This document shows positions 1-64,000 of a stretch of 64,000 nucleotides of DNA, in pieces (within the stretch, counting starts at the first letter, position 1; every line of letters starts with the position of its first letter). The notes under the pieces are model-generated. The model was given only the letters and a program-made list of their open reading frames with translations, was not told the DNA's origin and ran no database searches. Both the position numbers and the translations under genes were made by a program. The DNA comes from Musa acuminata AAA Group (Eukaryota; Streptophyta; Magnoliopsida; Zingiberales; Musaceae), in contig NC_088355.1 of assembly GCF_036884655.1 (NCBI RefSeq), forward strand, positions 25,171,001-25,235,000. Reading direction: 5' to 3'.

Positions 1-573
1 ATCACGATTCATTTCAATAAATTTCAATAAGAACACATCATCAAAATCTCAATAATACTTTCAAGAGATTCAAAATGGCATAGATAATTTTATTGATCTC
101 TTAGTGAAAAAGTCAATACGGTAGAGAAAAATAAATTTTCAAGAAAAATACTTTTCTCTTTTTAGTTGTTTTAGTTCATATGATTTTATTTCATTTATGC
201 CAAACATGTAGCATGTTTTAAAATCGAAAGTGCAAGTTTTATTACGACAAAGATCAATAAGGCACTTTCATTACCGTGAAAATTGAAAATCGCAAGATTC
301 ATCATCCATATTTATAAAACCAATAAACACGATTTTTAAAATCTCATGCATAGAATAAAATCATGGTATCAAAACATCATTATATCATCAAGCATGATTT
401 CATATTTTCAATCAAAATCATTTTGTTTGTTTATCATAAAATATGTATTTTTCATGATTATTTTCAAAACTACTAGCATGATCATAAATTTTGCATTTTC
501 ATCTTTTTTTTTTTAAATATAATTTTCAATAAAATAAATTCTATATTAAAAAGAAAATGTATTATAAAGAGCA
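1..573. other. AT-rich non-coding DNA downstream of the copia gag
   Basis: Very AT-rich, with repeated short words such as catgattttca and runs of T. I see no ORF with protein resemblance. It lies immediately 3' (minus strand) of the Copia-1 gag stop and resembles in composition the AT-rich copia 3' region at 57913-58427. It is probably the non-coding interior of a Sirevirus-like element. Nothing else can be supported here. Confidence 0.4.
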
Positions 574-743
574 TCATGTAATTTCTAAATAATTCAAGAG
601 AGTTGAGTTACTTACCTTGTAGTCGAAGCCCGTCAAAGCCCAATTCGCCGTTTCACCTTTGGAAGTTCTTGATTCATCCTTGGTTGTCTTCCTCTTCTTT
701 GGCCACTTCCTTCGTTCAAGTTCATTGTCTATTTTAGATTTTT
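574..743 (-). pseudogene. Copia-1 gag, C-terminal block
   Basis: The minus strand encodes a lysine/arginine-rich stretch (KWPKKRKTTKDE) followed by ANWALTGFDYK and a tail ending at a TGA at 574-576. This fits the basic C-terminus of plant copia gag, where a run like ANLALM usually follows a basic patch. The frame is continuous with the block at 2454-2568 once LINE-A and one copy of its target duplication are removed. A CAAG/GTAAGT at about 618-626 (minus strand) resembles a 5' splice site, but the ORF reads through it. Confidence 0.6.
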
Positions 744-2453
744 TTTATTTTTTTTGGGTAAGTAAAAGTAAATTGATTATGTGTAAAGTTTCTACAAATA
801 GCTTTATCTATACAAGTCATAGACAAAGCCAAGTAACTCATAGAGTGCGAATGCGATAGTTATGACTATACATGTTGTAGACTATAACTACCTGTGGGTA
901 CATTATTTGGCATCATTCCCAAGATCTTTAGCTAATAGCAAAATTAAATTTGATAAAAATATCTTTTTCTCTTCGGGTGAAGTGCTCGGTTTTGAGATCA
1001 TGCTCCATACAGGATCTTGAGTCTCTAATAATCTCTTTCAATAGTTGAGCATTGTTTGTGTGTTGACATTCAAGGATTCTATTACATCTCTCCTTCCACA
1101 TCCACCAAATAGCGCATCTGAAAGTAACCTTTGCCAGTTGTGTAAGAAGCTCTTTTCTTGAGAAACATTGCATGAGGTCGCCTAGTTCTTGGTGCAAGTT
1201 TGGTTGCGGCATTCTATTGAGTTCAAATCGCTGGAGAAACTCCTTCCATATCCATTTTGTATAATCACAAGCAAAATAGAGGTGGTCAACAGTTTCTTCT
1301 TGTTGCAAACAAAGGGAGCATCGGTTAACATGATAGATACCTCTTCTTTTCATATTGTCTATTGTAGGTAGTTTATTGAGAAGGGCCTGCCATGTACATA
1401 AGGAGTGTCTTTGTGATCCCGGTCGATCCCATGTCCAACTGCTTGGGACCCACTTGTTATTTCTTTGCCTAATTTGATTACATGCGGATGTGGCACTAAA
1501 TTTACCATTGTCATGAGGCCAAATAAGTATATCTGAAGAGTTGTTCCTGATTGGAATAGCTATGATAGTCGGCCAAAGTGATAACATTTTGGGAGAAATA
1601 GGATTAGGGAGACACCAGGTACCGTTAGCAATGAACTCGGAAACCTTCCAATCTTTGGGAGCCCCAAGATCTTTTCGTATTCTGTCGTCATATAATTGAA
1701 ATATACTATTCCCATTCTCCCAAGGATCGTACCACAGATTAGTACTAGTTCCAGAAGAGATTGCATAAGAAATGTGTTTGATTAGCCAATTCCTTGCCTT
1801 TAAAATTCCTTTCCAAGCTGCAGAGTGGTATGTTCTTGTTGAAATTTTCCAGATTGATTCCTTTGAAAGATACATAGCAAAAACCCATTGTGACCATAAG
1901 GAACATTTGTTTTGCCAAAGATCCCATAGTTGTTGTACCAGGCATGCTTGATTCCAATCTCTAGTATTTCTCAAGTTTAGCCCCCCTTCATCTTTCGGTT
2001 TGCAAATGCTATCCCAATTTACCATATGCATTACCTTTTCATTTGTGCCATTCCAGAAGAAGTTCATTAATAACCGTTCAATATTTTGGAGAAGTCCAAC
2101 AGGCAGAAGAAATGCATTACACCAATATATAGAGTAGGAGTGCAATACAGAACGGATGAGTTCGAGTCGTCCTGCTTTTGATAGAAGCCTATTTTTCCAA
2201 GAAGAAATTCTATTCTTTATTTTTTGTAGGATAGGCTAACAGTGGGTTTTGTGAATGCCTGTGGATACGAGCGGGAGACCCAAATAAGGAACTGGCAGGC
2301 TTCCCTCACTAACCCCTAAAGATTGTGCAATAAAGACCTTGTCCTCAATTTAAAGGTCTCATATATACTTTACTTTTAGCATGATTTAACTGAAGTCCAT
2401 AAACCATACCAAAGTCATTCATAATAGTAGCCAGGTTCTTTACTAAAGTTAGA
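744..2453 (-). mobile_element. LINE-A: 5'-truncated L1-type LINE
   Basis: The 3' end is the poly-T run after 743 followed by the 3' sequence shared by all LINE copies here. The element reads leftward and is truncated within RT at 2453. The 15-bp target-site duplication ctattttagattttt is perfect (729-743 and 2454-2468), so both ends are certain. The 3' UTR holds the family hairpin. The insertion disrupts the Copia-1 gag. Confidence 0.92.
928..2453 (-). pseudogene. LINE-A ORF2 C-terminal half (RT tail and zf-RVT)
   Basis: An open frame of 405 codons (928-2145) plus a decayed upstream part. It begins after the FADD catalytic box, so it lacks RT activity. It contains the stretch typical of plant LINE ORF2 after the RT palm (NFFWNGTN..MHMVNWDSICKPKDEGGLNLRN). 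The zf-RVT-like module follows: a LCTWQALLNKLPT segment, then C-x2-C and H-x4-C in CSLCLQQEETVDHLYFAC. The protein ends in a short basic tail. It would have served target-primed reverse transcription. The truncation is the usual result of incomplete cDNA synthesis. Confidence 0.85.
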
Positions 2454-2568
2454 CTATTTTAGATTTTTGTTTAATAAACTTATTAAGATTTATTGTTCGA
2501 AGTTCAGGTTCATCATTGTCCTCATCACTTGAGTCATCGCTCAAGTGACATTCATTTGTCCGGAGTTC
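2454..2568 (-). pseudogene. Copia-1 gag, third block
   Basis: The minus strand encodes an acidic serine/aspartate run (LSDDSSDEDNDE), typical of the region near the C-terminus of Sirevirus-type gag, then a lysine-rich stretch. It joins in frame to 17987-18284 across gypsy-1's agttc duplication, and to 574-743 across LINE-A. Confidence 0.65.
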
Positions 2569-2982
2569 TGTTAGGACTCTAGCTTGGAGAGTCCTAATTG
2601 AGAGGGACATTCATGTAAACTGTTAGGACTCTAGCTAGGAGAGTCCTAATTGAGAGGGACATTCTGTTAGGACTCTGGCTAGGAGAGTCCTAATTAAGAC
2701 GGGCATTCATGTAGGAGGTGTTTTCTTAGAGAAGAATTAAGAGTTGTAAGGGAATAGGAGTTTTGACTAGGAGTTGGTTAGAAGTAAGAGTCTTAAATAG
2801 GAGTCCTATTTAGAGTTAGGGTTTAGAAGCCCTATAAATAGCCATGTATTCCTTCTCTTTTGATAAGCAATAGATGAATCTTTTCTGCAGCAACTTGGAG
2901 GGAGGAACCCCTATAAAGTTCCAAGGAGGCCGATCCCCTAAAGAGATCAACCCCAAGTTTAGAATCTGCAAGGGTTCTAACA
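2569..2982 (+). repeat. Gypsy-1 5' LTR
   Basis: 414 bp, TGTTAGGACTCT...GGTTCTAACA. The first 150 bp contain three units of a repeat, each starting with the LTR terminus motif TGTTAGGACTCTAGC and containing the imperfect palindrome AGGACTCT-AGAGTCCT. The 5' LTR lacks an 11-bp segment present in the 3' LTR, probably a slippage deletion between GCAG repeats. Confidence 0.93.
2832..2840 (+). promoter_or_regulatory. LTR TATA box
   Basis: CTATAAATA sits in the middle of the gypsy LTR, about 150 bp from its 3' end. The motif is conserved in all LTRs of this family here, for example on the minus strand at 38911-38920. It is the likely core promoter of the retrotransposon transcript. Confidence 0.6.
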
Positions 2983-2984
2983 CC

Positions 2985-2996
2985 TGGTATCAGAGC
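2985..2996 (+). other. Gypsy-1 primer binding site (iMet tRNA)
   Basis: TGGTATCAGAGC lies two bases after the LTR end. It is complementary to the 3' end of initiator-methionine tRNA, the usual minus-strand primer of plant LTR retrotransposons. Confidence 0.9.
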
Positions 2997-4237
2997 AGTG
3001 TTCTTGGCGTCTCGCTACCCTTCCACAGCCATCCATCAACCCTCTACAACAATCCAAAGCAATTCCCACAATTGCTTAAAAGATCGTCACCGAATTCCGT
3101 CATCATCTCCACCACCACGGATCATCCTTTGATCTCCCCATGAATTGCAACAGGTTCTGGTTTCCTACCTTACTGCTGCTGCAATTTAGTTATCCTTATT
3201 CGAAAATCCAAAAAAAAAAAAAAAAATCGTTCCTATATTGCTGCATAAACTTTTCATCACAAAGTTTTCATCTCTACGACGAAAGATACATTGCAGAATT
3301 CCAACCGCATAGCACCATCTGTTTGATCTTGCTACTGTGCTTTTTCTATCCAAATTTCTACGAAATTTTTATGACATCTTTGACACTTCTTAACAGTGGA
3401 TTTCCCTTTAGTTTCATAAAAAAATTCTCAATATAAACTACTGATTTTTTATGTCCAATCTACTGCACTTGAATTGCAGAATTCAAGCCGTATAGCACCA
3501 TCTGTTTGATCTTGCTACTGTGCTTTTTCTATACAAATTTCTACGAAATTTTTATGACATCTTTAACACTTCCTAATAGTAGATTTCCCTTTGGTTTCAT
3601 CGAAATATTCTCAATATAAACTACTGATCTTTTATGTCCAATCTGCTGCACTTGAAAATCTATGCTACAGAAAATTTCAACTGCATATCGTTGCCTTAAC
3701 CCATCTATTTGCAATATTTTTTGAATGAAATTTCTTATACACTTCATAGATCATCTTGGCTTCCATCTAAGATTGATCTATTCATCTCTAAAAATGATTT
3801 TATGTTGCTGCAAATTTTCATCGTAAACCGCTGAAATTTTTTGACGATAATTCTGCAATTGCAACTTGCACCAATTTCCTTGCTGTTATACTGTCGAAAT
3901 TTTCTTGATTAAATTAGATATCCTTGCTGTCATATAAATTGTGATTTTGCTATCAATTCCCTCCTCAATTCTCTCAAGTTTTTGGTGGAAATTACGTCGA
4001 GAAATCGTTGTTTCTTCGACGACAATTCTACTCTTACAAGACAGCACATACTTGCTGCAACTTTCACGGATTTCTGTCAAACCTTTGCTACCATCTACCA
4101 CAGATCCAAAACTTTCATCCATAGCCCTAAAACTCTACTAAACCACACCCTCAAACTGCACCCAAAACAAGCCTAAACCACAGCCTACATCCACCAATCC
4201 ACCAACCCTTTCGACCATCACTTCTCTCAACCTATAC
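2997..4237 (+). other. Gypsy-1 5' untranslated leader with internal tandem duplication
   Basis: About 1.2 kb of non-coding leader between PBS and gag. It holds a poly-A run (about 3208-3226) and a tandem duplication of roughly 183 bp (starting near 3293 and again near 3475, unit beginning gcagaattc). Gypsy-3 carries the same duplication (about 55150-55500) but gypsy-2 does not, so it marks the deleted subfamily. Confidence 0.65.
3293..3660 (+). repeat. Two-copy tandem repeat in gypsy-1 leader (about 183 bp period)
   Basis: Both copies contain gcagaattc, the phrase agcaccatctgtttgatctt, and ctactgattttttatgtcc or a close variant. The copies have diverged slightly, so the duplication predates this insertion. 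Confidence 0.7.
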
Positions 4238-4802
4238 ATGCCTTTAACCTGACAACAAAAGAGAGATCTTAACATCATAGATTTGGAGGCATATACTATG
4301 GCATCTAAGGAGGCAATCGATGCTAAATTCGAAGCCTTGGAGGCGCGAATGGAGGATAAGATTCGGACGCTCTTTACCGAACTCAGATTGGGCTGACTAC
4401 TAAGCCCGAAGAAATCACATCAAGGAGAGAGCTTTGCCCAATCACACCAAGCCCGAAGATATGACTTCCAAGAGAGGGGAAGCTCTATGACCAACCCCAA
4501 CTATCCATGCATGAGAGTGGACTTCCCTAGATGGGAAGAAGGAGACCCGATTGGTTGGATCTCGTGCGCGGAGCGATATTTTCGGTACCACAAAACCGCG
4601 GATGTATCTATGGTGAAAATTGCAGCTATACATCTTGAAGGGGATGCTATACAGTGGTTTGACTGGTTTGAACATACTTATGGAGTCCTTTCATGGCGAC
4701 AATTCAAAGAAGGACTACTGATTCGCTTTAGACCAACCGATTACGAGAATATTGACGAACAACTAGCAAAGATCCAACAAACCTCCACCATTCAGGTGTA
4801 CC
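4238..4802 (+). pseudogene. Gypsy-1 gag, N-terminal half
   Basis: Starts at the ATG matching gypsy-2 gag (MPLT) but stops at codon 5 (TGA 4250-4252) and again at TGA 4394-4396. In both places gypsy-2 has an arginine codon, consistent with CGA-to-TGA. It then carries the retrotransposon gag core ([34 protein letters not shown]). LARD-1a interrupts it at the gtacc target site and it resumes at 14876. Two early stops mean no Gag from this copy. Confidence 0.88.
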
Positions 4803-5502
4803 TGTCACGCCCCTCAAAATAACCAGGATTTTTTTTTTTTTTTTTAATTTTCGTCACAGACCAATCCAGGATCCAAACTAACGTTTGAGGACACTGAAAA
4901 CATTCTATTCATATTCACATCCATAAAACCTGTGCAGTTTATAATCATATATCACCTCACTCGATAATTCACATTTATGGCAACCCAAGCCAACTTGACA
5001 AACATGAACAACATTTATAAATCCACAAGCTAAATAAATTATACAATCAGAACTCCAACTATTCACCACAAGTTCATATCACCATAAATTAGACTTAACA
5101 TTCTGAAATTCCAAATAAGAGAGATCTCCTAACACTTGGACACAGTATATCCATTTCGGTTCATCGACAACATTTCATTACATACAAGACATACTTATAC
5201 AACAATATCGTAATAACCAACCAGACTTGCCCATTATCCTGAATAGCTATCCACTGCCTCAGCCCAAATCAAACATCTCGAAGAGTGACAAGCTGACCTG
5301 AAAGATTTATATAACAACGGAGTGAGCCAAAAACGGCTCAGCAAGTGACAAAGCATATTCAGAACAAAAGGAACGGTTTCAAACGAGTAAGGTATCATAA
5401 TGCAAGGCAGAATACAAGAATTCTCAAGGATACCATCTCAATAGATACCAAATCATACGTATCATGTCATTCAAAACATATTTGATCCATAACGAATGGG
5501 GC

Positions 5503-5870
5503 ATAGAGTAATTGGAACATATCAATGGCAGATAGGACATTTCAGAACATATCAGTTCATAGCAAATGGAGCACAGAGTAATTGGAACATATCAATGGCA
5601 GATAGGACATTTCAGAACATATCAGTTCATAGCAAATGGAGCACAGAGTAATTGGAACATATCAATGGCAGATAGGACATTTCAGAACATATCAGTTCAT
5701 AGCAAATGGAGCACAGAGTAATTGGAGCATATCAATGGCATATGAAATGTTCCGGAGCATATCAACGGCATATGAAACATTTCGAAGCATATCATCAGTG
5801 AATGAAGCATTTCAGAGCATATCGAAAACAAATATCGTACAGAAGCTCAAACGTCGTCTTTGACGTTGCA
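5503..5870 (+). repeat. 70-bp tandem array in LARD-1a 3' LTR
   Basis: Three near-identical 70-bp units (atcaatggcagataggac at about 5521, 5591 and 5661) are followed by degenerate units of about 33 bp containing gcatatca and catttc. The same array occurs at 11367-11734. A more divergent array of about nine 30-33-bp units is in LARD-1b at 28690-28980. The 70-bp unit looks like a higher-order dimer of the short one. Confidence 0.8.
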
Positions 5871-6088
5871 AACATATCAATCTTATCCAAAGCATGTACA
5901 GAAACACATAACCAAAGCTCTGGATATCATATCAAACATACAGAAGGTGTAGTGGGATCTCAGTCAAAATGTGATTCATCCATTTCTGAATGACCACCTG
6001 ACAAAAGTCTCCCACGTCTGGGAGCTCCATCCACCCACGTCTAGGTGAAGTCAAAGGGGGCCGGCAGAGCATCGCAGGCTCTAAGCAA

Positions 6089-6187
6089 TATCCCACATAG
6101 CGGGACCCCACATAGCGGGCAAATAAGCGCATACCAGAATATCCCACGTAGCGGGACCCCACATAGCGGGCAAATCAGCGCATACCC
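6089..6187 (+). repeat. 51-bp tandem pair in LARD-1a LTR
   Basis: tcccac(a/g)tagcgggaccccacatagcgggcaaat occurs at 6091 and 6142. It is repeated in the partner LTR at 11955 and 12006. Each unit contains two copies of cacatagcggg. Confidence 0.75.
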
Positions 6188-7299
6188 TTTACCATTTCTG
6201 GCAAAGGTCCAGACAATCCCACACACCAGAGTACAAAAAGGCAGTTTCAACAAATTGCAGCATATATCGGAAGCACACGCGGAACAACAAACGTACATGT
6301 GCCTTTACGAGTCAATCCGAAGTAAGCAATAATCTTTCACAAGTATATTCAGATTTGAAGGGAATTGAAAGCAAGGGCACATATGGAATCCAAGCAATCA
6401 CAAATAACTCAATTCAATAAGAAGATTTGATGAATTCAATGTCCAAAGGAATGAAACTGGAATAGGCACATATCGAAAGCAAATGCGGAACAATAGGATA
6501 TACATGTGCCTATATGAGTCAATACGATATAGCATAAACGTTACACAACAGTTTTCAAGAATGCAATAATTTTAAGGACAAGAGCATACAAGAATTCAAA
6601 GTAGTAATATAAAGCTCAATTGAATAAGAAGGCTAAAGGATATCAATTTCCAAAGGAATGAAACCAGAATATGAGAAATCGACCAAAGCTCGATTTCTGG
6701 CAGAATACAGAAGGCACATTGAACAAATGATTCAAACTATCAATCGTGCTCCAATTTACTCAGAAATAATCATTGGATAATATTTTCAGATAAGACAGGC
6801 TTCATATGAATTGAATTGTCCAACAGAGAGAGTTACAAATAATTTGGTAAGCAAGAGTCATAGAACAAAATCTCTGTTGGCAGAATTCATAATGTCAGAT
6901 TCAACAGATAACTGGGCAGGTGTTTGGATTTCAGATCTTTCAATCCATATATCAAAGAAAGGTCTACGAGTCTAGTTTCCAATGAAATCAGTTTTGAACA
7001 AATCAGAGTTTCCAACAAAGACTTATAGGCAGCTCGGTATCAAAAGGTCAGAATCTCAAAAGTTGCACAGATTCGAATCGTTACGTTTAAACAGGAGATA
7101 TAACAAATGCAAGGCTAGAACAATTCAAAGTTCCTCATATTCAAAGCAAATGTAGAGATAAAAATGGCAGTGAGGAAGATCAGGATACTTGCAATAGAAA
7201 GGATCGAAACAAGTGGGAAACTTGCAATAGAAAGGATCGAAACAAGTGGGAAACTTGCCTTTCAAAGATTTCGATCCGAAGATCCAAAGAAGGTGCCAG

Positions 7300-8935
7300 C
7301 CCAAATCCTTCTACTTTTTCTCCGTGTCCTCTCTCTGTTTCGTTTTGTGCTCCCGTTTTGTTCCTTTCTTCGCAACTACATCACGTGTCAAACATCGAGG
7401 CACAGTCACCTGCTCTCTCTTACTCTCATTCCTTCTTTTTTTTTCTTTCCCAAACGCAGCTGCCACAGCCGCCGCCGCTGCCGCTGCCACAATCGCAGCC
7501 ACGACCGCAACTGCGGTCACAACCGCAGCCCCCTTCCACTGCACTATTTCCTTCTTCCCTTCTCTCGTTCCTACTCTTTCTCTTTCCCAAAAGCAGCTAC
7601 TGCAGCTACTGCAGCCACCACCGCTGCCGCAGCTACCGCAGCCAACGTTGCAGCCGCAGCCGGAGTCGCAGCCACGGCCGCAGCCACCACACTCGCGGCC
7701 TCTTCTTCCTCCCCTGCTCATCTTCCTCTCCTTCTTCTCTTCCAACTGCAGCTGCCATCGCCGCAGCCGTAGCCCCTTCTCTTCTTCCTCTCCTTCCCTT
7801 CTTCCTTTCTCTTCTTCTTCCTTTCCTTCTCTTCTTTCCCAGCTGCATGCTGCAGTCGCAGCCTCAGCCACGGCCACAGCCTTTTCTTCCTCCCCTGCTC
7901 ATCTTCCTCTCCTTCTTCTCTTCCAACTGCAGCTGCCATCGCCGCAGCCGCAGCCCCTTCTCTTCTTCCTCTCCTTCCCTTCTTCCTTTCTCTTCTTCTT
8001 CCTTTCCTTCTCTTCTTTCCCAGCTGCATGCTGCAGTCGCAGCCTCAGCCACGGCCACAGCCTTTTCTTCCTCTCCTTCTTCTCTTCCAACTGCAGCTGC
8101 CATCGCCGCAGCCGCAGCCCCTACTCTTCTTCCTCTCCTCCCCTTCTTCCTTTCTCTTCTTCTTTCCCTGCCACAGCTGCAGCTGCCACAACCGCAGCCG
8201 CAGCTACTTTCTTCCCTTCTCCTCTTCCTTTTCCTTCCTTTCTTCTTCTTCTCTTCTTCTCCTTCCTCCCCTTCTTCTCCCCGACGTCACCCACACCCTC
8301 TCCTCTGTTTCCTCTGCAGGAAACAGAGGTATCACAACCTCTTCCCCTGCTTCCTCTTCCTCTTCTCTTCCTCTTCTTCTTCTTCTCCTCTTCGAACGCC
8401 CCACACCTCTCCTCTGTTTCCACCTGCAGGAAACAGAGGTGCTGCAGCCCTAGCTGCTGCCACCTCTCGCTCCTCTCCCTCTTCCCTCTCTTTTCCCTCT
8501 TCTTCTCCTCTTCCCTTTTCCTCCCCAACCCCACACACCTCCTCGCTGCAGCCTTGCCGCAGCTATCCTCTTCTCTTCTTCTTCTTCTTCTTCTTCTTCT
8601 CTTCTCCCTCTTCTTCCTCTCTTCTTCTCCCCACGCCCCACAGCTTCTCGCTGCAGCCCTCGCTGCAGCCACCTCCTCTTCTTCTTCTTCTCCTTCTTCT
8701 TCTTCTCTACTCCCTCTTCTTCGTCCTCTCTTCTTTTCCCTCTTCTTCTTCTTCTTCTTCTTCTTCTTCTCTTCTCCCTCTTCTTCCTCTCTTCTTCTAC
8801 CACTCTCCTTCTTCTCCTCACGCCCCACCGCTCTCTCTGTTTCTGGAAGAAACAGAGTGCGTGGGAGGCGGTGGGATAATACCGAATTTTTGGTTTTCCC
8901 TTTTTTTTTTCTTTTTTTTTGCAACTTAGCAGTTT
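7300..8935. repeat. 1.6-kb pyrimidine-rich tract in LARD-1a 3' LTR
   Basis: The plus strand is overwhelmingly C and T: CTTCTTC and CTCTTCC runs with interspersed (GCAGCC)n and GCCGCAGCC. It includes a 181-bp tandem unit (ctgctcatcttcctctcc at 7714 and 7895, with a shortened third copy near 8061). An inverted pair GTTTCCTCTGCAGGAAACAG occurs near 8310 and a variant near 8414. All three plus frames stay open for hundreds of codons because stop codons need A or G in fixed places. The element's own sense strand (minus) is purine-rich. Likely roles are structural or regulatory, not coding. Confidence 0.85.
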
Positions 8936-9024
8936 AATCCTTGTAATTTCTATATTTACATATAGGTCCTCCAATTTACATATAAATCTTTATTAATAAT
9001 TTTTTAAAAGCGAGGGGTATTACA

Positions 9025-9037
9025 CTCTCCCCCCCCT
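9025..9037 (-). other. LARD-1a polypurine tract
   Basis: Plus-strand ctctccccccccc directly abuts the 3' LTR. On the element sense strand this is a G-rich purine tract, the expected plus-strand primer site. Confidence 0.8.
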
Positions 9038-9124
9038 TAAAAGAAAATTTAGTCCTCTAAATTGATCATAGCTCAATCGATGAAAAGATGAGGATTATGA
9101 TATCTTTATTTCCTCCTCCTACTC

Positions 9125-9470
9125 TTAAATAGTTTCATCAATACAATACAATTACATAATTATCCACGAGTGACCGAAATATTCTCCTCCTTGATCCTCA
9201 ATAGATGGTAACCCGACCTTCAAACAATCTTTTAAAATACCTGTGCACCCTGTAGTTAATCAAACAAGTGGTCACTTTAGAAAATACTCGTTTTTTTGAT
9301 GGTCACCTAATTCAACTATCTATAATCAATACAAAGCCTCAATGTTCCATCCATCTTTTAACTAACACCGGAGCACCCCATGATGAAATATTAAGCCAAA
9401 TAAAATCCTCATTTAATAATCCTTGTAGTTGCTTTTCTAATTCCACTTACTCAAATGATATCTTTCTGTA
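9125..9470 (-). pseudogene. LARD-1a reverse transcriptase remnant
   Basis: The minus strand matches the RT fingers of the LARD-1b copy at 26301-26768: the segments around [54 protein letters not shown] and EEDI are recognisable but frameshifted. A stretch of about 120 bp present in LARD-1b (the [19 protein letters not shown] segment) is deleted. No catalytic activity is possible. Confidence 0.7.
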
Positions 9471-9878
9471 GAGAGGCTTAGATTTTAGGATTGTCCCAAG
9501 GACCAAATCAAAAGCAAAATCACATTTGGAGGTAATCCAAACAAGTCATCCTGGGATACATTAGGCAAGGAGATAAATAATGTCCAATACTCTCAAAATA
9601 AAAGATCGGCTGATCAAATATGCAAAAAGTGATCATTTGTTATATACCAATCCATACTGGTATGTTAGGAAGATAGCCAATCCATACCAAGTATAATATC
9701 AAAACTCCAAATCTCTAGGAGAACTAAATCAGCAAAAGTTCAAGTTCTCCAATAAGAATCAGACAAGAGGACCAGATTCAACTTCGTTATCAAAGAATCT
9801 CCAATGATCGTATTTACTTATAGCACATAATGTAGTGGTCTAGGTTGAATACCCAAGTGATAAGCAAAATATTACGAA

Positions 9879-10560
9879 TCAAATCGTAGATTGGACCCAT
9901 GGTCGAACAAATATTTGCATTCTTTCATAAACATGCATAATACCTTTGACCACTAATTCAGAAGTTTCAGAATCATATTCAGTGATAGCATACACTCTTA
10001 CATGGGCTGATGATTTAGGAGGCAGTGACTCTTTCTTCTTGTTCAAAAGGCAAACTTTTATTTTATGATCCAACTTTCTACAAGCAAAATAGACTCCAAT
10101 CACCCGAAAACACAAACTTGTTTCATAATTTAACTTGTAATTCACACATGATTAAGTCTTTGGTGGTGACTTTCCTTTTCAAATCCAAATGTCTTGACCC
10201 TCTTGTCATTACTTTCTGATTCATTTCCAATCATATTCTTATTGGTAAACTTGTCCTTATCATTCTTGTCACTGATCTCCAAAAATTCTTTTCATTGTTG
10301 CCAATAATAATCAGCCTCTACTTCCAATATAAGGTGGCAAAAGAAAACTTTTGATCATCAAAACAATTTTGTACATCAAATATCTTCTCTGTTTGCATCA
10401 TTCATTTTTCTACCACCAATGAAATTAGGTCCACCATGCTTTCGCTGCGCCACTCTGATTCAATATCCCCAATCAATCCTTTCATTCCCCTTAATTAATC
10501 AGAAACAATGAAATAGGAGGACCAAATGTTCTCATCATCCCAGATTCCTAAAATACATCA
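9879..10560 (-). pseudogene. LARD-1a gag zinc-knuckle and capsid remnant
   Basis: The best-preserved part (9879-10145) encodes a degraded zinc knuckle (YFACRKLDHKIKVC) then a VRVYAITEYDSETSELVVKG-like stretch. That is the link between Gag and protease in Del/Tekay-type gypsy elements. Upstream on the minus strand (10160-10560) are degraded capsid motifs resembling QKVFF..L.LE.EADY-W. There are multiple stops. In LARD-1b (27225-27425) the knuckle keeps the usual glycine (ACGKLDHK). Confidence 0.65.
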
Positions 10561-10650
10561 AAGAAAATTTCCACCAATCACTATAGTTCATTAGACCTCA
10601 ATATATTTTGCACGTCAACATATCAAATATTTCAGTAATCCTCAAACAAG

Positions 10651-10662
10651 GCTCTGATACCA
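10651..10662 (-). other. LARD-1a primer binding site (iMet tRNA)
   Basis: Plus-strand gctctgatacca is the reverse complement of TGGTATCAGAGC. It lies four bases from the 5' LTR boundary. Confidence 0.88.
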
Positions 10663-10666
10663 CCTC

Positions 10667-13600
10667 TGTCACGCCCCTCAAAATAACCAGGATTTTTTTT
10701 TTTTTTTTTAATTTTCGTCACAGACCAATCCAGGATCCAAACTAACGTTTGAGGACACTGAAAACATTCTATTCATATTCACATCCATAAAACCTGTGCA
10801 GTTTATAATCATATATCACCTCACTCGATAATTCACATTTATGGCAACCCAAGCCAACTTGACAAACATGAACAACATTTATAAATCCACAAGCTAAATA
10901 AATTATACAATCAGAACTCCAACTATTCACCACAAGTTCATATCACCATAAATTAGACTTAACATTCTGAAATTCCAAATAAGAGAGATCCCCTAACACT
11001 TGGACACAGTATATCCATTTCGGTTCATCGACAACATTTCATTACATACAAGACATACTTATACAACAATATCGTAATAACCAACCAGACTTGCCCATTA
11101 TCCTGAATAGCTATCCACTGCCTCAGCCCAAATCAAACATCTCGAAGAGTGACAAGCTGACCTGAAAGATTTATATAACAACGGAGTGAGCCAAAAACGG
11201 CTCAGCAAGTGACAAAGCATATTCAGAACAAAAGGAACGGTTTCAAACGAGTAAGGTATCATAATGCAAGGCAGAATACAAGAATTCTCAAGGATACCAT
11301 CTCAATAGATACCAAATCATACGTATCATGTCATTCAAAACATATTTGATCCATAACGAATGGGGCATAGAGTAATTGGAACATATCAATGGCAGATAGG
11401 ACATTTCAGAACATATCAGTTCATAGCAAATGGAGCACAGAGTAATTGGAACATATCAATGGCAGATAGGACATTTCAGAACATATCAGTTCATAGCAAA
11501 TGGAGCACAGAGTAATTGGAACATATCAATGGCAGATAGGACATTTCAGAACATATCAGTTCATAGCAAATGGAGCACAGAGTAATTGGAGCATATCAAT
11601 GGCATATGAAATGTTCCGGAGCATATCAACGGCATATGAAACATTTCGAAGCATATCATTAGTGAATGAAGCATTTCAGAGCATATCGAAAACAAATATC
11701 GTACAGAAGCTCAAACGTCGTCTTTGACGTTGCAAACATATCAATCTTATCCAAAGCATGTACAGAAACACATAACCAAAGCTCTGGATATCATATCAAA
11801 CATACAGAAGGTGTAGTGGGATCTCAGTCAGAATGTGATTCATCCATTTCTGAATGACCACCTGACAAAAGTCTCCCACGTCTGGGAGCTCCATCCACCC
11901 ACGTCTAGGTGAAGTCAAAGGGGGCCGGCAGAGCATCGCAGGCTCTAAGCAATATCCCACATAGCGGGACCCCACATAGCGGGCAAATAAGCGCATACCA
12001 GAATATCCCACGTAGCGGGACCCCACATAGCGGGCAAATCAGCGCATACCCTTTACCATTTCTGGCAAAGGTCCAGACAATCCCACACACCAGAGTACAA
12101 AAAGGCAGTTTCAACAAATTGCAGCATATATCGGAAGCACATGCGGAACAACAAACGTACATGTGCCTTTACGAGTCAATCCGAAGTAAGCAATAATCTT
12201 TCACAAGTATATTCAGATTTGAAGGGAATTGAAAGCAAGGGCACATATGGAATCCAAGCAATCACAAATAACTCAATTCAATAAGAAGATTTGATGAATT
12301 CAATGTCCAAAGGAATGAAACTGGAATAGGCACATATCGAAAGCAAATACGGAACAATAGGATATACATGTGCCTATATGAGTCAATACGATATAGCATA
12401 AACGTTACACAACAGTTTTCAAGAATGCAATAATTTTAAGGACAAGAGCATACAAGAATTCAAAGTAGTAATATAAAGCTCAATTGAATAAGAAGGCTAA
12501 AGGATATCAATTTCCAAAGGAATGAAACCAGAATATGAGAAATCGACCAAAGCTCGATTTCTGGCAGAATACAGAAGGCACATTGAACAAATGATTCAAA
12601 CTATCAATCGTGCTCCAATTTACTCAGAAATAATCATTGGATAATATTTTCAGATAAGACAGGCTTCATATGAATTGAATTGTCCAACAGAGAGAGTTAC
12701 AAATAATTTGGTAAGCAAGAGTCATAGAACAAAATCTCTGTTGGCAGAATTCATAATGTCAGATTCAACAGATAACTGGGCAGGTGTTTGGATTTCAGAT
12801 CTTTCAATCCATATATCAAAGAAAGGTCTACGAGTCTAGTTTCCAATGAAATCAGTTTTGAACAAATCAGAGTTTCCAACAAAGACTTATAGGCAGCTCG
12901 GTATCAAAAGGTCAGAATCTCAAAAGTTGCACAGATTCGAATCGTTACGTTTAAACAGGAGATATAATAAATGCAAGGCTAGAACAATTCAAAGTTCCTC
13001 ATATTCAAAGCAAATGTAGAGATAAAAATGGCAGTGAGGAAGATCAGGATACTTGCAATAGAAAGGATCGAAACAAGTGGGAAACTTGCAATAGAAAGGA
13101 TCGAAACAAGTGGGAAACTTGCCTTTCAAAGATTTCGATCCGAAGATCCAAAGAAGGTGCCAGCCCAAATCCTTCTACTTTTTCTCCGTGTCCTCTCTCT
13201 GTTTCGTTTTGTGCTCCCGTTTTCTTCCTTTCTTCGCAACTACATCACGTGTCAAACATCGAGGCACAGTCACCTGCTCTCTCTTACTCTCATTCCTTCT
13301 TTTTTTTTCTTTCCCAAACGCAGCTGCCACAGCCGCCGCCGCTGCCGCTGCCACAATCGCAGCCACGACCGCAACTGCGGTCACAACCGCAGCCCCCTTC
13401 CACTGCACTATTTCCTTCTTCCCTTCTCTCGTTCCTACTCTTTCTCTTTCCCAAAAGCAGCTACTGCAGCTACTGCAGCCACCACCGCTGCCGCAGCTAC
13501 CGCAGCCAACGTTGCAGCCGCAGCCGGAGTCGCAGCCACGGCCGCAGCCACCACACTCGCGGCCTCTTCTTCCTCCCCTGCTCATCTTCCTCTCCTTCTT

Positions 13601-14870
13601 CTCTTCCAACTGCAGCTGCCATCGCCGCAGCCGTAGCCCCTTCTCTTCTTCCTCTCCTTCCCTTCTTCCTTTCTCTTCTTCTTCCTTTCCTTCTCTTCTT
13701 TCCCAGCTGCATGCTGCAGTCGCAGCCTCAGCCACGGCCACAGCCTTTTCTTCCTCCCCTGCTCATCTTCCTCTCCTTCTTCTCTTCCAACTGCAGCTGC
13801 CATCGCCGCAGCCGCAGCCCCTTCTCTTCTTCCTCTCCTTCCCTTCTTCCTTTCTCTTCTTCTTCCTTTCCTTCTCTTCTTTCCCAGCTGCATGCTGCAG
13901 TCGCAGCCTCAGCCACGGCCACAGCCTTTTCTTCCTCTCCTTCTTCTCTTCCAACTGCAGCTGCCATCGCCGCAGCCGCAGCCCCTACTCTTCTTCCTCT
14001 CCTCCCCTTCTTCCTTTCTCTTCTTCTTTCCCTGCCACAGCTGCAGCTGCCACAACCGCAGCCGCAGCTACTTTCTTCCCTTCTCCTCTTCCTTTTCCTT
14101 CCTTTCTTCTTCTTCTCTTCTTCTCCTTCCTCCCCTTCTTCTCCCCGACGTCACCCACACCCTCTCCTCTGTTTCCTCTGCAGGAAACAGAGGTATCACA
14201 ACCTCTTCCCCTGCTTCCTCTTCCTCTTCTCTTCCTCTTCTTCTTCTTCTCCTCTTCGAACGCCCCACACCTCTCCTCTGTTTCCACCTGCAGGAAACAG
14301 AGGTGCTGCAGCCCTAGCTGCTGCCACCTCTCGCTCCTCTCCCTCTTCCCTCTCTTTTCCCTCTTCTTCTCCTCTTCCCTTTTCCTCCCCAACCCCACAC
14401 ACCTCCTCGCTGCAGCCTTGCCGCAGCTATCCTCTTCTCTTCTTCTTCTTCTTCTTCTTCTCTTCTCCCTCTTCTTCCTCTCTTCTTCTCCCCACGCCCC
14501 ACAGCTTCTCGCTGCAGCCCTCGCTGCAGCCACCTCCTCTTCTTCTTCTTCTCTACTCCCTCTTCTTCCTCCTCTCTTCTTTTCCCTCTTCTTCTTCTTC
14601 TTCTTCTTCTTCTTCTCTTCTCCCTCTTCTTCCTCTCTTCTTCTACCACTCTCCTTCTTCTCCTCACGCCCCACCGCTCTCTCTGTTTCTGGAAGAAACA
14701 GAGTGCGTGGGAGGCGGTGGGATAATACCGAATTTTTGGTTTTCCCTTTTTTTTTTCTTTTTTTTTGCAACTTAGCAGTTTAGTCCTTGTAATTTCTATA
14801 TTTACATATAGGTCCTCCAATTTACATATAAATCTTTATTAATAATTTTTTAAAAGCGAGGGGTATTACA
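10667..14870 (-). repeat. LARD-1a 5' LTR (4,204 bp)
   Basis: Near-identical to 4803-9024 at an offset of 5,864. Differences seen are nine point changes and loss of 3 bp and 15 bp of CTT repeat in the pyrimidine tract. The array at 11367-11734, the 51-bp pair at 11953-12051 and the pyrimidine tract at 13164-14785 are the counterparts of those in the 3' LTR. Confidence 0.92.
13164..14785. repeat. Pyrimidine-rich tract in LARD-1a 5' LTR
   Basis: Counterpart of 7300-8935 with the same 181-bp tandem organisation, but shorter by 18 bp through two CTT-type indels. Because both LTRs were identical at insertion, these length changes arose since then. Confidence 0.85.
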
Positions 14871-17544
14871 GTACCAAACCAGGTTTGAAAGGTTATCTAA
14901 TCAAACTCATGATTGGTCTCAAAAACAGCTATTGTGGACCTTCATTGAGGGCTTGAAGCCAGAGATCCGAGGAGAAGTTAAAGCACGACAACCGTATACG
15001 CTTATGGCAGCCATCTCTTTCGCACGACATCAAGAGGAGCAATTGAACCATGAAGCTCGGAGGACTAGGGTCTCTCCTCAACTTGTAATATTGAAGCCCT
15101 TAGCCCCCCCTACTGTCGACCAAGTCCCTACACTAAAGAGGTTAACAAGAGAAGAGCTTCGGGAGCGATATGCGAAGGGGTTATGTTGGCATTGTGACGA
15201 GCTGTGGAGCCGTGAGCATCGCTGTAGTAAAGGGGGACTTCTTATGATTGAACCGATAGAAGAAGAGGTCATTGAACATCCAAAAGAGAGCCTTGAACAA
15301 GAAGAAGAAGATGCAGAAGAAGAGCCACAACCGACCGAAGTTATGGTACATACACTAGCTAGCTACTCAAACCCGCAAACGATGAAAATTGGAGGCCTTC
15401 TCAAACAACAACCAATCACTGTTCTCATCGACACGGGCAGTACTACTAACTTCCTAAATAGTAAGCTTGCTGTTCGAATATCATTACCTATCAAGAATCG
15501 CTGCAGGTTTGATGTTAAGGTCACCGACGGACGGATTTTGAATTGTGATCATATGCGCTTGTAGGAGAAACTATTGCTGCAGGACCAAGAGATAATTGCC
15601 GATTTCTTCCTTCTCCCTCTTAACAATCATGAGGCCATGCTCAGAATTAAATGGTTGACAACATTAGGTGATATTTCTTGGAATTTTATGAAACTAATTA
15701 TGAAATTTTACAGTAAGGAGAAACAGGTGACATTGCACGGGAAACGTGGGGGCGACATAACAACGATTTGCACACAACAAATGGAGAATGTTTTGTATAA
15801 AGCATGCAGCGGCTTTTTGGTACAACTTGAGCAGCAAACTAAGGGAGAGCCAACATAATTTGAAGATCTAAATCTACTTCCTTTGCTTACTGAATTTTCA
15901 AATATATTTGACGAACCACGCAACCTACCTCTTACCTGTCGGCATGATCATTGTATAATGATTCTTCCAGGCAAATCTTCAGCAAATGCTCAGCCATATC
16001 AGTATCCACATCTCCAGAAGGATGAAATAGAAAGGATTATAAAAGAGATGCTCGAAACAGGAGTTATTCGGCCAAGTTGCAACCTCTACTCTTCGCCGGT
16101 GCTACTTGTACGCAAGAAGGACGGAACAAGGCGAATATGTGTTGATTACCGAGCTCTCAATGGCATAATCATCAAGGACAAATACTTTATTCCAATAGTA
16201 GATGAATTGCTAGATGAAAGGGAGCACAAATCTTTACAAAGCTGGACCTTTGATCCGGGTATCATCAAATACGAGCATGCGAAGAAGACATACGGAAAAC
16301 CACCTTTTGAACACACAACAACCATGAATTTTTGCTTTCTTCAACAAAAGGTGGAATATCTTGGGCATATCATATCAGAGGAAGGTGTGGCAGTGGACCC
16401 CTTAAAAATTGGAGTAATGCAAAACTGGCCGACCTTGAGAAACATAAAATTGCTACATGGCTTTTTGGGTTTAACAGGCTACTACCGCAAGTTCGTGAAA
16501 AACTATGGAAAGATCAGTGCACCACTTACTTCCTTACTAGAAAAAGATGTCTTCCAAAGGTTGGACAGAGCCTCCGCTGCCTTCGACAAACTTAAGGCAG
16601 CTATGACGACGACGCCGGTGCTAACACTACCAGATTTCAACCGACCCTTCATTATTGAGGCCGACACATCTGGAGTCAGAATTGGAGCCATTCTCATGCA
16701 AGATGGTCGAAAACTCGCATACACTAGCAAGGCATTATCTCCCTCCGATCAAAATATGTCAACATATGATAAAGAGATGCTCGCCATTGTGCGCGCAGCA
16801 ACGAGGTGGTGATTGTACTTGATCAGGCGATACTTTCAAATCAAGACCGACCATAAAAGCCTAAAATATCTCTTGGAGTAGAAGATATCTTCCCCCGAGC
16901 AGCAAAAATGGGTAACAAAACTTCTTGAATTTGATTTTGAAATAACTTACAAAAAGGGGAAAGAGAATGTACTTGTAGATGCGCTTTCGCAGCTACCCGA
17001 GCAAGTTGAAGTTTCGATCGTTTCACTTCCAACCAGCGACTTCCTTGAGGATATTAAGATGGAATGACAGGAAGATTCAGATACTAGTAAGATTATAAAA
17101 AAATTGGAGGAAGCACCAAGCCCCATGGCTCATTACAATTGGGACTCAAAAGAATTACACTATAAGGGATGCATTGTGCTTGTGACAAATTCTACTTGCA
17201 TCTTCAATAGCAGATTTTGGACAAAGTTATTCTATATGCAGGGTACTAAATTAAAAAGGAGTACGACATATCACTCACAAACCAACAGCCAACCGGAAGT
17301 TTTAAACAGGTGCTTGGAGACAACCCAAAGCCACCCACCAAATATGACTACCCAAAGAGAACGCCAAACCCAACCAAGCGCCATTATTGATCGACGGATC
17401 GTGACTCGACGACGACGACCCACTAATGAAGTGCTAATACAGTGGACGAACCTACCAATAGAAGATGCCACTTGGGAGAACTATGACGACTTGAAGATCA
17501 AATTCCCAGAATTCACGAATCATCAGCCTCGAGGACAAGGCTGA
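14871..17544 (+). pseudogene. Gypsy-1 gag-pol remainder (protease, partial RT, RNase H, partial IN, chromodomain)
   Basis: Order seen: end of gag with knuckle CWHCDELWSREHRC (about 15185), protease DTGST (about 15430), RT fingers, then a jump into the RT connection ([14 protein letters not shown], about 16340). RNase H (IIEADTSG), a short integrase piece and a chromodomain (IIDRRIVTRRRR..LPIEDATWENY) follow. The deletion after the HYEF position removes about 74 residues, including the FFDD box. A second deletion removes the IN zinc-binding and first two catalytic aspartate regions. A third removes the stretch between NRCLET and the chromodomain. Stops include TAG 15562-15564 and others near 15856, 16810, 16880 and 17065. 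Dead and originally non-autonomous. Confidence 0.88.
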
Positions 17545-17561
17545 TTTGAAGAGGGCGAGTC
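17545..17561 (+). other. Gypsy-1 polypurine tract
   Basis: tgatttgaagagggcgag lies immediately before the 3' LTR. The GAAGAGGGCG core is conserved in gypsy-2, -3 and -4. It would prime plus-strand synthesis. Confidence 0.7.
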
Positions 17562-17986
17562 TGTTAGGACTCTAGCTTGGAGAGTCCTAATTGAGAGGGA
17601 CATTCATGTAAACTGTTAGGACTCTAGCTAGGAGAGTCCTAATTGAGAGGGACATTCTGTTAGGACTCTAGCTATGAGAGTCCTAATTGAGAGGGGCATT
17701 CATGTAGGAGGTGTTTTCTTAGAGAAGAATTAAGAGTTGTAAGGGAATAGGAGTCTTGACTAGGAGTTGGTTAGAAGTAAGAGTCTTAAATAGGAGTCCT
17801 ATTTAGAGTTAGGGTTTAGAAGCCCTATAAATAGCCATGTATTCCTTCTCTTTTGATAAGCAATAGATGAATCTTTTCTGCAGCCTTTGAGCAGCAACTT
17901 GGAGGGAGGAACCCCTATAAAGTTCCAAGGAGGCCGATCCCCTAAAGAGATCAACCCCAAGTTTAGAATCTGCAAGGGTTCTAACA
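17562..17986 (+). repeat. Gypsy-1 3' LTR
   Basis: 425 bp. Same structure as the 5' LTR but retains the 11-bp segment cctttgagcag. Followed by the agttc target duplication. Confidence 0.93.
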
Positions 17987-18284
17987 AGTTCCAAATCCTT
18001 CTTGTTCTTTGGAAGGTGATTGTGTTCAACATTTTCATCATGTACATTGTGCACCATTTCATATGTCATCAACGAACCAATTAGTTCTTCAAGTGGTAAG
18101 TTGTTTAGGTTTTTAGCTTCTTGTATTGCAGTTACTTTTGAATCCCACTTCTTAGAAAGAGAACGCAAAATCTTGTTTACGAGTTCAAAATCCGAAAAAC
18201 ATTTTCCAAGAGCTCTTAAACTATTGACGACATCCGTGAAACGGGTGTACATGTCGTCTATAGTCTCGCTTGGTTGCATTCGTG
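17987..18284 (-). pseudogene. Copia-1 gag, second block (UBN2 domain)
   Basis: The minus strand encodes MQPSETIDDMYTRFTDVVNS...LVNKILRSLSKKWDSKVTAIQEAKNLNNLPLEELIGSLMTYE. This is the signature of the UBN2/gag-polypeptide domain of plant copia elements. It builds the capsid in functional relatives. The block is bounded by gypsy-1 on the left and LINE-B on the right. Confidence 0.88.
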
Positions 18285-18289
18285 AAACG

Positions 18290-18560
18290 GTACTGTAGCG
18301 GCGACGACACTGTAGCGGCAACGAGATCTCCCTAGGGCGATCTGACTCCTGCAGCGTTAGCTTTCTCCCATGGGCGACAATTCTATAGCAACGATCTGAT
18401 CTCCCTTACTGTAGCGGTGATCGGATCTCTTGCAGCGTCGGCTTCTCCCCAAGGGCGACAATACTATACCGGCGACCAGATCTCCCTAGGGCGACGGTAC
18501 TGTAGCGGCGATCTCATATACTGCGACGGCGGATTTTCCCTATGGAAACAATTCTATAGC
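18290..18560 (+). promoter_or_regulatory. LINE-B 5' UTR with GC-rich repeated units (candidate internal promoter)
   Basis: About three imperfect units of 80-100 bp, each beginning actgtagcgg and containing gatctccctagggcga-like and gggcgacaat.ctata.c segments. L1-type LINEs need an internal promoter in the 5' UTR, and tandem monomers there are known in some families. The promoter role is inferred from position and repetition only. Confidence 0.5.
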
Positions 18561-18583
18561 GGCGACTAGAAGAGGGATCAAAG

Positions 18584-19932
18584 ATGGCAACGACGGCACC
18601 TAGGGCTGGCGACAGTGGCGGGAGGGTTGATACGATGGTAAGACTCCCTACCGTTACCCCTCAATTGGCTCCTCCATATCCTCTCCAGAGAGAAACTCCT
18701 TCGACGAAACAGCATCGAAGTAGGTTGCGCTCTAGATCGCGGCAGCCTGCCCTCATTTCCAGTGACCCTAGGCCTTGGACTAGCCTCTTCAAGGCTCTGG
18801 TTGGAAGTCCGGATCTAAGCTTGGAATTCTTTACTCCAGAAGTTCAAGCTGATAAGAAGATTGATGTATATGAGACTGCTGATTCAGCAGAGCTTATTGA
18901 GACATGGTCTATGGCGATTGTTGGCTATGTGGTAGGTCTCAAAACATTTTATTTTCCACTATCCTCATTTATCAAAACTCAATGGGGAATATTGTCCTTT
19001 GATCTTCATATGCTGGAGAACGGATTCTTTGTCTGCAAGCTATACTCTGAAGAAGATTTACAACGGGTCCTTGAAGGATTCTGGACTATTCGCGGCCATC
19101 CAATGATTCTACGACGCTGGTCTCCTGATGTTCGTTTGGAGTTAGATAGCCTATAGTCTATTCCACTATGGGTATCCTTTCAAGGTCTTCCTCTACATCT
19201 TTGGAGTCGACGTTTTATTGCAAAGTTATGTAGCACTCTGGGACAACCACTCTACATCGACAAAGCAACAGTTGCTCAGACGAGATTAGCATTTACACGA
19301 GCATGTGTACTGGTTTCTTCCGACGAAGATCTTCCAAATGAGGTTTTCTATCGTGATCTTGATGGGAACACTCGGAAGGTACATGTCTCATATTCCTGGA
19401 AGCCACAATGATGTCAGCATTGCTTATCTTTTGGTCATGCAAATGGAGCTTGTTAGCAAACTCCAAACCAATCACAAAGGTCTATCGACCACGTCAAGCA
19501 CCTCAGCAACAAAACGAGTCTTCTCTAATGGCAGTAGCACCGATGGTGGCGAAGAATATTGAGCATTCCGACTCGCAAGGACAACACCACGGACAGAAGG
19601 ACAAATCCAAAACTATATCTCTTCCTATAATGTCGGAGCCTTCCACAACAGAGATTTCCCTTGGTACTAGTGGACAGGAGAAACATAAGTCAGAAACTTC
19701 ATCTCTTCCAAAATCATTGGATCCGTCCACAATAACTCAACAAACTCAGGCCCAATCAAATCTCGCCAGCAAGGATATTCTTCCTCAACAAACTCAGGCC
19801 ACAACAAACATCGCCAACAAGGATATTCTGTCTCAACAAATTCATGCCCAAACAAACTTTTATAGCCAGGCTACTCCAACAAGTACTATCCAGGATATTG
19901 TGCTGCAACAAACCCTGCCAATCAAGACCACA
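18584..19932 (+). pseudogene. LINE-B ORF1 (DUF4283-type RNA-binding protein)
   Basis: The first 190 codons are open: a basic N-terminus, then a DUF4283-like domain (SFDLHMLENGFFVCKLYSEEDLQRVLEGFWTIRGHPMILRRWSPD), the usual ORF1 RNA-binding module of plant L1 elements. A TAG at 19154-19156 interrupts it. The domain continues (IPLWVSFQGLPLHLWS) to a CCHC knuckle of spacing C-x2-C-x4-H-x4-C around 19410-19455. That knuckle is broken by a TGA just before its first cysteine. A Q/T/S-rich tail with NIANKDILSQQ-type repeats follows. LINE-E has the same protein with a different stop at the knuckle. Confidence 0.82.
19745..19860 (+). repeat. Repeated QQTQAQTN-SKDIL coding units in LINE ORF1 tail
   Basis: Three successive units of about 50-57 bp encode (Q)QTQAQSNLASKDILP, QTQATTNIANKDILS and QIHAQTNFYSQA. 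The same low-complexity repeat occurs in LINE-E (60421-60590 and again 61350-61510). It is a likely disordered linker. Confidence 0.6.
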
Positions 19933-20125
19933 TGATTCAAGGTATTTTAAAGTTTAAAAATCTGTAAGCTATAGATGAAGTGGATAAATATTGGAATAAA
20001 GCCATAAAAGGTAAGGATATTATGAGGGAGGAAAATACAAAACCGAAGGATAAGAAAAAGGATGGTACAGTCCATCCAAAGTCATCGGATGAATACCTTA
20101 CCACCTTTTCATTTCTTTATTACTG

Positions 20126-23100
20126 ATGAAGATAACATGTTGGAATGTTCGCGGACTTAATAAGCCGGAGAAATATCGGGAGCTTAACAGAATAATCAAG
20201 TCTGCCGCATGTGATATTGTTATTCTAGTAGAAACAAAAATTAAACAATCGTGCGTTCAAGCTCAAAAGAATTTAATATGGCCGGACGCAGAACTGTTTA
20301 CCAATGACTCAAATGAATCTTTTGGAAGAATATGGGTCTTATGGCATCCTAACTCTATTAATGCTTGGTTTATTTCTGCTACTGATCAATTCATTCATTT
20401 TAAGGTAGAGGATAAAAAGAATTGCTGTCAATTCAATTTTACTGGTATATATGCTTCAAATAGTATGCAAGAAAGAAATACTCTTTGGTCCGACCTGACT
20501 AATATTGCAAATGGCTGTCTCAATGTACCTTGGATTGTTCTTGGAGACTTTAATACTGTTCGGTACACAAATGAAAAAGAGGGGGGTAGACAACTTTCAG
20601 AAAGCCAGCTTCAAAGTTTTAATGATTACATTGACACTGCAGCTTTGTTTGATATGAAATATGTGGGTAATTGGCTCTCCTGGAGTAATCAAGGTGCTGC
20701 TAACAGAAAAATAATGGCTCGACTTCATAGGAGTTTGATTAATCATGAATGGTTAACAGTTTACCCAGATTCACTTTTAGAGTATGATGCTCCTTTGTTT
20801 TCTGACCATTCTTTAATGTATATACACGCAGACAAAGCGACACCAAGAGGCAAAAAATCGTTTAGATTCTTTAACATGTGGAGTACTCATCCTCAATTTC
20901 TTGATGTTATCAGATCTGCCTGGAATGTTAATGTGCATGGATCCCCCCCTTACATCTTATGTCAAAAGCTCAAAGCCTTTAAAACAGCACTAAAGGAGTG
21001 GAATACAAATACCTTTGGCAATATTACCACCACAGTTCAATTTTGTAGGAAGGAACTAATGTCATTGCAACATGAGCTGCAACTTCAGCCAAATGATGAG
21101 AATATTATCTACAAAGAGACAGAAGCCAGAAATAACTTCATGCAAGCCTTAAAACAGGAGGAAAGTTTTGCAAAGCAGAAGTCTCGACAGCATTGGCTTA
21201 CACTAGGGGATTCCAATACTAAATTTTTCTATGCTTCAATTGCTACTCAAAGGGCTGTTAACCGTATCAGCAAATGCAGAGACAAAGATGATAATCTTAT
21301 TGAGAATTTAGATGAGTTTAAAGCACACACAGAGCAATTTTTTTATTCCTTACTCAATCAAGCTGGGAAAACTAATAACATTCATGTGGAGCCGACTAGA
21401 AAACTTGATTCGAAAGCTATTTCAATCCTCAATGCCCCAATTACAGACAACGAAATTGTATGTGTTGTCTTTAAGTCACCAAAGCATAAAAGCCCAGGTC
21501 CAGATGGATTTCCAGCTGAATTTTACCAAACTGCTTGGTCTATTATTGGAAATGATGTGATCAAGGCTTGCCAACATTTTTTCTCTTCAGGTCATATTCT
21601 TAGAGAGATGAATTACACTTTTATTTCTTTAATTCCGAAGAATGCAGGGGCTGATTCACTAGAGAACTATCGACCCATATCATTATGCAACTTTGTTTAC
21701 AAGATCATCTCCAAAGTATTGGCAAATAGAATGACACAAGATCATTAGCCCAAATCAAGCTGCTTTCATCAAAGGGAGAAGTATACATCATAACATTTTG
21801 CTTACTAATGACTTGGTCAAAGATTTGCATTCAAAAGCAAGAGGGACTAAAATATGTTTTAAAGCTGATTTACGGAAAGCCTTTGATTCAGTCAATAGGA
21901 AATTTATCTATAAGATGCTCCTCGATATGAACTTCCCACAGCAATGGGTTAATTGGATTCAATCTTGCTTGGAAACTCCAAAGTTTTCGATTCTCTTTAA
22001 TGGCTCACCTATTGGTTTTTTTGGGAGCACGAATGGCATCCGACAAGGTGATCCACTCTCTCCGTATCTCTTTACTATTGCGATGGAAGGACTTAGCTGT
22101 ATGTTGGAACATGCAGTCTTAAATGGCAGCATTAAGGTACCCAATGCTGGCTCTATTTATATATCACATATAACATTTGCAGATGATTTACTTATCTTTC
22201 TCCAAAATGATCCAACTTCAGTAAAGAACCTGACTACTATTATGAATGACTTTGGTATGATTTTTGGACTTCAGTTAAATCATGCTAAAAGTAAAGTATA
22301 TATGAGTCATTACGTCGAGGATAAGGTCTTTATTGCATAATCTTTGGGGGTTAGTGAGGGAAGCCTGCCAGTTCCTTATTTGGGTCTCCCGCTCATATCC
22401 ACAAGCATTCACAAAACCCACTATCAGCCTATCCTGCAAAAAATAAATAATATAATTTCTTCTTGGAAAAATAGGCTTCTATCAAAAGCAGGACGACTCG
22501 AACTCGTCCGTTCTGTATTGCACTCCTACTCTATATATTGGTGTAATTCATTTCTTCTACCTGCTAGACTTCTCCAAGATATTGAACGGTTATTAATTAA
22601 CTTCTTCTGGAATGGCACAAATGACAAGGCAATGCATATGGTAAATTGGGATAGCATTTGTAAACCGAAAGATGAAGGGGGGCTAAACTTGAGAAATACT
22701 AGATATTGGAACCAAGAATGCCTGGTACAACAACTGTGGGATCTTTTGTAAAACAAATGTTCCTTATGGTCACAATGGGTTTCTGCTAGGTATCTTTCAA
22801 AGGAATCAATCTGGGAAATTTCAACAAGAACATACCACTCTGCAGCTTGGAAAGGAATTTTAAAGGCAAGGAATTGGCTAATCAAACATATTTCTTATGC
22901 AATCTCTTCTAGGACTAGTACTAATATGTGGTACGATCCTTGGGTGAATGGGAAGAGTATATTTCAATTATATGGCGACAGAATATGAAAAGATCTAGGG
23001 GCTCCCAAAGATTGGAAGGTTTCCGAGTTCATCACTTTGGCCGACTATCATAGCTATTCCAATCAGGAACAACTCTTTAGATATACTTATTTGGCCTCAT

Positions 23101-23685
23101 GACAATGGCAAATTTAGTGCCACATCCGCATATAATCAAATTAGGCTAAGAAATAACAAGTGAGTCCCAAGCAGTTGGACATGGGATCGAACGGGATCAC
23201 AAAGATACTCCTTATGTACATGGCAGGCCTTTCTCAATAAACTACCTACAATAGACAATATGAAAAGAAGATGTATCTATCATGTTAACCGATGCTCCCT
23301 TTGTTTGCAACAAGAAGAAACTGTTGACCACCTCTATTTTGCTTGTGATTATACAAAATGGATATGGAAGGAGATTCTCCAGCGATTTGAACTCAATAGA
23401 CTACCGCAACCAAACTTGCACCAAGAACTAGGCGACCTCATGCAATGTTTCTCAAGAAAAGAGCCTCTTACACAACTGGCAAAGGTTACTTTCAGATGCG
23501 TTATTTGGTGGATGTGGAAGGAGAGATGTAATAGAATCTTTGAAGGTCAACACACAAACAATGCTCAGCTCTTGAAAGAGATTATTAGAGACTCAAGATC
23601 CTGCATGGAGCATGATCTCAAAACCGAGCACTTCACCCGAAGAGAAAAAGATATTTTTATCAAATTTAATTTTGAAATTAGCTAA
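20126..23685 (+). pseudogene. LINE-B ORF2 (endonuclease, reverse transcriptase, zf-RVT)
   Basis: Begins MKITCWNVRGLNKPEK. The AP-like endonuclease spans about residues 1-235, with N-V-R-G, E-T-K, the GDFN box (about 20545) and SDHS (about 20808). RT starts near KSPGPDGFPAEFYQ, then PISLCN, GIRQGDPLSPYLF and FADDLLIFLQ (about 22180). The zf-RVT (CSLCLQQEETVDHLYFAC) is near 23300. Lesions: a short deletion with frameshift at about 21735, stops at 22338-22340 and 22749-22751, TGA near 22986, a deletion of about 50 bp at 23035, and a TGA near 23160. ORF2 would nick target DNA and copy the RNA in place. Confidence 0.9.
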
Positions 23686-23868
23686 AGATCTTGGGAATGA
23701 TGCCAAATAATGTACCCACAGGTAGTTATAGTCTACAGCATGTGTAGTCATAACTATCGCATTCGCACTTTATGAGTTACTTGGCTTTGTCTATGACTTG
23801 TATAGATAAAGCTATTTGTAGAAACTTTACACATAATCAATTTACTTTTACTTACCAAAAAAAAAAAA
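23686..23868 (+). other. LINE 3' UTR with conserved hairpin and poly-A
   Basis: About 180 bp present in every 3'-complete copy. It contains GCTTTGTCTAT-gacttgt-ATAGATAAAGC (about 23795-23823), an 11-bp stem with one G-U wobble and a 7-nt loop. A weaker stem (tagttatag...ctataacta type) is upstream near 23720-23757. Position and conservation suggest the ORF2 reverse transcriptase recognition structure. Confidence 0.65.
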
Positions 23869-24183
23869 CATTTTATTGAACTCATAGATTCATAAGCGAT
23901 TGAACTCTAACGTTTCACACGTAAAAATCCGATTGAACTCGTTTTTGTCCAAAGCGCAAAATAAGGCATTCATAGCCTTTGCGTTGAAAGAAAAGTACTT
24001 CTTCTCCAAATCCGATCATTTGTTCATCGGTTTAGAGGGAAGTTGAAAACTGTTTTAAATGATATTCCATAAATCCAGATTCATAGAAATCAAGAAAACT
24101 CTCATTCGAGTTTTCCAATAAGTATAGTCCAATCCGTTAAACAATGGTGGACGAACAACCGATAAGCCCTCTTGAAGAGCCAT
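23869..24183 (-). pseudogene. Copia-1 gag, N-terminal block
   Basis: The minus strand starts at ATG 24183 (MALQEGLSVVRPPLFNGLDYTYWKTRM). This is the standard start of plant copia gag, where RPPLF-G-NY-YWK is diagnostic. It continues with FLISMNLDLW and NAKAMNALFCALDKNEFNRI. Stops are seen after DLWNII, after KPMNK and after EFNRL. It is followed on the minus strand by the LINE-B insertion. Confidence 0.85.
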
Positions 24184-24220
24184 TTCTCTCGGGTGTAAAT
24201 CCGAAATGAGAAATACTAGA

Positions 24221-24231
24221 CTCTGATACCA
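24221..24231 (-). other. Copia-1 primer binding site (iMet tRNA)
   Basis: Plus-strand ctctgatacca, i.e. TGGTATCAGAG on the element strand, lies two bases from the LTR end. Confidence 0.88.
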
Positions 24232-24233
24232 AT

Positions 24234-26306
24234 TGTTAGGATCAAGAGCACTAAGAGAGGGGGGGGGGGGTGAATAAGTGCAGCGGAAAACTTTCTGCGA
24301 TTAAAACTAAACTGCGTTCGAACGATAAAAACGATTTCTGCGTGAAAGCTGATTCTAAGCAAGATGATGTTAAAGTCAATCTATGAAGGCAGTTTGTAGC
24401 TATGATGAAAACCAAAATATAGGCACAAACTAAAATACGACGTTCGTACGAAGAAACTGATTTACGTCTAAATGCTGATTCGTAAATCATTTGATTAGGC
24501 AAGATGCAGTTTAAGAAAGAGTATAAAGGCAGTTTGCAGTTATGGTAGAGCTCAAAACGTAAACGCAATCTGAAATATGATGATCGTACGAAAAAACAGA
24601 TTTACGTCTAAACGCTGATTCGGAAAGTGAAAGGCTTGAAACCCGATCGTATATGCGCAGAAAGCAGTAAGCTTCAGAGGAGGTTTGCAATAAAGATAAT
24701 ATGCTCAAAGTAAATGCAAACAGAGATTTAGAGTGGTTCGGTCAATCTTGACCTACTCCACTTTTGGCTTCCTCCACCGATGAGGTCACCGACGTCAACT
24801 AGAGGCCTTCCTTCAATAGGCGAAGGCCAACCACCCTTTTACAGTTTCACTCCTTTTGACAGGCTGAGGAGACAACCCTTACACAATTATCTCTCCTCTC
24901 TTTACAACTCAGAACTTATAAGAACAGAGGGAGAAGAACTTTTGGCCTTTATAACAATTTTGAGCTCTAAGAATCACAGAAAAGGATCAAGATTTCGGTG
25001 TTAAATTGCTGCCTTTCAGTGCTGAATGGGTGGGGTGTTTATAGGCCCCAACCCAGTTCAAATTTGGAGCTCAAAACTGTCAATTCCCGGAATTTCGGGA
25101 TCAGGCGGTTGCACCTCCTGACTGGAGCGGTTGCACCGCCTGGCAGAGCTCGAAGACTAAGCCTCTGGGCGGTGCTACCTCCTATCAGGGGTGGTTGCAC
25201 CTCCTGACAGAGCTCGAAGACCGAGCTCAAGCGGTTGCACCTCCTGATTGAGGCGGTTGCACCGCTTGGCAGAGCTCGAAGACTGAGCTCAGGTGGTGCT
25301 ACGTCTTGTCAGGGGAGGTTGCACCGCCCAGTCTCGCTCGGAGACTGAGCCCAAGCGGTGCCACCTCCTGGCTGGGGCGGTTGTACCGCCCAGTCTCACT
25401 CGAAGACTTAGCCTAGGCGGTGCTACCTCCTGGCTTGAGCGGTTGCACCTCCCATAGCAATCAGGGTCCGAATGGGTTGATCCATTCGGCCAAATTTGGG
25501 TTTTTTAGGGGCCCAATTGCCCCAAGATTAAGTTAATGGGATCACCTCCCATTTCCAACGTAATCATTGTGCCAACTACGATATTTTCTAAGACGTTTAC
25601 TGCAACTTGCTTCGGTGCATCAATCGCTTCTTCCGGTGAGCTTCCGGTGAACTTTCGTCGATCATCCGATGAACCCTTGGTGATACTCCTGCAGACTTCC
25701 GGCAAACTCCTGGACTTGCGACGATCCACTTGGCGAGTTCCGACGAGCTTCTTTGGCAAGCTTATGGACTTCTCGGGTTTATTCCCGCAGAACCTCCTAC
25801 GACTGTCCGAACTTCCGTCGAACTCTCGAACTCCCAACGTGATCATTGTCTTGACTCCGGCGCAACTCCTACTACATGTCTTACTTTCATCGTAGTTAAT
25901 CCTACACATGTAAACAAAACTTCAATCGAGACAATTAATCCTAAGCAATTAACCAAGTTGTCCGGCATGTCATTGGTCCCTTGACGCTTCGTCCGATTCT
26001 TCGGCGCATCGTCCTTTCCTGCAGCCTATTGCCCAATCAGCCAGTTGGCTCCGCAACTCCGATATCCTTGGTACAATACCCGCTCGTCTTGGCCCGATGC
26101 TCGAGTCCACGGCCCGAAGCCTTCTATCGATACGTCGACCGATCCACCGGCCCGACGTCCAATCTTCTAACATGTTCCTCTGGCACAACATGATTTTCCT
26201 GCTTTAATTGTCTCATCCTGATCGAGGCATCCTGCATCACTCAAAACGCAGATTAAATCATAAATATATATCAAGTAGTTTCATCATTAAAATACGAGAT
26301 TCAACA
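24234..26306 (-). repeat. Copia-1 5' LTR (about 2.07 kb)
   Basis: Plus-strand TGTTAGGATCAAGAG...GATTCAACA. Contains a poly-G run (about 24258-24270) and a GC-rich array of inverted motifs (25095-25460). It is homologous to the LTRs at 47803-49440 and 63182-64000. The right edge cuts straight into the LARD-1b RT, so Copia-1 inserted into LARD-1b. Open frames inside it on either strand have no protein resemblance. Confidence 0.85.
25095..25460. repeat. Array of GC-rich palindromic motifs in copia LTR
   Basis: About eight imperfect repeats of roughly 40-45 bp, each alternating a palindrome-like core (ggcggttgcaccgcc, ggtgctacctcc) with cagagctcgaagactgagc. The same array is at 48650-48920 and 63735-63875, and a diverged form is at 41060-41165. 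Confidence 0.75.
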
Positions 26307-26768
26307 TTCCTCATGCTCCTGATTACTCCCTGAATACACCAATATGTCATCAATGCATACAATTACACAGTCATCCAAGAGTGGTTGAAATGTCCTATTC
26401 ATTAGTTCTATAAAAGCTGCAGCGGCATTAGTCAAACCAAAAGGCATCACCAATAATTCATAATGACCATATCGAGTTCTAAAAGCTATTTTTGGAATAT
26501 CCTCCTCCTTGATCTTCAACTGATAGTAACCTGACCTTAGGTCAATCTTAGAGAATACTTGTGCACCCTGCAGTTGATCAAACAAATCATCAATTCTGGA
26601 TAGGGAATACTTGTTTTCGGTGGTCACCTGATTCAATTGTCTATAGTCAATACAAAGTCTCAATGTCCCATCCTTCTTTTTAACTAACACCGGAGCACCC
26701 CATGATGAAATATTATGCCAAATAAAATCCTTATTTAATAGTCCTAGTAGTTGTTTTTCCAATTCCAC
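26307..26768 (-). pseudogene. LARD-1b reverse transcriptase fragment
   Basis: A clean open frame on the minus strand with Ty3/gypsy RT motifs in order: [69 protein letters not shown] and CIDDILVYS. It is cut just after the catalytic DD box at 26306 by the Copia-1 LTR. The [10 protein letters not shown] variant replaces the usual NAP-.F. RT copies the element RNA in functional relatives. Confidence 0.85.
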
Positions 26769-27224
26769 TTACTCAAAGATGTCATTCTGTAGAGAGGCTT
26801 AGATATTAGGATTATCCGAAAGACCAAATCAAAAGCAAAGTCACGTTTGGAGGTAATTCGGGCAAGTCATCTTGGGATACATTAGGCAAGGAGATAAATC
26901 ATGTCCAATACTCTCAAAATAAAAGATGGGCTGATCTAATATGCAAAAAGTGATCATATGTTATATAACAATCCATACTGGTATGATAAGAAGATAGCTA
27001 ATCCATACCAAGTATAATATCAAAACTCCAAATCTCTAAGGGAACTAAATCAGTAAAAAGTTCAAGTTCTCCAATAAAAATCAGATAAGGGGACTAGATT
27101 CAAGTTTGTTATCAAAGAATCCTCGATAGGCATATTTACTTATAGCATATAATCCAGTGGTCTAAGTTGATTTCCCAAGTGACAAGCAAAATATTATCAA
27201 TCAAATCATAGATGAGACCCATGG

Positions 27225-27425
27225 TCAAACAAATATTTGCATTCTTTCATAAACATAAATAATACCTTTGACCACTAATTCAGAAGTTTTAGAATCATAT
27301 TCAGTGATAGCATACACTCTAACATGGGCTGATGATTTAGGAGGTAGTGACTCTTTCTTCTTGTTCAATGGCCAGTATTTTATTTTATGATCCAACTTTC
27401 CACAAGCAAAATAGACTCTAGTCAC
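27225..27425 (-). pseudogene. LARD-1b gag knuckle / protease-leader fragment
   Basis: The minus strand encodes YFACGKLDHKIKYWPLNKKKE then SSAHVRVYAITEYDSKTSELVVKG. It is the same segment as 9879-10145 in LARD-1a. The last knuckle cysteine is replaced by tryptophan (C to W region KYWPL). Confidence 0.65.
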
Positions 27426-28689
27426 TCACAAACACAAACTTGTTTCATAATTTAACTTGCACCACACATGATTCAGTCTTTTGTGGTGACTTCCCTTTTC
27501 AAATCCAAATGCCTTGACCCTCTTGTTATCACTTCCTGATTCATTTTCAATCATATTTTTATTGGTAAACTTGTCATTGTCATTCTTGCCATTGATCTTC
27601 AAAAATTCTTTTCATTGTTCCCATTAATGATTAGCCTCTACTTCCAATATAAGGTGGCAAAAGAAATCTTTTGATCATTGAAACAATTTCGTACATCGAA
27701 TATCTTTTCCATTCACATCATCCATTTTTCTGCCACCAACGAAATTAGGTTCACCACGCTTTCGCTGTGCAACTCTGATTTGATATCCCCGATCAACCCT
27801 TTCATCCCACTTAATTAATAAAAAATAATTGAAATAGGAGGACCAAATTGCCTCATCATCCTAGATTCCTAAAATGCATCAAAAAAAATTTTCACTAATC
27901 ATTATAATTCACTAGACCTCAATATATTTTGCACGTCAACATATCAAATATTTTAGTGATCCTCAAACCATTCTATGATACCACATTTGTCACTCCCCAC
28001 AAAAATAGATCAATAATATTAAATTTTTCATCACAAACCAATCTAAGATCCAAATTAACATTTGATGACACTGAAAAACATTCTATCAAATTCATATCTT
28101 TAAAACCTGAGCAGTTTATAATCATATATCACATCACTCGATAATTCATATTTATGGCAACCTAAGCCAACTTAACAAACATAAATAATATTTATAAATT
28201 AATAAGCTAAGTAATTTATATAATCAGAACTCCAACCATTCACCACAAGTTCATATCATCGTAAACTAGACTTAACATTCCAAAATTCCAAATAAGAGAG
28301 ATCTTCTAACACTTTTACAAGGTATATCCATTTCGGTTCATCGACAACATTTCATTACATACAAAATATACTTATACAACAATAACATAATAACCGACAA
28401 GACTTGCCCATAATTCTGAATAGCTCTCCATTGCCTCAGACCAATTCAAACATCTCAAAGAGTGATAAGCTGACCTGAAAGATTTTATATAACAACGGAG
28501 TGAGCTAAAAATAGCTCAGCAAATGACAAAGCATATTCAGAACAAAAGGAAAGATTTCAAACAAGTAAGGTATCATAATGCAAGACAGATTACAAGAATT
28601 CTCAAGGATATCATCTCATTAGATACAAAATCATATGTGTCATTTCAATCGAAACATATTTGGTTCCAAAACAAATGGAGCATAGAGTA

Positions 28690-28980
28690 ATTGGAGCATA
28701 TCAATAGCGTATGAAATGTTCCAGAGCATACCAACAATATATAGAACATTTCGAAGCATCCCAATAACAAATTTCACATTTCGGAGCATATCAATGACAT
28801 ATGGAACATTTCGAAGTGTAACAATAACAGATGAAACATTTCAGAGCATATCAATGGGGTATGAAATGTTTCCGAGCATATCAATAACAAATGAAATATT
28901 TCGGAACATATCAATGGTATGTGAAACATTTCAAAGCGGATCAATGGCATATGAATCATTTCGGAGCATATCAAAGAACA
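28690..28980 (+). repeat. Short tandem array (30-33 bp) in LARD-1b LTR
   Basis: About nine imperfect units containing gcatatcaatggcatatgaaacatttc. It is the diverged counterpart of the 70-bp array in LARD-1a. Confidence 0.7.
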
Positions 28981-29565
28981 AATATGAAACAGAAGCTCAA
29001 ACGTTGAATTTGATGTTGCATTCATATCGTTTTTATCCAAAGTATGTATAGAAACACATAACCAAAGCTCTGGATATCAAAGCTATGGATATCATATTAA
29101 ATATACAGAAGGTGAAGTGGGATATTAACATAATATGGTATATCCATTTCTGAATGACTACCAAACATAAGTCTCCCACGTTTGGGAGCTCCATCCACCC
29201 ACGTTTAAGTGAAGTCATAAGGGCTGGTAGAGCATCACAGGGTCTATGCATAACTCCCTTCACCATTTCTGGTAAAGGTTCACATTATCCCACAACACCA
29301 TAGTACAAAAGGGCAGTATGAACAATAAATAGCACCTATCAGAAGCACACGCGGAACAACCAAACGTACATGAGCCTTTACGAATTTTTTTTTTTGTAAG
29401 TAAAAGTAAATTGATTATGTGTAAAGTTTCTACAAATAGCTTTATCTATACAAGTCATAGACAAAGCCAAGTAACTCATAGAGTGCAAATGCGATAGTTA
29501 TGACTACACATGCTGTAGACTATAACTACCTGTGGGTACATTATTTGGCATCATTCCCAAGATCT

Positions 29566-32500
29566 TTAGCTAATAGCAAAATTAAATTTGATAAAAATAT
29601 CTTTTTCTCTTCGGGTGAAGTGCTCAGTTTTGAGATCATGCTCCATACAGGATCTTGAGTCTCTAATAATCTCTTTCAATAGCTGAGCATTGTTTGTGTG
29701 TTGACCTTCAAAGATTCTATTACATCTCTCCTTCCACATCCACCAAATAGCGTATCTGAAAGTAACCTTTGCTAGTTGTGTAAGAGGCTCTTTTCTTGAG
29801 AAACATTACATGAGGTCGCCTAGTTCTTGGTGCAAGTTTGGTTGCGGCAGTCTATTGAGTTCAAATCGCTGAAGAATCTCCTTCCATATCCATTTTCTAT
29901 AATCATAAGCAAAATAGAGGTGGTCAACAGTTTCTTCTTGTTGCAAACAAAGGGAGCATCGGTTAACATGATAGATACCTCTTATTTTCATATTGTCTAT
30001 TGTAGGTAGTTTATTGAGAAGGGCCTGCCATGTACATAAGGAGTGTCTTTGTGATCCCGGTCGATCCCATGTCCAACTGCTTGGGACCCACTTGTTATTT
30101 CTTTGCCTAATTTGATTCCATGCGGATGTGGCACTAAATTTGCCATTGTCATGAGGCCAAATAAGTGTATCTGAAGAGTTGTTCTTGATTGGAATAGCTA
30201 TGATAGTCGGCCAAAGTGATAACATTTCGGGAGAAATAGGATTAGGGAGACACCAGGTACCGTTAGCAATGAACTCGGAAACCTTCAAATCTTTGGGAGC
30301 CCCAAGATCTTTTCGTATTCTGTCGCCATATAATGGAAATATACACTTCCCATTCACCCAAGGATCGTACCACATATTAGTACTAGTTCTAGAAGAGATT
30401 GCATAAGAAATGTGTTTGATTAGCCAATTCCTTGCCTTTAAAATTTCTTTCCAAGCTGCAGAGTGGTATGTTCTTGTTTAAATTTCCCAGATTCATTCCT
30501 TTGAAAGATACCTAGCAGAAACCCATTATGACCATAAGTAACATTTGTTTTGCAATAGATCCCACAGTTGTTGTACCAGGCATGCTTGATTCCAATCTCT
30601 AGTATTTCTCAAGTTTAGCCCCCCTTCATCTTTCGCTTTGTAAATTCTTTCCCAATGTACCATATGCATTGCCTTGTCATTTGTACCATTCCAGAAGAAA
30701 TTCATTAATAACCATTCAATATCTTGGAGAAGTCCAGCAGGCAGAAGAAATGCATTACACCAATATATAGAGTAGGAGTGCAATACAGAACGGATGAGTT
30801 CGAGTCGTCCTTCTTTTGATAGAAGCCTATTTTTCCAAGAAGAAATTCTATTCTTTATTTTTTGCAGGATAGGCTGACAGTGGGTTTTGTGAATGCCTAT
30901 GGATATGAGCGGGAGACCCAAATAAGGAACTAGCAGGCTTCCCTCACTAACCCCCAAAGATTGTGCAATAAAAACCTTATCCTCAACGTAAGGGCTCATA
31001 TATACTTTACTTTTAGCATGATTTAACTGAAGTCCAGAAACCATACCAAAGTCATTCATAATAGTAGCCAGGTTCTTTACTGAAGTTGGATCATTTTGGA
31101 GAAAGATAAGTAAATCATCTACAAATGTTATATGTGATATATGAATAGAGCCAGCATTGGGTACCTTAATGCTGTCATTTAAGACTGCATGTTCCAACAT
31201 ACAGCTAAGTCCTTCCATCGCAATAGTAAAGAGATACGGAGAGAGTGGATCACCTTGTCGGATGCCATTCATGCTCCCAAAAAAACCAATAGGTGAGCCA
31301 TTAAAGAGTATCGAAAACTTTAGAGTTTCCAGGCAAGATTGAATCCAATTAACCCATTGCTGTGGGAAGTTCATATCGAGGAGCATCTTATAGATAAATT
31401 TCCTATTGACGGAATCAAAGGCTTTCCGTAAATCAGCTTTAAAACATATTTTTGTCCCTCTTGCTTTTGAATGCAAATCTTTGACCAAGTCATTAGCAAG
31501 CAAAATGTTATCATGTATACTTCTCCCTTTGATAAAAGCAGCTTGATTTGGGCTAATGATCTTGTGTATTACCTTTTGCATTCTATTTGCCAATACTTTG
31601 GAGAGGATCTTGTAAATAAAGTTGCATAATGATATGGGTCGATAGTTCTCTAGTGAATCAGCCCCTCCATTCTTCGAAATAAAAGAAATAAAAGTGCAAT
31701 TCATCTCTCTAAGAATATGACCTGAAGAGAAAAAATGTTGGCAAGCCTTGATCACATCATTTCCAATAATAGACTAAGCAGTTTGGTAAAATTCAGCTGG
31801 AAATCCATCTGGACCAGGGCTTTTGTGCTTTGGTGACTTAAAGACAACACATACAATTTCGTCGTCTGTAATTGGGGCATTGAGGATTGAAATAGCTTCC
31901 GAATCAAGTTTTCTAGTCGGCTCCACATGAATGTTATTAGTTTTCCCAGCTTGATTGAGTAAGGAATAAAAAAATTGCTCTGTGTGTGCTTTAACCTCAT
32001 CTAAATTCTCAATAAGATTATCATCTTTGTCTCTGCATTTGCTGATACGGTTAACAGCCCTTCGAGTAGCAATTGAAGCATAGAAAAATTTAGTATTGGA
32101 ATCCCCTAGTGTAAGCCAATGCTGTCGAGACTTATGCTTTGCAAAACTTTCCTCCTGTTTTAAGGCTTGCATGAAGTTATTTCTGGTTTCTGTCTCTTTA
32201 TAGATAATATTCTCATCATTTGGCTGAAGTTGCAGCTCATGTTGCAATGACATTAGTTCCTTCCTGCAAAATTGAACTGTGGTGGTAATATTGCCAAAGG
32301 TGTTTGTTTTCCACTTCTTTAGTGCTGTTTTACAGGCTTTGAGCTTTTGACATAAGATGTAAGGGGGGGATCCATGCACATTGACATTCCAGGCAGATCT
32401 GATAATATCAAGAAATTGAGGATGAGTACTCCACATGTTAAAGAATCTAAACGGTTTCTTGCCTTTTGGTGTCGCTTTGTCTGCGTGTATATACATTAAA

Positions 32501-33064
32501 GAATGGTCAGAAAACAAAGGAGCACCATACTCTAGAAGTGAATCTGGATAAACTGTTAACCATTCATGATTAATCAAACACCTATCAAGTCGAGCCATTA
32601 TTTTATTTTTTGGTAAGTAAAAGTAAATTGATTATGTGTAAAGTTTCTATACCAATAATGGTATAGATAAAGCCAATATTTTTCTGTTAGTAGCACCTTG
32701 ATTACTCCTTGAGAGCCAATTACCCATAGATTTCATATCAAACAAAGCTACAGTGTCAATGTAATCATTAAAACTTTGAAGCTGGCTTTCTGAAAGTTGT
32801 CTACCCCCCTCTTTTTCATTTGTGTACCAAATAGTATTAAAGTCTCCAAGAACAATCCAAGGTACATTAAGACAACCATTTGCAATATTAGTTAGGTCAG
32901 ACCAAAGAGTATTTCTTTCTTGCATACTATTTGAAGCATATATACCAGTGAAATTGAATTGACAGCAATTCTTTTTATTCTCTACCTTAAGATGAATGAA
33001 TTGATCAGTAGCAGAAATAAACCAAGCATTAATAGAGTTAGGATGCCTTAAGACCCATATTCTA
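29566..33064 (-). pseudogene. LINE-C ORF2
   Basis: Minus-strand blocks: EN 32925-32647 (NVPWIVLGDFNTIWYTNEKEGG), EN end and linker 32598-31774 (SDHSLMYIH, KSPGPDGFPAEFYQTA), RT 31755-30526 (FISFISKNGGADSLENYRPISLCN, GIRQGDPLSPYLF, FVDDLLIFLQ), and zf-RVT 30375-29806. The catalytic box reads FVDD instead of FADD, which still retains both aspartates. Stops separate the blocks, so no complete protein is possible. RT is among the best preserved of the LINE copies (409 open codons). Confidence 0.85.
32605..32671 (-). mobile_element. 67-bp micro-insertion of a LINE 3' tail with 5' inversion
   Basis: Interrupts the EN coding region that is continuous in LINE-B, -E and -F. It has the LINE terminal poly-A and last 40-odd bases, then an inverted piece of the same 3' UTR (tataccaataatggtata forms the junction). 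Likely duplicated target: gccattatttt (32594-32604) and gccaatatttt (32672-32682), two mismatches. Confidence 0.65.
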
Positions 33065-33366
33065 GCAGAAACCCAGATTGATTCCTTTGAAAGATACCTA
33101 GCAGAAACCCAATATGACCATAAGGAACATTTGTTTTACAAAAGATCCCACAATTGCTGTACCAGACATGCTTGATTCCAATCTCTAGTATTTCTCAAGT
33201 TCAGCCCCCCTTCATCTTTCGGTTTGCAAATGCTATCCCAATTTACTATATGCATTGCCTTATCATTTGTGTCATTCCAAAAGAAGTTCATTAATAACCG
33301 TTCAATATCTTGGAGAAGTCCAGCAGGCAGAAGAAATGCATTATACCAATATATAGAGTAGGAGTG
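33065..33366 (-). mobile_element. LINE-I fragment, part 1
   Basis: RT tail region of the LINE family (minus strand). It joins LINE-C at about 33064 with a short duplication of ctagcagaaaccca. It is interrupted by gypsy-2 and continues at 39188-39313: the LINE sequence gagtaggagtgcaatac is restored on removing gypsy-2 and one gagtg. Confidence 0.8.
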
Positions 33367-33796
33367 TGGTAGAACCCTTACAGATTCTAAACTTGGGGTT
33401 GATCTCTTTAGGGGATCGGCCTCCTTGGAACTCTATAGGGGTTCCTCCCTCCAAGTTGCTGCTCAAAGGCTGCAGAAAAGATTCATCTATTGCTTAACAA
33501 AAGAGAAGGAATACATGGTTATTTATAGGGCTTCTAAACCCTAACTCCTAATAGGACTCTTACTTAAGACTCTTACTTCTAACCAACTCCTAATATGACT
33601 CATACTCAAGACTTCTATTCCCTTACAACTCCTAATTCTTCTCTTAAGAAAAAACCTCCTAACAGAATGTCTCTCTCAATTATGACTCTTCTAGTTAGAG
33701 TCCTAACAGAGTGTCCCTCTCAATTAGGACTCTCCTAGCTAGAGTCCTAACAGAATGTCCCTCTCAATTAGGACTCTCCTAGCTAGAGTCCTAACA
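33367..33796 (-). repeat. Gypsy-2 3' LTR
   Basis: 430 bp, plus-strand TGGTAGAACCC...GTCCTAACA. The last about 150 bp hold three 46-bp units, each ending gagtcctaaca. It differs from the 5' LTR at catgg/cattg and attatg/attagg. Confidence 0.93.
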
Positions 33797-33812
33797 AACC
33801 CGCCCTCTTCAA
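33797..33812 (-). other. Gypsy-2 polypurine tract
   Basis: Plus-strand aacccgccctcttcaa; on the element strand TTGAAGAGGGCGGGTT, directly before the 3' LTR. Confidence 0.7.
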
Positions 33813-33825
33813 ATCAGCCTTGTCC

Positions 33826-36800
33826 TCAAGGCTGAGATTCCATGAACTCAGGAAACCGGGTCTTCAGCTCCTCATATGGTTCCCATGTGGCGTCTTCAAG
33901 TGGTAGATTATTCCAGTGCACTAGTACTTCAGTAGAGGGATGTCGGCGACGCATCACGATCCTGCGATCGAGGATGGCCTGTGGTTGGGCTTGAATAACT
34001 CCATCCTCAGTTGTGTTGGGCAGTTGGATCTGGGGTGACTCGTGTTCTCCCAACTTGGGCTTTAGGCATGATACGTGGAAGACAGGGTGAATTTTGGCAT
34101 CCTCAGGTAATTTAAGTCTGTATGCCACGGCTCCAATACGCTCTGTGATCTGATAGGGCCCATAAAAACGTGGGGATAGCTTCATGGAGGCTCGAGTGTT
34201 GATAGAGAGTTGTTTGTATGGTTGTAGGCGAAGATAAACCCAATCTCCCACTGAAAATTCTCTTTCACTTCGTCGTGTGTCGGCTTGCTGCTTCATTCTG
34301 GCTTGAGCGGTAGAGAGATTATCTTTTAACAGTTGTAAGAGTTTATCCCTATCAATCAATTCTTGGTCAACCTGATCTACCTTGGCCGAGCCAATTACAT
34401 ACTTTGGAATCACAGGTGCCGGTCGACCATACAATGCTTCATAAGGGGCACATTTTGTAGATGAATGATATGTAGTATTATACCACCATTCGGCCCAGGG
34501 AAGCCATTTCGCCCACTCTTTTGGTCGGTCGCTAGCGAAACACCGGAGGTACGTCTCTAAGCACCTATTTACCACCTCTGTTTGGCCATCAGTTTGGCCA
34601 TCAGTTTGTGGATGATATGCTGTGCTCATCTTGAGTTTGGTGGCTTGTAACTGAAATAACTCGGTCCAAAATTTACTAGTGAAGATCCTGTCACGATCAC
34701 TTACGATGGACCTTGGCATCCCATGCAGTTTAACAATATTTTCTATGAAAATCTGGGCAATACTAGCAGCAGTGTAGGGATTTCTCACAGCACAAAAATG
34801 AGCATATTTTGTAAGTCGATCAACCACCACGAGAATCGTGCTTTTACCTTTGGAAGATGGCAGCCCTTCAATGAAGTCCATGGAGATGTCTGTCCACACT
34901 GAGTCTGGTATGGGTAGTGGTTGTAGCTTCCCTGGATTTGCCACAGTTTCACCCTTGTTCTGTTGACATATATCACATTGTGCCACATATTCAGCAATAA
35001 TTTTTTTCATCCCTTTCCAATAAAAATTTTGCTTCACTCTTTTGTAGGTTCTTAGGAATCCAGAGTGCCCTGCTGAAGGTATAGAGTGCATTTCATGCAA
35101 GATGATTGCGATGCAAGGGGAGTTAGGTATAAGCACAATGCGACCTTTGTAGCGTAAATCCCTCGAATCCCAGGTGTAGTGGGCTATTGCACTTGGATCC
35201 TCCTCCAATTTTTTTATGATCTTGTTGATCTCTGGATCCTTTTTCCATTCTTCCCTAATGTCCTCGAGGAGACTGGTGGTAGGAAGGGAGATGGCTGAAA
35301 CCTTAGCTTGTTCAGGTAGCCGTGAGAGTGCATCTGCAACAACGTTTTCTTTCCCCTTTTTGTAAATAATTTCATAATCAAATCCAAGAAGTTTGGTTAC
35401 CCATTTTTGCTGCTCAGGGGATGATATCTTTTGCTCCAAAAAGTACTTGAGGCTTTTATGGTCAGTTTTAATTTGAAATTGCCGGCCGATCAGGTAGGGT
35501 CTCCACCTCGTTACTGCGTGTACAATGGCAAGCATCTCCTTATCATATACTGACATGTTTTGATGGGAGGGAGATAATGCCTTGCTAGTGTATGCGAGTG
35601 GTCGACCATTTTGCATGAGAACAGCTCCAATTCCGACTCCAGATGCGTCGGCCTCAATGATGAAGGGTCTATTGAAATCTGGTAGCGCAAGCACCGGCGT
35701 CGTTGTCATGGCTGCTTTAAGTTTGTCGAATGCAGCAGAGGCTTTGTCCGACCATTGGAAAGCATCTTTTTTCAGTAAAGAAGTGAGTGGTGCACTGATC
35801 TTCCCATAGTCCTTAACAAATTTTCGGTAGTAGCCCGTTAGTCCAAGGAACCCCCGTAGTAATTTCACGTTTGTAGGTTTCGGCCAGCCTTGCATTGCCT
35901 CAATTTTTGTTGGGTCTACCGCCACTCCTTCTTCTGATATTATATGACCAAGGTACTCTACTTTTTGCTGGAGAAAGCTGCACTTTGGTTGCTTAACAAA
36001 AAGAGTATTCTCCCGAAGGATCGTCAAAACAATCCGTAAATGCTGAAAGTGAGTCTCAAGAGAAGGGCTGTAAACGAGAATATCATCGAAAAATACCAGC
36101 ACAAATTTACGAAGAAAGCTCCGAAATATATCATTCATGAGACTTTGAAACGTTGAAGGAGCATTAGTGAGTCCAAAAGGCATTACCAAGAATTCATAAT
36201 GGCCATCATGTGTGCGAAATGCAGTTTTTGGAATGTCATCGTCACATACCCGAATTTGGTGGTAACCGGATCGGAGGTCCAACTTCGTGAAGACTCGAGC
36301 TCCTTTTAATTCATCAAGAAGTTCATCCACCACTGGTATTGGGTATTTGTCCTTGACGGTGATACCATTTAAAGCTCGGTAGTCAATGCACATCCGCCAA
36401 GTTCCGTCCTTCTTGCGTACAAGTAGCACCGGTGAGGAATAGGGGCTGCAACTTGGTCGAATCACCCCTGTTTCAAGCATCTCCTTTACGATCTTTTCAA
36501 TTTCATCTTTCTGGAGGTGAGGATATCGGTATGGTCGAGTGTTCGCTGGTGGCTTGCCCGGAAGGATTGGAATTCGATGGTCATGTTGCCGAGAAGGAGG
36601 AAGACCGTGCGGTTCAGCAAATATGTCAGCAAATTCAGTGAGCAATTGGGCAAGATTTTGATCTTCAAATTCTATTTTCTTCCCCTTTGGTTGCTGCTGG
36701 AGGTGCATCAAAAAGGCACCATTTACCTTGTGTAAAACTTTCTCCATTCGTTGGGTCGAAACAGTGGTAACGTTGCTTCCGCGCTTCCCGCGTAGGATGA

Positions 36801-38217
36801 TCTGTTTGCCCTTACAGTAGAATTTCATAATGAATTTAGAAAAGTTCCAAGAGACATCACCTAGTGTAGTCAGCCATTCGATACCAAGCACTGCCTCATA
36901 GTCATCGATTGGTAAGAGGAAGAAATCGGTGATAATTTCTTGGTCTTGCAGTAATAGTTTCACCTGCGGGCATCTTTGGTCGCACTTTAGGATTCTGCCG
37001 TCGGCAACCTTTACATCGAACTTGCTGCAACCTTCAATATGCAGTGCCATCCGAGCAGCAACCTTACTATTCAGGAAGTTATTAGTGCTACCCGTGTCGA
37101 TGAGAACAGTGATCGGCTGTTGTTTGAGAAGGCCTCCAACTTTCATCGTTTGCGGATTTGAGTAGCCGGCTAGTGCATGTACCGTAATGTCGGTCGGCTG
37201 TGGCTCTTCTTCCATATCTTCTTCTTCATGTTCAAGGCTCTCTTCTAGATGTTCAATGACCTCTTCTTCTACTGGTTCAATCATAAGAAGTCTACCTTTT
37301 TTACAGCGATGCTCGCGGCTCCACGGCTCGTCGCAATGCCAACATAACCCTTTTGCAGATCGCTCTCGAAGTTCTTCTCTTGTTAACCTTTTCGGTGCAG
37401 GGACTCGGTTGATAGTAGGGAGGGCTGAGGGCTTTAGTATTGTAGGTCGTGGAGTGATCCTTGTCCTCCGGGCTTCATGGTTCAATCGCTCCTCTTGAAG
37501 TCGTGCGAAAGAGATGGCTGCCATAAGCGTGTATGGTTGTCGCGCCTTAACTTCTCCCCGGATCTCCAGCTTTAAGCCCTCAATAAAAGTCCCCAATAAC
37601 TGTTTTTCAGACCAATCACGAGTTTGATTAGATAACCTTTCAAACCTGGTTTGGTACTCCTGAATGGTGGAGGTTTGTCGGATCTTTGCTAGTTGTCCGT
37701 CAATGTTCTCATAATAAGTTGGTCCGAAGCGGATCAGTAGTCCTTCTTTGAATTGTCGCCATGAAAGGGCTCCATAAGTGTGTTCAAACCAGTCAAACCA
37801 TTGTATGGCATCCCCTTCCAGATGTATAGCTGCAATTTCTACCATGGATGCATCCGTAGTTTTATGGTACCGAAAATATCGCTCCGCGCGCGAGATCCAA
37901 CCAATTGGGTCTCCTTCTTCCCATCTAGGGAAGTCCACTCTCATGCGCGAATAGTTGGGTTCGGTCATAGAACCTCCCCTCTCTTGGAAGTCATCTCTTT
38001 GGGCATGATTTGATTGATTAGAGCTCTCTCCTTGATGTGATTTCTTCGGGCTTGGTGGTCGGCCCAAACTGAATTCGGTAAGGAGAGTCCGAATCTTATC
38101 CTCCATTCGTGCCTCAAAGGCTTCAAATTTAGCATTGATTGCGTCCTCAGATGCCATAGTATATGACTCCAAATCTGTGATGTTAAGATCTCTCTTTTGT
38201 TGACGGGTTAAAGGCAT
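33826..38217 (-). CDS. Gypsy-2 Gag-Pol polyprotein (1463 aa, intact)
   Basis: A single ORF starting [10 protein letters not shown]. Domains by residue: gag core about 87-215; zinc knuckle [14 protein letters not shown] 292-305; aspartic protease DTGST from 374; RT about 570-740 with FFDDILVYS 709-717; RNase H about 850-965 (D857, E894, D919, D962 candidates); IN zinc domain about 1041-1084; IN core with D1114, D1174 and E1214; chromodomain about 1413-1460 ([21 protein letters not shown]). Gag and Pol share one frame with no frameshift site. The product should assemble particles, copy RNA and integrate at chromatin read by the chromodomain. Oddity: a 12-bp in-frame duplication gives TDGQTDGQ at 1205-1212, stretching the D-35-E spacing to 39. 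No other lesion seen. Confidence 0.95.
34581..34604 (-). repeat. 12-bp tandem duplication in gypsy-2 integrase
   Basis: tttggccatcag occurs twice in a row and is followed by tttgtgg. The corresponding sites in gypsy-1, -3 and -4 have a single copy. It inserts four residues (TDGQ) between the second catalytic aspartate and the glutamate. Confidence 0.92.
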
Positions 38218-38743
38218 GTATGGGTTTGATAGAAATCAGTGAAAGTTTGCTGCAGAATTGTGTTGTCTTGTAAGAGCAAAATTAACGTCGAAGAAACAGT
38301 GGTTTCTCGATGAAATCTCCACAAAAAATTTGAGAGATTTGAGGAGGCAATTGACAGCAATATCTCAGTTTATATGACAGCAAGGATGTCCAATTTAATC
38401 AAGAAAATTTCGGCAGTAACAGCAAGAAAATTGGTGTAAGTTGCGATAGCAGAATTCTCGTCGAAAAATTTCAGCAACTTACGATGAAATTTGCAGCAAT
38501 ATAGGAACGAATTTTTTTTTTTATTTTATTTTATTTTCGAATATGGATAACTAAATTGCAGCAGCAGTAAGGTAGGAAACCAGAACCTGCTGCAATTCAC
38601 AGGGGGATCAAAGGATGATCTGCGGTGGTGGAGATGACGGTGGAATTTGGCGACGATCTTTTAAGCAATTGTGGGAATTGCTTTGGGCGGTTGTGGAGGG
38701 TTGATGGATGGCAGTGGAAGGGCAGCGAGATGCCAAGAACGCT
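38218..38743 (-). other. Gypsy-2 5' untranslated leader
   Basis: Non-coding leader between PBS and gag ATG, much shorter than the 1.2-kb leader of gypsy-1. Includes a T/A-rich run (about 38510-38535). It lacks the 183-bp tandem duplication of gypsy-1 and gypsy-3. Confidence 0.7.
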
Positions 38744-38755
38744 GCTCTGATACCA
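38744..38755 (-). other. Gypsy-2 primer binding site (iMet tRNA)
   Basis: Plus-strand gctctgatacca; element strand TGGTATCAGAGC, two bases from the LTR. Confidence 0.92.
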
Positions 38756-38757
38756 GG

Positions 38758-39187
38758 TGGTAGAACCCTTACAGATTCTAAACTTGGGGTTGATCTCTTT
38801 AGGGGATCGGCCTCCTTGGAACTCTATAGGGGTTCCTCCCTCCAAGTTGCTGCTCAAAGGCTGCAGAAAAGATTCATCTATTGCTTAACAAAAGAGAAGG
38901 AATACATTGTTATTTATAGGGCTTCTAAACCCTAACTCCTAATAGGACTCTTACTTAAGACTCTTACTTCTAACCAACTCCTAATATGACTCATACTCAA
39001 GACTTCTATTCCCTTACAACTCCTAATTCTTCTCTTAAGAAAAAACCTCCTAACAGAATGTCTCTCTCAATTAGGACTCTTCTAGTTAGAGTCCTAACAG
39101 AGTGTCCCTCTCAATTAGGACTCTCCTAGCTAGAGTCCTAACAGAATGTCCCTCTCAATTAGGACTCTCCTAGCTAGAGTCCTAACA
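38758..39187 (-). repeat. Gypsy-2 5' LTR
   Basis: 430 bp. Contains TATA element CCTATAAATA on the minus strand (plus tatttatagg, 38911-38920), so this LTR would drive transcription toward lower coordinates through gag-pol. Confidence 0.93.
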
Positions 39188-39313
39188 GAGTGCAATACCG
39201 AACGGATGAGTTCGAGTCGTCCTGCTTTTGATAGAAACCTATTTTTCCAAGAAGAAATTATATTCTTTATTTTTTGCAAGATAGGCTGACAGTGAGTTTT
39301 GTGAATGCCTGTG
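39188..39313 (-). mobile_element. LINE-I fragment, part 2
   Basis: Continuation of 33065-33366 after gypsy-2. It matches LINE-B 22400-22525 on the opposite strand. It ends at gcctgtgga, followed by about 20 bp of the same LINE in reverse orientation (gttgaggataaggtcttta, 39315-39333) and then copia pol. Confidence 0.75.
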
Positions 39314-39334
39314 GAGTTGAGGATAAGGTCTTTA

Positions 39335-40549
39335 TCTCCCTCTCTTGAAATTTTCGTACCAAACCTTTTGATAATAGTGTCTATGTACCTAGATTGGGAC
39401 AAGCCAAGTATCCTCTTGGATCTATCTCTATAGATCTGAATCCCCAAGATATAGGATGCTTCTCCTAAGTCCTTCATGGAGAAGTGACTAGATAACCAAG
39501 TCTTTACTATCGATAGCATTCCTACATCATTCCCAATTATCAGGATGGCATCAACATATAACACCAAGAATGTGATAGCGCTCCCATTTACCTTCTTGTA
39601 CACACAAGGCTCATCTTCATTCTTAACGAAGTCATAAGATCTAAATGCCTCATAAAATCTTATGTTCCAACTTCGAGAAGCTTTCTTTAGTTTATAAATG
39701 GATCTAAGCAACCTACACACCTTATCTGGGTAGTTCTTGGACACGAATCCCTCGGGCTATATCATATACACCTCCTCCTCGAGATTACCATTGAGAAATG
39801 TGGTTTTCACGTCCATCTAACATATCTCATAATCATAGTGTGCTATAATAGCCAATAAAATTTAGATGGATTTTCGCATGGCTACGAGTGAGAAGGTTTG
39901 GTCATAGTCAACACCTTACCTTTGACGATACTCCTTAGCCACTAGCCTTGCTTTATAAGTCTCTACCTTTTCATCTACTTCAGTCTTTTTTTTAAAGATC
40001 CACTTGCAATCGATGGGTAAAATACCCTCGGGCACATTAACTAGGTTCCAAATCTTGTTGGAGTACATGGAATCCATCTCAGAATTCATGGCTTCTTGTC
40101 ACTTCCCGGAGTCTATACTCATCATAGCCTCCTCGTAAGTCTGAGAATCAATATCCTCAACATCCTCTCCTCTAATATATCCCACATATCTCTCAAGAGG
40201 ATGAGATACTCTGCCGGACCTACGTAAAGTTAGAACTTGTGTATTAGGTCCCTGAACAAACTCGGGCGGCAGAGTGGTGCTTGAGTTAGTTTCTCCAACC
40301 TCACTCAATTCTATCATACTCTCATTGACTCCGCCAAGAATGTGTTCCTTCTTAAGGAACACCACTCTCTTAGCTACAAAGATCTTTTGGTCCTTGAGAT
40401 GATAGAAATAATACTTATAAGTTTCCTTAGGGTATCCCATGAACTTACACTACCAACTTAGTTGAAACTAAGTTCAGAAGGTACGCTACGGTCTTTAGAG
40501 CATATCCATAGAATGAGATGGATAGGTCAGCGAAACTCATCATAGACCG
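39335..40549 (-). pseudogene. Copia-2 pol fragment (integrase C-terminus and RT)
   Basis: Read on the minus strand from 40549: a copia integrase end (MMSFADLSISFYGYALKTVAYLLN, then after a small deletion MGYPKETYKYYFYHLKDQKIFVAKRVVFLKKEHIL), an acidic linker, then RVT_2 (CRLLRSIYKLKKASRSWNIRF, FLVLYVDAILIIGND, FSMKDLGEASYILGIQIYRDRSKRILGLSQSRYI). The catalytic box reads YVDA where the family has YVDD. Frame breaks near 39745-40098 and 40441 confirm decay. RNase H and everything upstream are missing. Confidence 0.85.
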
Positions 40550-41614
40550 TGTTGAATCTCGAATTTTGATGATAAAATCAATTGTAATTTGTTTGATCTA
40601 ATCCATATGTTGAGAAAAGTACATAGGATTAACTACGATAGTAATAAGACATAAAGTAGGTGTTGTGCCGGAGTCAAGATCGAGATCTCATTGGGAGTTG
40701 GAGAGTTCAACGAAAGTTTGGACGTTTATCAGAAGTTCTATCAGAACCAACCGAGAAGTCAAGGAGCTTGCCAAAGAAGCTCATCGGAACTCACCAAGAA
40801 GATCATCATAAAGTCCAGGAGTTTGCCGGGAGTCCGTTGGAACATTGTTGAGAGTTTGTCGGGATGTTCACCGGAAGAGCAATTGATGCACTAGAACAAG
40901 AAGCAATGTAAATTATTTCTTAATTATCGTAGTTAGAGCATAAATTAAGTTAGGATTGGGAGGTAATCCCACTAACTTAATTAGGGGCCAACTAGGCCCT
41001 TAACAGGGCTGAATTGGGCCGAAGTGAGCTGCCAATTCAACCCCTGAAAACTTGTCCGATGGTGGCACCGCCTAGAAGGCAGTGCCCCTAGATTTCTGAG
41101 CAGTGGCACTGCCGGCAGAAGTGTTGCCAGAGGTGGTACCACCCCTGCTCGGTGGTGGTACCGCCCAATTGTCATGGACAAACTTCTAAATAGGATGTTT
41201 GATGTAATGCTTATGTATGTCCGTATCTTTTAGTATGTTCATGCCTTGTACAGCATGTAGAGGGACGGTCGAAGGCTTAATAGTCCAATTTTAGTTGGGT
41301 TGGTGGCCTCTTTAGGCTTGTAAATAAAGATTGTGTCATGTGGACACGTGCGAGAGATTTTCGATCTATAATGAACCATTTTATCCTTTATTGTGCAACT
41401 GTTCAGATATTATAAAGTCTGTTTGTAATTTACATTATCTATGAAGTGTTTTTCGGAAATGTTTGCTTGTGGATCCCAATTGAGGCATTTTCTCTCACCT
41501 GTTCTCTCTTTCGTGGGTCCTAAGGGACATGGGAGACTTCGGGGAGGCTGACATTTGCGGACGAACACGCAAGGGTGCCGCACGACTTAGGCAAAACTAG
41601 CTAAGTCCGTGACA
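40550..41614 (+). repeat. LARD-2 LTR with copia-like U3
   Basis: The first about 600 bp align to the reverse complement of the copia LTRs (for example 48900-49440): shared start tgttgaatct, the phrase gtgccggagtcaaga, the cttgccaaagaagctc segment and a diverged GC-palindrome block (41060-41165). The remainder (41166-41614) shows no such similarity and ends gtccgtgaca. Confidence 0.7.
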
Positions 41615-41616
41615 GA

Positions 41617-41628
41617 TGGTATCAGAGC
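41617..41628 (+). other. LARD-2 primer binding site (iMet tRNA)
   Basis: TGGTATCAGAGC lies two bases after the LTR end. Confidence 0.85.
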
Positions 41629-43965
41629 GGGACAAGCACTCATAGAAACACTTAGCATGCAAACGTGAGGGACCTATCGGGGCTGCGTTGAGGGCAGTCA
41701 GCACACGTGCGACCGTTTGGGGGAAAACGGGCATGGAGATGTAGGGAAAAGGAGTCGCTCGGAGGAGCGGGCATCTGACATTGGCATTCAGAGGAATGGC
41801 CAACCCTTTGCGCAAGAGGCACCATGAGAACAGGCAAGCTTGGAAGAATGCGGAGCGCACAAAGGTTGGGATGGTTGAGTTTGAGCTACGGCTCAACGTT
41901 GACAACTATACTTTTTTTTGGTAAGTAAAAGTAAATTGATTATGTATAAAGTTTCTATAAATAGCTTTATCTATACAAGTCATAGACAAAGCCAAGTAAC
42001 TCATAGAGTGCGAATGCGATAGTTATGACTACACATGCTATAGACTATAACTACCTGTGGGTACATTATTTGGCATCATTCCCAAGATCTTTAGCTAATA
42101 GCAAAATTAAATTTGATGGTGCTCAAGACAAGCGAGGCGCTTGGTAAAGGATGAGACCATGAAAGGTGGAATGAGTTGCTCAACGACCAAAAGAGTTATG
42201 CAAAGCTCACAGAGGTGAGGGGAATTGCTAACTCAAAGAATTTGGTACTCATGCATGGGCTTGTATGCGGACGATGGAATGTTCGTGGCCATCCCAAGGC
42301 AACCGAAACTCGGCACCATGGAGTATTGAAACATTCTCTTCGACATGTGAAGGATACGTCTGTAGGAGGTTGAAGTGTGAAGTGAGTTCAGCATGTTGCT
42401 AGGCCTTGAGTGGTGCTGCGGGGGCTATATTGACGTGGAGTTGCAATCTAGCAAGTGTGTTTGCAGGAGGCAGAACAATGCACAATTTGTTCAGCAGATC
42501 GGAGTAGTCCAAGGGGATGGTGGTCTCCGAAATGAAGAGAGATGTTGCTCCAATGAGACAGTTATCCATGAGGGATAAGTCCCGGATCTCCAGAGGGAGA
42601 ATCATGTGGGACGGACCTCACATGTTGAGGAGGAGTACCTCAACAGACAACAACTCCACCAAGCTCAATGGACTGAGCAAGTGGCGAGGAGTCATCGCAT
42701 GATCTTGCTTGAGAGAATGCATTGGTGGATGCATTGTGAGATCAAGTGGGGGAGCGACCCAAAGCAACTTAAATGAAGGCACACTTAGAGTCGATGTGGA
42801 GATCAGACTCAAGGGAGGGCTGACCCGTGGAATGGTGGGAGCGAGGGCCACCATTGACTCCATGCAAAAACGAGGAGCAGAGCAACTTGGGTGTAACTTG
42901 GCGAAGTACCCAAGCCGCATGAAGGGAGCCAGCATAGAAGTTGGAACATGGAGTAGAGGTATAGTGCTTTCCTTCGACAAAGGTCAAGGACATGAACTCT
43001 TGCAGAGGCAAGAGTAGGATCATGTTGTTCCATGGGTCCTTCATTTTGACGGAGCGGACTCATCTTGCATGGTGCCAAAGACGAAGGGAGCTTCTGGGCA
43101 CATGCACCTTATCTCGAAAAAGCATTTGATGGAGGAACTAAGGCAACTCAATTTACGAAGACGAAGTTGGGTTCAGAAGGCCTTAGCACGGGGCAAGAGG
43201 ACGCAGAGGCAGGTACTCTTGAAGAATATGCCATAGTGTTGTCATTCAAGTTGCTATGAAGGAAGTGGTGCGCATTGAAGATTGTGCTAGTAGGGGCAGA
43301 GACCCAGGACCCAAACAATGGTGCACAAATTACAGTGAAGTCGATGGACTTCGGGAGCTACTAGGCGACGGACTGTCCTAGAGCGGTGCTTCATCTAGGT
43401 GTGATCCAAGAGTGGGTGGATTAAGGTCAATTGCCAAAGGAGTGAACAAAATCGAAGGTGGAAGAGACATTGCGATGTATTGGCAGAGGCCACACATGGA
43501 GGGTTCACAATTCGAGTTTATTCCACAAGTATCAGAATGCAATGGAGATGTCACCAGGAGGCGACATGGTGCAGCGGATCGTGGTGGAACAGTTCGTGGC
43601 AATGCGATACACACGACATAGTCCCGTGAGGGATTAGATCATATGGAGGTATGATCGGGAGCAACTGGAAGCTCCACTTCGGTGAACAACACGACGGCAA
43701 GAAGGGCTATGGATTCAAGGAGTGAAGGCCAAGGTACCGCAGAGGCGGGTATTCCGTGCGTGCATCGAATTTTACATCGGATGAAAGCCTTGGTCATCAG
43801 CATATGGGGGTTGTGTTGCACCAAGTGAAAAGTTCGAATGTAAGTACCAGTGAGTCCAATGGGAGGGACTTAATCATGCAGAGGTATGATTGAAGCAGCT
43901 GGAGAGTTGGACTGCTCCAAAGCTCATATTCGCTTAAGGGGGCCCGGCAAGTTAGAGGACTAAGG
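41629..43965 (+). other. LARD-2 interior, no recognisable gene
   Basis: GC-moderate, with many short open frames on both strands (60-120 codons), none with conserved motifs, starts or order. It contains the LINE-J insertion (41911-42116). Words such as gcagaggc, ggagg and aagaggc recur without clear periodicity. I see no protein gene or RNA gene. Confidence 0.55.
41911..42116 (-). mobile_element. LINE-J: about 205-bp 3'-end LINE insertion
   Basis: Poly-T followed by the complete conserved 3' UTR with its hairpin, and the last codons of ORF2 (aatttgat). Extreme 5' truncation. The target duplication could not be resolved. Confidence 0.85.
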
Positions 43966-45908
43966 TAATACACAAGATCATTAGCCCAAATCAAGCTGCT
44001 TTCATCAAAGGGAGAAGTATACATCATAACATTTTGCTTGCTAATGACTTGGACAAAGATTTGCATTCAAAAGCAAGAGGGACAAAAATATGTTTTAAAG
44101 CTAATTTACGGAAAGCCTTTGATTCAGTCAATAGGAAATTTATCTATAAGATGCTCCTCGATATGAACTTCCCACAGCAATGGGTTAATTGGATTCAATC
44201 TTGCCTGGAAACTCCGACAAGGTGATCCACTCTCTCCGTATCTCTTTACTATTGCGATGGAAGGACTTAGCTGTATGTTGGAACATGCAGTCTTAAATGG
44301 CAGCATTAAGGTACCCAATGCTGGCTCTATTCATATATCACATATAACATTTGCAGATGATTTACTTATCTTTCTCCAAAATGATCCAACTTCAGTAAAG
44401 AACCTGGCTACTATTATGAATGACTTTGGTATGGCTTCTGGACTTCAGTTAAATCATGCTAAAAGTAAAGTATATATGAGCCCTTACGTTGAGGATAAGG
44501 TCTTTATTGCACAATCTTTGGGGGTTAGTGAGGGAAGCCTACCAGTTCCTTATTTGGGTCTCCGGCTCATATCCACAAGCATTCACAAAACCCACTGTCA
44601 GCCTATCCTGCAAAAAATAAAGAATAGAATTTCTTCTTGGAAAAATAGGCTTCTATCAAAAGCAGGACGACTCGAACTCATCCGTTCTGTATTGCACTCC
44701 TACTCTATATATTGGTGTAATGCATTTCTTCTGCTTGCTGGACTTCTCAAAGATATTGAACGGTTATTAATGAACTTCTTCTGGAATGGCACAAATGACA
44801 AGACAATGCATATGGTAAATTGGGATAGCATTTGCAAACCGAAAGATGAAGGGGGGCTAAACTTGAGAAATACTAGAGATTGGAATCAAGCATGCCTGGT
44901 ACAACAACTATGGGATCTTTTGTAAAACAAATGTTCCTTATGGTCACAATGGGTTTCTGCTAGGTATCTTTCAAAGGAATCAATCTGGGAAATATCAACA
45001 AGAACATACCACTTTGCAGCTTGGAAAGAATTTTAAAGGCAAGGAATTGGCTAATCAAACATATTTCTTATGCAATCTCTTATGGAACTAGTACAAATAT
45101 GTGGTACGATCCTTGGGTGAATGGGAAGAGTATATTTCAATTATATGGCGACAGAATACGAAAAGATCTTGGGGCTCCCAAAGATTGGAAGGTTTCCGAG
45201 TTCATTGCTAACGGTACCTGGTGTCTCCCTAATCCTATTTCTCCCGAAATGTTATCACTTTGGCCGACTATCATAGCTATTCCAATCAGGAACAACTCTT
45301 CATATATACTTATTTGGCCTCATGACAATGGCAAATTTAGTGCCACATCCGCATGGAATCAAATTAGGCAAAGAAATAACAAGTGGGTTCCAAGCAGTTG
45401 GACATGGGATCGACCGGGATCACAAAGATACTCCTTATGTACATGGCAGACCCTTCTCAATAAACTACCTACAATAGACAATATGAAATGAAGAGGTATC
45501 GATCATTTTAACCGATGCTCCCTTTGTTTGCGACAAGAAGAAACTGTTGATCACCTCTATTTTGCTTGTGATTATACAAAACTGATATGGAAGGAGATTC
45601 TCTAGCGATTTAAACTCAATAGACTGCCGCAACCAAACTTGCACCAAGAACTAGGCGACCTTATGCAATGTTTCTCAAGAAAAGAGCCTCTTACACAACT
45701 GGCAAAGGTTACTTTCAGATGTGCTATTTGGTGGATGTGGAAGGAGAGATGTAACATAATCTTTGAAGGTCAACACACAAACAATGCTCAACTATTGAAA
45801 GAGATTATTAGAGACTCAAGATCCTGTATGGAGCATGATCTCAAAACCGAGCACTTCACCCGAAGAGAAAAAGATATTTTTATCAAATTTAATTTTGCTA
45901 TTAGCTAA
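43966..45908 (+). pseudogene. LINE-D ORF2 C-terminal half
   Basis: RT from FIKGRSIHHNILLANDL onward, FADDLLIFLQ at about 44355, then zf-RVT near 45510-45560. Lesions: a 62-bp deletion at about 44213 (removing the GIR part before QGDPLSPYLF) with frameshift, TAA at 44923-44925, TGA at 45489-45491, and a TAG near 45602. The deletion is bounded by tcc, suggesting microhomology repair. Confidence 0.85.
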
Positions 45909-46088
45909 AGATCTTGGGAATGATGCCAAATAATGTACCCACAAGTAGTTATAGTCTACAGCATGTGTAGTCATAACTATCGCATTCGCACTCTATGAGT
46001 TACTTGGCTTTGTCTATGACTTGTATAGATAAAGCTATTTGTAGAAACTTTACACATAATCAATTTACTTTTACTTACAAAAAAAAAA
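43966..46088 (+). mobile_element. LINE-D: 5'-truncated LINE in LARD-2
   Basis: Starts in the RT domain (ggtaatacacaagatcatta) and ends with poly-A. The 15-bp target duplication agttagaggactaag (43951-43965) / agtcagaggactagg (46089-46103), two mismatches, fixes the ends. Confidence 0.9.
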
Positions 46089-46184
46089 AGTCAGAGGACT
46101 AGGACAAGTAAGCGAACGTTGATACCAAGGAACCTAAAGAGAACAAAATCATTGCAAACCCTACAACGTGATGGCAGAGGCCCG

Positions 46185-47731
46185 TAAAATTCAGCTGGAA
46201 ATCCATCTGGACCTAGGCTTTTGTGCTTTAGTGAATTAAAGACAACACATACAATTTCGTCGTCTGTATTTGGGGCATTGATGAATGAAATAGCTTCCGA
46301 ATCAAGTTTTCTAGTCGGCTCCACATGAATGTTATTAGTTTTCCCAGCTTGATTGAGTAAGGAATAAAAAAATTGCTCTGTGTGTGCTTTAACCTCATCT
46401 AAATTCTCAATAAGATTATCATCTTTGTCTCTACATTTGCTGATACGGTTAACAGCCCTTCGAGTAGCAATTGAAGCATAGAAAAATTTAGTATTGGAAT
46501 CCCCTAGTGTAAGCCAATGCTGTCGAGACTTCTGCTTTGCAAAACTTTCCTCCTGTTTTAAGGCTTGCATGAAGTTATTTCTGGCTTCTGTCTCTTTCTA
46601 GATAATATTCTCATCATTTGGCTGAAGTTGCAGCTCATATTGCAATGACATTAGTTCCTTCCTGTAAAATTGAACTGTGGTGATAATATTGCCAAAGGGA
46701 TTTGTATTCCACTCCTTTAGTGCTGTTTTACAGGCTTTGAGCTTTTGACATAAGATGTAAGGGGGGGATCCATGCACATTAACATTCCAGGCAGATCTGA
46801 TAACATCAAGAAATTGAGGATGAGTACTCCACATGTTAAAGATTCTAAATGGTTTCTTGCCTCTTCGTGTCGCTTTGTCTGCGTGTATATACATTAAAGA
46901 ATGGTCAGAAAACAAAGGAGCACCATACTCTAGAAGTGAATATGTGTAAACTGTTAACCATTCATGATTAATCAAACACCTATCTAGTCGAGCCATTATT
47001 TTTCTGTTAGCAGCACCTTGATTACTCCAGGAGAGCCAATTACCCATAGATTTCATATCAAACAAAGCTGTAGTGTCAATGTAATCATTAAAACTTTGAA
47101 GCTGGCTTTCTGAAAGTTGTCTACCCCCCTCTTTTTCATTTGTGTACCGAACAGTATTAAAGTCTCCAAGAACAATCTAAGGTACATTGAGACAGCCATT
47201 TGCAATATTAGTCAGGTCAGACCAAAGAGTATTTCTTTCTTGCATACTATTTGAAGCATATATACCAGTGAAATTGAATTGACAGCAATTCTTTTTATCC
47301 TCTACCTTAAGATGAATGAATTGATCAGTAGCAGAAATAAACCAAGCATTAATAGAGTTAGGATGCCATAAGACCCATATTCTACCAAAAGATTCATTTG
47401 AGTCATTGGTAAACAGTTCTACGTCCGGCCATATTAAATTCTTTTGAGCTTGAACGCATGATTGTTTAATTTTCGTTTCTACTAGGATAACAATATCACA
47501 TGCGGCAGACTTGATTATTCTGTTGAGCTTCCGACATTTCTCCGGCTTATTAAGTCCGCGAACATTCCAACATGTTATCTTCATTAGTAATAAAGAAATG
47601 AAAAGGTGGTAAGGTATTCATCCTATGACTTTGGATGGACTGTACCATCCTTTTTCTTATCCTTCGGTTTTGTATTTTCCTCCCTCACAATATCCTTACC
47701 TTTTATGGCTTTATTCCTATATTTATCCACT
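46185..47731 (-). pseudogene. LINE-F: ORF1 tail plus endonuclease region, both ends truncated
   Basis: The minus strand contains the last part of ORF1 (downstream of 47731), then ORF2 from ATG 47584 (MKITCWNVRGLNKPEK) through GIYASNSMQERNTLW, SDHSLMYIH and up to SPGPDGFPAEFY, where it stops abruptly at 46185. There is no poly-A or 3' UTR, so the RT half was lost after insertion. Stops occur at about 47178 and 46598. Confidence 0.82.
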
Positions 47732-47802
47732 TCTCTTACACTTTTACGAAAGCTTTCAAGTTCAACTTCTCTCCGAAACAGATTGAATCGAAACCATTTT
47801 CG
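47732..47802. other. Short unassigned flank
   Basis: 71 bp between LINE-F homology and the copia-3 LTR. It resembles neither element. No feature seen. Confidence 0.4.
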
Positions 47803-49440
47803 TGTTAGGATCAAGAGCACTAAGAGGGGTGGGGGGGGTGAATTAGTGCAAAGGAAAACCTTCTACGATTAAAAAAAAATTGTGTTCGTTCGATAAAAGT
47901 GATTTCAGTAAGAAAGCCGATTCGTAAATCACTTTAACTTTTGATTAAGTGAGATGCAACAAAGATATAAATGCAGTTTGCAGTTATGGTTCAAATCAGA
48001 TAGTAGGCGTAAATTGAAATACGATATTCGTAAGAAAAAACTGATTTACGTCTAAATGCTGATTCGTAAATTACTTGATTAAGTGAGATGCAGTTAAAGC
48101 AAGGATATAAAGGCAGTTTGCAGTTATGATAGAAATCAAAATGTAAACGCAAAATGAAACATGATGATCATACGATAAAACTGATTTACGTCTAAACGCC
48201 GATTTGGAAAGTGCAAAGCTTGAAACCTAATCGTATATGCGCAGAAAGCAGTAAGCTTTTAAGGAGGTTTGCAGTAAAGATAATATGCTCAAAGTAAATG
48301 CAAACCGAGATTTAGATTGGTTTGGTCAATCTTAACCTACATCCACTTTTGGCTTCCTCCACCGATGAGGTCACCGACGTCCACTAGAGGCATTCCTTCA
48401 ATAGGCGAAGGCCAACCACCCTTTTACAGTTTCACTCCTTTTGACAAGCTTAGGAGACGTCCCTTACAGAATTTTCTCTCCTCTCTTTAAAGATCAGAAC
48501 TTGGAAGAAAAGAGGGAGAAGAACTTTTGGCTTTTACAGTAATTTTGAGCTCTAAAAATCATCAAATAAGATCAGGATTTCGGTGTGTTGGACGAACCCA
48601 GTTTGAATTTCGAGCTCAAAACTGTCAATTACTGGAATTTCAGGATCTAGCGGTTGCACCGACTGACTAAGGCGGTTGCACCGCCTAGCACAGCTCGAAG
48701 ACTGAGCCTTTGGGCGGTGCCACCTCCTGTCAGGGGTGGTTGCACCTCCTGCCAAAACTCGAAGACCGAGCTCAGGTGGTGCCACCGTCTGATTGAGACG
48801 GTTGCACCTCCTACCAGAGCTCAAAGACCGAGCTCAGGCGGTGCCACCTCCTGTCAGGGGTGGATGCACCGCCCAATCTCGCTCGGAGACTGAGCCCAGG
48901 CGGTGCCACCGCCTGGCAGAAATTAAGGTCCGAATAGGTTGATCCATTCGGCCCAATTTGAGTTTTTCAAGGGCCCAATTGCCCCAAGGTTAAGTTAATG
49001 GGATCACCTCCCATTTCCAACTAAATCATTGTGCTAACTACGATATTTCCTAAGACATTTACTACAACTTGCTTCGGTGCGTCACTCGCTTCTTCCGGCG
49101 AGCTTCCGGCGAACTTCCGTCGATCATCCGATGAACCCTCGGTAATGCTCCTGCGGACTTCAGGCAAACTCCTGGACTTGCAACGAACCACTTGGCGAGT
49201 TCCGACGAGCTTCTTTGGCAAGCTCATCGACTTCTCGGATTTGTTCCCGCAGAACCTCCGACGACTGTCCGAACTTCCGTCGAACTCTCGAACTCCCAAC
49301 GTGATCAATGTCTTGACTCCGGCGCAACTTCTGCTGCATATCTTACTTTCATCGTAGTTAATCTTGCACACTTATCTCAACATATATAGATTAGATAACA
49401 AATGACAATTGACTTCATCATCAAAATCCAAGATTCAACA
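47803..49440 (-). repeat. Copia-3 3' LTR
   Basis: 1,638 bp, plus-strand TGTTAGGATCAAGAG...AGATTCAACA. Homologous to Copia-1's LTR. Immediately right is the polypurine tract (plus-strand atctcccccttttttatgatgac), so this is the 3' LTR of a minus-strand element whose body is lost. It includes the GC-palindrome array at 48650-48920. Confidence 0.85.
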
Positions 49441-49494
49441 ATCTCCCCCTTTTTTATGATGACACTCAATTGATAATGGAGTTATCCTTAACTC
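49441..49494 (-). other. Copia-3 polypurine tract and 3' leader
   Basis: Element strand reads gtcatcataaaaaagggggagat next to the LTR, the classic plant copia polypurine tract. It is cut at 49494 by the gypsy-4 LTR. Confidence 0.8.
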
Positions 49495-50929
49495 TGTTAG
49501 AACCCTTGCAGATTCTAAACTTGTGGTTGATCTCTTTAGGGGATCGGCCTCCTTGGAACTCTATAGGGGTTCCTCCCTCCAAGTTCCTGCTTAAAGGATG
49601 CAGAAAAGATTCATCTATTGCTTATGAAAAGAGAAGGTATACATGGCTATTTATAGGGCTTCTAAACCCTAACTCCTAATAGGACTCCTACTTAAGACTC
49701 TTACTTCTAACCAACTCCTAATAGGACTCCTACTTAAGACTCCTATTCCCTTACAACTCCTAATTCTTCTATAAGAAAAAACCTCCTACATGAATGCCCC
49801 TCTCAATTAGGACTCTCCTAGCTAGAGTCCTAATAGAATGTCCCTCTCAATTAGGACTCTCCTAGCTAGAGTCCTAACAGAATGTCCCTCTCAATTAGGA
49901 TTCTCCTAACTAGAGTCCTAACAGTTTTACATGAATGTCCCTCTCAATTAGGACTCTCCTAGCTAGAGTCCTAACAGAATGTCCTTCTCAATTAGGACTC
50001 TCAAAGCTAAAGTACTAACATTTTTACATAAATTTCCCTCTCAATTAGGACTCTCCTAGCTAGAGTCCTAACAAACCCGCCCTCTTCAAATCAGCCTTGT
50101 CCTCGAGGCTGACGATTCATGAATTTTGGGAATTTGATCTTCAAGTCATCATAGTTCTCCCAAGTGACATATTCTATTGGTAGGTTCGCCCACTGTATTA
50201 GCACTTCATTAGTGGGTCGTCGTCGTCGAGTCATGATCCGTCGATCAATAATGGCACTTGGCTGGGTCTAGAGTTCTCTTTGGGTAGTCATATTTGGTGG
50301 GTGGCTTTGGGCTGTCTCCAAGCACCTGTTTAAAACTTCCGGCTGCCTGTTGGTTTGTGGGTGATATCTCATACTCATTTTCAATTTAGTACCATGTATA
50401 TGGAATAACTTTGTCCAAAATCTGCTATTGAAGATGCAAGTAGAATTTGTCACAAGCACAATGCATCCCTTATAGTGTAATTATTTTGAGTCCCAATTGT
50501 AATGAGCTACGGAGCTTGGTGCTTCCTCCAAATTTTTCATATTCTTACTAGTCTCTGAATCTTCCTGCCATTCCATCTTAATATCCTCAAGGAAGTCGCT
50601 GGTCGGAAGTGAAATGGCCAAAACATTCTCTTTCCCCTTTTTGTAAGTTATTTCATAATAAAATCCAAGAAGTTTTGTTACCCAGTTTTGCTGCTCAGGG
50701 GATGATATCTTTCGCTCCAAAAAGTACTTGAGGCTTTTATGGTCGGTTTTAATTTGAAATTGTCGACCAATCAAGTAGGGTCTCCACCTCGTTGCTGCGT
50801 GCATAATGGCGAGCATCTCCTTATCATATGTTGACTTATTTTGATGGGAGGGAGATAATGCCTTGCTAGTGTATGCGAGTGGTCGACCATCTTGCATGAG
50901 AATGGCTCCAATTTTGACTCCAGATACGT
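49495..50929 (-). mobile_element. Gypsy-4: 3' part of a deleted gypsy copy
   Basis: The 3' LTR 49495-50073 (579 bp, enlarged by extra repeat units) is followed by the polypurine tract and the 3' end of gag-pol up to RNase H. It is interrupted at 50929 by the gypsy-3 LTR. It carries the same integrase and post-NRCLET deletions as gypsy-1. Confidence 0.85.
50074..50929 (-). pseudogene. Gypsy-4 pol fragment
   Basis: On the minus strand: RNase H ([62 protein letters not shown]), linker, shortened IN (MLVTNSTCIFNSRFWTKLFHIHGTKLK, HPQTNRQPEVLNRCLETAQSHPPNMTTQ) and a degraded chromodomain near the 3' end. It lacks the RNase H completion VADALSR, which intact copies have. Confidence 0.82.
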
Positions 50930-51411
50930 TGTTAGAACCCTTGCAGATTCTAAACTTGGGGTTGATCTCTTTAGGGGATCGGCCTCCTTGAAACTCTATA
51001 GGGGTTCCTCCCTCCAAGTTGCTGCTCAAAGGCTGCAGAAAAGATTCTTCTATTGCTTGAGAAAAGAGGAGGAATACATGGCTATTTATAGGGCTTCTAA
51101 ACCGTGACTCCTAATAAGACTCCTACTTAAGACTCTTACTTCTAACCAACTCATAATAGGACTCCTACTAAAGACTCCTATTCCCTGACAACTCCTAATT
51201 CTTCTCTAAGAAAAAACCTCCTACATGAATGTCCCTCTCAATTAGGACTCTCCAAACTAGAGTCATAACAGAATGTCCCTCTCATTTAGGACTCTTCTAG
51301 CTAGAGTCCTAACAGAATGTCCCTCTCAATTAGGACTCTCCTAGCTAAAGTCCTAACAGTTTTACATGAATGTCCCTCTCAATTAGGACTCTCCTAGCTA
51401 GAGTCCTAACA

Positions 51412-54400
51412 AACCCGCCCTCTTCAAATCAGCCTTGTCCTCGAGGCTGACGATTCATGAATTTTGGGAATTTGATCTTCAAGTCATCATAGTTCTCCAA
51501 AGTGGCATCTTCTGTTAGTAGGTTTGCCCATTGTATTAGCAATTCAGTAGTGGATCGTCGTCGTCGAGTCATAATCCGTCGATCAATAATGGCACTTGAC
51601 TGAGTCTGAAGTCCTCCTTGGGTAGTCATATTTGGTGGGTGGCTTTGGGCTATCTCCAAGCACCTATTTACAACTTCTGTCTGGCCATCGATTTGTGAGT
51701 GATATGCCATACTCCTTTTCAATTTAGTACTCTTATAGTATAATTCTTTTGAGTCCCAATTGTAATAAGCTACGGAGCTTGGTGCTTCCTCTAGTTTTTT
51801 TATAATCTTACTAGTCTCTGAATCTTCCTGCCATTCCATCTTAATATCCTCAAGGAAGTCGCTGGTTGGAAGTAAAACGATCGAAAATTCAGCTTGCTCA
51901 GGTAGCTACGAAAGCGCATCTGCAACAATATTCTCTTTCCACCTTTTGTAAGTTATTTCATAATCAAATCCAAGAAGTTTTGTTACCCATTTTTGCTGCT
52001 CAGAGGATGATATCTTTTGCTCCAAAAAGTACTTGAGGCTTTTATGGTCGGTTTTAATTTGAAATCGTCGACCAATCAAGTAGGGTCTCCACCGCGTTGC
52101 TGCGCAGACAATAGCGAGCATCTCCTTATCATATGTTGACTTATTTTGATTGGAGGGAGATAATGCCTTGCTAGTGTATGCGAGTGGTCGACCATCTTGC
52201 ATGAGAAAGACTCCAATTCTGACTCCAGATATGTCGGCCTCAATAATGAAGGGTCGGTTGAAATCTGGTAGTGTTAGCACCGGCGTCGTCGTCATGGCTG
52301 CCTTAAGTTTGTCGAAGGCAGCGGAGGCTCTGTCAGACCATTGGAAGACATCTTTTTTCAGTAAGGAAGTAACTGGTGCACTAATCTCTCTATAGTTTTT
52401 CACGAACTTGCAGTAGTAGCCTGTTAAACCCAGAAAGCCATGTAGCAATTTTATGTTCCTCGGGGTCAGCCAGTTTTGCATTGCTCCAATTTTGAAGGGG
52501 TCTACTGCCACACCTTGCTCTGATATGATATGCCCAAGATATTCCACCTTCTTTTGAAGAAAGCAAAAATTCATAGTGGTTGTTGTGTGTTCAAAAGGTG
52601 GTTTTCGGTATGTCTTCTTCGCATACTCGTATTTGATGATACCCGGATCGAAGGTCCAGCTTTGTGAAGAGTTGTGCTCCCTTAACAACTCATCTACAAC
52701 TGGAATAGGGTATTTATCCTTGATGGTTATGCCATTGAGAGCTCGGTAATCAACACATAATCGTCATATTCCATCCTTCTTTCGTATGAGGAGCACCGGT
52801 GAAGAGTAAGGGCTGCAACATGGCCGAATAACTCCTGTTTTGAGCATCTCTTTTACAATCCTTTCTATTTCATCCTTCTGGAGATGTGGATACTGATATG
52901 GCTGAGCATTTGCTGCAGATTTACGTGGAAGAATCGTTATACAATGATCATGCCAACGGGTAAGAGGTAGGTTGCACGGTTCATCAAATATATCTAAAAA
53001 TTCAGCAAGCAAAGGAAGTAGATTTGGATCTTCAAATTTTGTTGGCTCTCCCTTAGGAAAACCTTCTTCATTTGTTGTGTGCAAATTGTCGTTATGTCGC
53101 CCTCACGTTTCCCGTTTAGTATCACATGTTTCTCCTTACTGTAAAATTTTATAATTAGTTGCACAAAATTCCAAGAAATATTACATAATATTGTCAACCA
53201 TTTAATTATGAGCATGGCCTCATGATCATTTAGAGGGAGAAGGAAGAAATCTGTAATTATCTCTTGGTCCTGCAGCATTAGTTTCTCCTGCGGGCGCCTA
53301 CGATCATAATTCAAAATCCGTCCGTCGACGACCTTAACGTTAAACCTGCTGCAATTCTCAATAGGTAAGGCCATCTGGATAGTAACCTTACTATTTAGAA
53401 AGTTATTAGAATTGCTCATGTCGACGAGAACAGTGATCGGTTGTTGTTTGAGAAGGCCTCCAACTTTCATCGTTTGCGGGTTTGAGTAGCCGGCTAGTGC
53501 ATGTACCGTAAATTCAGTCGGTTGTGGGTCTTCTTCTGCATCTTCTTCTTCATGTTCAAGGCTCTCTTCTGGATGTTCAATAACCTCTTCTTCTATTGGT
53601 TCAATCATAAGAAGTCTCCCTTTACTACAGCGATGCTCACGGCTCCATGGCTCGTCACAATGCCAACATAACCCCTTCGCATATCGCTCTCGAAGCTCTT
53701 CTCTTGTTGACCTCTTTGGTGTAGGGACTTGGTCGATAGTAGGGTGGGCTGAGGGCTTCAATATTACTGGTTGAGGAGTGACCCTAGTCCTCCGAGTTTT
53801 ATGGTTCAAATGCTCCTCTTGATGTCGTGCGAAAGAGATGGCTGCCATAAGTGTATACGGTTGTCGCGCTTTAACTTCTCCTCGAATCTCCGGCTTCAAG
53901 CCCTCAATGAAAGTCCTCAATAACTGTTTTTGAGACCAATCACGAGTTTGATTAGATAACCTTTCAAACCTGGTTTGGTACTCCTGAATGGTGGAGGTTT
54001 GTCGGATCTTTGCTAGTTGTTCGTCAATATTCTCGTAATCGGTTGGTTTGAAGCGAATCAGCAGTCCTTCTTTGAATTGTCGCCATGAAAGGAGTCCATA
54101 AGTATGTTCAAACTAGTCAAACCACTGTATAGCAGCCCCTTCAAGATGTATAGCTGCAATTTTCACCATAGATACATCCGCGGTTTTGTTGTACCGAAAA
54201 TATCGCTCCGCATGCGAGATCCAACCAATCGGGTCTCCTTCTTCCCATCTAGGGAAGTTCACTCTCATGCATGGATAGTTGGGGTCAGTCATATAGCCTC
54301 CCCTCCCTTGGAAGTCATCTATTCGGGCTTGGTGTGATTGGGCAAAGCTCTCTCCTTGATTTGATTTCTTCGGGCTTAGTGGTCGGCCCAATCTGAGTTC

Positions 54401-54517
54401 GGTAAAGAGCATCCGAATCTTATCCTTCATTCGCACCTCCAAGGCTTCAAATTTAGCATTGATTGCCTCCTTAGATGCCATAGTATATGCCCCCAAATCT
54501 CTCTTTTGTTGTTGGGT
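51412..54517 (-). pseudogene. Gypsy-3 gag-pol pseudogene
   Basis: From the MPLT start near 54517 (minus): gag core (54470-54113), knuckle [14 protein letters not shown] (about 53660), protease where DTG has become VDMSNSNNF (about 53415, catalytic triad lost), RT fingers (53084-52764), the deletion join to [14 protein letters not shown] (about 52570), RNase H (IIEADISG), shortened integrase and chromodomain-like end (51839-51429). Several stops and frameshifts. The integrase deletion is larger than in gypsy-1, so deletions accumulated stepwise. Confidence 0.85.
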
Positions 54518-54539
54518 TAAAGGCATGTATAGATTGAGA

Positions 54540-55777
54540 GAAGTGATGGTTGAAAGGGTTGGTGGATTGGTGGATGTAGGCTGCGGTTTAGGCTTGTTTT
54601 GTGGCTGTTTTGTGGTTGTTTTGGGTACAGTTTGAGGGTGTGGTTTGGCAGAGTTATAGGGTTGTGGATGAAAGTTTTGGATCTGTGGTAGATGGTAGCA
54701 AAGGTTTGACAGAAATCCGTAGAAGTTGCAGCAAGTATGTGCTGTCTTATAAGAGTAGAATTGTCGTCGAAGAAACAACGGTTTCTCGACGTAATTTCCA
54801 CCAGAAACTTAAGAGAATTGAGGAGGGAATTGATAGTAAAATCACAGTTTATATGACAGCAAGGATATCTAATTTAATCAAGAAAATTTCGGCAGTATAA
54901 CAGCAAGAAAATTGGTGCAAGTTGCAATTGCAGAATTGTCGTCGAAAAATTTCAGCGGGTTACGATGAAAATTTGCAGCAACATAAAATCGTTTTTAGAG
55001 ATGAATTTCTTAATATATCAATCGTAGATAGAAGCCAAGATGATCTATGAAGTGTATAAGAAATTTCATTAAAAAAAGATTGCAAATGGATGGGTTAAGG
55101 CAATGATATGCAGCTGAAATTTTCTACAGCATAGATTTTCAAGTGCAGCAGATTGGACATAAAAGATCAGTAGTTTATATTGAGAATTTTTCGATGAAAC
55201 CAAAGAGAAATCTTCTGTTAGGAAGTGTCAAAGATGTCATAAAAATTTCGTAGAAATTTGGATAGAAAAAGCACAGTAGCAAGATCAAACAGATGGTGCT
55301 ATGCGGCTTGAATTCTGCAATTCAAGTGCAGCAGATTGGACATAAAATATCAGTAGTTTATATTGAGAATTTTTTGATGAAACCAAAGGGAAATCCACTG
55401 TTAGGAAGTGTCAAAGATGTCATAAAAATTTCGTAGAAATTTGGATAGAAAAAGCACAGTAGTAAGATCAAACAGATGGTGCTATGCGGCTGGAATTCTG
55501 CAATGTATCTTTCGTCGTAGAGATGAAAACTTTGTGACGAAAAGTTTATGCAGCAATATAGGAACAATTTTTTTTTTTTTTTTGGATTTTCGAATAAGGA
55601 TAACTAAATTGCAGCAGCAGTAAGGTAGGAAACCAGAATCTATTGCAATTCACGGGGAGATTAAAGGATGATCCGTGGTGGTGGAGATGATGGTGGAATT
55701 CGGTGACGATCTTTTAAGCAATTGTGGGAATTGCTTTGGATGGTTGTAGAAGGTTGATGGATGGCTATGGAAGGGAC
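54540..55777 (-). other. Gypsy-3 5' leader
   Basis: Non-coding leader with the 183-bp tandem duplication (about 55120-55500) and poly-T run (55569-55583), matching gypsy-1's leader on the opposite strand. Open frames in it are incidental. Confidence 0.7.
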
Positions 55778-56613
55778 ATTTGTTTTGCAAAAGATCCCAC
55801 AGTTGTTGTACCAGGCATGCTTGATTCCAATCTCTAGTATTTCTCAAGTTTAGCCCCCCTTCATCTTTCGGTTTGCAAATGCTATCCCAATTTACCATAT
55901 GCATTGCCTTGTCATTTGTGCCATTCCAGAAGAAGTTCATTAATAATCGTTCAATATCTTGGAGAAGTCTAGCAGGTAGAAGAAATGCATTACACCAATA
56001 TATAGAGTAGGAGTGCAATACAGAACGGATGAGTTCGAGTCGTCCTGCTTTTGATAGAAGCCAATTTTTCCAAGAAGAAATTCTATTCTTTATTTTTTGC
56101 AGGATAGGCTGACAGTGGGTTTTGTGAATTCCTGTGGATATGAGCGGGAGACCCAAATAAGGAACTGGCAGGCTTCCCTCACTAACCCCCAAAAATTGTG
56201 CAATAAAGACCTTATCCTCAACGTAAGGGCTCATATATACTTTACTTTTAGCATGATTTAACTGAAGTCCAGAAACCATACCAAAGTCATTCATAATAGT
56301 AGCCAGGTTCTTTACTAAAGTTGGATCATTTTGGAGAAAGATAAGTAAATCATCTGCAAATGTTATGTGTGATATATGAATAGAGCCAACATTGGGTACC
56401 TTAATGCTGCCATTTAAGACTGTATGTTCCAACATACAGCTAAGTCCTTCCATCGCAATAGTAAAGAGATACGGAGAGAGTGGATCACCATGTCGGATGC
56501 CATTCGTGCTCCCAAAAAAACCAATAGGTGAGCCATTAAAGAGTATCGAAAACTTTGGAGTTTCCAGGTAAGATTGAATCCAATTAACCCATTGCTGTGG
56601 GAAGTTCATATCG
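55778..56613 (-). pseudogene. LINE-H: RT fragment
   Basis: Minus-strand RT from MNFPQQWVNWIQS through FSILFNGSPIGFFGSTNGIRHGDPLSPYLF and FADDLLIFLQ to the DLLQNKC region. Both ends are truncated. At 55777 it fuses in frame to gypsy-3 leader, giving a 319-codon chimeric open frame (55650-56609). GIRQGDP has become GIRHGDP. Confidence 0.82.
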
Positions 56614-57561
56614 AAAATTATAGTAATTTATCCCTAATTATGCCTTCGCCCGTGTTTGATCGCTCGATCCATCGACCCTCGCTATTTTATAAATTAATGA
56701 ACCCATCTATCCAAGACTTGTTAGATTGTTTTACAACAACATACAAGTAGATGAAGAAGAAAGAATGTCTACCTATCTCTTAGGACAACACATCTCCATT
56801 ACGGATAAATTCAATTGCGACATGATAGGAATTCCCATAAAAAGTAGAGGACTTTACTTTAGAGGATCATGGGATGATGAATTAGGAACTATTTTCGCCA
56901 ATCCCAACTTAACTTTTGTTCCTAAAAGTTATGAACATCTACTGCCACTAAACACTAAGGTACTTCATCATATCCTAACTAGCATCATTCTCCCTAAACA
57001 ATACCATCATGATAAAGTAAGCCAATTAGAATTAGGAACTATGTATTTGATCATGAAAGGACATGACATCTGTCTTGGTTATCTTATCCAGCAAAACATA
57101 TTAGAACTATCTAAGAAAGACATGATGCTCCATATGGTGGTATAATCAATAGAATACTGAAAGCCTACGATATTCTAATACCACCGGATGAAGAAGTAAT
57201 AAAAGTAGATAGGTTTAGCATAATAAATAAAAATCTACTTCACCAATTAAGATGTATTTATAGAAACGGTAACTGGGTTAGAATGCCTAGAAGAACCGAT
57301 CCCCCTCTACCTGAACCAGAATCGGAAACACCAGTCTTTAGGGGTACTCAATCTCCTCCGATCTGTCCCTTTGAGGAAACACATTCATTTGAGCCAACTC
57401 ATACATCATCTATCGAAGATATTGAGATTCGGATGGACCGATTTGAACAAAGACAAGATGGGCTTGAACATCGAAAAGATCAAATCCTATCTGAGCTGAA
57501 GCAAATTCATCGACAATTTGACTCTTTATTTAGGTATTTTAATTTTTCACCTCCTGAATGA
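56614..57561 (+). pseudogene. Gag-like / putative plant transposon protein (PTP-domain) ORF fragment
   Basis: A reading frame with one frameshift near 57145. Part 1 (ORF from 56726) runs LVRLFYNNIQVDEEERMSTYLLGQHISITDKF...GIPIKSRGLYFRGSWDDELG. Part 2 runs ILKAYDILIPPDEEVIKVDRFSIINKNLLHQLRCIYRNGNWVRMPRRTD, then a proline-rich stretch and a C-terminal heptad-like helix (57400-57540: MDRFEQRQDGLEHRKDQILSELKQI). This resembles the plant transposon-associated PTP domain, found in ORF1/gag-like proteins of plant retroelements. Assignment is from memory and moderate. Function is unknown; the coiled coil suggests multimerisation. Confidence 0.5.
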
Positions 57562-57780
57562 GCTTGTATGTGTATTGTAAACTCTTTATGTTACTCACTA
57601 TAATCACAATGCCTTGCCTTGATCCTTGATCTGGTTACCTGATATATTTATTTGTGAGCAGAGTTACAAACATCACTCATTGTTTAATCTCGTTACTCAC
57701 TGTCGGATTTTACATCGAAACTAAATGTTTTTGAAAACCTTGTGTCTTGATTTTCATGATAAATATGATTTGTGAAAATG
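57562..57780 (+). other. Spacer without recognisable gene
   Basis: AT-rich, no ORF with resemblance. It separates the PTP-like fragment from the copia RNase H tail. Confidence 0.4.
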
Positions 57781-57783
57781 ATA

Positions 57784-57912
57784 TACCAATGCAGTTGATG
57801 CGTTATGTTATACTAAACATCAACTAGCTAATATTTTTACAAAACCTCTAAGTGAAGAACAATTTGATTTCATAAGAAGAGAATTAGTAATGTTGATGTG
57901 TCAGAATACATA
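57784..57912 (+). pseudogene. Copia RNase H C-terminal tail
   Basis: Encodes YTNAVDALCYTKHQLANIFTKPLSEEQFDFIRRELVMLMCQNT then a stop. The LADIFTKPL-x-E-x-F-x-x-I-R-R-E-L motif is the typical end of Sirevirus-type copia pol. Upstream pol is missing. The AT-rich sequence to about 58427 resembles the long 3' region of such elements. Confidence 0.75.
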
Positions 57913-58427
57913 AACTAGTTAAAATTATTTTTCGGACTTAATTGAATGATCAAATCACTTGATTGCCATTACATGCCAAAATAACATGTTGGAAATTATG
58001 TGCTGAATACAAAAATTTTCATAACAATAAGCATGTTTTGCCTTCATGATTGTATTTGAAAATCTGTAGCATAGTCTTGTCCGAATGCATGAAAGTGTTC
58101 ATTTCATGTTTGGATTCGCTTAACAATGGGTATCCTAAAAATCGGATTTTCTCATATACTTATATGAAAAATATTTTTCTGAAATGGATTTAATGAAATG
58201 ATTCCTACTTATGAATTCCATCTTGAAATATGTATGATAATGTTTTTACTTGCAAAGATTTGCTTCACATACATATCTTGATACCTAAAGCATGATTTAA
58301 TCTCTCAACAGTTTTAACTTCACTCAAAGTAAACTCAGAAAGAGCTGGTATCACAAATAGCCTTCCTCCTTCATACGAAAAAATTATAACAAATAAAAAG
58401 GAAGAAGTATTCAAAGTGAACTACATT
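57913..58427 (+). other. AT-rich copia 3' region, no gene seen
   Basis: AT-rich DNA following the copia pol stop. Compositionally similar to 1-573. It ends at LINE-G's poly-T. No LTR is visible within it. Confidence 0.45.
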
Positions 58428-60411
58428 TTTTTTTTTTGGTAAGTAAAAGTAAATTGATTATGTGTAAAGTTTCTACAAATAGCTTTATCTATACAAGTCA
58501 TAGACAAAGCCAAGTAACTCATAGAGTGCGAATGCGATAGTTATGACTACACAAGCTGTAGACTATAACTACCTGTGGGTACATTATTTGGCATCATTCC
58601 CAATATCTTTAGCTAATAGCAAAATTAAATTTGATAAAAATATCTTTTTCTCTTTGGGTGAAGTGCTCGGTTTTGAGATCATGCCCCATACAGGATCTTG
58701 AGTCTCTAATAATCTCTTTCAATAGCTGAGCATTATTTGTGTGTTGACCTTCAAAGATTCTACTACATCTCTCCTTCCACATCCACCAAATAGCGCATCT
58801 GAAAGTAACCTTTGCCAGTTGTGTAAGAGGCTCTTTTCTTGAGAAACATTGCATGAGGTCGCCTAGTTCTTGGTGCAAGTTTGGTTGCGGCAGTCTATTG
58901 AGTTCAAATCGCTGGAGAATCTCCTTTCATATCCATTTTGTATAATCACAAGCAAAATAGAGGTGGTCAACAGTTTCTTCTTGTTGCAAACAAAGAGAGC
59001 ATCAGTTAACATGATAGATACCTCTTCTTTTCATATTGTCTATTGTAGGTAGTTTATTGAGAAGGGCCTGCCATGCACATAAGAAGTGTCTTTGTGATCC
59101 CGATCGATCCCATGTCCAACTGCTTGGGACCCACTTGTTATTTCTTTGCCTAATTTGATTCCATGCGGATGTGGCACTAAATTTGCCATTGTCATGAGGC
59201 CAAATAAGTATATCTGAAGAGTTGTTCCTGATTGGAATAGCTATGATAGTCGGCCAAAGTGATAACATTTCGGGAGAAATAGGATTAGGGAGACACCAGG
59301 TACCGTTAGGAATGAACTCGGAAACCTTCCAATCTTTGGGAGCCCCAAGATCTTTTCGTATTCTGTCGCCACATAATTGAAATATACTCTTCCCATTCAC
59401 CCAAGGATCGTACCACATATTAGTACTAGTTCCAGAAGAGATTGCATAAGAAATGTGTTTGATTAGCCAATTCCTTGCCTTTAAAATTCCTTTCCAAGCT
59501 GCATAGTGGTATGTTCTTGTTAAAATTTCCCAGATTGATTCCTTTGAAAGATACCTAGCAGAAACCCATTGTGACCATAAGGAACATTTGTTTTGCAAAA
59601 GATCTCATAGTTGTTGTACCAGGCATGCTTGATTCCAATCTCTAGTATTTCTCAAGTTTAGCCCCCCTTCATCTTTCGGTTTGCAAATGCTATCCCAATT
59701 TACCATATGCATTGCCTTGTCATTTGTGCCATTCCAGAAGAAGTTCATTAATAACCGTTCAATATCTTGGAGAAGTCCAGTAGGCAGAAGAAATGCATTA
59801 CACCAATATATAGAGTAGGAGTGCAATACAAAACGGATGAGTTCGAGTCGTCCTGCTTTTGATAGAAGCCTAATTTTCCAAGAAGAAATTCTATTCTTTA
59901 TTTTTTTTGCAGGATAGGCTGACAGTGGGTTTTGTGAATGCCTGTGGATATGAGCGGGAGACCCAAATAAGGAACTGGCAGGCTTCCCTCACTAACCCCC
60001 AAAGATTGTGCAATAAAGACCTTATCTTCAACGTAAGGGCTCATATATACTTTACTTTTAGCATGATTTAACTGAAGTCCAGAAACCATACCAAAGTCAT
60101 TCATAATAGTAGCCAGGTTCTTTACTGAAGTTGGATCATTTTGGAGAAAGATAAGTAAATCATCTGCAAATGTTATATGTGATATATGAATAGAGCCAGC
60201 ATTGGGTACCTTAATGCTGCCATTTAAGACTAAATGTTCCAACATACAGCTAAGTCCTTCCATCGCAATAGTAAAGAGATACGGAGAGAGTGGATCACCT
60301 TGTCGGATGCCATTCGTGCTCCCAAAAAAACCAATAGGTGAGCCATTAAAGAGTATCGAAAACTTTGGAGTTTCCAAGCAAGATTGAATCCAATTAACCC
60401 ATTGCTGTGGG
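58428..60411 (-). mobile_element. LINE-G: 5'-truncated LINE
   Basis: Poly-T and the conserved 3' UTR start at 58428. It runs to the RT domain, ending at attgctgtggg (60411). It is followed head-to-head by LINE-E sequence across gggcc-tttttttt-aggccc. Confidence 0.87.
58609..60411 (-). pseudogene. LINE-G ORF2 C-terminal half
   Basis: Minus-strand blocks: RT 60377-59898 (FNGSPIGFFGSTNGIRQGDPLSPYLF, FADDLLIFLQ), RT tail 59826-59605, and zf-RVT 59598-58609. Frame breaks at about 59895 (T-run length change), 59600 and 58990. It closely matches LINE-A and LINE-C. Confidence 0.85.
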
Positions 60412-60573
60412 CCTTTTTTTTAGGCCCAATCAAATCTCGCCAGCAAGGATATTCTTCCGCAACAAACTCAAGCCACAACAAACATCGCCAACAAGGTTAT
60501 TCTGTCTCAACAAATTCATGCCACAACAAACTTTTCTAGCCAGGCTACTCCAAGAAGTACTATCCAGGATATT

Positions 60574-61716
60574 GTGCTGCAACAATCTTATCCAGGATTA
60601 TCGTCATTTGATCTTCATATGCTGGAGAACAGATTCTTTGTTTGCAAGCTATACTCTGAAGAAGATCTGCAACGAATCCTCGAAGGATTCTGGACTATCC
60701 GCGGTCATCCAATGATTCTACGACGTTGGTCTCCTGATGTCCGTTTGGAGTTAGATAGCCTACAGTCTATTCCATTATGGGTATCCTTTCAAGGACTGCC
60801 TCTACATCTTTGGAGTCGACGTTTTATTGCAAAGTTATGCAGCACTCTGGGACAGCCACTCTACATCGACAAAGCAACAGCAGCTCAGACGAGATTAGCA
60901 TTTGCACGAGCATGTGTGCTGGTTTCTTCCGATGAAGATCTTCCTAACGAGGTTTTCTATCGTGATCTTGACGGGAACACTCGGAAGGTACATGTCTCAT
61001 ATTCCTGGAAGCCACAACGATGTTAGCGTTGCTTATCTTTTGGTCATACAAATGGAGCTTGTCAACAAACCCCAAAACCAACCACAAAGGTCTATCGACC
61101 ACGTCAAGTGCCTCAGCAACAAAGTGATTCTTCTCTAATGGCAGTAGCACCGATGGTGGCAAAAACTATTGAGCACTCCGACTCGCAAGGAAAGCACCGC
61201 GGACAGAAGGACAATTCTAAAACTTTATCTCTTCCTATAATGTCAAAGCCTTCCACAACAGAGGTTTCCCATGGTACTAGTGGACAGGAGAAGCATAAGT
61301 CAGGAACTTCATCTCTTCAAATACCATCGGATCCATCAACAATCGCTCAACGAACTAAGGTCCAAGCAAATCTCGTCAGCAAGGATATTCTTCCTCAACA
61401 AACTCAGGCCTCAACAAACATCGCCAACAAGGATATTCTCTCTCAACAAACTCATGCCCCAACAAACCTCTCTAGCCAGGCTGCTCCAATAAGTACTATC
61501 CAGGATATTGTGCTGCAACAATCTTATCGAGCTTCAACAAACCCTGCCAATCAAGACCACATGATTCAAGGTACTTTAAAGTTTAAAAATCTGCAAGCTG
61601 TAGATGAAGTGGATAAATATAGGAATAAAGCCATAAAAGGTAAGGATATTGTGCGGGAGGAAAATACAAAACCGAAGAATAAGAAAAAGGATGGTACAAT
61701 CCATCCAAAGTCGTAG
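60574..61716 (+). pseudogene. LINE-E ORF1 (DUF4283 and CCHC knuckle)
   Basis: An open DUF4283 part (60574-61026: DLHMLENRFFVCKLYSEEDLQRILEGFWTIRGHPMILRRW..SIPLWVSFQGLPLHLWS) ends at a TAG inside the knuckle C-x2-C-x4-H-x4-C. The rest of the protein, the Q/T/S-rich tail, is open to 61716. LINE-B has its stop two codons earlier, so the two copies were inactivated independently and an ancestral knuckle protein is implied. Confidence 0.8.
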
Positions 61717-61754
61717 GATGTATTCCTTACTACCTTTTCATTTGTTTATTACTA

Positions 61755-63181
61755 ATGAAGATAACATGTTGGAATGTTCGCGGACTTAATAAGCCGGAGA
61801 AATGTCGGGAGTTCAACAGAATAATCAAGTCTGCCGCATGTGATATTGTTATTCTAGTGGAAACGAAAATTAAACAATCGCGCGTTCAAGCTCAAAAGAA
61901 TTTAATATGGCCGGACGCAGAATTGTTTACCAATGACTCAAATGAAACTTTTGGTAGAATATGGGTCTTATGGCATCCTAACTCTATTAATGCTTGGTTT
62001 ATTTCTGCTACTGAACAATTCATTCATCTTAAGGTAGAGGATAAAAAGAATGGCTGTCAATTCAATCTCACTGGTATATATGCTTTAAATAGTATGCAAG
62101 AAAGAAATACTCTTTGGTCTGACCTGACTAATATTGTAAATGGCTGTCTCAATGTACCTTGGATTGTTCTTGGAGACTTTAATACTGTTCGGTACACAAA
62201 TGAAAAAGAGGGGGGTAGACAACTTTTAGAAAGCCAGCTTCAAAGTTTTAATGATTACATTGACACTGCAGCATTGTTTGATATGAAATATGTGGGTAAT
62301 TGGCTCTCCTGGAGTAATCAAGGTGCTGCTAACAGAAAAATAATGGCTCGACTTGATAGGTGTTTGATTAATCATGAATGGTTAACAGTTTACCCAGATT
62401 CACTTCTTGAGTATGGTGCTCCTTTGTTTTCTGACCATTCTTTAATGTATATACACGCAGAAAAATCGACACCAAGAGGCAAGAAACCGTTTAGATTCTT
62501 TAACATGTGGAGTACCCATCCTCAATTTCTTGATATTATCAGATCTGCTTGGAATGTTAATGTGCATGGATCCCCAAAGCCTGTAAAGCAGCAGTAAAGG
62601 AGTGGAATACAAATACCTTTGGCAATATTAACACCAGAGTTCAATTTTGCAGAAATGAACTAATGTCATTACAACATGAGCTGCAACTTCAGCCAAATGA
62701 TGAAAATATTATCTACAAAGAGACAGAAGCCAGAAATAACTTCATGCAAGCCTTAAAACAGGAGGAAAGTTTTGCAAAGCAGAAGTCTCGACCGAATTGG
62801 CTTACACTAGGGGATTCCAATACTAAATTTTTCTATGCTTAAATTGCTACTCGAAGGGCTGTTAACCGTATCAGCAAATGTAGAGACAAAGATGATAATC
62901 TTATTGAGAATTTAGATGAGGTTAAAGCACACACAGAGCAATTTTTTTATTCCTTACTCAATCAAGTTGGGAAACCTAATAACATTCATGTGGAGCCGAC
63001 TAGAAAACTTGATTCGGAAGCTATTTCAATCCTCAATGCCCCAATTACAGATGACAAAATTGTACGTGTTGTCTTTAAGTCACTAAAGCACAAAAGCCCA
63101 GGTCCAGATGGATTTCCAGCTGAATTTTACCAAACTGCTTGGTCTATTATTGGAAATGATGTGATCAAGGCTTGCCAATAT
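61755..63181 (+). pseudogene. LINE-E ORF2 (endonuclease and start of RT)
   Basis: MKITCWNVRGLNKPEK to GDFNTVRYTNEKEGG and SDHSLMYIH is open for 280 codons. A deletion of about 26 bp near 62573 then shifts the frame. A TAA (about 62839) follows. The RT start SPGPDGFPAEFYQTAWSIIGNDVIKACQ is present up to the LTR at 63182. The EN domain is otherwise complete, the best-preserved EN with LINE-B. Confidence 0.85.
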
Positions 63182-64000
63182 TGTTAGGATCGGAGCGGCA
63201 CTAAGAGGGGGGGGTGAATTAGTGCAGCGGATAAAAACTTCGATTTTAATCAAAATCTTTCGTACGTTAAGAACGAAACTTGAGAAATTTAACTTGAAGG
63301 CGTATTCTTGAAGTTGCGCAACAAGAGTAAAAAGGAACTAAAGCAGTAAGAAGATTTGCAGTAATGTAAATGACAATAATAAAGAGCAAACCAAAGATTA
63401 CGCCGATTTTTAGAGTGGTTCGGTCAAATGACCTACTCCACTTGCGAGGCCCCTCTTCGATGAGGCTCCCACCTTCCACTAGCAAGTCTCTTGAAATGGA
63501 AGGGTAAACACCCCTCTTACAACCTTTTACAAGCAGCTCAACCTCTTACAAATTTTCAATAAGAAAGAAGGAGGAGAACTCTCTAGCAAATTGAAAACAA
63601 GACTTGCTAAGACTTTCTAAGACTTTTCTCTCAATCAAAATGCTTCTCAAAAGTTGTAACCTCAGTTGAGATTTGAGGGGTATTTATAGGCCTCAAGAGG
63701 ATTCAAATTTTGGGTTTCAAAATTTGAATTCTTTTAGGGTTCCCGGTGCTGGCGGTTCCACCGCCCAGCACTCGGGTACTGGACGGTGCAACCGCCCAGC
63801 CAAGGAGGTGTCACCGCCCAGCACTCGGGTGCTGGGTGGTTCCACCGCCCAACTAGGCGGTGCCACCGCCTACAGTGATTTCAGCCCAACTACAGTGTTT
63901 TCAGCCACTAGTTGGGCTTCAATCTTGGCTCTGCTGGTTTAGCTTAATTTTTAGCCTAAACCAACTCTGACTTTGGGCCCAGTTGGCCACTAACCAGTAG
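63182..64000 (-). repeat. Copia-4 LTR, partial
   Basis: TGTTAGGATCGGAGCGGCACTAAGAGGG... matches the copia LTR left ends at 24234 and 47803, but with a diverged interior. It includes a GC-palindrome array (63735-63875). It interrupts LINE-E ORF2. The right end, body and target duplication are outside the window. Confidence 0.8.

Follow-up and report, generated by a model that had tools for sequence, protein, structure and literature searches.

How does a retrotransposon lineage that lacks its catalytic core come to be present in several copies? This question is raised by a 64,000-nucleotide stretch of Musa acuminata DNA (the window, analysed here as a whole), in which three Ty3/gypsy copies, gypsy-1, gypsy-3 and gypsy-4, have internal deletion junctions in common and are accompanied by an intact relative, gypsy-2. 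The initial annotation held that the deletions predate the insertions, and that the deleted lineage had presumably moved with the proteins of gypsy-2-like elements.

Structure of the Intact and Deleted Copies

The features of gypsy-2 and gypsy-1 are the following.

33367–39187, minus strand: gypsy-2, intact, inside a LINE, with LTRs at 33367–33796 and 38758–39187 and the TSD GAGTG on both sides
33826–38235, minus strand: gypsy-2 ORF, 1469 aa, with gag, PR, RT, RNase H, IN, an SH3-like domain and a chromodomain
2564–2568, plus strand: 5′ TSD AGTTC of gypsy-1, identical to 17987–17991
2569–2982, plus strand: gypsy-1 5′ LTR, 414 bp, TGTTAG...CTAACA; the 3′ LTR aligns to it with 11 gap columns and mismatches at 5 of 414 sites
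2985–2996, plus strand: gypsy-1 primer binding site (PBS), TGGTATCAGAGC, identical in gypsy-2
3290–3656, plus strand: tandem leader duplication of gypsy-1 in 184-bp units, found also in gypsy-3; the unit is not in gypsy-2
4222–4802, plus strand: N-terminal part of gypsy-1 gag (Pfam Retrotrans_gag), differing from gypsy-2 at 59 of 581 sites
4803–14870, minus strand: LTR element nested in gypsy-1 gag, TSD GTACC, with 4.2-kb LTRs 99.36% alike
14871–17561, plus strand: C-terminal part of gypsy-1 gag, PR, RT and RNase H remnants, IN remnant, chromodomain and polypurine tract (PPT)
16327–16344, plus strand: junction J1 in gypsy-1 (RT deletion), from alignments and motif positions
17192–17211, plus strand: junction J2 in gypsy-1 (IN deletion), from alignments and motif positions
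17312–17332, plus strand: junction J3 in gypsy-1 (deletion of the C-terminal part of IN), from alignments and motif positions
17562–17986, plus strand: gypsy-1 3′ LTR, followed by the TSD copy AGTTC (17987–17991)

Gypsy-2 is intact and young: its two LTRs differ by 2 mismatches in 430 sites, and its single ORF gave all the Pfam matches of a Ty3/gypsy chromovirus in the order gag-PR-RT-RNase H-IN-chromodomain. The closest of the 120 listed matches to its RT–RNase H piece stood at 76%, and no close intact copy was found among the matches listed. Gypsy-1 is likewise a complete copy, with both LTRs, a PBS, a PPT and a perfect 5-bp TSD. It begins at 2569; position 14871, at which the span given in the initial annotation opens, is the point at which it resumes after the nested LTR element.

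A PBS beside the 5′ LTR, a PPT before the 3′ LTR and a 5-bp TSD are thus present in both gypsy-1 and gypsy-2, and the PPT precedes the 3′ LTR in gypsy-3 and gypsy-4 too. The PBS, TGGTATCAGAGC in gypsy-1, is presumably of the initiator-Met type. Intact and deleted copies had been described as matching in LTR termini, PBS and PPT. This holds for the PBS and for most of the termini, but the gypsy-2 LTRs end in TACCA as against TAACA in the others, and the PPT, nearly the same throughout, is one base off in gypsy-1 relative to gypsy-2, -3 and -4. The leader duplication attributed to both gypsy-1 and gypsy-3 was recovered as 184-bp tandem copies in each, 92.4% alike in gypsy-1 and 96.2% alike in gypsy-3; the only match to the unit reported in gypsy-2 was 13 bp long and lay elsewhere in that element.

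The other two deleted copies adjoin each other.

49495–50073, minus strand: gypsy-4 3′ LTR, with extra 44-bp-type units at its start, from the PPT position and LTR matches
50074–50929, minus strand: gypsy-4 internal remnant from RNase H to the PPT, with J2 (50424–50443) and J3 (50303–50323)
50930–51411, minus strand: gypsy-3 3′ LTR, its exact end adjoining gypsy-4 coding sequence, from LTR matches
51412–55775, minus strand: gypsy-3 internal region, with J1 (52554–52571), a larger IN deletion (51720–51738) and J3 (51641–51661)

Shared Deletion Junctions

All three internal junctions proposed from the sequence were seen in the alignments and could be located. Taking gypsy-2 as the reference for simple arithmetic on motif positions, J1 (gypsy-1 and gypsy-3) corresponds to a loss of 209 bp that includes the RT FFDD box, J2 (gypsy-1 and gypsy-4) to a loss of 426 bp that takes out the zinc finger of IN and the greater part of its core, and J3 (common to gypsy-1, -3 and -4) to a loss of 516 bp comprising the remainder of IN. 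J1 lies at 16333/16334 in gypsy-1 and at ~52565 in gypsy-3, J2 at 17199/17200 in gypsy-1 and at ~50436 in gypsy-4, and J3 at ~17319, ~51654 and ~50316 in gypsy-1, -3 and -4, respectively. The further, larger IN deletion ascribed to gypsy-3 is indeed present, at ~51732, and covers the J2 site.

In both gypsy-1 and gypsy-3, J1 is preceded by a frameshifted stretch. The reading frame is preserved through all three deletions, and in gypsy-1 the phase is constant from the C-terminal part of gag to the chromodomain, the short pre-J1 stretch excepted; by eye, the joins show short microhomologies.

When pieces of the deleted copies were scanned against Pfam, the gag, protease and RNase H models and (for gypsy-1) the chromo model were matched, RVT_1 and rve gave no match in these pieces, and the gypsy-3 chromo piece gave no Pfam match. 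As expected of a non-autonomous element, the form that was amplified is missing the RT FFDD box and the IN zinc finger and core.

Separate Insertion and Continued Movement

The claim that gypsy-1, -3 and -4 are separate insertions is borne out by the TSD AGTTC of gypsy-1 and by the LTR end of gypsy-3 inside gypsy-4, the TSD being verified in one of the three deleted copies (gypsy-1), because the other two both lack their 5′ ends. Gypsy-3 lost its 5′ LTR and breaks off into a LINE at ~55775. Since its 3′ LTR end (50930) directly adjoins gypsy-4 coding sequence (50929), gypsy-3 most likely inserted into gypsy-4.

Comparison of 1.5-kb flanks on each side showed that the deleted copies match only in LINE sequence (left of gypsy-1, right of gypsy-3). 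The matching LINE is on the same strand on both sides of the comparison, though gypsy-1 and gypsy-3 point in opposite directions, which is not expected from a duplication. Origin from a single segmental duplication, which would have undermined the initial annotation, is therefore disfavored.

The junctions are not local either. In a motif search, 44 of 246 database proteins carried at least one of them (J1 in 10, J2 in 26, J3 in 27, and the larger IN deletion of gypsy-3 in 4), meaning that the deleted lineage kept retrotransposing and branching. Such protein searches register open-frame copies only, with the best 120 matches per listing, and ENA contigs, whose host plant may differ from that of the window, are the source of 42 of the 44 proteins with a junction. 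The frameshifted stretch before J1 was present in nine of the ten J1 proteins, the tenth beginning inside the stretch. Both sub-lineages, the gypsy-1 type (LLDEREH) and the gypsy-3 type (LLREH), occur among the database proteins, and the listed proteins carrying both J2 and J3 were 73–94% identical to gypsy-1. Platanthera, Citrus and Cucumis are among the named sources of the database matches, which point to a flowering plant as host. Pattern scans of viral contigs (8 and 8 stretches) and genome contigs (18) confirmed none as a relative.

Divergence between gypsy-1 and gypsy-3 is 5.0% in the leader and the N-terminal part of gag, and ~9.5% in the later coding remnants. This is large compared with the 5 mismatches in 414 sites between the two LTRs of gypsy-1, implying movement long after the deletions. 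The deletions are thus older than the insertions, as had been proposed: the same junctions recur in the database proteins, and gypsy-1 is complete and TSD-flanked. With the defect common to three separate copies in the window and to the 44 database proteins, the claim that the lineage went on moving with neither RT core nor integrase also stands, and amplification of such a lineage implies mobilization in trans.

Mosaic Divergence between Deleted and Intact Copies

The divergence of the deleted copies from gypsy-2 was uneven. Synonymous divergence (dS) was 0.20–0.22 in the N-terminal and 0.31 in the C-terminal part of gag, 1.9–2.3 in PR-RT, 0.41–0.53 in RNase H (0.18 for gypsy-4) and 1.7–2.3 in the connection before IN. 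The LTRs differed by ~6%, at 24 of 417 sites between gypsy-1 and gypsy-2, 27 of 425 between gypsy-1 and gypsy-3, and 31 of 429 between gypsy-2 and gypsy-3, so that the gypsy-2 LTR is about as near to those of the deleted copies as these are to each other. An LTR difference of 24/417 beside a PR-RT dS of 1.9 is the pattern of an LTR-swapping pair.

None of 2000 permutations matched the change in identity at the gag/PR border, either for gypsy-1 or for gypsy-3. Around RNase H, the corresponding counts per 2000 were 1 and 13 for gypsy-1, 0 and 0 for gypsy-3, and 0 for gypsy-4, as against 138 and 229 of 2000 in the control comparison of gypsy-1 with gypsy-3; a control on the N-terminal part of gag alone gave 126 (gypsy-1) and 50 (gypsy-3) of 1000. 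Further changepoints inside PR-RT had little strength (44 and 128 of 2000 permutations), and those sought to the right of RNase H were not found (1526 and 1127 of 2000). Of the 184 sites at gypsy-2 positions 3731–3914, 20 are peculiar to gypsy-1 and 9 to gypsy-2, which places gypsy-3 and gypsy-4 nearer to gypsy-2 there.

Protein trees carried no mosaic signal, gypsy-2 being sister to the deleted family for both RT and RNase H; as the trees do not conflict, the evidence for the mosaic comes from divergence at the nucleotide level and at synonymous sites. In the LTR tree, where the gypsy-4 LTR was clipped at 49976, before its end at 50073, gypsy-2 was not set apart, and its pairing with gypsy-3 was weak (61% of 200 bootstraps). 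Judged from these sequences, the deleted and intact lineages are mosaics sharing LTR, leader, gag and RNase H, for which co-packaging followed by template switching offers the best explanation.

Gypsy-2 had been named as the probable autonomous partner. Its intact ORF, shared PBS, near-identical PPT and about equally close LTR agree with this, but it does not qualify as the progenitor (dS about 1.7–2.4 in PR-RT and the connection). Because PR-RT and the pre-IN connection diverged anciently, gypsy-2 is not the parent of the deleted copies; it is a recombination partner and, on its shared cis sequences, possibly a helper.

Decay of the Coding Remnants

The ratio of nonsynonymous to synonymous changes (N/S) between gypsy-1 and gypsy-3, evaluated against a context-aware null, was 0.96–0.98 for gag, PR-RT and the connection together and 1.01–1.03 (neutral) for gag; wrong-frame controls, with a null keeping base and CpG context, gave 0.85–1.17. 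In RNase H the ratio was low, 0.49–0.65, with P values of 0.01 and 0.11 in the two directions. The comparisons with gypsy-4, which are small (26 N to 6 S; 11 N to 1 S), revealed no constraint. Outside RNase H, the coding remnants thus appear to evolve about neutrally. A naive Fisher test (pol, p = 0.0004; gag, p = 0.086) had raised the possibility of selection on the deleted ORF, which was set aside, the signal being gone outside RNase H under the context-aware null.

Proposed Origin and Alternatives

We conclude, with a probability of roughly 85%, that gypsy-1, -3 and -4 are members of a non-autonomous Ty3/gypsy chromovirus subfamily of plants, one that is mobilized in trans and exchanges segments with intact relatives. 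An autonomous ancestor would have undergone at least three internal deletions, of the RT core, of the IN zinc finger and core, and of the remainder of IN; these probably occurred during reverse transcription, and microhomology at the joins is slight or absent. The deleted RNA would have retained the LTR ends, PBS, leader and PPT, and proteins of intact relatives would package, copy and integrate it in trans; we infer this supply because the catalytic parts are missing while the hallmarks of retrotransposition are displayed. Co-packaging with gypsy-2-like RNA could then lead to template switching, by which LTR, leader, gag and RNase H segments would be swapped between the deleted and intact lineages, with PR-RT and the stretch from the RNase H–IN connection to the chromodomain remaining separate. 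The exchange is evident from the divergence pattern; its route is presumed.

The copies could alternatively descend from one insertion copied by segmental or tandem DNA duplication, possibly with gene conversion, and never have moved after the deletions. The tandem-like, head-to-tail arrangement of gypsy-3 and gypsy-4 and the location of all three copies within ~53 kb would suit such an origin, but gypsy-1 has its own TSD, the flanks match only in LINE sequence and in the wrong orientation, the exact LTR end of gypsy-3 adjoins gypsy-4 coding sequence, and the junctions recur in 44 of 246 database proteins, the listed J2 and J3 carriers being 73–94% identical to gypsy-1. Duplication is thereby largely refuted, and we regard it as improbable. 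Even less credible is that deletions arose independently at preferred breakpoints: despite the short microhomologies at the joins, three junctions fall at the same base across copies, and the pre-J1 frameshift is common to gypsy-1, gypsy-3 and nine of ten J1 database proteins.

That the family still encodes a useful shortened Gag-Pol (e.g., a chromodomain or Gag factor), rather than being a pure passenger, is unlikely, though the least so of the alternatives. A frame kept through the deletions would hint at a translated product; the deletions are jointly frame-preserving, one database protein (P0012, 56 member sequences) has an open frame of 409 aa that spans J1, J2 and J3, and pol reached p = 0.0004 in the naive N/S test. 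Yet the context-aware ratio without RNase H is 0.96–0.98, the low RNase H value is also explained by import from an intact lineage, frame retention by chance has an estimated likelihood of ~1 in 27, and protein searches favor open copies. Finally, the likeness to gypsy-2 in LTR and gag might reflect selection on cis sequences with no exchange. Trans-mobilized systems do require matching LTR ends, PBS and PPT, but synonymous sites are also close in gag and RNase H (dS 0.2–0.5) with PR-RT near saturation, and the changepoints are abrupt, so we give selection on cis sequences little credence, scarcely more than duplication.

Beyond the trans-mobilized, segment-exchanging subfamily itself, we tentatively propose, at somewhat less than even odds, that a neutrally decaying lineage, devoid of RT core and integrase, persisted and branched for long, its LTR, leader, gag and RNase H repeatedly refreshed by template switching; deleted and intact elements would then form one cis pool with separate enzyme cores, and the former may outnumber their host element. 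The locus is a clean case in which serial deletion junctions can be followed as inherited tags of a parasitic retrotransposon lineage, and in which synonymous divergence, taken block by block, reveals exchange between the parasite and an intact element. A defective element could in this way retain LTRs and leaders that match, even with no constraint detectable on its genes. Elements of this sort would be wrongly placed by an LTR tree or an RT tree used by itself.

Comparison with Known Systems

The deleted family is another example of the known autonomous/non-autonomous pairs. Dasheng of rice, a non-autonomous element without coding capacity, moved with the Ty3/gypsy partner RIRE2, whose LTRs are similar; in contrast to Dasheng, gag, PR, RNase H and chromodomain are still recognizable here. 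Assignment to the LARD or TRIM class, which has no coding capacity at all, was rejected on the gag and pol domains recognized by Pfam. TR-GAG elements have gag only, retained and functional, and this class was likewise rejected, as RNase H and chromodomain remain and gag is neutral (1.01–1.03).

In soybean, a non-autonomous family and its autonomous partner are reportedly linked by LTR swapping (work of Du et al. in 2010, known by its title). LTR swapping is seen here as well, with gag and RNase H exchanged too; as far as that title tells, the present copies differ in retaining most of gag and parts of pol. LTR similarity to a partner is, in excerpts of the literature, called a hallmark of LTR retrotransposons that are non-autonomous. 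In circular-genome viruses, which are not LTR retrotransposons, excerpted work describes defective and intact partners sharing regulatory sequence by region-specific recombination.

The route we propose has a counterpart in Onsen, a Copia element of Arabidopsis. According to the excerpted report, recombination occurs there at high frequency during reverse transcription of two co-packaged transcripts (PMC5668417). The recombining elements in those excerpts are of a single family, and the events are found in new insertions. TARE1 of tomato (PMC3701649, in excerpt) was considered as a comparison and set aside.

The non-autonomous grass centromeric retrotransposons CR2-Sb-B and noaCR5-Sb belong to a different element family. 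In the excerpted account, most CR2-Sb-B members are non-autonomous, with RT and integrase absent or truncated, and recombination among variants gave rise to prolific mosaics (PMC4079200). As far as that account goes, the likeness to the deleted copies described here lies in the missing RT and integrase and in the mosaics.

Elements and Shared Deletion Junctions

The window DNA is repeat-rich and plant-like in its database matches. It contains four Ty3/gypsy copies, one of them interrupted by a nested element:

2569-17986, plus strand: gypsy-1; LTRs 2569-2982 and 17562-17986, PBS TGGTATCAGAGC, PPT, perfect TSD (target-site duplication) AGTTC
4803-14870: nested LTR element inside the gypsy-1 gag; own TSD GTACC
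33367-39187, minus strand: gypsy-2; TSD GAGTG, near-identical LTRs (2 mismatches in 430)
49495-50929, minus strand: gypsy-4; 3' portion of an element
50930-55775, minus strand: gypsy-3; 5' LTR gone at a LINE join

Gypsy-1 bears the hallmarks of retrotransposition. Gypsy-2 is intact, with a single 1469-aa open frame in which Pfam places gag, PR, RVT_1, RNase H, IN zinc finger, IN core, SH3-like and chromo domains.

Alignments bore out the junctions that the initial annotation had described as common to the deleted copies: the RT junction (J1) is shared by gypsy-1 and gypsy-3, one IN junction (J2) by gypsy-1 and gypsy-4, and the other (J3) by all three, while gypsy-3 has a larger IN deletion spanning the J2 site. 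In gypsy-2 coordinates, and from motif positions, J1 removes 209 bp, including the FFDD box, J2 426 bp and J3 516 bp. By Pfam positions, IN loses its zinc finger and the greater part of its core at J2, and its remainder, to near the chromodomain, at J3. Just upstream of J1 lies a small frameshift, shared in effect (gypsy-1 lacks 4 bp, gypsy-3 lacks 10 bp), and the frame is recovered at J1. Except for this stretch, gypsy-1 does not change phase relative to gypsy-2 between gag C and chromo; gypsy-3 stays in a single phase from post-J1 through chromo, as does gypsy-4 from the RNase H–IN connection through chromo. Stop codons in the gypsy-2 frame are present in each deleted copy.

The exact LTR end of gypsy-3 adjoins gypsy-4 coding sequence, so the simplest reading is that gypsy-3 inserted into gypsy-4, whose remaining half was not found in the window. 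A less simple reading is that the arrangement might represent a complex element produced by template switching (compare PMC1950507). The LTRs begin with differing numbers of a tandem unit of 44-bp type, and their length accordingly ranges from 414 to 579 bp (49495-50073, 50930-51411).

The nested element at 4803-14870, which resembles a LARD, has 4.2-kb LTRs (99.36% alike) containing tandem repeats, a 1.6-kb internal part and, on the minus strand, a Met-type PBS; a relative (82-85%) is present at 26496-29250. Many LINE-like pieces, in most cases 93-97% alike, occur at 743-2460, 19973-23868, 29385-33071, 44213-47743, 55771-56614 and 58426-63182. Several are broken or rearranged, and one hosts the gypsy-2 insertion. 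The frame at 39130-39756 starts with a Copia-type RT (RVT_2) and continues into LINE and gypsy-2 LTR sequence. A dispersed repeat is present in two copies, 84-86% alike (24234-25908 and 47803-49370).

Junctions beyond the Window

A protein search with the J1-bearing gypsy-1 frame gave 5786 matches, with J1 in 10 of the best 120 listed; for the J2/J3-bearing frame, 34 of 37 matches had J2, the larger deletion or J3. Using junction motifs loosened by eye, and with only open-frame copies detectable by protein search, we found at least one junction in 44 of 246 database proteins (J1 in 10, J2 in 26 and J3 in 27, with 4 having the larger IN deletion). The longest contigs of these 44 measure 506 to 2121 bases; 42 are from ENA, one from Logan ('lgn') and one, the J1-bearing P0005, from a contig labelled Salmonella enterica, apparently plant DNA contaminating a bacterial assembly. 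The larger IN deletion of gypsy-3 (51720-51738) is not private to that copy, a matching junction, YK[GS]TKLK, being found in 4 of the 246 proteins, on differing backgrounds.

The junctions are not a local accident of the window. Two sub-lineages can be distinguished immediately before J1 (LLDEREH versus LLREH), and the larger IN deletion is seen on more than one background; therefore, the deletions predate the branching of the family.

Continued Movement and Constraint

LTR differences amount to 5 of 414 sites in gypsy-1 and 2 of 430 in gypsy-2, corresponding to about 0.5 and 0.2 million years, respectively, at a substitution rate of 1.3 × 10–8 per site and year. The divergence between gypsy-1 and gypsy-3 is 5.0% for the leader and gag N together, rising to about 9.5% in the coding remnants that follow, with individual 150-column blocks at 3% to 18%. 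The gypsy-1 LTR divergence being low against these values, the deleted lineage moved at least once long after losing the RT core and integrase, in line with the continued movement that the initial annotation had proposed.

With a null keeping base and CpG context, N/S between gypsy-1 and gypsy-3 was 1.01-1.03 in gag, 0.86-0.94 in PR-RT (protease to reverse transcriptase) and 0.49-0.65 in RNase H (wrong-frame controls, 0.85-1.17). Excluding RNase H, it was 0.96-0.98, near the null, and the deleted lineage is therefore not visibly maintained for the proteins it encodes. For RNase H, the low value is consistent with the segment having been imported from a functional lineage.

Relation to gypsy-2

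For gypsy-1 and gypsy-3, synonymous divergence (dS) from gypsy-2 reached 1.9-2.3 in PR-RT and 1.7-2.3 in the connection to IN, against 0.41-0.53 in RNase H, 0.31 in gag C and 0.20-0.22 in gag N; for the short post-J1 RT piece it was 2.4 in gypsy-1 and not computable in gypsy-3. Chromodomain DNA identity between the deleted copies and gypsy-2 was 67-72%. LTR differences from gypsy-2 (gypsy-1, 24/417; gypsy-3, 31/429) were similar to those between gypsy-1 and gypsy-3 (27/425). In a changepoint test, identity to gypsy-2 fell close to its positions 2167-2206 (window about 37055-37094), an outcome matched in 0 of 2000 permutations for gypsy-1 and gypsy-3 each, and RNase H was set apart between positions about 3451-3465 and 3914-3957 (gypsy-1, 1 and 13 of 2000; gypsy-3, 0 and 0). 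The test was not significant when gypsy-1 and gypsy-3 were compared with each other (138 and 229 of 2000). In one 150-column RNase H block, gypsy-3 and gypsy-4 were nearer to gypsy-2 (91-93%) than to gypsy-1 (82-83%).

Such block-wise divergence calls for segment exchange between the deleted copies and the gypsy-2 lineage. Gypsy-2, proposed as the probable autonomous partner, is a recombination partner in segments that include the LTRs and a possible helper, but with its high dS in PR-RT and the connection it is not the parent; deleted and intact lineages are mosaics. Two limits apply to this mosaic reading: in protein trees of both RT and RNase H, gypsy-2 is sister to the deleted copies as a family, and no relative of its RT–RNase H piece exceeds 76% identity among the 120 matches listed, meaning that the true progenitor is unseen.

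Mechanistically, the deleted elements would have received proteins in trans, gypsy-2-like elements possibly being one helper. Deleted and intact RNAs may have been co-packaged, and segments presumably swapped by template switching. That co-packaged transcripts can recombine has been described for Onsen (PMC5668417).

Comparison with Known Systems

In soybean, LTRs are reportedly swapped between partners, and the deleted gypsy family is of the same kind as this case, the centromeric elements of grasses and the defective pararetroviruses. Non-autonomous centromeric retrotransposons of grasses recombine with other variants (PMC4079200), and the regulatory sequence of defective pararetroviruses is in concerted evolution (PMC5491270). 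In the deleted gypsy family the junctions are serial and clear, and the block-wise mosaic extends into gag and RNase H.
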